The notes below the pieces were generated by a model, which searched no databases, was not told the DNA's origin, and saw only the letters and a program-made list of their open reading frames with translations. This document shows positions 1 through 24,946 of a DNA stretch of 24,946 nt, one piece after another; within the stretch, counting starts at the first letter, position 1, and each line of letters starts with the position of its first letter. The stretch lies in IMG/VR virus record IMGVR_UViG_3300030060_004363, positions 1 through 24,946 of that record. One strand, given 5' to 3'. The translations under genes were made by a program, and so were the position numbers. This stretch comes from a virus.

Positions 1-149
1 CATTGGTACAGAGTGCCGTCGGACTCAACACGCAACGAAAGTGTGCGCTCGTTTTTCTTTTTTCGGGTTTTGGAGCAGATCGGGCAAGCTATTTTATGCT
101 GGCCCTGCCCCTTGCGGATGGATTCACCGCGTATGTGTGCTTCAATCAT
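1..149 (-). CDS. DNA primase/helicase, N-terminal part (cut by the window edge)
   Basis: The reading frame opens at an ATG at 147-149 and runs leftward off the window, so only 49 full codons are visible. The residues include a CPICSKTRKKKNERTLSL stretch and then LYQ followed by TG, the first two bases of a Cys codon. This matches the zinc-binding N-terminus of T7 gp4-type primase-helicases (C22, C25, probable C50, possibly H18). In that family the zinc domain helps recognise the primase template site. A good Shine-Dalgarno (GGGAG, 7 bases upstream of the ATG) supports this start, and an upstream ATG at about 190 meets a stop within six codons. The gene points away from the rightward recombination operon. 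Family assignment rests on a short stretch, but the pattern is characteristic; a stand-alone primase is the alternative. Confidence 0.8.
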   Translation of the reverse strand, partial: MIEAHIRGESIRKGQGQHKIACPICSKTRKKKNERTLSLRVESDGTLYQ

Positions 150-294
150 AATCAATCTCCCAAGACGAAGACAGATTATGTGGGTGCCAACATCAAGTCA
201 ATGCGGTTTTTCCCTATAGTTCATATGTTCTATATAGAGCATATTATGTATTATATATAATATATATAAATACTCTTACATAGCTCATATGTAA
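150..294. promoter_or_regulatory. AT-rich intergenic control region upstream of the primase
   Basis: No gene is seen between the primase start (149) and the RusA stop (301). Bases 241-272 contain a single G or C and are nearly pure alternating A/T, with several TATAAT-like hexamers on both strands. An 8-base direct repeat TCATATGT occurs at 221-228 and 286-293, and a 10-bp palindrome TCTATATAGA lies at 229-238. The perfect operator-like palindrome at 295-312 borders it. It probably holds the leftward primase promoter and could also be a DNA-unwinding element or origin; neither can be proved from sequence alone. Confidence 0.5.
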
Positions 295-312
295 TTTGTA
301 CTAGGGTACAAA
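295..312. promoter_or_regulatory. 18-bp palindromic operator-like site, perfect copy 1
   Basis: TTTGTAC-TAGG-GTACAAA: both 7-base arms are exact inverted copies around a 4-base spacer. Read leftward it overlaps the last codons and the TAG stop of the RusA-like gene and lies upstream of the AT-rich primase leader. It matches sites at 3848 and 11896 exactly in both arms. Confidence 0.75.
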
Positions 313-693
313 ACACGATGTGTTTTCTAGATCTGCGTCCTGAGATATGCGCGATACTTTTATGATTGTTCTTGGCCGCTCTTTATCCAAGCCCCAGAAG
401 ATATGTTTTTGTTTTACCTGTCTGTCGTTCTTGTAGATGAAGCCCTGCATCAAATCCAATATCAGGCTTTCGTCAAGGTCAGGTCTTCTGCTGGCATAAA
501 ATATCTTCATGTGAACTGACAGGTCGCCCTCCATCATTTCGTCAAGCCTTGGACACTGGGCATTGAACATCTTTACATACAGCCTAGCCTTGTCGCTTTT
601 GATTGAAGCCGGTTTGCCGCTGATCAAAACGATCTTTCTGCTGTTGGCCTTGGATGCCGGTTCGCCCTCAATCGTGAACGAATAATTCTCCAT
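301..693 (-). CDS. RusA-like Holliday-junction resolvase
   Basis: The protein is 130 aa, close to the usual ~120 aa of RusA-type endonucleases, which cut four-way DNA junctions during phage recombination and replication. The middle carries RRPDLDES (D72, D74) followed by an acidic residue in KNDRQV (D90), the spacing expected of the RusA metal-binding aspartates. A lysine found near the first pair in E. coli RusA is not evident here (Ile at the equivalent place). The ATG at 693 is chosen because GGGGAG lies 9 bases upstream. The frame stays open to about 837, and an ATG at 711 would add six residues, but longer starts collide with the divergent exonuclease gene. It probably works with the exonuclease and annealing protein genes that diverge from it 44 bases away. 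Confidence 0.75.
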   Translation of the reverse strand: MENYSFTIEGEPASKANSRKIVLISGKPASIKSDKARLYVKMFNAQCPRLDEMMEGDLSVHMKIFYASRRPDLDESLILDLMQGFIYKNDRQVKQKHIFWGLDKERPRTIIKVSRISQDADLENTSCFVP

Positions 694-720
694 TGACTTG
701 GTTCTCCCCATTTGATAAAA
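693..720 (+). promoter_or_regulatory. candidate sigma70-type promoter of the rightward early operon
   Basis: In the 44-base divergent gap, TTGACT (693-698) resembles a -35 box and GATAAA (714-719) a -10 box, separated by 15 bases, slightly short. Transcription would start just before the AGGAG ribosome-binding site (729-733) of the exonuclease gene. It is the only promoter-like arrangement between the two divergent starts, but spacing is not ideal. Confidence 0.4.
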
Positions 721-737
721 CTCGCATAGGAGTTGTA

Positions 738-1631
738 ATGCACATAACAAACAATCACGGCTTACCACAAGCATTTGTGGACTTTGCTCGTTCTGACAAA
801 TACAGCAAGGGTGCTGCGGATATTTCTGCCACCTCACTCATCGACAGCCCTCGTGTGCGTCTGATGCGGGAGCATCATGCCAGCGACAGGCAGATCGATG
901 TTGTGGATATGATATGGCCTCTTTTCGGAACAGCCGTTCATCATGTTCTTGAGAGCAGCAAGCCATCAGATAATGTGATCTTAGAAGAGCGCCTGTTCGC
1001 AAATGTTGATGGCTGGATATTGTCTGGCGCGATAGACCATCAACAGATTACCGGCAACAGTGTTCACCTGACCGACTACAAAGTGACCAGCGTTTGGTCT
1101 GTCATCCACGGCAAGGTCGAGTGGGAACGGCAGCTTAACGTCTATGCGTATCTGGTATCAAAGTCTAAGGGCATGGATGTAACCGGCCTGTCCATCTGCG
1201 CGGTGTTGAGGGATTGGAATAAGCGCGATGCTGCTAACAGGGCCGACTATCCACAATCACCTGTGACCATCGTAGACATACCTCTTTGGGGCAGCGGTGA
1301 TCGTTTATCCTACATCCATGACAGAGTGAGACTGCATCAAGAGGCGCAGCTTGAATATGATATGGAGCAATCTTTCACCGCCTGTTCTGATGATGACCGT
1401 TGGAAGAAGGAAGACAGTTGGGCGGTGAAGAAGAAGGGCTTGAAGAGAGCCTTGCGGGTTTTCAAGGATGAAATGGAAGCCAAGAATTTCTCTGACGGAC
1501 AATCTGTCCCGACAGAGATAGAGCATCGTGCTGGGGAGTTCACGCGATGCAAGGGCAACTACTGTGGTGTTGCCGACTTTTGCAACCAGTATCAAGGAGT
1601 TAATAATGAGTGTTTGGGAAACGCTATCTAA
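738..1631 (+). CDS. PD-(D/E)XK exonuclease, RecB/Cas4-like
   Basis: A 297-aa nuclease of the PD-(D/E)XK superfamily. The core shows a conserved Glu around 83-84, ILSGAID (D100), then LTDYK (D113, K115) and a helical QLNVYAYL motif at 132-139, matching motifs II, III and the downstream Gln of RecB/Cas4/lambda-exonuclease-type enzymes. Near the C-terminus four cysteines (C271, C276, C282, C292) in CKGNYCGVADFC suggest an iron-sulphur cluster like that of Cas4 and AddB, or a zinc site. It would resect DNA ends to make single strands for the next gene, an annealing protein. The ATG at 738 is used because AGGAG lies 5 bases upstream; a longer frame to 693 lacks a site. It is first in the rightward operon and overlaps the following gene by 26 bases. 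Confidence 0.8.
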   Translation: MHITNNHGLPQAFVDFARSDKYSKGAADISATSLIDSPRVRLMREHHASDRQIDVVDMIWPLFGTAVHHVLESSKPSDNVILEERLFANVDGWILSGAIDHQQITGNSVHLTDYKVTSVWSVIHGKVEWERQLNVYAYLVSKSKGMDVTGLSICAVLRDWNKRDAANRADYPQSPVTIVDIPLWGSGDRLSYIHDRVRLHQEAQLEYDMEQSFTACSDDDRWKKEDSWAVKKKGLKRALRVFKDEMEAKNFSDGQSVPTEIEHRAGEFTRCKGNYCGVADFCNQYQGVNNECLGNAI

Positions 1632-2262
1632 GATCGATGTGTCTAAGCACACAGAAGAGAAGAATGGCCTGACATATCTCAGTTGGGCTTGGGCTTGGGG
1701 GATTGTGAAGCAACACTATCCCCTCGCCAGATTTCAAAAGAATTTGTTCGATAGTACAAATACCAAGATGCCATACATGATGGACCCCTCGGGTTTCGCT
1801 TTTGTATCGGTCACGGTTTTTATCGAAGAAGAAGAACAGACAGAGTTACTTCCTGTTCTAGACTATGCGAACAAGCCTGTCGCCAACCCCAACAGCTTTC
1901 AAGTGAATACCGCCCTGCAAAGGTGCCTTGCCAAGTGCTGTGCCATGCACGGACTGGGCCACTACATCTATGCCGGTGAGGATTTGCCCCAAGGCGTCGA
2001 GAGGACCGTTTCCATAGAGGACGCTGAAGGCAATAAGAAGGACGTACAGGGCCTTGAGACGCTGGCAGAGGTGTTTACCACATGGATACCCGAATGTGCC
2101 GACATAAGCTCTCTGAGGGGCTTCTGGGCGGCAAACAAGGAGGCCATAGAAATACTCCAGAGTGGTGACAGAGAACTCTATGACAAGGTCTACAGGCTGT
2201 TCATAGATCGTTCAAACACTTTGAAAAAGAAAGACGCCAAACCAAAAGGAGAAGCGGCATGA
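1606..2262 (+). CDS. DUF1071-family single-strand annealing-type recombinase
   Basis: A 218-aa protein whose N-terminal half reads WETLSKIDVSKHTEEKNGLT then YLSWAWAWGIVKQHYP, the signature of DUF1071 proteins. These are phage proteins found beside exonucleases and regarded as Rad52-fold annealing (Sak-like) recombinases. The middle part, with NTALQRCLAKCCAMHGLGHYIYAGEDLP, is also typical of this group. The C-terminus is lysine-rich (LKKKDAKPKGEAA). The ATG at 1606 has AAGGAG upstream and removes a 26-residue extension that lies inside the exonuclease gene. Together with that exonuclease and the SSB-like gene downstream (ATGA overlap), it forms a Red-type recombination set. The family call is strong; the annealing role is inferred from family and neighbours. 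The gene carries a near-perfect operator-like palindrome at 1743. Confidence 0.8.
   Translation: MSVWETLSKIDVSKHTEEKNGLTYLSWAWAWGIVKQHYPLARFQKNLFDSTNTKMPYMMDPSGFAFVSVTVFIEEEEQTELLPVLDYANKPVANPNSFQVNTALQRCLAKCCAMHGLGHYIYAGEDLPQGVERTVSIEDAEGNKKDVQGLETLAEVFTTWIPECADISSLRGFWAANKEAIEILQSGDRELYDKVYRLFIDRSNTLKKKDAKPKGEAA
1743..1760. promoter_or_regulatory. 18-bp palindromic operator-like site, one mismatch, inside the DUF1071 gene
   Basis: TTTGTTC-GATA-GTACAAA matches the palindrome at 13 of 14 arm positions with the same 4-base spacer. It lies within the coding region (residues LFDSTN). An intragenic copy could act as a roadblock or looping site rather than a classic promoter operator. Confidence 0.6.
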
Positions 2263-2573
2263 CTGATTACCCACCCGGTGGCGTTCTGTTTTCCAACAAG
2301 CGCAAGAAGACAGAGACGCAGCCAGACTTTACTGGCGATCTAGAATTGTCGGACGAGGTTGTGTCCGATCTGGTGAGCCAGATAGAGCGAGGCGTTAAGA
2401 AGCCTAAGATAGCCCTAGCTGGTTGGAAGAAGGTCAGCAAGAAGGGCCTTCACTTTGTGTCTCTGAGAGGCTCTGTGTTCAAGGAGCGTGAAGAGCGCCC
2501 ACCACAGAAGCCAGCGGACGACTTCAACATGGGGCCGTCGAAGGTAGCGGATGAAGACACAATTCCGTTCTAA
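2259..2573 (+). CDS. small SSB-like protein with acidic IPF tail
   Basis: A 104-aa protein ending in DEDTIPF, very like the DDDIPF tip that bacterial single-stranded-DNA-binding proteins use to dock partner enzymes. Before it comes a short domain with IALAGWKKVSKKGLHFVSLR, resembling the strand pattern of small OB-fold or DUF736-like proteins (Trp-Lys, then a glycine and a beta strand), and a proline-rich linker (ERPPQKPADDF). It starts in an ATGA overlap with the annealing-protein gene, implying coupled translation. Role as the phage SSB is inferred from the tail, size and position; no full canonical SSB fold can be confirmed. Alternatively it is a partner that mimics the SSB tip. Confidence 0.6.
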   Translation: MTDYPPGGVLFSNKRKKTETQPDFTGDLELSDEVVSDLVSQIERGVKKPKIALAGWKKVSKKGLHFVSLRGSVFKEREERPPQKPADDFNMGPSKVADEDTIPF

Positions 2574-2835
2574 GAGGGTGAGGTTAGAGCGGTATCTCAA
2601 ATCATTGCGTGGTCAGCCATGCTTGATTTGCGGTACTGGCTCTGAGGCTCACCACATCATGTTCGCAGAGCCAAATGCTATGGGGATGAAAGTGGGAGAT
2701 AACTGGTGCGTTCCTTTGTGCCACACATGTCACATGACACTGCATGCTTTTGGCGATGAAAAAACATGGTGGGATCTAAAAGGTGTAGACCCCTTGGCTT
2801 GGGCCAAGAGTAATTGGGAGAAGTTCAATGGATGA
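2551..2835 (+). CDS. HNH-like nuclease (DUF968/Ref-like)
   Basis: A 94-aa protein with a compact zinc-finger nuclease pattern: CLIC (C24, C27), EAHHI (H34, H35), then VPLCHTCHMTLH (C57, C60, H61, H65). The order CxxC...HH...CxxCHxxxH and the K-x-GDNWCVPLC run match small phage HNH proteins of the DUF968/recombination-enhancing nuclease type, which nick or cut DNA during recombination. The frame starts within the last 23 bases of the SSB-like gene. The ribosome-binding site is weak, and a GTG at 2578 (nine codons in) is an alternative start. It ends inside the start of a micro-ORF (2828). Confidence 0.75.
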   Translation: MKTQFRSKRVRLERYLKSLRGQPCLICGTGSEAHHIMFAEPNAMGMKVGDNWCVPLCHTCHMTLHAFGDEKTWWDLKGVDPLAWAKSNWEKFNG

Positions 2836-2941
2836 TGAATGCGAATACGATCAGGAATGCGATTACAGTGAAGTGATCAATGGCGAATGCGAGTGCTACA
2901 ACCGCAAGTCTGAAGAAGAAGAAGCGAGGTGTCCGGTATGA
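2828..2941 (+). CDS. micro-ORF: 37-aa acidic Cys-rich peptide
   Basis: An ATG at 2828, eight bases before the end of the HNH gene, opens a 37-codon frame to a TGA at 2939-2941. The TGA overlaps the ATG of the next gene (ATGA at 2938-2941). The peptide begins MDDECEYDQECDYSEV, has five cysteines (positions 5, 11, 21, 23, 35) and a run of four glutamates (29-32). The double overlap and the otherwise empty ~100-base gap argue that it is translated. Function is unknown; a small metal-binding or anti-host inhibitor peptide is possible but unsupported. Confidence 0.5.
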   Translation: MDDECEYDQECDYSEVINGECECYNRKSEEEEARCPV

Positions 2942-3174
2942 GTGACGAGGACGATCTTTGCTACCTGCCGACAAGGCGTCTTTGCTCCTTAAACGAGAGA
3001 TTAGATGCCAGCTTCTTCCCAGAGGGCCTTGACGATGTCTTTAAGCAAGAGGTCATCACATACAAAAGGTTCGATGGCGGCATCAGAATAGAAAAACATA
3101 TCAGAAATTTTTCTGGTGGCTCTCACTATGACTGTCAGTCGTCAGAGATAATGTTGAGTGGAGTGAGCAAATGA
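2938..3174 (+). CDS. unknown small phage protein
   Basis: A 78-aa protein starting MSDEDDLCYLPTRRL and ending in a section with FSGGSHYDCQSSEIMLSG. No known domain is recognised. The ATG at 2938 has GAGG 8 bases upstream; a GTG nine bases earlier (2929) is possible. It is chained to both neighbours by ATGA overlaps, so it belongs to the recombination operon. It is acidic at the N-terminus and soluble, with no membrane segment. Confidence 0.65.
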   Translation: MSDEDDLCYLPTRRLCSLNERLDASFFPEGLDDVFKQEVITYKRFDGGIRIEKHIRNFSGGSHYDCQSSEIMLSGVSK

Positions 3175-3656
3175 CAGAGGTATCAGAAGCTGCCATTCAC
3201 TTTGAGGCTGTCAAAACATCGATGTCTCAAAGCAAGGCCGGAACCATACTGAGGATAGCCATTCACCCGAATGATGTGCCGCCCAGCTTGCATACCGATT
3301 GGGTAGGCTCAAGGTACATGGTGGCAATGGTGAAGCTGGATGACGAGGATCAGCCAGAGATATCTGATGATCAGCGTCAGGCAAAAGCTCTAGTCGCCAG
3401 TGCAGGTATGCTTTGTAGGAACGAAGATTTCCGCAAATTCTTGGACAGCCAAGACCTGCTTTCTTTCTCGCCAGATCACTGGAACGTGGATGGAGATGGA
3501 GATAAGTGGTCAGACCTAGAGGCTTTAACAGCAAGATGCTTGCGTAGTTACCTTCACATCGAAAGCAGATCAGAGTTGGCTACAAACTCTGAAGCAAGGG
3601 AGAGGTTCAAGAAACTTCAAGAGGATTTCACGCTATGGAAGAAAAACAGACCGTAG
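3171..3656 (+). CDS. conserved phage protein of unknown function
   Basis: A 161-aa soluble acidic protein. The section LRIAIHPNDVPPSLHTDWVG then RYMVAMVKLDDEDQP resembles a family of hypothetical proteins that I associate with replication/recombination clusters of marine phages; no enzymatic motif is visible. Its ATG overlaps the preceding stop (ATGA), with GGAG 7 bases upstream. The last 22 bases overlap the start of the AlpA-like gene. Its steady company with nuclease and annealing genes suggests a role in DNA metabolism, but that is inference only. Confidence 0.65.
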   Translation: MTEVSEAAIHFEAVKTSMSQSKAGTILRIAIHPNDVPPSLHTDWVGSRYMVAMVKLDDEDQPEISDDQRQAKALVASAGMLCRNEDFRKFLDSQDLLSFSPDHWNVDGDGDKWSDLEALTARCLRSYLHIESRSELATNSEARERFKKLQEDFTLWKKNRP

Positions 3657-3847
3657 AGGGCGCATCTTCACAGGAGTTCATGGGGATCAAGGATATCAGT
3701 GAACTTCTGTCGATGACCCGCAAACAAGCCTACTACATCACAAAGACAGACAAAGACTTCCCAAAGGGCATCAGTCTAAGCCCGAGGATCAAGAGGTGGA
3801 AAACTGCTGAAGTGATGTCTTGGCTAGAAACCAAACAGGACGATTGA
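3635..3847 (+). CDS. AlpA/excisionase-like helix-turn-helix protein
   Basis: A 70-aa protein with a winged HTH of the AlpA/MerR-like type: MGIKDISELLSMTRKQAYYI (helix-turn-helix, residues ~16-35), then FPKGISLSPRIKRWKTAEVM and SWLETK. The typical AlpA pattern is 'tPrvrRW...evreWL'. Such proteins bind DNA as small activators, repressors or recombination directionality factors. No integrase is in view, so a transcriptional role is more likely here. AGAGGA lies 9 bases upstream of the ATG. One base after... its TGA stop begins the perfect 18-bp palindrome at 3848, making it the leading in-window candidate for the palindrome-binding regulator; this link is inferred. Confidence 0.7.
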   Translation: MEEKQTVEGASSQEFMGIKDISELLSMTRKQAYYITKTDKDFPKGISLSPRIKRWKTAEVMSWLETKQDD

Positions 3848-3865
3848 TTTGTACGATGGTACAAA
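3848..3865. promoter_or_regulatory. 18-bp palindromic operator-like site, perfect copy 2
   Basis: TTTGTAC-GATG-GTACAAA starts directly after the stop codon of the AlpA-like gene and ends 14 bases before the ATG of the basic protein gene, just ahead of its GGGAG ribosome-binding site. This is the one place in the rightward operon where genes are not overlapping, suggesting that room was kept for the site. Confidence 0.75.
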
Positions 3866-3879
3866 ACGGGAGAACGAAA

Positions 3880-4122
3880 ATGAATGACGTATCGAAGCGT
3901 AAATACAAAATCAAAAAGAAAGACCGCAAGCCTTGGTCAGAAGCTGCCAAAGAGGCTCAAAGTGAGCGCATGAAAGAGATGTGGAGGCTGCGTAAGCTGA
4001 AGACACAAAAGGCCAAGCTGGAGAACAAGGTCAATGCCGGTAAGGTTTACCTGACCCTCGCAAACAAGGTCGAGCCTAAGCCAATGTGGAAGCGCATCAT
4101 TGATGCCATATTGGGGCGGTAA
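3880..4122 (+). CDS. small highly basic protein, unknown
   Basis: An 80-aa protein dominated by Lys and Arg (KRKYKIKKKDRKPW near the start), with a long predicted helix (residues ~20-55, SEAAKEAQSERMKEMWRLRK onward). It ends in MWKRIIDAILGR, an amphipathic tail. Its SEAAK..QSERM section recalls the NUMOD-like helices near phage nucleases, but no full domain is present. The ATG at 3880 has GGGAG 7 bases upstream; an upstream in-frame ATG at 3820 lies inside the AlpA gene and is ignored. Nucleic-acid binding is plausible from charge only. Confidence 0.6.
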   Translation: MNDVSKRKYKIKKKDRKPWSEAAKEAQSERMKEMWRLRKLKTQKAKLENKVNAGKVYLTLANKVEPKPMWKRIIDAILGR

Positions 4123-4511
4123 TGTATCCCTGTCCTGAATGTCACTCAAGGGGTACGCGGACCAGAGACAAAGCTAATGTAACTCTCTGGCCCTACCCCC
4201 AAGTGACCCGACATCGGGTCTGCGATGATTGCGGAACACACTTCATCACAGCAGAAGAGTTGTTCCGCGTCATCAAGCCAATACCAAAGCTAGGTAAGAA
4301 GCACAGCTTCCCTGTAAAGCAACGTCTCCAAGGCAGAGGGTATATACAAGAGGCCCTGAAAAAGCTGGAGATTGGCGATTACATCATGGCAAATAACAAA
4401 AGACAGGCCGTCGCTTTGCAGGGCGGCATGATCAAGCTGTGTGGCGCTGGTTGTATGCGGGTACGAAAATCTAGGAAGTCAGACAGATATGTTTGCCAAC
4501 GGATCAAGTGA
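4122..4511 (+). CDS. zinc-ribbon protein (NrdR-like ribbon)
   Basis: A 129-aa protein. The N-terminus has CPEC (C4, C7), then VTRHRVCDDCGTHFITAEEL (C34, C37). The Arg-rich approach to the second knuckle and the HFITAEE ending resemble the zinc ribbon of NrdR, which represses ribonucleotide reductase genes. The ATP-cone that follows in NrdR is absent; instead there is a basic region with YIMANNKRQAVALQGG and late cysteines (CGAGC and a final C). It starts in a TAATG overlap, the last gene of the rightward operon, and ends one base from the convergent giant gene. Likely DNA- or RNA-binding; exact role unknown. Confidence 0.6.
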   Translation: MYPCPECHSRGTRTRDKANVTLWPYPQVTRHRVCDDCGTHFITAEELFRVIKPIPKLGKKHSFPVKQRLQGRGYIQEALKKLEIGDYIMANNKRQAVALQGGMIKLCGAGCMRVRKSRKSDRYVCQRIK

Positions 4512-4512
4512 A

Positions 4513-7500
4513 CTAGATATCTGCTTCGCCCATAATCCTATTTCCCCTTTGAATGAGTGCCTCTAGATTTTCGCGCAACCGTTCCGTGATCTTTTCCTTT
4601 TGATCGTCGGTCAAGTTTTGGTTAGCGTCTACCTGTCTTAGCTTTCTTAAAAGCCTATTCCTTGCGCTATTGATGGCTCTAATCTTTCCGAACACAGACA
4701 GTTCTTTTTGATATCTGCTCCTGACATCTCTCACTGATGATGGGTCTCCACCCTCAATCGCGCTTTCAAGCACCTCTCTGGCTTTCAGAACCTTGTTCCT
4801 GTTCTCGATAAAGCCTGAGACATCTTCTCTCTCAGATACGCTGTAGAACACTTTGCGCAAGAACGGTGTTTGCCTAACAAACTCGTCTTCAAAGCCCTCT
4901 GAAAGAGCCTCTGGCATGGTTTTCGTCGTAAAGTCTATGGTCCTGTTTACAAACATACCAGCACCACCAGTTAGATAGTTCAGCCAGTAGTCAATGATAT
5001 CGGGCGAGAAGTCGAGCAGACCACTTTCCACCTGACTACCGCCGGTTGCCTTGTTGATATTGTCAGCTACCCACTTCAAAGATGGGCTGGTGGTTGACCA
5101 GTACAGTTGACTGTTTGGTGGCGGCGTTGGGTCGAATGGACTTGTCTCTTTGACGATGGGCCGACCAGAGAACTCTTCTTCGTTTCGCATTATATCAACA
5201 AATGGGTCTGCGATTGTCGGGGCTGCAAAGTTAAAGAAGTTGTTTGTGCCGCCAAGTGGGTTCAGCGCGTCTGCTGCCGTCATAAAGATACTGGATGTGG
5301 CTTCTCCAATATCGTATCCGCCCCTTAACGAGCGACTTAACGCACGGCCAAGATTGTAGCCGATGTTCAAGCCATACGGCAGGGGTATGGAAAGGTGAGA
5401 CCGCTCTGACGGACCCAACCCTCCCAAGGGCAGCAGGATATTATGTTCAAGAATGTATTCTGGGGCCTTGTCGTATACCAACTCACCATCCTCATCCTCA
5501 TCTGAGAAGGCTGCGTTTAGTTGGTCGAATGCCACACCGGCCATTATTGTTGAAACCCATATCTTGCGAACTTTGGATGAACGTGTGGCTGCATTGATAA
5601 GGGCAAACGAGCCTTGCAGCGAGGCGTTATAGAACAGATAGACAGAGTTCATAAAGGGCTTAAACTCCCCGCCCTTAGCGAAGTCTACCGTCACGTTTCT
5701 CGCCGCAAATGCGGCCCGTTCAAACCCTATCTTTGGTGCAAGAGATTTAAATGCTGCAACACGAATGGCGTTTTCAACGACCGTGTTGTAGTCATCAAGA
5801 AGATTGAAAAGCGATCCTACCTTTTCGCCGACAAAGCTGTTTTTCACGGAGTTCCATTTCCCTCTGGCTCCGCTTTCAGCGATGTCTCCAACTATGCCCT
5901 TGATACCGTTAAGCTGGTCTTGGAGGGTGTCCATCGTGTTGAGGGCATTTTGACCTCCGTATATTTGGAAGAGACGAAACACATCTGCCGGACTTGCTTT
6001 GTTGATGTCAAAGTCCGCAGCCTCTGCCATTTCTTTTGTGATGCCAGACGGCAGTTCAAGTTTACCTGTCTGCTTGTTCTTACGCATTCCACGCACAACA
6101 TCTTTGACCCCCTTGAAGGAGGACAGATAGTTTGTTTTTAGCTCACTTGTCAGGCCATCAATTTCATATTGATTGATGTTCACACCTGCTGTTTGCAGGT
6201 CTCTGAAAAGGTTAGTTATCAAAAACTCTGGGTTGTATGTGGTGTTGATGTTTGACAGGTATCTATTGACCTTGCCAAAGCCACGGACAATGCCTGACAA
6301 AGTTTCGTTAGATACACCAGTTGCACCCTTGAGGGCCTTGGCAACTCGCGGGTCTAGGGTCTTGATGAGAACCTCTTTGCCACCCTCTTTGACAACAATT
6401 ATTGAGTCGTCGTTTTTGGCTTGGAAGTCATAGATCATCTTGACCGCGCCTTCTACCAAGCCTCGGCGCATGGGAGGGCTTTGTAACTCGACGGCAGTTC
6501 TAGACATCAACTCTGGCTGCGACCTGATCAGATTTAAAAACGACTGACCTACTGCATTCTTCTCTGACCTGATAACAGCATTTTGATTTTGCATGAATGT
6601 GCCGGCAAGTATGCTGGTTGCATACTCGTATCTACCAAGCATGCGTCTGTCTTCCTTGCCCCTGATGCTGAATGTCTGTCCACGGGCCGCGCCAAACGAA
6701 CCATCTTCGCTTGCCTCGCCCTCTGGATCTAATATTCCCCTGAGAGGCACATATTCTTGGAAGTTTGGTGCGTCTACCTTCTCACCCTGCTCATTCACAT
6801 CTACTTGGCCGGTGTTGAAGTCTTCTGGGATCAGGCCGCCCTCAACACGAACCTTGTTGGTGTCGGCCACAATATCTCTGACGATGGACCTAACATCCTC
6901 TAGAACCTGTCTGTTCTTTGCATCAAGACTGTTTACCCAGTTAATTATCCTGTCTGCCTCTGAGTCCTGCATTCCAGAGCCAGCGTCTTCGCCGGGATTG
7001 ATCGATCTTATGTATTCATTTCTTTCTTTGGCATGCAGCGCGTATAGATATGCGTCTGTTACAGCAAGTCTTCTGCTTCCTGTGTTTTTCTCTGAGTTTC
7101 TGACAAATTCGCTGGCAGCAGCGAGCGCCTCGTAATTTGTACCCGCGTCTAAATCGAGTTCTTTTACCTTGTTTGCCGCTGGCTCATAGAGGGCATTCTT
7201 TGCTTCTTCTATACGGTTGCCAACGCGGCCATGGTACAAGCTCTCTTGCAAGTATGGATCAAACGCATCATCGATTGTTGCACCCTGCGCTCGCAGCCTG
7301 TCTACAACTTGCGCGATGGGAAGGAACCTGTCTTGGAACAGATCGCCAAAGGTATTGGCTGCTTTTTCTGCCGCTTGGTCACTGCCCAAAGTTGCCAGTT
7401 TCAACGCCTTTTTCAGAACATCATATGACTTAGAATAGACAATGCTGTTCTGTGCTTGTCTGATGTGTGCCGATGAAAAATCAACTGGCAATGACGACTG

Positions 7501-10500
7501 ATCAACTATGCGTCTTTTATAATCCTTTTGTCTTGGGAAGGCTGTTGCTACAGTGTATATGCCATCTCCAGACCGTAGTCTCTTGGGAGGTATGAACGCC
7601 AAATCAACAACTATGGGCGGCGATTTTCTTAGGGGCCTGTTCATGATCAGCCTGATACTTTTACCGGCACCAAGCTCACTAATTACTTCTTGACCGTCTC
7701 TGTAGCCCTGTTTTGCCCAAGTCTCCATTACATCAAATATTGGCTGCTCTATATCTGTGTATTTGCTGCTTTCGATAAACTCCTGAACGTGATTCCGCTG
7801 TATAATGTGGTGCAAGCCAAAATCTGCGAGGAATGGCACTCTATATCCAGTTGACTTGTCTTGACCAACCATAAGAGCCACTGGATACTGACCGAAATTG
7901 TCCTTTATCAAACCAAATGTTGTTGGATTTTTTAGGGTTGATATATCTCCTTTGGCCGCGGCCTTTTTCGCCTTAGGATTGTACAGAAGCTGGAACGGCT
8001 TATCCAAGGGGAGTTGAGATAAATCAACATCTGACAAAGCCTGATCTCTAGACTGATCAGAGAAATCTTGAATAGCCGCCTGTTCTTCATTTGTAAGGTT
8101 TTCTGTGAACGCCTCTTGAGCTTCAGGATCGCTGAACTTTTTTACGTCCATAGGGCTGAATATTGCTGCGGCCCTGCCTATGCTGCTGTCAGACCAATAG
8201 CCCACATAGCCAGCATCATTGATCATCTTTTCTAAGATACTTAGCTGTAGACTGGTGGTGTCTGCTGCTCGTGACTGCTCCGAGAAAGGAACAACATCTC
8301 TTTCGGCAATCTCTCTAGCTTTTGTGCGGAAGCCATCGGGGTCAGATTTGATGTCGTACAAGGATGTGAGCGGGACTTTTGTTTCGTACCTATTCTTGCC
8401 CACGCCCCACTCAACTACATAACCGCCCTCTTGGCCCACCTCTAAACCAAAATAACTGCGAGGTGGATATATTTCTCCATATCTACCGCCAGCGCCGTGC
8501 ATCTTGCGCCTTATTTCCTCTTCCCCACGCATGCGGAAGTTAGACCCCTGACGCAGTGGGTCTATTGATTGCAGGTCTGATTTTTCTGAAAAATGCGTAA
8601 GGGTGACTAGGCCGTCTTCATCTGTCTGCGGAACGCCCTCTCTTGCAACGCCTCTCTGGACTGCTTGGCCCTCGACTCCAAGATCAGCCTCTCCTCTTCC
8701 ATCTCTTGCGCTTCTTCCGCCGATAGACCGGACATCTCCCGCTGTATCAGGTTGTCTAGCGCCTTCTCTGAGTTCTTGTCTTCCACGTTGTTTCTCCTGT
8801 GCAATAGGTAGCCCAGAAAAGTCTGAGGCTATCCCTTCTTCCATAGCAAAAGATGGAAGGATTGTCAGCTTTTGTGGTGCATAAACTGTATTTTCTCTGT
8901 CGGCTCTGTTCTGCTCTCCGAACGGACCAAAGTTTACCCACGAGTTTTGGCCTCGTGTTTCGCTTGTCATCGCTTGGGCAGCGAGTGGACTATACATCCT
9001 GTGATGTGCCTGCCATGCGTTCTCTTCACCACGAGCGGTGAATGTTGTCCCCTCTAAACCATGACCAAAGTAGTCGTGGACGATACGGAATATGTCATTG
9101 ATTGTTGCTGGCTCACCATCAATTATCTCGCCAGAGTCAGCAAGCATTGGGTTCTCTGCAATATCTTGCTCTGTAATCTCTGACTGACCGAATCCATCTT
9201 TCGTGGCAAACACGAACAGATGATTGTTATCCCTGATATCCTCAAGCACATCTCTTGATCCACCGGGATAGGGATTCGGACCCCTGATAAACTCTATTTC
9301 TATGCCAGTGTCTTTTACAAACTGCCACTGTGCCATCGTCTCTTCAGCCATGGCCTTGTAAGCAGCTTGAACATTTGGATCGAAGGGTGTGTTTTCGGCC
9401 TCTTCGTATGCGTTAGCAATTTTTGTAGCCAACTCCTGATCGACCTTTACATACTCTGACTGCCTTCTATTTGGCATGCCAACAGATGCCAGATATTTCG
9501 CCTTTGCCTCGTTAACAACAGGTATTGGGCCGATCAGGTTTGTCGGAAGATTAGGCAGCCTATCTATACTCGACACAGGCACAGATGACTGATCTGCTTC
9601 TATTTCAGATCTGCTTCTGACCATTCCGGGCAGCCCGGACTTTCTCTGTCCTATTTTCCCAGACTGAATGCCATCGAATATGTCCTCTACCTTTGCGAAA
9701 CCAGCAGCAGAGTGTACGTCTTGTACGCGCTTGAAGAAGTTCACAATGCGTTGGAAGAGAGTGAGCGGCCTGCCAGCAACCTTCAGCTTTCCATCAGCCC
9801 AAGCGCGGAACATTTCCGCTACAGCCTCTTCTGCAACTCTCTCGTTGTATGCTTCCTTGGACTCGTTCTGCCTCTGTTTGTTTATCTGCTTTGCCCTGTC
9901 GAGGAACGTGTAATTTCTCTCTACAAGCTCTCCGTCTTGAGAAACAACAAACCTTCGCTTCGATGCTGCGTTCTTGAGAACATCAAACTCTTTTTGAGTA
10001 AACAGGCCAGAGTCTCTCAAGGCGTGTATCACTTCGTGATTTAGGACACCTCTCAACTTATCAAGTCTCTGGGCCTGACTTAGAGATGGATCGTATATGC
10101 CCATGGCCAACGTAATTAGTTTGTTGGATGGCCTGTAGGAGCCTTCAACAATTCTGCCGCCGCCGTCATCAGATATGACAAACTCTGTACCAAGCTTTAC
10201 ACCAGCGCCCTTGCCAACAAGGGTTCTCAGGTCTTTTTTAAGCTGGCTGATTATTTTGGCTTCTTGTTGCTGATACTCAACTCTGGCTTCAGCTTTTGAT
10301 GCCTCTCTGGCAGCTGCCAGCGCAAGATTAGAATCCTCTTGCGTGAACTTCTGATCTTTAAGCTGACCCTGAGCCTGTGTTCTGCTGTCAATCGTGTCTA
10401 CTTGACGCTGAATATTTCTGGCCTCAGCGCGGGCAGCAAGCAGAGTCTTTTCTATTTGATCTCTTTGTTGTCTAGAAGCTAGTAGCGCGGCCTCTTGCTC

Positions 10501-12246
10501 CGTGGTGAGGTCGCCTATCTCCAGTATCTTTTCTTCTGTCTCTTGCTGCTTTTTTTGGTCAGCCTCTAGCCTGCTGATCTTTCTTTTTTGTGCTTCAACG
10601 AGATTCCTGAGAGGCTGGGCGGGGTCAGTTTGAAGCTCTTCCTCTGAGACTGCATCGAATTTATTAGGAGATGTTTGTGCAACAACTCTGTTGACCACCA
10701 TCTCGTCTCTGATTTTTTCGGCAGTCTCTCTGGTTACAGGCTTGCCCTTTTTCGTCTTAGCGACCTCTTGTATGCCCTCAATAGTTATTGCGCCATCTTC
10801 TTTGGCCTTTGCCACAGAGGCATCGTACTGATCTTGATTGAAGGGGCGTCTAGCCGTTGCTCTGTTTTCTGGGCGGTTGTCCAGAGCGCCAAGTTGATCA
10901 GCCTGTATCTGATCTGCCAGATCGTTAAGACCATAATCTCTTAATTCTGCCGGAGTGATGGTGTCTATTTGCTCTCTTTGTAATCCCTGACGGTTCAGCC
11001 CAACAGTCAACTGTGCGTTGTTATCTGGATCATCAGGAAGCTGCGAGACGTTTACAGGCTCATTGCCAGAATCGATCTTGTTTCTTTCTTCCTGCAACTT
11101 GGCTTGCGCCGCTGCCTCTTTCTCAAGGTTCAGCCCCTGACGAGCAACAGCTTGGGACACAGCTTCATCTGGAGCCAGATCAGCTTGTTTCTTTTCTGAT
11201 GCTGCTAAATCAGATTGTATTTCGGAGCCAAGTGCGCCTGCGTCTTGTAGGGCTTCGGACTCCAGCCTCTTTTGAGCCTGCTTTGGGCTTTCTCCCTTGA
11301 AGCCACCAACAAGACCTATGGCCTTACCGCCTATGGCACCACGGATGCCAGCTTCCATTATTCTGTCTACGTTATCGCCGCTGAAGAAATCTATGTTTTC
11401 ATCAACTATTTTTGCAGCAAGAAGATTGTTGGACTCTTGTATCCCCTCTGTCAGACCCTCTGTTACAGCGCCCTTTCCTCCGGCTATGAAAAGCCTAGAT
11501 ACGAGCGCCCTAGCCACCTCATCCCTGCCCTTTTTGGTCAGCCTATTTACAAGGGCTACAGGCAATATTGCATCAAGAGATGCGTTCACACTTCCAGTTA
11601 CAAATGCGAGTGCGGCCCGCTTCTCTCCTGTTTCCTCTAATATTGATGTGTATGCTTCAGGTATTGTTTGAGAGCCAGCCCCGGCAACAGAGCCGGAAAG
11701 AAAACCTATTCTTGTTCCCTTTTGAGCGGCTTTCTTGGCCGCATCTCCTACAAGTTTTTTAGCAAATCTTTCAGCGGACTTTTTGCCGACAAAACCACCA
11801 ATTCCACCACCAGCGATAGATGTGAGGATTGATGGGACAAACTGACCTATGGTTTCTGCGGCGTATACAGAAGCATCACCCAGATCTTCTATGTCTTTGT
11901 ACGTTGGTACAAATGATGGGGCCTCTCTGTTGATGGCCTCCATAGTCTCTTCATATTCTGCTAATTGCCTGTCTCTGTACTCATCAGCGCCAACAAGGTC
12001 AGCGGCCACGGCAGGCAGGGCGTCAGTGAGCAGTGCGCCTGTTTGCCTGATACCCCTATCAAGACCGCGCCTGAAGCCAGATATGATACCAGCCTCTTCT
12101 TCCTGCTCCGCTGGCGCAGCAGAGGCGTCTCCGAGGCCAACCAAGACCTCGTTTATCTTCTGCTGTTCTGTTTGATTGGGAGACAGGCCAGATATATTGA
12201 ACGGGTATACTCTGCCTGACTGTCCTTGGACGTATGTAATAGGCAT
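4513..12246 (-). CDS. giant polyvalent internal virion protein (2577 aa)
   Basis: The largest gene here, last in the late operon. In order: a hydrophobic/Gly-rich N-terminal part (about 137-215) that could insert into membranes; a Gln/Glu-rich coiled coil (~546-690); a zinc metallopeptidase motif HEVIH (737-741); an unassigned domain with HDYFGHG (1057-1063) and ETRGQNSW (from 1096); a charged linker; an ADP-ribosyltransferase-like domain (~1212-1370, starting LTHFS); a possible BECR-fold nuclease (~1425-1580, H1479/H1480, YTVATAFP near the end); and an LPD38-like region (~1990-2235, TTYNPEFLITNLFRDLQ onward). Such strings of enzyme domains mark phage 'polyvalent' proteins thought to enter the host with the DNA. 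Position matches T7 gp16, the last ejection protein. GGAG lies 5 bases upstream of the ATG. Two palindrome copies (7136, 11896) lie inside. Domain limits are estimates. Confidence 0.85.
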   Translation of the reverse strand: MPITYVQGQSGRVYPFNISGLSPNQTEQQKINEVLVGLGDASAAPAEQEEEAGIISGFRRGLDRGIRQTGALLTDALPAVAADLVGADEYRDRQLAEYEETMEAINREAPSFVPTYKDIEDLGDASVYAAETIGQFVPSILTSIAGGGIGGFVGKKSAERFAKKLVGDAAKKAAQKGTRIGFLSGSVAGAGSQTIPEAYTSILEETGEKRAALAFVTGSVNASLDAILPVALVNRLTKKGRDEVARALVSRLFIAGGKGAVTEGLTEGIQESNNLLAAKIVDENIDFFSGDNVDRIMEAGIRGAIGGKAIGLVGGFKGESPKQAQKRLESEALQDAGALGSEIQSDLAASEKKQADLAPDEAVSQAVARQGLNLEKEAAAQAKLQEERNKIDSGNEPVNVSQLPDDPDNNAQLTVGLNRQGLQREQIDTITPAELRDYGLNDLADQIQADQLGALDNRPENRATARRPFNQDQYDASVAKAKEDGAITIEGIQEVAKTKKGKPVTRETAEKIRDEMVVNRVVAQTSPNKFDAVSEEELQTDPAQPLRNLVEAQKRKISRLEADQKKQQETEEKILEIGDLTTEQEAALLASRQQRDQIEKTLLAARAEARNIQRQVDTIDSRTQAQGQLKDQKFTQEDSNLALAAAREASKAEARVEYQQQEAKIISQLKKDLRTLVGKGAGVKLGTEFVISDDGGGRIVEGSYRPSNKLITLAMGIYDPSLSQAQRLDKLRGVLNHEVIHALRDSGLFTQKEFDVLKNAASKRRFVVSQDGELVERNYTFLDRAKQINKQRQNESKEAYNERVAEEAVAEMFRAWADGKLKVAGRPLTLFQRIVNFFKRVQDVHSAAGFAKVEDIFDGIQSGKIGQRKSGLPGMVRSRSEIEADQSSVPVSSIDRLPNLPTNLIGPIPVVNEAKAKYLASVGMPNRRQSEYVKVDQELATKIANAYEEAENTPFDPNVQAAYKAMAEETMAQWQFVKDTGIEIEFIRGPNPYPGGSRDVLEDIRDNNHLFVFATKDGFGQSEITEQDIAENPMLADSGEIIDGEPATINDIFRIVHDYFGHGLEGTTFTARGEENAWQAHHRMYSPLAAQAMTSETRGQNSWVNFGPFGEQNRADRENTVYAPQKLTILPSFAMEEGIASDFSGLPIAQEKQRGRQELREGARQPDTAGDVRSIGGRSARDGRGEADLGVEGQAVQRGVAREGVPQTDEDGLVTLTHFSEKSDLQSIDPLRQGSNFRMRGEEEIRRKMHGAGGRYGEIYPPRSYFGLEVGQEGGYVVEWGVGKNRYETKVPLTSLYDIKSDPDGFRTKAREIAERDVVPFSEQSRAADTTSLQLSILEKMINDAGYVGYWSDSSIGRAAAIFSPMDVKKFSDPEAQEAFTENLTNEEQAAIQDFSDQSRDQALSDVDLSQLPLDKPFQLLYNPKAKKAAAKGDISTLKNPTTFGLIKDNFGQYPVALMVGQDKSTGYRVPFLADFGLHHIIQRNHVQEFIESSKYTDIEQPIFDVMETWAKQGYRDGQEVISELGAGKSIRLIMNRPLRKSPPIVVDLAFIPPKRLRSGDGIYTVATAFPRQKDYKRRIVDQSSLPVDFSSAHIRQAQNSIVYSKSYDVLKKALKLATLGSDQAAEKAANTFGDLFQDRFLPIAQVVDRLRAQGATIDDAFDPYLQESLYHGRVGNRIEEAKNALYEPAANKVKELDLDAGTNYEALAAASEFVRNSEKNTGSRRLAVTDAYLYALHAKERNEYIRSINPGEDAGSGMQDSEADRIINWVNSLDAKNRQVLEDVRSIVRDIVADTNKVRVEGGLIPEDFNTGQVDVNEQGEKVDAPNFQEYVPLRGILDPEGEASEDGSFGAARGQTFSIRGKEDRRMLGRYEYATSILAGTFMQNQNAVIRSEKNAVGQSFLNLIRSQPELMSRTAVELQSPPMRRGLVEGAVKMIYDFQAKNDDSIIVVKEGGKEVLIKTLDPRVAKALKGATGVSNETLSGIVRGFGKVNRYLSNINTTYNPEFLITNLFRDLQTAGVNINQYEIDGLTSELKTNYLSSFKGVKDVVRGMRKNKQTGKLELPSGITKEMAEAADFDINKASPADVFRLFQIYGGQNALNTMDTLQDQLNGIKGIVGDIAESGARGKWNSVKNSFVGEKVGSLFNLLDDYNTVVENAIRVAAFKSLAPKIGFERAAFAARNVTVDFAKGGEFKPFMNSVYLFYNASLQGSFALINAATRSSKVRKIWVSTIMAGVAFDQLNAAFSDEDEDGELVYDKAPEYILEHNILLPLGGLGPSERSHLSIPLPYGLNIGYNLGRALSRSLRGGYDIGEATSSIFMTAADALNPLGGTNNFFNFAAPTIADPFVDIMRNEEEFSGRPIVKETSPFDPTPPPNSQLYWSTTSPSLKWVADNINKATGGSQVESGLLDFSPDIIDYWLNYLTGGAGMFVNRTIDFTTKTMPEALSEGFEDEFVRQTPFLRKVFYSVSEREDVSGFIENRNKVLKAREVLESAIEGGDPSSVRDVRSRYQKELSVFGKIRAINSARNRLLRKLRQVDANQNLTDDQKEKITERLRENLEALIQRGNRIMGEADI
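7136..7153. promoter_or_regulatory. degenerate copy of the 18-bp palindrome inside the giant gene
   Basis: TTTGTAC-CCGC-GTCTAAA matches 12 of 14 arm positions with the standard 4-base spacer. The left arm is perfect. It lies in coding sequence, so function is less certain than for the perfect copies. Confidence 0.35.
11896..11913. promoter_or_regulatory. 18-bp palindromic operator-like site, perfect copy 3, inside the giant gene
   Basis: TTTGTAC-GTTG-GTACAAA is identical in both arms to the junction copies, yet it encodes residues FVPTYK about 112 residues into the giant protein. It lies some 330 bases after the gene's start, where a bound protein could block elongation or anchor a loop. Confidence 0.65.
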
Positions 12247-12248
12247 TT

Positions 12249-14546
12249 TTACTCCGGTGAAGCTACATCAAACATACCTAAACCGCCACCACCCATGCCA
12301 AACGCTTGTTGCTCAAGCAAGTCGGCGAACAAAACATTTCTAATTTTTTCCTGTTCGGTGGCTAATGGGTCATTGGCCAGTTTTCTGAACGCCTCTGCTC
12401 TTTGAAGCATTTGATTCTTGGTGAACTCTTGGCCGCTCTTTTTTTGCAATTTTGCTTTAGCATTGATCAGATCAACGACACCTTCTTGATATCTGTCTTG
12501 CGCCTCACGGAATGCGGTCAGACCGCTGACGCCAGCCTCTCCCACCGCTCCAAGAAGCGTAGGCTCTTTGGATGACATGAGAGCCAAGCCAGCTTGTGCC
12601 AAAGCCAGATACTTGTCTGTCTCCCTGTCTTTTTCTAGCTTTGCCTGAAGGTCTGCTATCTCTTTTGCAAGTCCAGTTTGAGGTGTTGACTCATCATCTG
12701 AGGCCCCTCTCTCTGGCTTCGCTTTAGATTCCGGCATGGTTGGCGGCGCAGTTGGGGCGCTACCAAGATCGTCGCCATCTCTGCCATCATCAAGGCTTGC
12801 TAAATATTCAGCCCTTTCCCCCGGCTGTTCTGCGCCTCTCTGACTTGCTCTGATTATTCTTTCGACCTCTTTCTTCGCATCCTCAACGGTCTTCGAGGCT
12901 GCCTCACTATCGCCTGCCATAGCCTTTTCTGTAGCTTCCTCTGCTGCCTGTTTGGTGAAATCAGCAGTGGCTTCTTGTGAGCCTACATCAGAGAATGGCA
13001 TCGCTCTAGAGGCCGGGGAATCTCCGGCCATTCCATCAACGTCAACATTCCTGCCAAAAAATGCCCTATATTCAGACGGAGACATTGGCTTTTTGCCTGC
13101 CATTCTGGCCCGCCTTACATGGGCTTTGTATTCATCACTCTCTCCAGTGATCTGATCCCCATAAATCTCTTCAAGATATTCTTGTTGTTCGCCCCGAGCC
13201 TGCCCAAGAAGATCTTGTCTTGATCCAACCCTCTCTGAGGTTGGGACGTTTGCGTCCCTTCCCAATGCAAAAAGCTCACCAAGACTAGACGGGAAAGGAA
13301 CGCCGCCCTTGTTGGCCTGCATCTCATCGAATATTTCTTGCGGCGCACCCACCTCAGTCATTGCTGGTCCAGCCCCCTGCGCCTGTGCCGTGCTTATGGG
13401 GTTAATTGCTGATGCGATTTTGGATATGATTCCCGGCTCATCAGAGCCACCGAGGATACGAGCCACCTCTTCTGGATCATCTGTGCCAGCAGCCTCAATG
13501 GCGCGAGATATCTGACCTTGTGAATATCTGTCACCAAAATCACGCCCCTGCTCAAAGCCCACGATAGCGGGTATCAACTCATCTCTGCGCGACTTCAGGT
13601 CAAACTCTTCATCAGGGTCCATGCCAAGCTGTTCACCAAGATACGAGACATAGTTGTCAAAACTAGCTTCGTTATCAGACCTTGGGGCATATCTTGATGT
13701 TAGGCCACGCAAGGTGTTGATGCCATACTCATCGCTGTATGTGCCAAGAAGTCTAGCAAGAGCGCGTAAGCCCTCTTCCTCTGAGCCAAACTGGGCGTAA
13801 CCGCTACCTTGGCCCGTCTCACCTATAAAACCAGCACCGGGGCGTATGTTTCCGGGGTTGTTCTGACGCAAGCCAAGTGGAAGCCCATTGGCAGCCCTTA
13901 CAACACCACCCTCATCATACTTTTGAACTGGGGAGGGCATAACCTGAAGCTCTGCAACAGGGTTTGATTGAGCGCGTAGGGTTGCCATCCGGTTCATGCC
14001 CAGCATCGCGCCGCCCTTGCCGCCCGTTCTAGTTCTTCCAAAGGGATTGGGCATACTCGTACCCATAGTAGGGGCCGGAAATCCCTGATTAGGGAAATTT
14101 GGCACCGGCATAATAGACTGACCAGAGCCAAATGATCCAGAATCAACGCCAAACTCTGTCTGAGCCATCTGCTCTACTTCGTCTAAAAACGGATCTATTT
14201 GTTCGTTTTTTGTTTTTTCAGCTAGGCTTCTTTGTATCTCTGCACCGAACTGCATAAGGCCGCCAGACCTCATCGCTTTTTGTACCATGGTACTTTTTGG
14301 TGCCATGGCCTCAGACATGCCCGCAATGCCGCTCTGAGGAACGCCAGCAGACGCGACCGCCTCTTGCGCCACCGTGGGCTGCTGTGCGGCCTCACGCTTT
14401 GTAAAGTCATCGCGAACACGCTTGCGGCGCTTGATCTCACTAAGGACAAGAAACTGAGGCGCAGACCCTGTTGGAGACTGCATTTCGGAGACAAGCTGTT
14501 GTTCTGAAAAATTTTTAAGCTGATCTTGAATATCAATTATGTTCAT
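12249..14546 (-). CDS. internal virion protein with NNPGN muramidase-like domain (765 aa)
   Basis: Three parts are visible. Residues 1-110 (LSEIKRRKRVRDDFTKREAA then SGIAGMSEAM) are a helical head with a style common to phage internal proteins. A Pro/Gly/Met-rich linker follows and ends in YDEGGVVRAANG. Residues ~224-350 begin LGLRQNNPGNIRP and continue through YAQFGSEEEGLRAL and FDNYVSYLGEQLG, the 'NNPGN' domain of phage virion-associated muramidases/transglycosylases that open the cell wall during DNA entry. The rest is acidic and disordered, then a helix ending with LALAQAGLALMSSKEP and a membrane-like GLTAF stretch. The gene lies between a likely ejection protein and the giant gene and overlaps the former by 4 bases. 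The cell-wall role is inferred from the domain. Confidence 0.75.
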   Translation of the reverse strand: MNIIDIQDQLKNFSEQQLVSEMQSPTGSAPQFLVLSEIKRRKRVRDDFTKREAAQQPTVAQEAVASAGVPQSGIAGMSEAMAPKSTMVQKAMRSGGLMQFGAEIQRSLAEKTKNEQIDPFLDEVEQMAQTEFGVDSGSFGSGQSIMPVPNFPNQGFPAPTMGTSMPNPFGRTRTGGKGGAMLGMNRMATLRAQSNPVAELQVMPSPVQKYDEGGVVRAANGLPLGLRQNNPGNIRPGAGFIGETGQGSGYAQFGSEEEGLRALARLLGTYSDEYGINTLRGLTSRYAPRSDNEASFDNYVSYLGEQLGMDPDEEFDLKSRRDELIPAIVGFEQGRDFGDRYSQGQISRAIEAAGTDDPEEVARILGGSDEPGIISKIASAINPISTAQAQGAGPAMTEVGAPQEIFDEMQANKGGVPFPSSLGELFALGRDANVPTSERVGSRQDLLGQARGEQQEYLEEIYGDQITGESDEYKAHVRRARMAGKKPMSPSEYRAFFGRNVDVDGMAGDSPASRAMPFSDVGSQEATADFTKQAAEEATEKAMAGDSEAASKTVEDAKKEVERIIRASQRGAEQPGERAEYLASLDDGRDGDDLGSAPTAPPTMPESKAKPERGASDDESTPQTGLAKEIADLQAKLEKDRETDKYLALAQAGLALMSSKEPTLLGAVGEAGVSGLTAFREAQDRYQEGVVDLINAKAKLQKKSGQEFTKNQMLQRAEAFRKLANDPLATEQEKIRNVLFADLLEQQAFGMGGGGLGMFDVASPE
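14279..14296. promoter_or_regulatory. degenerate palindrome copy with perfect GTAC-N4-GTAC core
   Basis: TTTGTAC-CATG-GTACTTT keeps the left arm and the GTAC-N4-GTAC core (14282-14293) but loses the right AAA. It is inside the 765-aa gene, about 250 bases after its start. It may be a weak site or chance. Confidence 0.3.
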
Positions 14547-15433
14547 AGGCCCTGTACCCCTTTATACAAGCCAAGACCAGCTATTCCTGTCCCAAGAAGT
14601 TGTTGCAACGGATTGACGTTTTGGAACTTTTGAAGCTCTGTTGATGGAGTTACCGGAATACCTCTTGCTAGAGCCGACAGGAACATCAACTGTTCTTTGT
14701 CAAAGTCTCTCTGACGAATAAAGTCTTCATAAGCCATATCGATGCCAGCTTGATCTTTAGCCTCTATGTCCTTTCCTATGGTCTCCAAGAGCTTCGCGCT
14801 TTCTATGTCGCTGGCCCTATCTTGACCGCCCAATCCAGCCAGAAGCTCTGCCGCGCCAAGCCCTATTCTTTCTGCGTCCGCTCGTGCTGACCTGTCTCGC
14901 TCAAACTGTTGCTGTGCCTGTTCAAATGCCTGCTGCTGCCCCGATGCCTGTATTTCTGCAAGCTGCCTACTAAGCGCCTCACCGGCAAGGCCCTCTTGAA
15001 CTGCGGCTCTGCTGCCGCCAAACGCTCCAGCCTGCACAGCTTGCGCGGCTCTACCTGCCCCCGCCCTCTGCGCGTCCAGAATTGCTTGTTCCTTTTGAAC
15101 ATCTACCACCTTTTGCATATATGGAGACATATATTGATCGGCAGTAGCGGCATCAAATTGACCGGCTTTGAATCCAGAACCCAATTCAGCCCTGCCCATG
15201 GCTTCGGCAAGCCCTTCGACCCCAGAGCCAGCAATTTGTCTTGCTTTGTCCCTGCCTGCAATAACATCTGCTGTATCTTCAGCTATACGCTGGCCTTCGT
15301 AAGCCTCGTATGGCTGATTGGAAATGCCTTCTCCCCTATTAAGTATTCTTTTGACATAGGGTTCGATATATGGCGGAAGATTTGTTTGTGTGATGGTCTG
15401 CTCTGCTGGAGCCGATGACCTGCCCTTACCCAT
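14543..15433 (-). CDS. internal virion / ejection-type protein (296 aa)
   Basis: The N-terminus, QTITQTNLPPYIEPYVKRIL followed by YEAYEGQRIA, is a pattern I recognise in podovirus internal or tail-associated proteins. The middle is an Ala/Gln/Arg-rich helix (about 115-200, including RAGAGRAAQAVQAGAFGGSR and QQAFEQAQQQFERD), suited to a coiled-coil tube. The C-terminus is more hydrophobic with a Gly-rich end (LLGTGIAGLGLYKGVQGL). By place and composition it resembles the T7 gp14/gp15 level of the ejection apparatus, but direct homology cannot be judged. It overlaps the GNAT-like gene by 8 bases and the 765-aa gene by 4. Confidence 0.65.
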   Translation of the reverse strand: MGKGRSSAPAEQTITQTNLPPYIEPYVKRILNRGEGISNQPYEAYEGQRIAEDTADVIAGRDKARQIAGSGVEGLAEAMGRAELGSGFKAGQFDAATADQYMSPYMQKVVDVQKEQAILDAQRAGAGRAAQAVQAGAFGGSRAAVQEGLAGEALSRQLAEIQASGQQQAFEQAQQQFERDRSARADAERIGLGAAELLAGLGGQDRASDIESAKLLETIGKDIEAKDQAGIDMAYEDFIRQRDFDKEQLMFLSALARGIPVTPSTELQKFQNVNPLQQLLGTGIAGLGLYKGVQGL

Positions 15434-15845
15434 TACTTAACTCCATCCTGTACGCTATGTATTCAGGCTGCCATCCATACTTCTGTAGGATTCTGCCCCA
15501 CGCTTTTCTCCCATAACCTTCTATGTGCTTGCAGCCACAGTCTGTGGCGTATCTCTGTAAAGTATTTAGAACCAAAGGCAGCCACTTGCTCATGCGCTTC
15601 CCGCCAACCCAATCTAAAGCCATCGCCCTTCTGCCGGGATATTCTATAACTCTGCTGGTCAAAGCTGCCAAAACCTCGCTCCCATCCATTACCAGCCAAA
15701 GCACTAACTGTCCTGCCTTCAACTCTTGTCTTAAATCTTCAACCTCAAACTTGCCAGCCGATGTTTCTACCGACTTATGAAGAACCTTTTTTGCATCTTC
15801 CCAGACAATGTCCACCCCCTCAATGGGGACCGCTGTAATCATCAT
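15426..15845 (-). CDS. GNAT-fold protein, T7 gp13-like
   Basis: A 139-aa protein with the look of a small GNAT acetyltransferase: a central strand pair (GQLVLWLVMDGSEVLAALTS), a helix with MSKWLPLVLNTLQRYATDCG, then HIEGYGRKAWGRILQKYGWQ followed by YIAYRMEL, the typical last helix-strand of the fold. The usual acetyl-CoA-binding Q/RxxGxG/A loop is not clear, so it may be catalytically inactive. T7 internal protein gp13 also has a GNAT-like form and sits at the head of its ejection genes, as this one almost does. It starts in an ATGA overlap with the 332-aa gene. Structural role is the more likely; acetylation of a host protein is an alternative. Confidence 0.65.
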   Translation of the reverse strand: MMITAVPIEGVDIVWEDAKKVLHKSVETSAGKFEVEDLRQELKAGQLVLWLVMDGSEVLAALTSRVIEYPGRRAMALDWVGGKRMSKWLPLVLNTLQRYATDCGCKHIEGYGRKAWGRILQKYGWQPEYIAYRMELSNG

Positions 15846-16840
15846 GCCGGAAGCATCATACCCTGCGGCACCTGATCAGGCTGCTCTGTCATACCTGTTC
15901 TCATCTCTCTGACTCTGTCCATCATATCATATAGAGATTCTGCTCCAGCATCAGTTGAACCGTTGCCAAGACCACTTACAACATCAGCCGGAACGATAAA
16001 CTCTCCGTCAGACAGAACAACATCTTGCTCTCCCTCAAGCGTGGCTGGAATCATATCATCCATGCCATCACCTACGCCCTCAACCATGCCCTCTGTAACC
16101 TGAGCGTTATCTTCAAACTCGCCACTGCGGACACGAGAGACCAAATCTCTAAGAGCATCATCGCCATATGTAGCAACAAATAGTCCCAGCGCCCTTTCAG
16201 GGTCGGGGTGCGTGCCTTGAATGGCATCCACAGCATCGCCGATAATCTGTTTATCATTTGGCCGCTGCACCTCACCACCCTCTGCAAAATACATGAACTC
16301 TGGATCAAATCCGGGCCTGTATCCAACAGGAGGCTTTTTCATATCTCTCTTTTCTCCAAGATTTTCTGGTATATCTGGGGTCTGTTTCTTCTCCATCTCT
16401 GGATATTTGGGCGCTGAGAGCGCCCCAATGGCTGCGGCAGAGCCTGCATAAGGCAGGGCCTCTTTGAACCCCATGCCCACTGTTGGATCAGAGAATATGC
16501 TTGATTTAGCTGCCTCACTGGCGGCAGACGCGGCAGTGGGTGCAACAGCAAGATCTTTTGCCAAAGCACTGCCAGAGGCCACATCTGCCCCGATGCTTGC
16601 TGCGTCTGGTGTGATCCCAGAGGCAGCAGCGTTAGCCCCGCCGCCAAACATGCCACCAAGAGCCTTGCCGCCAAAGTAAGACATCATGCCTGTGCTTATG
16701 GCTGTGCCAAGATCATCGCCCTGAGCAAGAGAGCCAAGGCCAGATCCTATGGCCCCAGCGCCCAAGGCACCTAAACCACCCAACAAACTAGCGCTACCTA
16801 GCGCCGATCCACCTAATCCCAGTAATAGTGGTAAAGCCAT
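15842..16840 (-). CDS. Gly/Ala-rich virion protein (332 aa)
   Basis: The first ~110 residues are strongly Gly/Ala/Leu-rich (MALPLLLGLGGSALGSASLL and on), compatible with membrane insertion or with a flexible packed virion protein. A short MYFAEGGEVQRPN motif follows, like the DEGGVVRAAN motif of the 765-aa protein. The C-terminal third (GMDDMIPATLEGEQDVVLSD then GEFIVPADVVSGLGNGSTDAG) is a recurrent module in marine phage structural proteins. It is likely injected or internal. GGAG lies 6 bases upstream of the ATG. It is the first of the five ejection-type genes after the lysis block. Confidence 0.65.
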   Translation of the reverse strand: MALPLLLGLGGSALGSASLLGGLGALGAGAIGSGLGSLAQGDDLGTAISTGMMSYFGGKALGGMFGGGANAAASGITPDAASIGADVASGSALAKDLAVAPTAASAASEAAKSSIFSDPTVGMGFKEALPYAGSAAAIGALSAPKYPEMEKKQTPDIPENLGEKRDMKKPPVGYRPGFDPEFMYFAEGGEVQRPNDKQIIGDAVDAIQGTHPDPERALGLFVATYGDDALRDLVSRVRSGEFEDNAQVTEGMVEGVGDGMDDMIPATLEGEQDVVLSDGEFIVPADVVSGLGNGSTDAGAESLYDMMDRVREMRTGMTEQPDQVPQGMMLPA

Positions 16841-16849
16841 GCCAGTCTC

Positions 16850-17296
16850 CTACTCCGATAGCGCCCGCATTCTGCTTACTAATCTTCTAGCACGATTTGG
16901 GACTTGAGTGTACCACCTCGAATCGACCATCTCGTCCGCTGCCTTGTTCCAATCCCTTGCATCAACTCCAGCCTTCATGCCCTTGAATTTGGAGAGACGA
17001 GGCCTTCCCATATTAAACATCATGTTGCAGATGATATGCTGACATTCCTCGGGTAAATCATCAAAGTCTGGATACAGAACTTTGCACTCGTCTACGGTCA
17101 CAGCCATGTCAAGGTTAAACACTTTCTGCACTCTTTCCTGCTCAATTACCGTGCCAACAGGCTGACCGTACTCCTCATCATCCTTGGTAATTAGGTGGCC
17201 AATTCCGAAAGTGGGTAGGTGGAGATGATCTAAGTAGATTTCGTACTTGCAGCCTTCGTCCTCTGCAATTTCTGTCCTCAACTTATCTATATTCAC
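16850..17296 (-). CDS. T4-type lysozyme endolysin (GH24)
   Basis: A 148-aa muramidase that hydrolyses the glycan strands of peptidoglycan at lysis. The active-site pattern of T4 lysozyme is complete: E14 in the DEG motif, D23 in YLDH and T29 in PTFGIGHL, at the same spacings as E11, D20 and T26 of T4. The C-terminal part has NMMFNMGRPRLSKF and RRLVSRMRAL, typical of the second lobe. No signal peptide or SAR segment is visible, so it should rely on the holin. The start is a GTG at 17296, overlapping the preceding stop (GTGA), with GGAGG 5 bases upstream. Confidence 0.9.
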   Translation of the reverse strand: MNIDKLRTEIAEDEGCKYEIYLDHLHLPTFGIGHLITKDDEEYGQPVGTVIEQERVQKVFNLDMAVTVDECKVLYPDFDDLPEECQHIICNMMFNMGRPRLSKFKGMKAGVDARDWNKAADEMVDSRWYTQVPNRARRLVSRMRALSE

Positions 17297-17994
17297 TTGC
17301 CCCTCCCCATCTTTAGAAGGTTTTCGAGTAGAGTTCCTTTGGGCTTACTTGCTTCGTACTCTGCTCTACCTTGAGCCGCTGTAGGAGTGCCGCCGGGAAG
17401 CATCCTAGCCTCAATCATCTTTCTCTTTTCTTGGGGGAGCATCTTAACCAAAAGCCCAATGCCGCCGGGGATCATTTCTGCAACGCCCCTGCCCGTGCTT
17501 TTGGGAACAGGAACATCGGCCACATCACCCAGATACGTCTCCTTGGGGCTTCCAAATGAATCAAGGCCATATCTGACCTCACCAGTTTCTGGATTGCCCC
17601 CCACTTCATCCCCAAAGATGTTGGTCCTCGCAAACGGATTGCGATACCTGTCATACGCCAAATCCATGAGTCCCCGTCTGGTCTTTTCATCCATAAGACC
17701 AGAGTAATCAATGCTTGAAGGTGGCCGTTTGGCAGCCCTTGTATACAATCCTTGAATGCCAAACGGATTAGTAAGGGTTATTTGATTTTTAGCAAAGAAT
17801 TGCTCTTTGGTCAGAATGTCATCTAATCCGCCAGTGGCCCCGTAAATAGCCTGCGCCACTCTCGCGGGATCATTGACCTGACTGAATACGTCAGTCGTAT
17901 TCGCTCCCCCACCGGGATATCTTTCGCCGCCAGCATCAGTGATCTGCTGTGCGAGAGGTACTGGCTCTGATTTTCCTATACCCGGTTCTGGCAT
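17293..17994 (-). CDS. unknown protein between holin and lysozyme (233 aa)
   Basis: No known domain is recognised. The protein is Gly/Pro-rich, with MPEPGIGKSEPVPLAQQITD at the start, a section NPFGIQGLYTRAAKRPPSS, and FARTNIFGDEVGGNPETG. It ends in a basic region MLPQEKRKMIEARMLPGG. No signal peptide or clear membrane helix was seen (a short hydrophobic GIGLLVKML near residue 180). It starts in a TAATG overlap with the holin stop. It may be a lysis accessory or a small virion protein; neither is supported beyond location. Confidence 0.6.
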   Translation of the reverse strand: MPEPGIGKSEPVPLAQQITDAGGERYPGGGANTTDVFSQVNDPARVAQAIYGATGGLDDILTKEQFFAKNQITLTNPFGIQGLYTRAAKRPPSSIDYSGLMDEKTRRGLMDLAYDRYRNPFARTNIFGDEVGGNPETGEVRYGLDSFGSPKETYLGDVADVPVPKSTGRGVAEMIPGGIGLLVKMLPQEKRKMIEARMLPGGTPTAAQGRAEYEASKPKGTLLENLLKMGRGK

Positions 17995-18389
17995 TACTTT
18001 GTGATCCCTTTTACCTTTTCTACAGTCCTGAGACCGCCAAGACCCAACATACCCAACAGAACAGTCATCAGGCTGTCCATATCAAAGGTCGGTAGCTCCG
18101 GTATCTCTATCCCTAAGTATGAACATATGAACATTGTGACAGGGGCGAGAACAAAATGCCATGCCATAGCGAAAGAAAGACACCAGCCAAGGAATGGACG
18201 CCATCCTGCAACGAATATAGACCTATGCTGCGCCTCTGCCTTGTTGATCTCTATCTGACCCATATTGGCTTCGTGCATCTGCTTTTCAGCCATGGTCGCT
18301 ATTTCATGCGCCAACTTCGCTTTCTGATCCTTGTCCTCTATGAACTTGTCCAAAAGGCCCGTAACTGGTCCAATTAACGCCTGTAACAT
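17994..18389 (-). CDS. GTA-type three-TM holin
   Basis: A 131-aa membrane protein. The N-terminal third is a Lys/Glu-rich amphipathic helix, then HRSIFVAGWRPFLGWCLSFA opens one or two membrane segments (about residues 62-92). A last segment MTVLLGMLGLGGLRTVEKVK closes the protein. The WRPFxGW and LLGMLGLGGLRTxEK motifs are the hallmark of the GTA_holin_3TM family, which makes the pores that let the lysozyme reach the wall. I choose the ATG at 18389: GGGAG (18400-18404) is then 10 bases upstream, whereas a GTG at 18398 would be one base from it. The gene lies between the EF-hand protein and the 233-aa unknown, with lysozyme next. Confidence 0.85.
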   Translation of the reverse strand: MLQALIGPVTGLLDKFIEDKDQKAKLAHEIATMAEKQMHEANMGQIEINKAEAQHRSIFVAGWRPFLGWCLSFAMAWHFVLAPVTMFICSYLGIEIPELPTFDMDSLMTVLLGMLGLGGLRTVEKVKGITK

Positions 18390-18408
18390 TGCTAACACTC
18401 TCCCTGTT

Positions 18409-18732
18409 CTACTTGCCTTTGGCTATCCACGCGGTTGTCCCCATGTAGGCCCCCACGATACCAGCGCCTGAAATGTAGAATAATGACGAAATTTCTGAAA
18501 GGGCCTGTATTCTCTCTATAGAAACCCACGGGGTGAACATGGCAAGCGTAAAAAGGCCCATGCCTATCAAGGTGAATCTTGCCATTCTTAACTGAGCTAG
18601 GCTCTTTCTCAGGTCTCTCTCTGTTTCCTTTATTTCCTTGGCATGCTCAAGTTCTTCGTCTGTGACGACGCCATCGCCATCCATGTCGTATTGATCGTAT
18701 TTGCTCTTATTCTGTAGCTTCTTGCCGGTCAT
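18409..18732 (-). CDS. EF-hand membrane protein of the lysis block (107 aa)
   Basis: The N-terminus carries one full EF-hand calcium loop, DMDGDGVVTDEE (residues 16-27, with Asp/Glu ligands at loop positions 1, 3, 5 and 12). A charged helix and then two membrane segments follow (about 53-70 and 82-104). Similar EF-hand plus membrane proteins occur in marine phages next to holins, so it may tune lysis timing or be a second holin or spanin-like partner; this is inferred. The operator-like palindrome at 18742 sits 10 bases upstream of its ATG; no strong ribosome-binding site is visible between them. Confidence 0.7.
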   Translation of the reverse strand: MTGKKLQNKSKYDQYDMDGDGVVTDEELEHAKEIKETERDLRKSLAQLRMARFTLIGMGLFTLAMFTPWVSIERIQALSEISSLFYISGAGIVGAYMGTTAWIAKGK

Positions 18733-18741
18733 GTCGGTCTA

Positions 18742-18759
18742 TTTGTACTATGATACAAT
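18742..18759. promoter_or_regulatory. 18-bp palindromic operator-like site, two mismatches, upstream of the lysis block
   Basis: TTTGTAC-TATG-ATACAAT matches 12 of 14 arm positions with the same 4-base spacer. Read leftward it overlaps the final codons and TAG stop of the 143-aa gene and lies just before the EF-hand gene, the same layout as the copy at the end of the RusA gene. Confidence 0.55.
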
Positions 18760-19179
18760 TTTAACGGTTCCACCATCGTTGAACAATGCGCCATCTTCCA
18801 AGTCGCTTATATTCAAAGAGGTGTCATCCGATAATGTGACAGCGGTATCTAGCACAATGCTAGTCTGGCTATTTACCGTGGCTATCTTAACCACTCCAGT
18901 AATTCCTGTTCCTCTAACAATTTGCCCAACGGTCATAGTTCCGTTTTGAACATTGTCTACAGTAACTGCCGTAGACGAAGAAACTGCCCCGTTCACATCT
19001 GCCGTGATTACAGATGAAGGGAGGTCTGTCAGAGTGATCTTTGTTGCCCTTAATTCACCGGATGTTCTCTCTTGTGATATGAATGACTCCAAAGCGCGAA
19101 GCAAGTCGGCCATGTACCTAACGTCATACTGTTGTGGCGCTTCTGGAAGTCTGGGCGGGGGCAACAGCACCTGAGCCAT
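18748..19179 (-). CDS. small beta-rich virion protein (143 aa)
   Basis: The N-terminus MAQVLLPPPRLPEAPQQYDV then YMADLLRALESFISQER is a short linker plus helix, as in small phage tail or neck proteins. The rest is beta-rich, with TMTVGQIVRGTGITGVVKIA and IVLDTAVTLSDDTSLNIS, a module of the 'G-x-V-x-G-x-G-I' type recurring in phage structural proteins. GGAGG precedes the ATG, which overlaps the previous stop (TAATG). It lies between the 721-aa stabilisation-like protein and the lysis genes, so a tail or neck accessory is likely. Specific function unknown. Confidence 0.6.
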   Translation of the reverse strand: MAQVLLPPPRLPEAPQQYDVRYMADLLRALESFISQERTSGELRATKITLTDLPSSVITADVNGAVSSSTAVTVDNVQNGTMTVGQIVRGTGITGVVKIATVNSQTSIVLDTAVTLSDDTSLNISDLEDGALFNDGGTVKIVS

Positions 19180-21344
19180 TATTGCCTCCCATCTGCACGA
19201 GAATCGATACGAGGGCTACCCAGCTTCCATTTTGTCCCGACTGATGTACTTTCCACCCTCAATGCAAACGCCCTGCCCCTAGACCTTAGATGCAAATGTT
19301 CTGTAAATGTCTCTACATCACCAGATACAGAGCCAATAGCTGTGCCGGAGTCTGTGTTGTCGAATGTGGCACCGGGGAACCTTCTGGACTTTATAGTAAA
19401 CACTGCTTGTGGACTGCTCAAATTTGTAGACCCTATGAACGAAAGGTCAGGAATTACCCGTCTTATATAAGTGAACCTGTCTCCATCACCGATGTCCATA
19501 CCAGCGGACTCAATGAAAGATGTCATCGCAGAGCCATCATCATCAAAACCAATCTCGTGATTGAAGATGTACTGGCCCCCCGCAGCCATGGGGTTGGACC
19601 TCGTACCTCTATCTATCCAAGCAGTTCTGGATAATGTTCCAAAATACCAAATCTGCTCTGAATAGTTATAAATCACATATCTGTCATTGTCTGTGGCATT
19701 AGCAGAGGGATAAAACCAGAATATCTCGCTGAACTCTGAATTTATACCCGATGTAACTTTGTCGGATTGTGACTTATTAAAGTTTCCAAAGACCTTTTCT
19801 TTTACAGTGCATGGAAGTTGTTCGGTGCGACCTGAGTATACATAGAAGTTATCTATACCCATCCAATACACAACATCCTCTGTCGATACAGCTGAGTTTG
19901 GCCCCATGATTGTAATGTTAGATGCAAGCTGTGACAGACCAAAAGTAAACGGGGGTCCGATAAATTGCATGGAGAACAGGGCAGTATCAGTCCAAACGAG
20001 TATTTCCCGCTTTGTCTCAACCGCTTGAACAAAGGTAGATCCAGCGCCAAGACGCAAATCGCCAGCGGTATTAACGGATGTTGGGAAAAAATCGATGGGA
20101 TTTTCTTGACTAGAAAATCGTATCAGCAGGGGGTCTTGCACACCGTCTCCCTGCGTGGCACTAGATGTTGCGCCCAAACCATCTGCCCCGAACACAATAA
20201 CGTGCCTGTCTTGATCAGATACAAGCACTTGCTTTGCCTTCTGTGGGACACTTGTTTTTGTGCCTGCGCGTCTCGACAACTCAATCGCACGAGAGGATAG
20301 ATTGTTTGTACGATCCCAATAGTAAATGTTGCTGTCTCTTGCATTTATCAACAAGTCTTCGCCAAAGTTATCGTGTGACCACAGACGAATTTGTGTAGTG
20401 GTTGTTAGGCCACCTGCTGCTGCATCGCCCCAGCCAGAGTAGTCATTAGATGCACTTGCATTGCCCTCAATCAAGGTTACGGTAGCGCCATTAGCATGAG
20501 TGGATGCCTCTGTCCCTGACTGAGCGCGTGTTACTGTGAGATCGTTAGTGGCTACGTTCGTTACTTTCAGTATTTCATTGTCGATCAGTATCAAATCATT
20601 GGTGGCAATGCCTGTGCCGCTGGTCACAGTAAGTGTTGTGTCAGAGGCAGAGAATGTGCCGCCCTCGTTAATCGTAGTTTCAAGAGCGCCTGCCGCCACG
20701 CCGCCGTATAGACCTGCACCCCAACCTGTGCCGCCAACCGTCGAATCCAAACCGACATTAATTTGATATACACCTACAACGCTAGAGCCACCATTGTTTG
20801 TGTCGCTAGAATTAGCTGCCACACTAGAAGTAATCGTATAACTATTGGCGTTGATGATGCTGACGATCTGATGTTCTGCATTCAAGATTGTGGCAGTGAT
20901 TAATCCACCCAGAGATGCCGCGCCAGAAAACGTAACAAAGTCGCCCTCAACAGCACCATGTGATGTATCCGTGACAGTGATTGTAGTGCTGCCGTTGGTG
21001 GCGGCAAAAGTTACATCACCAGATCCTGTTTGCAGAACATCTGGAGAACTAGGATCGGGCGGCCTTAGCGGTGTGATATCATTAAATCCGCCACCCTCTT
21101 CGATATAGTATTTTAAATGTGTACCGACACCGAGATAGTTTGAGCCATCCAGCGCGATCCAATTATGCAGCGCCCGTGCAGAACCAAGATAAGTGGAGGA
21201 TGTTAACTTCTCCCATCCGCCCAGCTTTTCTGGATAACCCATACGAAATCGTATTTTATCGCAGTCGCGCCATCCACCTTCGTTAGAATACGAGGTAATA
21301 TCTCTATTTATGCCGGGGCGAAATTGTAACTTTGTAAGCGGCAT
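19179..21344 (-). CDS. stabilisation/tail structural protein, P22 gp10-like (721 aa)
   Basis: The N-terminus LQFRPGINRDITSYSNEGGW then RDCDKIRFRMGYPEKLGGWE is a widespread phage signature for head-tail stabilisation proteins of the P22 gp10 type, which close the portal channel and carry the tail. Residues ~105-310 appear to be inserted beta domains: one with GDFVTFSGAASLGG, a second with NDLILIDNEILKVTN and VTRAQSGTEASTHANGA. The C-terminal half (FSMQFIGPPFTFGLSQL, VYWMGIDNFYVYSGR, IWYFGTLSRTAWIDRG) has repeating aromatic strands that fit a beta-propeller. AGGTG precedes the ATG. Placement next to fibre genes supports a tail role. The exact label, gp10-like or tail tubular, is not certain. 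Confidence 0.7.
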   Translation of the reverse strand: MPLTKLQFRPGINRDITSYSNEGGWRDCDKIRFRMGYPEKLGGWEKLTSSTYLGSARALHNWIALDGSNYLGVGTHLKYYIEEGGGFNDITPLRPPDPSSPDVLQTGSGDVTFAATNGSTTITVTDTSHGAVEGDFVTFSGAASLGGLITATILNAEHQIVSIINANSYTITSSVAANSSDTNNGGSSVVGVYQINVGLDSTVGGTGWGAGLYGGVAAGALETTINEGGTFSASDTTLTVTSGTGIATNDLILIDNEILKVTNVATNDLTVTRAQSGTEASTHANGATVTLIEGNASASNDYSGWGDAAAGGLTTTTQIRLWSHDNFGEDLLINARDSNIYYWDRTNNLSSRAIELSRRAGTKTSVPQKAKQVLVSDQDRHVIVFGADGLGATSSATQGDGVQDPLLIRFSSQENPIDFFPTSVNTAGDLRLGAGSTFVQAVETKREILVWTDTALFSMQFIGPPFTFGLSQLASNITIMGPNSAVSTEDVVYWMGIDNFYVYSGRTEQLPCTVKEKVFGNFNKSQSDKVTSGINSEFSEIFWFYPSANATDNDRYVIYNYSEQIWYFGTLSRTAWIDRGTRSNPMAAGGQYIFNHEIGFDDDGSAMTSFIESAGMDIGDGDRFTYIRRVIPDLSFIGSTNLSSPQAVFTIKSRRFPGATFDNTDSGTAIGSVSGDVETFTEHLHLRSRGRAFALRVESTSVGTKWKLGSPRIDSRADGRQ

Positions 21345-21351
21345 ATCGCAC

Positions 21352-22779
21352 CTACGTTTTAATCATGTAGTTTAAGACTATTGTAGGCTGCACATTGTTG
21401 TGTGCGCTGCCGCTGCCTGTTGAGCCGGATGTGCCAGAAACATCCAATGTGACCGTCGTAAAAGCATCTCCGTTAGTCGACCCAAGATTTCGACCTGACT
21501 GGTTTTCGCCGCTAGAAGTTCTTTGTGTTGTGTTAGCGACATAAGACCCATCACTATGAGTGTGCGCAGCAAGCTGCGCGGTGGTTAGAGTGTGTGTTTC
21601 GGAACCGCCTGTCGCACCGAGGGTGTCACCATTAAGGCCACCAGTCTGGTTGGTCAGTCTGTCGGCACTTGTGACGCTCTCGGCGTTCATATCGTCTTTA
21701 CCAGCCACCACGCGGCCACGAAGGTCGGGAAGATTGAATGTGCTAGAGCCGTCTCCCGTTCCATAAATTGTGCCGATTGCAGCGAACAGTGTCGCATAAG
21801 TGCTTCGACTGACAGCCTGACCGGCGCACAATAAGAACCCAGAAGGGAGGTTTGTGTGAGCGCGCGCAGTCGGGAAAACAGTTCCTGCTGGGACAGCTGA
21901 AGATATGTCATCAGAAAGAGCCACGGTCCCAGATGCGTCGGGGAATGTAATCGTGCGGTCAGCAGTAGGATCGGTTACAGCAAACGTAGTTTCGTGATCA
22001 TCAGCGGTAGCACCTTCAAAAACTATACTGCCGCCGTTGACCGTAAAGTTTCCAGAGACGATAAACTGTCCAGTGCCGTTGGGCGTAACGGTGATATCCC
22101 CATTTGCACCATCGGCAATAACAACCGTGCCAGAGTTTGTACCGCTGTTGGTACTAAGAGTAAGGTCGCCTGTGCCGTTGGTGGTGATGGCCGCATCCGC
22201 GTCCGCGTCTCCTACACGAAGAGTGTCCGCGTCCACCTGAACGTCACCTGTTCCATTGGGCGCAAGGACGATGTTACCGTTGGAAGTTGTTACAATGCTT
22301 TTGCCGTTGACATCTAAGTTGTCACCCAGCTTTGCGCCCACATTGACTTTTGTTACGATAGAGTTTGACCCGGTGCCGTTGGCAAAAATAAAAGCTGTTT
22401 CTCCATTAATAAGTGAAACTTCTCCGTCGTTCGATGAGCTTGCACCTCCACCATCTCCATCACCCTGTTGAAAAGTAATTGTTTGGCCGGTGCTGTTTTG
22501 TACAAGATAAAATTTATCTTGATCATTAGGCGTTATGGTGAGTGTGGCGGGGCCACCCAAACTATCGTTGGTGAGCAGTAAAACTTTGTGACCACCGTTT
22601 GATACTGCACCATCAGTAGTTGTAAGATTTGCGCTTGCTGAAACAGGTAGACTTAAAACCCCGTTAACTGCTGCATCAATGATATCGAAATTGGTGTTGG
22701 TTGTTGTACCCCAAGTACCTGCTTGTTCGCCAGAGCCGGGCTTCTCTATGCCAAGATTGTCCGTATATGTAGAAGCCAT
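21352..22779 (-). CDS. tail fibre with phage tail-collar domain (475 aa)
   Basis: The first ~30 residues (NLGIEKPGSGEQAGTWGTTT) form the usual attachment end of podovirus fibres. The middle is a series of beta units with NGTGD motifs (about 175-240) and then ETTFAVTDPTADRTITFPDA (263-282), a common shaft motif. Residues 296-360 are the Collar domain (PAGTVFPTARAH..., FLLCAGQAVSRSTYATLFAA, FNLPDLRGRVVAG). The end has AAHTH (H406, H408) and HNNVQPTIVLNYMIKT, the T4 gp12-like tip where histidines can bind a metal. It should contact the host surface. The ATG follows directly after the previous stop (TAAATG). Confidence 0.85.
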   Translation of the reverse strand: MASTYTDNLGIEKPGSGEQAGTWGTTTNTNFDIIDAAVNGVLSLPVSASANLTTTDGAVSNGGHKVLLLTNDSLGGPATLTITPNDQDKFYLVQNSTGQTITFQQGDGDGGGASSSNDGEVSLINGETAFIFANGTGSNSIVTKVNVGAKLGDNLDVNGKSIVTTSNGNIVLAPNGTGDVQVDADTLRVGDADADAAITTNGTGDLTLSTNSGTNSGTVVIADGANGDITVTPNGTGQFIVSGNFTVNGGSIVFEGATADDHETTFAVTDPTADRTITFPDASGTVALSDDISSAVPAGTVFPTARAHTNLPSGFLLCAGQAVSRSTYATLFAAIGTIYGTGDGSSTFNLPDLRGRVVAGKDDMNAESVTSADRLTNQTGGLNGDTLGATGGSETHTLTTAQLAAHTHSDGSYVANTTQRTSSGENQSGRNLGSTNGDAFTTVTLDVSGTSGSTGSGSAHNNVQPTIVLNYMIKT

Positions 22780-23802
22780 TTAGTTCACCGTTTCTGTCCA
22801 AGTCTGTGAGTTAGTGTTTGCATTTACGTCTGTCCAAGTGTCGCCCGTGTGCGTAATATCAGACCACGTTTCAGCAGTTTCTCCGGCGTTGATTTCCACA
22901 AATTTTAATTCACCGTTTGTAGATTGTACCACCAAGAACACAATATCTGAAGCCCCAGCCCTTATCAGCCCCCCAAGAGTGTCTTGTGTAAATCCGAACT
23001 CTTGGTCAGACGAGGCTGCTTGTATCCTAGTGCCTATGCCAGTTTGTTCAAATAGAGCGGCAATATCTGCTTCAGCAACCCGTATACGAGTGCCTTGACT
23101 GGTTTGCGTTGCGCTAAATTCTTGTGTCGAAGCCCCGGAGATAACACGAACAGCAGCACTGCTTTGCGTGAAGTTGGAGGATACCGTAGACGTTCCAACA
23201 AGGATGCCAACGCCGACATTTACCGCCGATGACGTACCACTCAGATCCGCGCCGGTAACTAGTATTGCGACAGCGTTGCTAGTCTGCTCAAACAACGCCG
23301 ACAAAGTAGCGGAGTCATTTTGTATGCGGGTGCCAACTCCGGTTTGTTCAAACAATGCCGACAATGTGGCTGAATCTACTAAAGTAGCAGCGCCCGTAGA
23401 GGTTTGAGTAAAGTTAGCAGACTGCGTAGCCGTCGCTGTCTGTATACGAGTGCCAGTTGAAGTTTTGACGAAAATAGACGACTGCGTTGACTCGCCTAGT
23501 CGTAACCGCGTACCTGATGACGTTTTAATAAAGTTAACTTGCTGTGAGGATGTCCCAGTAAACAAGCCGATAGCGGCAGCAGACTCTGTAAAGTTGGATG
23601 ATATGGAAGAAGTGCCTACAAGGATGCCTACGCCTACGTTCACCGCACTGGCGGTGCCAACCATCTCGGATGTGCCAGAGCCTATGAAGACTGCGTTACT
23701 TGTTTGCGTAAAATTACTTGAAAGAGAAGCTGTGGCAGCTTTCGGCGCAAGGCCATACTGGAAGCCAAACGGCTCCTCTGAAAAACTGCCTGCGGCAAAC
23801 AT
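22780..23802 (-). CDS. 20-residue-repeat fibre or tail protein (340 aa)
   Basis: From residue 31 to 310 the protein is a chain of fourteen 20-residue repeats in strict register. Most units start FxQTS and continue with GTRI, followed by a Ser/Thr/Ala strand (for example FEQTGVGTRIQNDSATLSAL). Units 2 and 9 (51-70 and 191-210) are instead a variant with SAVNVGVGILVGTS. A short end (311-340) has three Trp motifs, ETWSDI, DTWTDV and QTWTET. Regular 20-residue strands fit a beta-solenoid shaft, but no fold is identified. It starts in a TAATG overlap with the 62-aa gene and lies between two fibre genes. Role as fibre shaft or adhesin is inferred. Confidence 0.7.
   Translation of the reverse strand: MFAAGSFSEEPFGFQYGLAPKAATASLSSNFTQTSNAVFIGSGTSEMVGTASAVNVGVGILVGTSSISSNFTESAAAIGLFTGTSSQQVNFIKTSSGTRLRLGESTQSSIFVKTSTGTRIQTATATQSANFTQTSTGAATLVDSATLSALFEQTGVGTRIQNDSATLSALFEQTSNAVAILVTGADLSGTSSAVNVGVGILVGTSTVSSNFTQSSAAVRVISGASTQEFSATQTSQGTRIRVAEADIAALFEQTGIGTRIQAASSDQEFGFTQDTLGGLIRAGASDIVFLVVQSTNGELKFVEINAGETAETWSDITHTGDTWTDVNANTNSQTWTETVN
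22873..23292 (-). repeat. super-repeat copy 2 (seven 20-aa units)
   Basis: Residues 171-310 of the 340-aa protein. Unit order is NAV-type, SAVNVGVGI-type, SSAAV-type, two GTRI-type and two degenerate units, the same order as residues 31-170. DNA identity to copy 1 is visibly lower than protein similarity. Confidence 0.6.
23293..23712 (-). repeat. super-repeat copy 1 (seven 20-aa units)
   Basis: Residues 31-170 of the 340-aa protein, 420 bases immediately abutting copy 2. The special SAVNVGVGILVGTS unit occurs second in each copy, exactly 140 residues apart, and the NAV and GTRI units also line up, indicating a duplicated seven-unit block. Confidence 0.6.
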
Positions 23803-23990
23803 TAGTCAGCGTCCGCAATGGTCAGGTCACCGGCTGCGACCTGTCGCATGATTTCGTCATAGTGGCGGTTTCCCGGAGCGAGGGGTACAAACACTTCTTC
23901 ACCATCAACGGTGCATTTAATCCCCGCATTTTCACTTGAAAGGTTCACGAAATATTGTGCGCTTGTAATATTCATCTCACCCATATTCAC
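23802..23990 (-). CDS. small protein between fibre genes (62 aa)
   Basis: A 62-residue acidic protein with ITSAQYFVNLSSENAGIKCT then EEVFVPLAPGNRHYDEIMRQ and a tail of Ala/Asp. The NRHYDEI motif recurs in small proteins next to phage tail genes; function is unknown. The frame opens with a GTG at 23990 in a GTGA overlap with the upstream stop; ATGs at 23984 and 23975 are alternatives, and the last gives the simplest N-terminus (MNITSAQY). It could be a fibre chaperone or tail assembly accessory, from location alone. Confidence 0.6.
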   Translation of the reverse strand: MNMGEMNITSAQYFVNLSSENAGIKCTVDGEEVFVPLAPGNRHYDEIMRQVAAGDLTIADAD

Positions 23991-24946
23991 AATTCCGCAT
24001 CCATGCTCAAAGTTCCGTCTGCGCCGTTATTGAATATAACCATACCTCTACCTGCTGCTGAACTGCCGGTGGCAAAAGTAGCATCAAATTCTACAGAATG
24101 TGGTTCTGTATAGGTGGTTCCAAGAGATGTTATTGTCCCAACAGCCGAGCCGTCATACCAATTAAGAGTTCCACTAAACGCTATTGATGGCGCAACTCTC
24201 ATAGTCACAGGCAACATAAACGCCATTCTATCCGTACTGCCACCGGACGTTGCCCCCCTCGCAGGAGGTTCATTATAAGTCTGAAAATACCTCTTACACT
24301 TCTGCAACTCATCCGCAAACGACCGATGCTCGAACGGCGTGGCTACCTCGCCAAGCTCCATCTGCACTCCTGTCAGGAAAAACGTGCGGCTGGTGCTGTC
24401 AAAAATAGAGGTGGTGCCACTGCCCACCTGTTCATTATTTACAGCAGTATCCCACGTTGTCTGTAACGTACCGCCAGTGTAGTTCGAGCCAGCGTGTAAA
24501 TAAAAACGAAGCGCTAGGCTTTCAGCATTGTCATCATCTAGTGCGCTGCCGCCCGTGTCTCCGGGAAACGTAACAGATACCCTGTTCCACGATGTCGTCA
24601 CAGAAAATTGCGCGCCAATCTGACGGCTGTTGTCACTGTCGTAAATACCTACGACATATGTGGCTGATGCGTTGCCCTTCACATAAAACGACACAGTAAT
24701 TGCTTGTGCATCACTGGTGCCCTTTTTCATACGTTGGAGGTTTTGCCCTTCTAATCTTTGCTCAATGAAAAACCTTTCACTGGCTGCAATAGATGTGTCG
24801 GCTGTGGTGCAAGCCAGCTTCAAAGAATTAGGGATGCCGCTGGGGCCGTCAGACTCCTGTGTGACAGTGAACCTGCCAGCAGAGTTGCCGTTTGTGTTTA
24901 GGTGAAAGCGGTCAACAAGAAACAAGTCAGATGCACCCTGACCAGT
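23987..24946 (-). CDS. tail fibre / receptor-binding protein, C-terminal part (cut by the window edge)
   Basis: The frame is open to the right edge (TGQGASDLFLVDRFHLNTNG), so the visible ~319 residues lack the N-terminus; an internal TTG at 24925 is not a true start. The middle (ITVSFYVKGNASATYVVGIY then WNRVSVTFPGDTGG and LALRFYLHAGSNYTGG) is a jelly-roll, carbohydrate-binding-like module. It is followed by FFLTGVQMELGEVATPFEHR and ADELQKCKRYFQTYN, a motif common near the end of marine phage tail proteins. The C-terminus is a last beta domain. It most likely binds a host glycan or surface structure. It ends in an overlap with the 62-aa gene. Confidence 0.75.
   Translation of the reverse strand, partial: TGQGASDLFLVDRFHLNTNGNSAGRFTVTQESDGPSGIPNSLKLACTTADTSIAASERFFIEQRLEGQNLQRMKKGTSDAQAITVSFYVKGNASATYVVGIYDSDNSRQIGAQFSVTTSWNRVSVTFPGDTGGSALDDDNAESLALRFYLHAGSNYTGGTLQTTWDTAVNNEQVGSGTTSIFDSTSRTFFLTGVQMELGEVATPFEHRSFADELQKCKRYFQTYNEPPARGATSGGSTDRMAFMLPVTMRVAPSIAFSGTLNWYDGSAVGTITSLGTTYTEPHSVEFDATFATGSSAAGRGMVIFNNGADGTLSMDAEL

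Follow-up and report, generated by a model that had tools for sequence, protein, structure and literature searches.

The window analysed here is the whole 24,946-base stretch of DNA, an IMG/VR fragment and therefore not a whole phage genome. Early genes at 301-4511 encode RusA, a PD-(D/E)XK nuclease, the Sak annealing protein, a ssDNA-binding protein, HNH and AlpA, and a late block on the minus strand encodes a 2577-aa LPD38 protein together with tail and virion proteins. A first-pass annotation had listed seven copies of an 18-bp palindrome, here called type A, and all seven were recovered at the positions given in Table 1 with the mismatch counts it had assigned.

Table 1. Palindrome copies and associated genes in the window
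Feature	Position	Strand	Context and score
Type A TTTGTACTAGGGTACAAA, perfect	295-312		Overlaps 3′ end (stop) of RusA-like gene; score 28.5; also in G001, G002 and G003
RusA-like gene	301-837	-	
Sak annealing-protein gene	1606-2262	+	
Type A TTTGTTCGATAGTACAAA, 1 mismatch	1743-1760		Within Sak gene; score 26.2
AlpA-like gene	3635-3847	+	
Type A TTTGTACGATGGTACAAA, perfect	3848-3865		Immediately 3′ of AlpA-like gene; score 30.0
2577-aa gene	4513-12246	-	
Type A TTTGTACCCGCGTCTAAA, 2 mismatches	7136-7153		Within 2577-aa gene; score 21.0; also in L121, L122, L126 and L132
Type A TTTGTACGTTGGTACAAA, perfect	11896-11913		Within 2577-aa gene; score 21.9
Gene holding the weak copy	12249-14546	-	
Weak copy TTTGTACCATGGTACTTT, 3 mismatches	14279-14296		Within gene 12249-14546; score 13.2
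Type A TTTGTACTATGATACAAT, 2 mismatches	18742-18759		Junction of the two genes below; score 25.4
Genes flanking the 18742-18759 site	18748-19179 and 18409-18732	both -	

At up to three mismatches the window contains nine sites, against 0.68 expected from dinucleotide shuffling (maximum 4 in 100 shuffles). Relatives were collected by a scan with the Sak protein, which gave 79 further loci; the contigs are metagenomic, and their genes were called by a simple script. In 974 kb of related loci the type A motif gave 32, 98 and 60 matches at zero, one and two mismatches respectively, and 15 permuted palindromes run on the same 974 kb gave 0, 0-4 and 0-28. Almost no matches were obtained with other spacer lengths. 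The earlier claim that the copies are not due to chance is thus upheld by counts above the shuffled controls in the window and by the near absence of permuted palindromes in relatives. The two three-mismatch matches that had not been listed, at 4450-4467 and 23319-23336, had low scores with the weight matrix of the family and probably arose by chance. The copy at 14279-14296, the weakest of those listed, is uncertain. Its 20-mer recurs in the homologous gene of G021 and, reversed, in that of G012, so this copy may be kept by coding constraint. Most type A relatives have the 1743-1760 site at the same place within sak, even where the protein is only about 57-68% identical.

The type A motif was present in a clade of the loci found with Sak, and near-complete relatives (57-60 kb) carry about 10-14 copies each. 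A weight matrix built from 97 non-redundant sites gave as consensus the 20-bp palindrome ATTTGTAC-bATv-GTACAAAT, which extends the 18-bp motif by one A/T on each side and has a non-random centre. Relatives without the type A letters carried another palindrome of equal geometry at the same junctions. Type B reads aAAAGTT(A/C)-N4-(T/G)AACTTTt, with 11 exact cores in G014 against 0.008 expected; type C, found in G022 and its relatives, reads AAAGTTC-N4-GAACTTT. In MinM2, a distant phage that has been cultured, the palindrome is cGGTTCAG-N-CTGAACCg, present in 37 copies. When 215 loci were scanned, 103 were assigned to type A, 75 to type B and 14 to type C, and 23 short or distant loci were undecided. 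No comparable palindrome set was found in the cultured or complete relatives HTVC023P, HTVC027P, 023Pt_psg01, DSL-LC04 and CRP-901, and no strong dispersed palindrome in G040, G041 or G042; the remote relatives QDWS535 and GB2A have unrelated repeated palindromes of other geometry. The letters of the palindrome are lineage-specific and the system itself is not, which is a new result.

In the hunt for a protein that reads the sites, 22 conserved gene families were compared across genomes with and without dispersed palindromes. Wherever the compared genomes had palindromes of type A, B, C or the MinM2 type, they also encoded c23, an undescribed phage protein family of about 220-240 aa; the 12 relatives that lacked such palindromes, QDWS535 and GB2A among them, all lacked c23. 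A c23 profile built without MinM2 detected two copies in that phage (E 2e-8 and 7e-8), whose palindromes had been found beforehand; the other 12 genomes gave no match at E<1. MinM2 was the only cultured phage in which c23 was seen. The c23 gene lies outside the window and is inferred from the neighbour G001, whose sequence matches window positions 1-3714 at 94% identity and has c23 at 2843-3535. It is the first gene of the early operon, adjoining and just upstream of a MoxR-ATPase/VWA pair. Presence alone leaves c18 and the HNH gene with a near-equal pattern, as both also co-occur with the palindromes except in one incomplete contig. TerS and MoxR/VWA were rejected as readers: TerS shares the G022 discordance described below but is present, as is the primase, in G040, G041 and G042, where no strong dispersed palindrome was found, and MoxR/VWA is present in G042 without c23.

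The AlpA-like protein adjoining the 3848 site, which the first-pass annotation had put forward for a binding assay, belongs to a winged-helix DNA-binding family, has a site directly 3′ of its gene in type A, and has a counterpart in MinM2. It is nevertheless very unlikely to be the reader. AlpA is absent from G043, G044 and G045, each of which has 5-11 exact type B sites and an intact locus with both flanking genes present; in G044 the genes that normally flank AlpA are 9 bp apart. It is also missing from G048, another carrier of type B sites, and its recognition helix differs among phages with an identical motif. Furthermore, the AlpA of G022 is closer to type A and the motif of that genome is not. 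Most early genes of G022 are closest to type A, whereas its c23 is 43% identical to B and 32% to A; its TerS is also closer to B, and its motif sides with c23 in being nearer to type B. Trees of TerS, primase, MoxR, c20 and AlpA likewise set type A apart from the others, and phylogeny alone therefore does not single out c23.

Residues were compared with bases in a set of 34 c23 proteins below 85% identity. By eye, the consensus of helix positions 85-92 is M-A-x-K-x-x-K-N in type A and mostly x-x-K-K-x-x-E-N/K in type B, and that of the helix in type C is T-x-K-R-x-x-E. Lysine 91 occurs in all 14 type A proteins and in none of the 20 others, position 91 being one of two alignment columns that separate type A perfectly. 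Among all alignment columns, position 88 alone tells C and B apart perfectly, with arginine in 3/3 type C and 0/17 type B proteins. A tree from which the recognition helix was left out requires at least four changes of motif type and puts the type C proteins, three in number, in three separate places. Across independent lineages the motif varies with residues 85, 88 and 91, which lie on one helix face, and the base at position 7 of the half-site follows residue 88. That base is C in 97% of cases with R88. With K88 it is C in 92% in type A, and A in 61% or C in 28% in type B. Two smaller sets gave C 33, G 42 and T 25% with N88 (G016 and L155; 12 sites) and A 64, G 22 and C 3% with Y88 (G048, L307 and L372; 18 sites). 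Both MinM2 copies of c23 read K-R..E by eye, and the MinM2 half-site contains GTTC, as does that of type C. Because the letters of the palindrome change in step with three of its amino acids, c23 very probably reads the palindromes.

The same covariation bears on the idea that the reader is a regulator of the host, for instance LexA. The LexA box of cyanobacteria has a GTAC-N4-GTAC core, which the type A motif shares, and the nearest cultured relative was recorded from cyanobacteria. The outer bases, the lineage variants and the covarying protein differ, however, and relatives with quite different letters have the same protein family. The letter changes track residues of a phage protein whose presence predicts the sites, and no LexA or other S24 protein was found to be encoded by the phages. 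Reading by a host regulator is accordingly given very little credence. A search of bacterial collections gave no host assignment: the matching contigs were short or of phage length and came from metagenome bins whose names disagree. Among 16 records, several near full length and several fragments, we found no tyrosine or serine integrase (PF00589, PF00239), ParA (PF13614), HTH_3 (cI-like) repressor or S24 (LexA-type) family, and there is therefore no sign of lysogeny. The initial proposal of a phage-wide regulator or partition-type protein survives in its first half, with c23, outside the window, as the probable reader; the partition half is not supported, no ParA family ATPase having been found, as judged by PF13614 (AAA_31/ParA only).

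AlphaFold predicts a helix-turn-helix in c23 (pLDDT 87, pTM 0.72). Residues 85, 88 and 91 are placed on a helix at 83-100, which follows a helix at 65-77, and a long C-terminal helix of 50 residues spans 173-222. The three positions were noticed before this better model was made, although an earlier, poorer model had already suggested a helix there. Searches with c23 gave no Pfam, PDB-sequence or PDB-fold match, the PDB fold search yielding nothing significant. Assignment to a TetR-like group was rejected, as the profile match of the helix-turn-helix region to 2qtq (E ~2) was too weak to use. From comparison of sequences, c23 is probably the reader of the palindromes.

The positions of the sites were analysed in 15 genomes. 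Intergenic sites made up 107 of 164 (65%), against about 22 expected (~14%), and for 49% of sites a stop codon was no more than 50 bp away, where 13% would be expected. About one third are intragenic, with conserved copies in sak, the primase gene and c25. A and B genomes have 54 junctions in common; A genomes carry sites at 16 of them and B genomes at 11, with 10 used by both (P=3e-6, with junctions treated as independent). The AlpA/c25 junction holds a site in eight type A, two type B and one type C genomes, and the c32/c56 junction, that of the 18742-18759 site, in four, two and one respectively. The expectation that the motif is phage-wide and kept at the same junctions in relatives is supported. 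Both halves of the palindrome are conserved. An RNA hairpin or terminator was rejected: compensated arm changes numbered 10, against 9.72 expected for independent halves, and this lack of compensation favours a DNA-binding dimer over RNA. The sites, their conservation and their preference for junctions were all shown by computation, as were the change of letters from lineage to lineage and the covariation of protein and DNA.

Sites at the junction of c23 with the divergent TerS gene were found in all three types, which suggests autoregulation of c23. These sites beside the c23 start region, together with the location of many others at junctions and often shortly upstream of a gene, would also be expected if each transcription unit had a single palindrome that served c23 as an ordinary promoter operator or activator site. 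MerR-family operators, such as the mer operator CCGTAC-N4-GTACGG, are likewise 18-bp dyads with a 4-bp centre, and they lie in the promoter spacer. Here, in contrast, no promoter signal was enriched beside the sites: -10-like hexamers numbered 1.80, against 1.84 at random intergenic positions, and -35-like hexamers were fewer than at random intergenic positions (0.73 and 1.30). The only MerR-like protein here is AlpA, rejected above as the reader. The conserved copies inside sak, primase and c25 also argue against promoter operators, which we consider improbable. The lack of promoter enrichment fits control of elongation but does not demonstrate it.

Early-region sites are spaced more evenly than random: their coefficients of variation are 0.23-0.67, where random placement gives 0.73-0.89, and the two type B genomes have P values of 0.016 and 0.001. 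This spacing and the intragenic third would also fit DNA organisation. Indeed, c23 might read the sites mainly to organise the phage DNA, as a sequence-specific nucleoid-like or bridging protein with a long coiled-coil, rather than to control transcription; the presence of sites in late as well as early regions and within the 8-9 kb gene c25, and the length of the predicted C-terminal helix, are in keeping with such a role. DNA organisation does not, however, need a strong preference for gene junctions or the use of the same junctions across lineages, and no ParA was found. We regard it as rather unlikely, though less so than promoter operators.

The reading that we favour, with some reservation, is that the palindromes are dispersed operators for the phage helix-turn-helix protein c23, a new family, and limit transcription in the manner of stoperators. 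A c23 dimer, probably held together by the 50-residue C-terminal helix, would set one recognition helix (residues 83-100) from each subunit on each half-site. Residue 88 would help to select base 7, and residues 85 and 91 would help to distinguish readers of TTTGTAC from readers of AAAGTT. In each genome the protein would occupy some 10-37 sites, most of them at gene junctions and some beside its own gene, and would most likely limit transcription both as a stoperator-like elongation roadblock and as an autorepressor. Expression along long transcription units would in this way be partitioned by c23 during lytic infection. We infer physical binding, dimerisation and an effect on RNA polymerase. 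An elongation block is the simplest reading because the sites lie at gene ends in both early and late units, by analogy with stoperators (PMC9283540, PMC6550527).

In cluster A mycobacteriophages (L5, Bxb1 and TipsytheTRex) more than 20 short protein-binding sites are spread through the genome, many of them intergenic and away from promoters, and their letters differ between lineages in step with the immunity repressor (PMC9283540, PMC6550527). The likeness to L5 stoperators proposed in the first-pass annotation holds in part. As in cluster A, one site is present in many copies throughout the genome, beyond chance; most copies lie in short intergenic spaces; and the site letters and the protein specificity change together between lineages. 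The L5 sites, in contrast, are asymmetric 13-bp sequences that follow the direction of transcription and are recognised by a monomer carrying two DNA-binding domains, whereas those described here are 18-20 bp palindromes with two conserved halves. Known repressors, that of L5 and TipsytheTRex included, did not match c23 in sequence or fold, and, unlike in cluster A, genes for lysogeny such as an integrase, together with ParA and an HTH_3 repressor, were not found. The palindromes most likely act as dispersed operators that control transcription, much as the stoperators of mycobacteriophages do.

KfrA-type plasmid proteins are autoregulators with a DNA-binding head and a long coiled-coil tail (PMC7821693). 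The predicted c23 also has a head and a long tail, and is an autoregulator in our proposal, but it has no detectable homology to KfrA. Nor is KfrA known for operators distributed genome-wide.

An orphan phage protein family has thus been tied to its DNA sites from sequence alone, and a residue-to-base rule has been obtained that is directly testable. The lineages, which show no sign of lysogeny, form a natural series in which a genome's sites have all changed along with the protein that reads them. This makes it possible to test why a lytic phage would need stoperator-like sites, and how a regulator can change its specificity when a dozen sites must change too. These viruses probably control their genes through c23. 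More tentatively, c23 may represent a new DNA-binding family that controls virulent podovirus-like phages by genome-wide palindromic roadblocks. The family would have reached at least four specificity classes through changes at residues 85, 88 and 91, with a dozen or more sites per genome rewritten after each change, and would provide stoperator-like control without lysogeny.

In Synechococcus phage MinM2 (OQ594354.1; L239/L240), the 15-bp palindrome GGTTCAG-N-CTGAACC occurs 37 times, with many of the copies lying within the short gaps that separate early genes. The phage encodes two proteins (MM2_72 and MM2_92) resembling c23, the probable reader of the dispersed palindromes. OQ594354, OL906435 and PP438419 are three phages each assigned to a different cyanobacterial host. 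Because they are equal in length (65,014 bp) and give identical match statistics, and because the GC content of MinM2 is 69%, their stated hosts merit checking.

Spacing varied within one related genome, G044 (L406/L407), in which five palindromes with a 5-bp centre, AAAGTTA-N5-TAACTTT, occur alongside others of the usual spacing. Repeated palindromes were also observed in phages lacking c23. In Alcaligenes phage vB_Af_QDWS535 (OK172329.1; L248), TCCTAA-NN-TTAGGA occurs ten times without mismatch, chiefly in the early region; these sites form a further, unexplained set of dispersed palindromes. The relative G042 has four copies of GACCT-N3-AGGTC close to TerS and MoxR.

G026 and its relatives share a conserved pair of early genes, one for a MoxR-type AAA ATPase and the other for a metallopeptidase-like protein of the DUF2201/VWA kind. 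One gene of the window encodes a 'polyvalent' protein of 2577 aa, which contains an LPD38 domain and is probably an internal virion protein that is ejected.

Coordinates of palindromes and genes
Feature	Sequence	Position
GACCT-N3-AGGTC copies	G042 (L419)	13459, 15336, 16220, 17416
MoxR/VWA gene pair	G026	20690-23068
LPD38 protein gene	window	4513-12246

What the first reader, a model, noticed from the sequence alone, without database searches (positions are those of the whole stretch)
4513..12246. Giant polyvalent protein combining a protease and several toxin-like domains
One 2577-codon gene at the end of the late operon joins a metallopeptidase motif, an ART-like domain, a BECR-like nuclease candidate, an unassigned HDYFGH domain and an LPD38-like tail. 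Polyvalent proteins with such mixtures are proposed to be injected to protect phage DNA or disarm hosts. This is the best candidate for an undescribed anti-host system in the window. The protease motif may cut the protein into separate effectors.
Basis: partly seen in the sequence, partly recalled or inferred. Interest (0 to 1): 0.8.

Follow-up and report, generated by a model that had tools for sequence, protein, structure and literature searches.

The report
Giant phage protein with unknown enzyme
This uncultured virus carries one 2577-residue protein that joins a protease, a toxin-like ADP-ribosylating domain, a nuclease-like domain and a widespread enzyme-like domain nobody has described; proteins of this kind are thought to be injected into bacteria with the viral DNA, and the undescribed domain also occurs in bacterial gene clusters for methionine and S-adenosylmethionine metabolism.

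Summary
One intact 2577-aa gene fills 4513-12246, on the MINUS strand, last in the late (lysis / DNA-ejection) operon. It is a new member of a known kind, the phage polyvalent proteins of Iyer et al. 2017 (PMC5512222), with a Pfam LPD38 tail. The protease motif is a conserved zincin pair (HEVIH 737-741 and the acidic EEAVAEM 806-812). The ART-like region is supported by structure: the best fold match is AcrIF11 (6kyf), but the canonical Asp is missing. The nuclease-like region has PBECR-type features but no family or fold match.

It has a confident AlphaFold model (pLDDT 94.7), no PDB fold match, no Pfam or NCBIfam family, 16 invariant residues in 83 sequences, more than 590 viral loci, and 95 loci in GTDB genomes. 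Its stand-alone bacterial homologues sit in operons with S-adenosylhomocysteine hydrolase, homocysteine S-methyltransferase and trans-sulfuration genes. In relatives, whole domains have been swapped at linkers: L002 is a mosaic with a breakpoint near codon 1380-1440.

Injection, self-cleavage and toxicity are plausible but untested. Verdict: new variant of a known kind, with an undescribed enzyme-like domain worth pursuing.

The parts
4513..12246 (-). Giant polyvalent protein, 2577 aa (P0001), stop codon included
   Evidence: intact frame, RBS GGAG, 2 nt after the upstream stop
11257..12246 (-). Residues 1-330: N-terminal, Gly/Ala-rich helical region related to virion structural proteins and to the N-terminal part of phage virion RNA polymerases; putative packaging/ejection part
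   Evidence: phrog_6958 'virion structural protein' E 3e-11 and phrog_2206 'virion RNA polymerase' E 6e-7
10327..11256 (-). Residues 331-640: charged linker region, likely coiled coil / disordered
   Evidence: sequence composition; no Pfam or PHROG match
9592..10326 (-). Residues 641-885: zincin-type metallopeptidase-like domain
   Evidence: HEVIH and EEAxAEM conserved in 12 aligned sequences; no Pfam family match
10024..10038 (-). HEVIH (737-741), Zn-binding HExxH motif
   Evidence: HExxH in all rows
9811..9831 (-). EEAVAEM (806-812), downstream Glu (third zinc ligand candidate)
   Evidence: conserved in all rows
8743..9570 (-). Residues 893-1168: undescribed enzyme-like 'HDYFGH' domain (phrog_3170, function unknown)
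   Evidence: 16 invariant residues in 83 sequences; pLDDT 94.7; no PDB fold match; own family in BFVD
9061..9081 (-). VHDYFGH 1056-1062 (H1057, D1058, H1062 invariant)
9004..9030 (-). GEENAWQAH 1073-1081 (E1074, H1081 invariant)
8947..8964 (-). SETRGQ 1095-1100 (E1096, Q1100 invariant)
8077..8634 (-). Residues 1205-1390: ADP-ribosyltransferase-like domain (H1218, Y1265, E1279; canonical GYDG Asp replaced by V1348; loop Asp D1353)
   Evidence: model core pLDDT about 90-97; best PDB fold match 6kyf, prob 0.99, E 8.4e-3, TM(target) 0.54; conservation
8032..8109 (-). Linker 1380-1405; L002's switch from window-type to L003-type sequence falls in this linker and the start of the next domain
7477..8034 (-). 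Residues 1405-1590: BECR/PBECR-like nuclease candidate (H1480 in a helix, four strands, T1568 in the last strand)
   Evidence: no Pfam PBECR hit
5479..7464 (-). Residues 1595-2256: conserved C-terminal helical region shared with giant proteins of other podophages (phrog_616, phrog_14770)
4921..5478 (-). LPD38 (2257-2442)
   Evidence: Pfam PF18857 E 2.4e-36, 4.7e-39
12249..14546 (-). Context: 765-aa putative internal virion protein immediately upstream (lysozyme / tape-measure-like PHROG matches)
   Evidence: phrog_873 E 3e-27, phrog_2276; syntenic in relatives
14543..15433 (-). Context: 296-aa DNA ejection protein
   Evidence: phrog_4287 E 1e-13; syntenic in relatives
16850..18398 (-). Context: lysozyme (16850-17296), a 233-aa ORF and holin (17994-18398) of the same operon

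Best explanation
The gene encodes a phage polyvalent protein that is packaged in the virion with the DNA-ejection proteins and injected into the cell at the start of infection. The N-terminal region (1-330) and the conserved C-terminal region (1595-2577, ending in LPD38) serve packaging and delivery. The zincin between them cuts the protein at the disordered linkers and releases the enzymatic modules. These are an ART-like domain that modifies a host protein, a BECR-like RNase, and the HDYFGH domain, a metalloenzyme-like catalyst of an undescribed family that acts on a small molecule linked to the methionine / S-adenosylmethionine cycle. Shown here: the gene, the domain borders, motif conservation, purifying selection, the ejection-operon context and its synteny, the swapping of modules, and the lack of any known fold for HDYFGH. 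Inferred: virion location, injection, self-cleavage, catalysis and targets. My estimates: injected virion protein 0.8; HDYFGH is an enzyme 0.85; ART-like fold 0.75 and active 0.45; BECR-like RNase 0.55; zincin processes its own chain 0.4.
For: Class: LPD38 E 2.4e-36; tail region matches giant proteins of many podophages (332 records match some part of the protein; the best matches cover 37-38% of it at the C-terminus); Iyer et al. [quoted passage not shown] Virion/ejection context: N-terminal matches to virion proteins and virion RNA polymerase. It lies directly after a DNA ejection protein and a 765-aa internal protein, and the order lysozyme-g332-g139-ejection-g765-giant is kept in L002, L013, L015, L016 and L017, with its distal part also in L003 and L177. 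Zincin: HExxH + EEAxAEM in 12 sequences. HDYFGH: 16 invariant residues in 83 sequences; model pLDDT 94.7 with H1057/D1058/H1062, E1074/H1081 and E1096/Q1100 on three successive helices; no PDB fold; more than 590 viral loci and 95 genome loci. Metabolic link: neighbours AdoHcyase, S-methyl_trans, Cys_Met_Meta_PP, Aminotran_5 and Methyltransf. ART-like: AcrIF11 fold match prob 0.99; H and Y conserved. Modularity: L002 mosaic; L003 carries another module in place of HDYFGH+ART.
Against: No virion proteomics exists for this phage. The Pfam models for ART-PolyVal, PBECR2 and PBECR3 do not recognise these domains. The ART family lacks the canonical Asp, and its loop Asp (D1353) is not kept in all relatives. 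The AcrIF11 match has E 8e-3 only. The ART+nuclease model is poor outside the ART core (mean pLDDT 69), and the nuclease region has no significant fold match. The zincin has no Pfam match and no cleavage site is known; Iyer et al. note that N4 virion RNA polymerase, which contains an MPTase, is packaged unprocessed (PMC5512222). The SAM-cycle link comes from cellular homologues at about 25-39% identity, which may have a different substrate.
Confidence: 0.6

Rival explanations
1. Mainly a structural ejection protein: like T7 gp16 or P22 gp16 it forms part of the conduit or protects DNA, and the enzyme-like domains are decayed passengers.
For: Long helical conserved N- and C-terminal regions and a position next to ejection proteins; the ART lost its canonical Asp.
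Against: The enzyme-like domains are under strong purifying selection (dN/dS 0-0.06 for the zincin, HDYFGH and ART segments against L002). HDYFGH motifs are invariant over phages and bacteria, which passengers would not show.
Confidence: 0.2
2. The HDYFGH domain is a remote aromatic-amino-acid-hydroxylase-type non-haem iron enzyme (2-His-1-carboxylate).
For: The same H-[DE]-x-x-G-H motif with a later Glu; cellular AAAH proteins read HDVFGH at the iron site; local hhalign match, prob 31%, over 47 columns.
Against: No AAAH among the PDB fold matches shown although the model is confident; the match is confined to the motif; global hhalign prob 0.1.
Confidence: 0.12
3. The HDYFGH domain is an HD-superfamily phosphohydrolase.
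For: It has an invariant His-Asp pair, and a distant relative, LKA1 gp7, reads FRAFHDLGH.
Against: The upstream His of the HD superfamily is not among the invariant residues, and no HD-domain structure is among the matches shown, although many are solved.
Confidence: 0.07
4. The ART-like and nuclease-like domains are toxins that act between phages (superinfection exclusion or killing of satellites) rather than against host defence.
For: Rapid swapping of modules between close relatives fits conflict with other mobile elements as well as with the host.
Against: Nothing specific; expression in the late/ejection operon fits early action in a new host just as well.
Confidence: 0.15

Closest known systems
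Phage polyvalent proteins with LPD38 (Iyer et al. 2017, PMC5512222)
   Same: Size over 2000 aa, LPD38 (phage-type only), zincin-type peptidase, ART-like and BECR-like domains, position among virion genes, mosaic domains
   Different: Contains the HDYFGH domain, which no Pfam model recognises; its ART and nuclease are outside the Pfam ART-PolyVal, PBECR2 and PBECR3 models tested
Giant proteins of cyanophages Mel-JY33 (4017 aa) and Pag-Yong1 (2772 aa, annotated 'large polyvalent protein'), and of podovirus isolate ctQRb9 (3212 aa)
   Same: Carry the HDYFGH domain at 42-52% identity; in Mel-JY33 and ctQRb9 the giant gene directly follows a 'lysozyme' gene
   Different: Other modules around it; only weak or no similarity in the tail region
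Giant proteins of Vibrio phages such as D171 (2803 aa) and of vB_EcoP-type podophages
   Same: C-terminal about 950 residues homologous at 28-30% identity
   Different: No HDYFGH domain found by BLAST in D171
AcrIF11 (PDB 6kyf), anti-CRISPR ADP-ribosyltransferase (PMC12421852)
   Same: Best fold match of the ART-like domain; conserved His and Tyr; an acidic residue in the last loop, where AcrIF11 has its catalytic D115
   Different: No detectable sequence similarity; loop Asp not invariant; no evidence of a CRISPR target
Pseudomonas phage LKA1 gp7 (188 aa, early region, phrog_7806)
   Same: Weak fold match to the HDYFGH model (E 0.09, prob 0.82) and the motif FRAFHDLGH
   Different: Small stand-alone early protein, spacing HDLGH instead of HDYFGH, function unknown; identified with the BFVD hit by its length and motif only

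Membership tests
Phage polyvalent protein (Iyer et al. 2017) | Two or more domains of disparate biochemical type in one polypeptide | tested here: met
   Zincin pair, HDYFGH domain, ART-like fold, LPD38
Phage polyvalent protein (Iyer et al. 2017) | Encoded among virion / DNA-ejection genes | tested here: met
Phage polyvalent protein (Iyer et al. 2017) | Packaged in the virion and injected | not testable with these tools
   Needs virion proteomics; N-terminal similarity to virion proteins is indirect
LPD38 (PF18857) | Score over the curated cut-off | tested here: met
   126 bits against cut-off 27
Zincin-like MPTase of polyvalent proteins | HExxH and a downstream Glu in a second helix | tested here: met
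   HEVIH 737-741, EEAVAEM 806-812, conserved in 12 sequences; the helices themselves were not modelled
Zincin-like MPTase of polyvalent proteins | Match to a known MPTase family model | tested here: not met
   No MPTase-PolyVal match up to E 10. Filed as zincin-like only
ART, H-Y-D clade (Tox-ART-HYD2 / ART-PolyVal) | ART fold | tested here: inconclusive
   Core pLDDT about 90-97; best match AcrIF11 prob 0.99, E 8.4e-3, TM 0.54
ART, H-Y-D clade (Tox-ART-HYD2 / ART-PolyVal) | His in strand 1 and Tyr in strand 2 | tested here: met
   H1218 in all rows; Y1265 in nearly all
ART, H-Y-D clade (Tox-ART-HYD2 / ART-PolyVal) | Asp in strand 5 (GYDG) | tested here: not met
   V1348 here; not acidic at that column in nearly all relatives. 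D1353 in the loop may take the role. Not filed as a member
ART, H-Y-D clade (Tox-ART-HYD2 / ART-PolyVal) | Match to Pfam ART-PolyVal | tested here: not met
   (only extra domains in L051 match)
PBECR nuclease | His in an N-terminal helix, four or five strands, Thr/Ser at the C-terminal strand | tested here: inconclusive
   H1480 and T1568 invariant in A4; secondary structure fits but pLDDT is low to moderate
PBECR nuclease | Match to a Pfam PBECR model or a BECR structure | tested here: not met
   Filed as PBECR-like candidate only
Aromatic amino acid hydroxylase (PF00351) | Overall fold and profile | tested here: not met
   No AAAH in the PDB fold matches shown; hhalign local prob 31%, motif only
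HD-domain phosphohydrolase | H...HD...D motif and fold | tested here: not met
   No upstream invariant His; no fold match

The most novel reading that the evidence does not exclude
The HDYFGH domain is the founding member of a new metalloenzyme family with a fold not yet in the PDB. Phages inject it to rewire or drain the host's methionine / S-adenosylmethionine / homocysteine pool at the first moment of infection, for example to disable SAM-dependent restriction or methylation, while bacteria use the same enzyme in a SAM-cycle-linked biosynthetic operon.
Probability: 0.15. Interest if true: 0.85.

Novelty: new variant of a known kind. Interest (0 to 1): 0.58.

Why it matters
Polyvalent proteins were predicted in 2017, but many of their domains remain unassigned. 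Here one such domain is shown to be a large, strictly conserved enzyme-like family (more than 590 viral loci, 95 bacterial-genome loci) with a confident structure model that matches nothing solved. Its bacterial relatives come with a biochemical context, SAH hydrolase and homocysteine enzymes, which makes the substrate question testable with purified protein. If the phage versions touch SAM metabolism, that would be a virion-delivered analogue of the SAM-depleting enzyme that phage T3 makes after entry (T3 from general knowledge).

Tried and rejected
Single-sequence Pfam and NCBIfam scans of slices gave nothing but LPD38. A single-protein scan of viral contigs found only three close relatives; an alignment of the HDYFGH domain was needed. 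Sequence profile searches of the PDB for the HDYFGH, ART and nuclease domains found only chance matches. AAAH and HD-phosphohydrolase readings of HDYFGH: see rivals. MuF fusion of the stand-alone HDYFGH proteins: no match over the cut-off in 16 records. The module that replaces HDYFGH+ART in L003 has no Pfam match. Literature searches found no paper on the HDYFGH family or the bacterial cluster, but only open-access papers are held. Promoter and terminator scans gave no more than shuffles.

Full report
OBSERVATION. The gene is real: 2577 codons, ATG start, 4513-12246 on the minus strand; the finding gave no strand. A GGAG site precedes the ATG and the start lies 2 nt after the stop of the upstream gene. 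dN/dS against close relatives is 0-0.1 where measurable; the only higher value is 0.165, for the divergent MPT segment of L011. The window is the whole stored virus contig.

CONTEXT. Minus-strand genes run from tail fibre and tail collar proteins (21352-24946) through a head-type virion protein, holin, lysozyme, a DNA ejection protein (phrog_4287) and a 765-aa protein with lysozyme / tape-measure matches to the giant gene, which is last. The same order is kept in L002, L013, L015, L016 and L017, and its distal part in L003 and L177. On the other strand lie exonuclease, Sak-like annealing protein, SSB, HNH and an excisionase-like gene, so the virus is probably a temperate podovirus (inference).

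DOMAIN MAP. 1-330: matches to virion structural proteins (E 3e-11) and N4-type virion RNA polymerase (E 6e-7). 641-885: zincin, with HExxH and EEAxAEM present in the 12 aligned sequences (AEA in the most distant one, L089). 893-1168: HDYFGH domain. 1205-1390: ART-like. 1405-1590: nuclease-like. 1595-2577: conserved tail with LPD38 at 2257-2442. Relatives keep the order zincin-HDYFGH-ART-(variable)-tail.

HDYFGH DOMAIN. The only family match is phrog_3170, unknown function. Over 83 sequences 16 residues are invariant, among them H1057, D1058, H1062, E1074, H1081, E1096 and Q1100 (residue number = alignment position + 892). Foldseek against the PDB finds nothing (best E 0.85, probability 0.03-0.05). 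Against BFVD it finds its own family (21 matches at E up to 1e-3, phage proteins where named), then weak matches to 160-200-aa proteins of podophages such as LKA1 gp7, an early gene with FRAFHDLGH. No Pfam or NCBIfam model fits phage or cellular members.

CELLULAR HOMOLOGUES. Stand-alone genes of about 240-300 aa occur in Bacteroidota (Aquimarina, Chryseobacterium, Aureispira), Gammaproteobacteria (Enterovibrio), Alphaproteobacteria (Ruegeria, Pelagibius) and Actinobacteria (Nocardia, Streptomyces, Micromonospora). In 11 of the 43 loci examined a SAH-hydrolase(-like) gene lies nearby, and a twelfth (L142) shows a similar ORF. In Bacteroidota and Enterovibrio the order is SAH-hydrolase-like, HDYFGH gene, then (in most) a 135-164-aa gene. 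In Actinobacteria and one gammaproteobacterium (L122) the cluster holds aminotransferase class V, a SAM methyltransferase, a Cys/Met-metabolism PLP enzyme, homocysteine S-methyltransferase, in several a SAH hydrolase, and an MFS transporter. SAH hydrolase is usually one gene per genome (general knowledge), so this is far beyond chance, although the loci are partly related by descent. The pathway is not identified.

ART-LIKE AND NUCLEASE-LIKE DOMAINS. The model of 1200-1595 is confident for the ART core only. Its best PDB match is 6kyf, AcrIF11 (prob 0.99, E 8.4e-3, TM 0.54 by target), an anti-CRISPR ADP-ribosyltransferase whose D115 and, in a homologue, H20/Y46 matter (PMC12421852). H1218 and Y1265 are conserved, but the canonical GYDG Asp is V1348; D1353 in the loop and the invariant E1279 are candidates. 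The nuclease-like region has His in a helix (H1480), four strands and T1568 in the last, as PBECR RNases do (PMC5512222), but no family model and no fold match supports it.

MODULARITY. L003 keeps the tail at 82% but carries an unrelated module where HDYFGH and ART sit here. L002 is mostly 95-99% identical in DNA over codons 1 to about 1380 (88-93% in two of the 50-codon blocks), then becomes L003-like (92% over codons 1451-1500, while L002 is 71% identical to the window there): a recombination joint in or just after the linker before the nuclease-like domain. This is what an arms race over injected effectors would produce; it also fits conflict with other phages.

COMPARISON AND VERDICT. As a whole this is a new member of the polyvalent proteins (PMC5512222), so the 'undescribed anti-host system' claim is too broad. 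The HDYFGH family is the undescribed part. Injection, cleavage and all activities remain predictions.

Noticed in passing
L122:7965-15641; L126:7890-12885; L130, L142, L158: Bacterial cluster of HDYFGH gene, aminotransferase V, SAM methyltransferase, Cys/Met PLP enzyme, homocysteine S-methyltransferase, in several also SAH hydrolase, and MFS exporter: looks like an undescribed biosynthetic cluster.
   Followed up: partly
L107, L109, L110, L113, L117 around 6800-9200 (L113 2319-4725): Three-gene unit: short SAH-hydrolase-like protein (about 350 aa), HDYFGH protein, and a 135-164-aa protein; in L115 the last is fused to the HDYFGH protein.
   Followed up: partly
L178:3662-4228 (phage LKA1 gp7): Early 188-aa protein of an Autographiviridae phage with FRAFHDLGH, a weak fold match to the HDYFGH model; possibly a minimal version used for host takeover.
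   Followed up: partly
window 22780-23802 (-): 340-aa protein of the tail-fibre region with a weak match to Pfam TNT (NAD-glycohydrolase toxin; E 0.008, below the curated cut-off).
   Followed up: no
L003:6367-8085: A 573-aa module that replaces HDYFGH+ART in a close relative; no Pfam match.
   Followed up: partly
L051:2285-3691: Two further Pfam ART-PolyVal domains follow the ART-like domain in tandem in this relative.
   Followed up: no
L022-L037: A set of very similar stand-alone HDYFGH proteins of 473-489 aa with an extra N-terminal half of unknown nature, mostly in small viral contigs.
   Followed up: no
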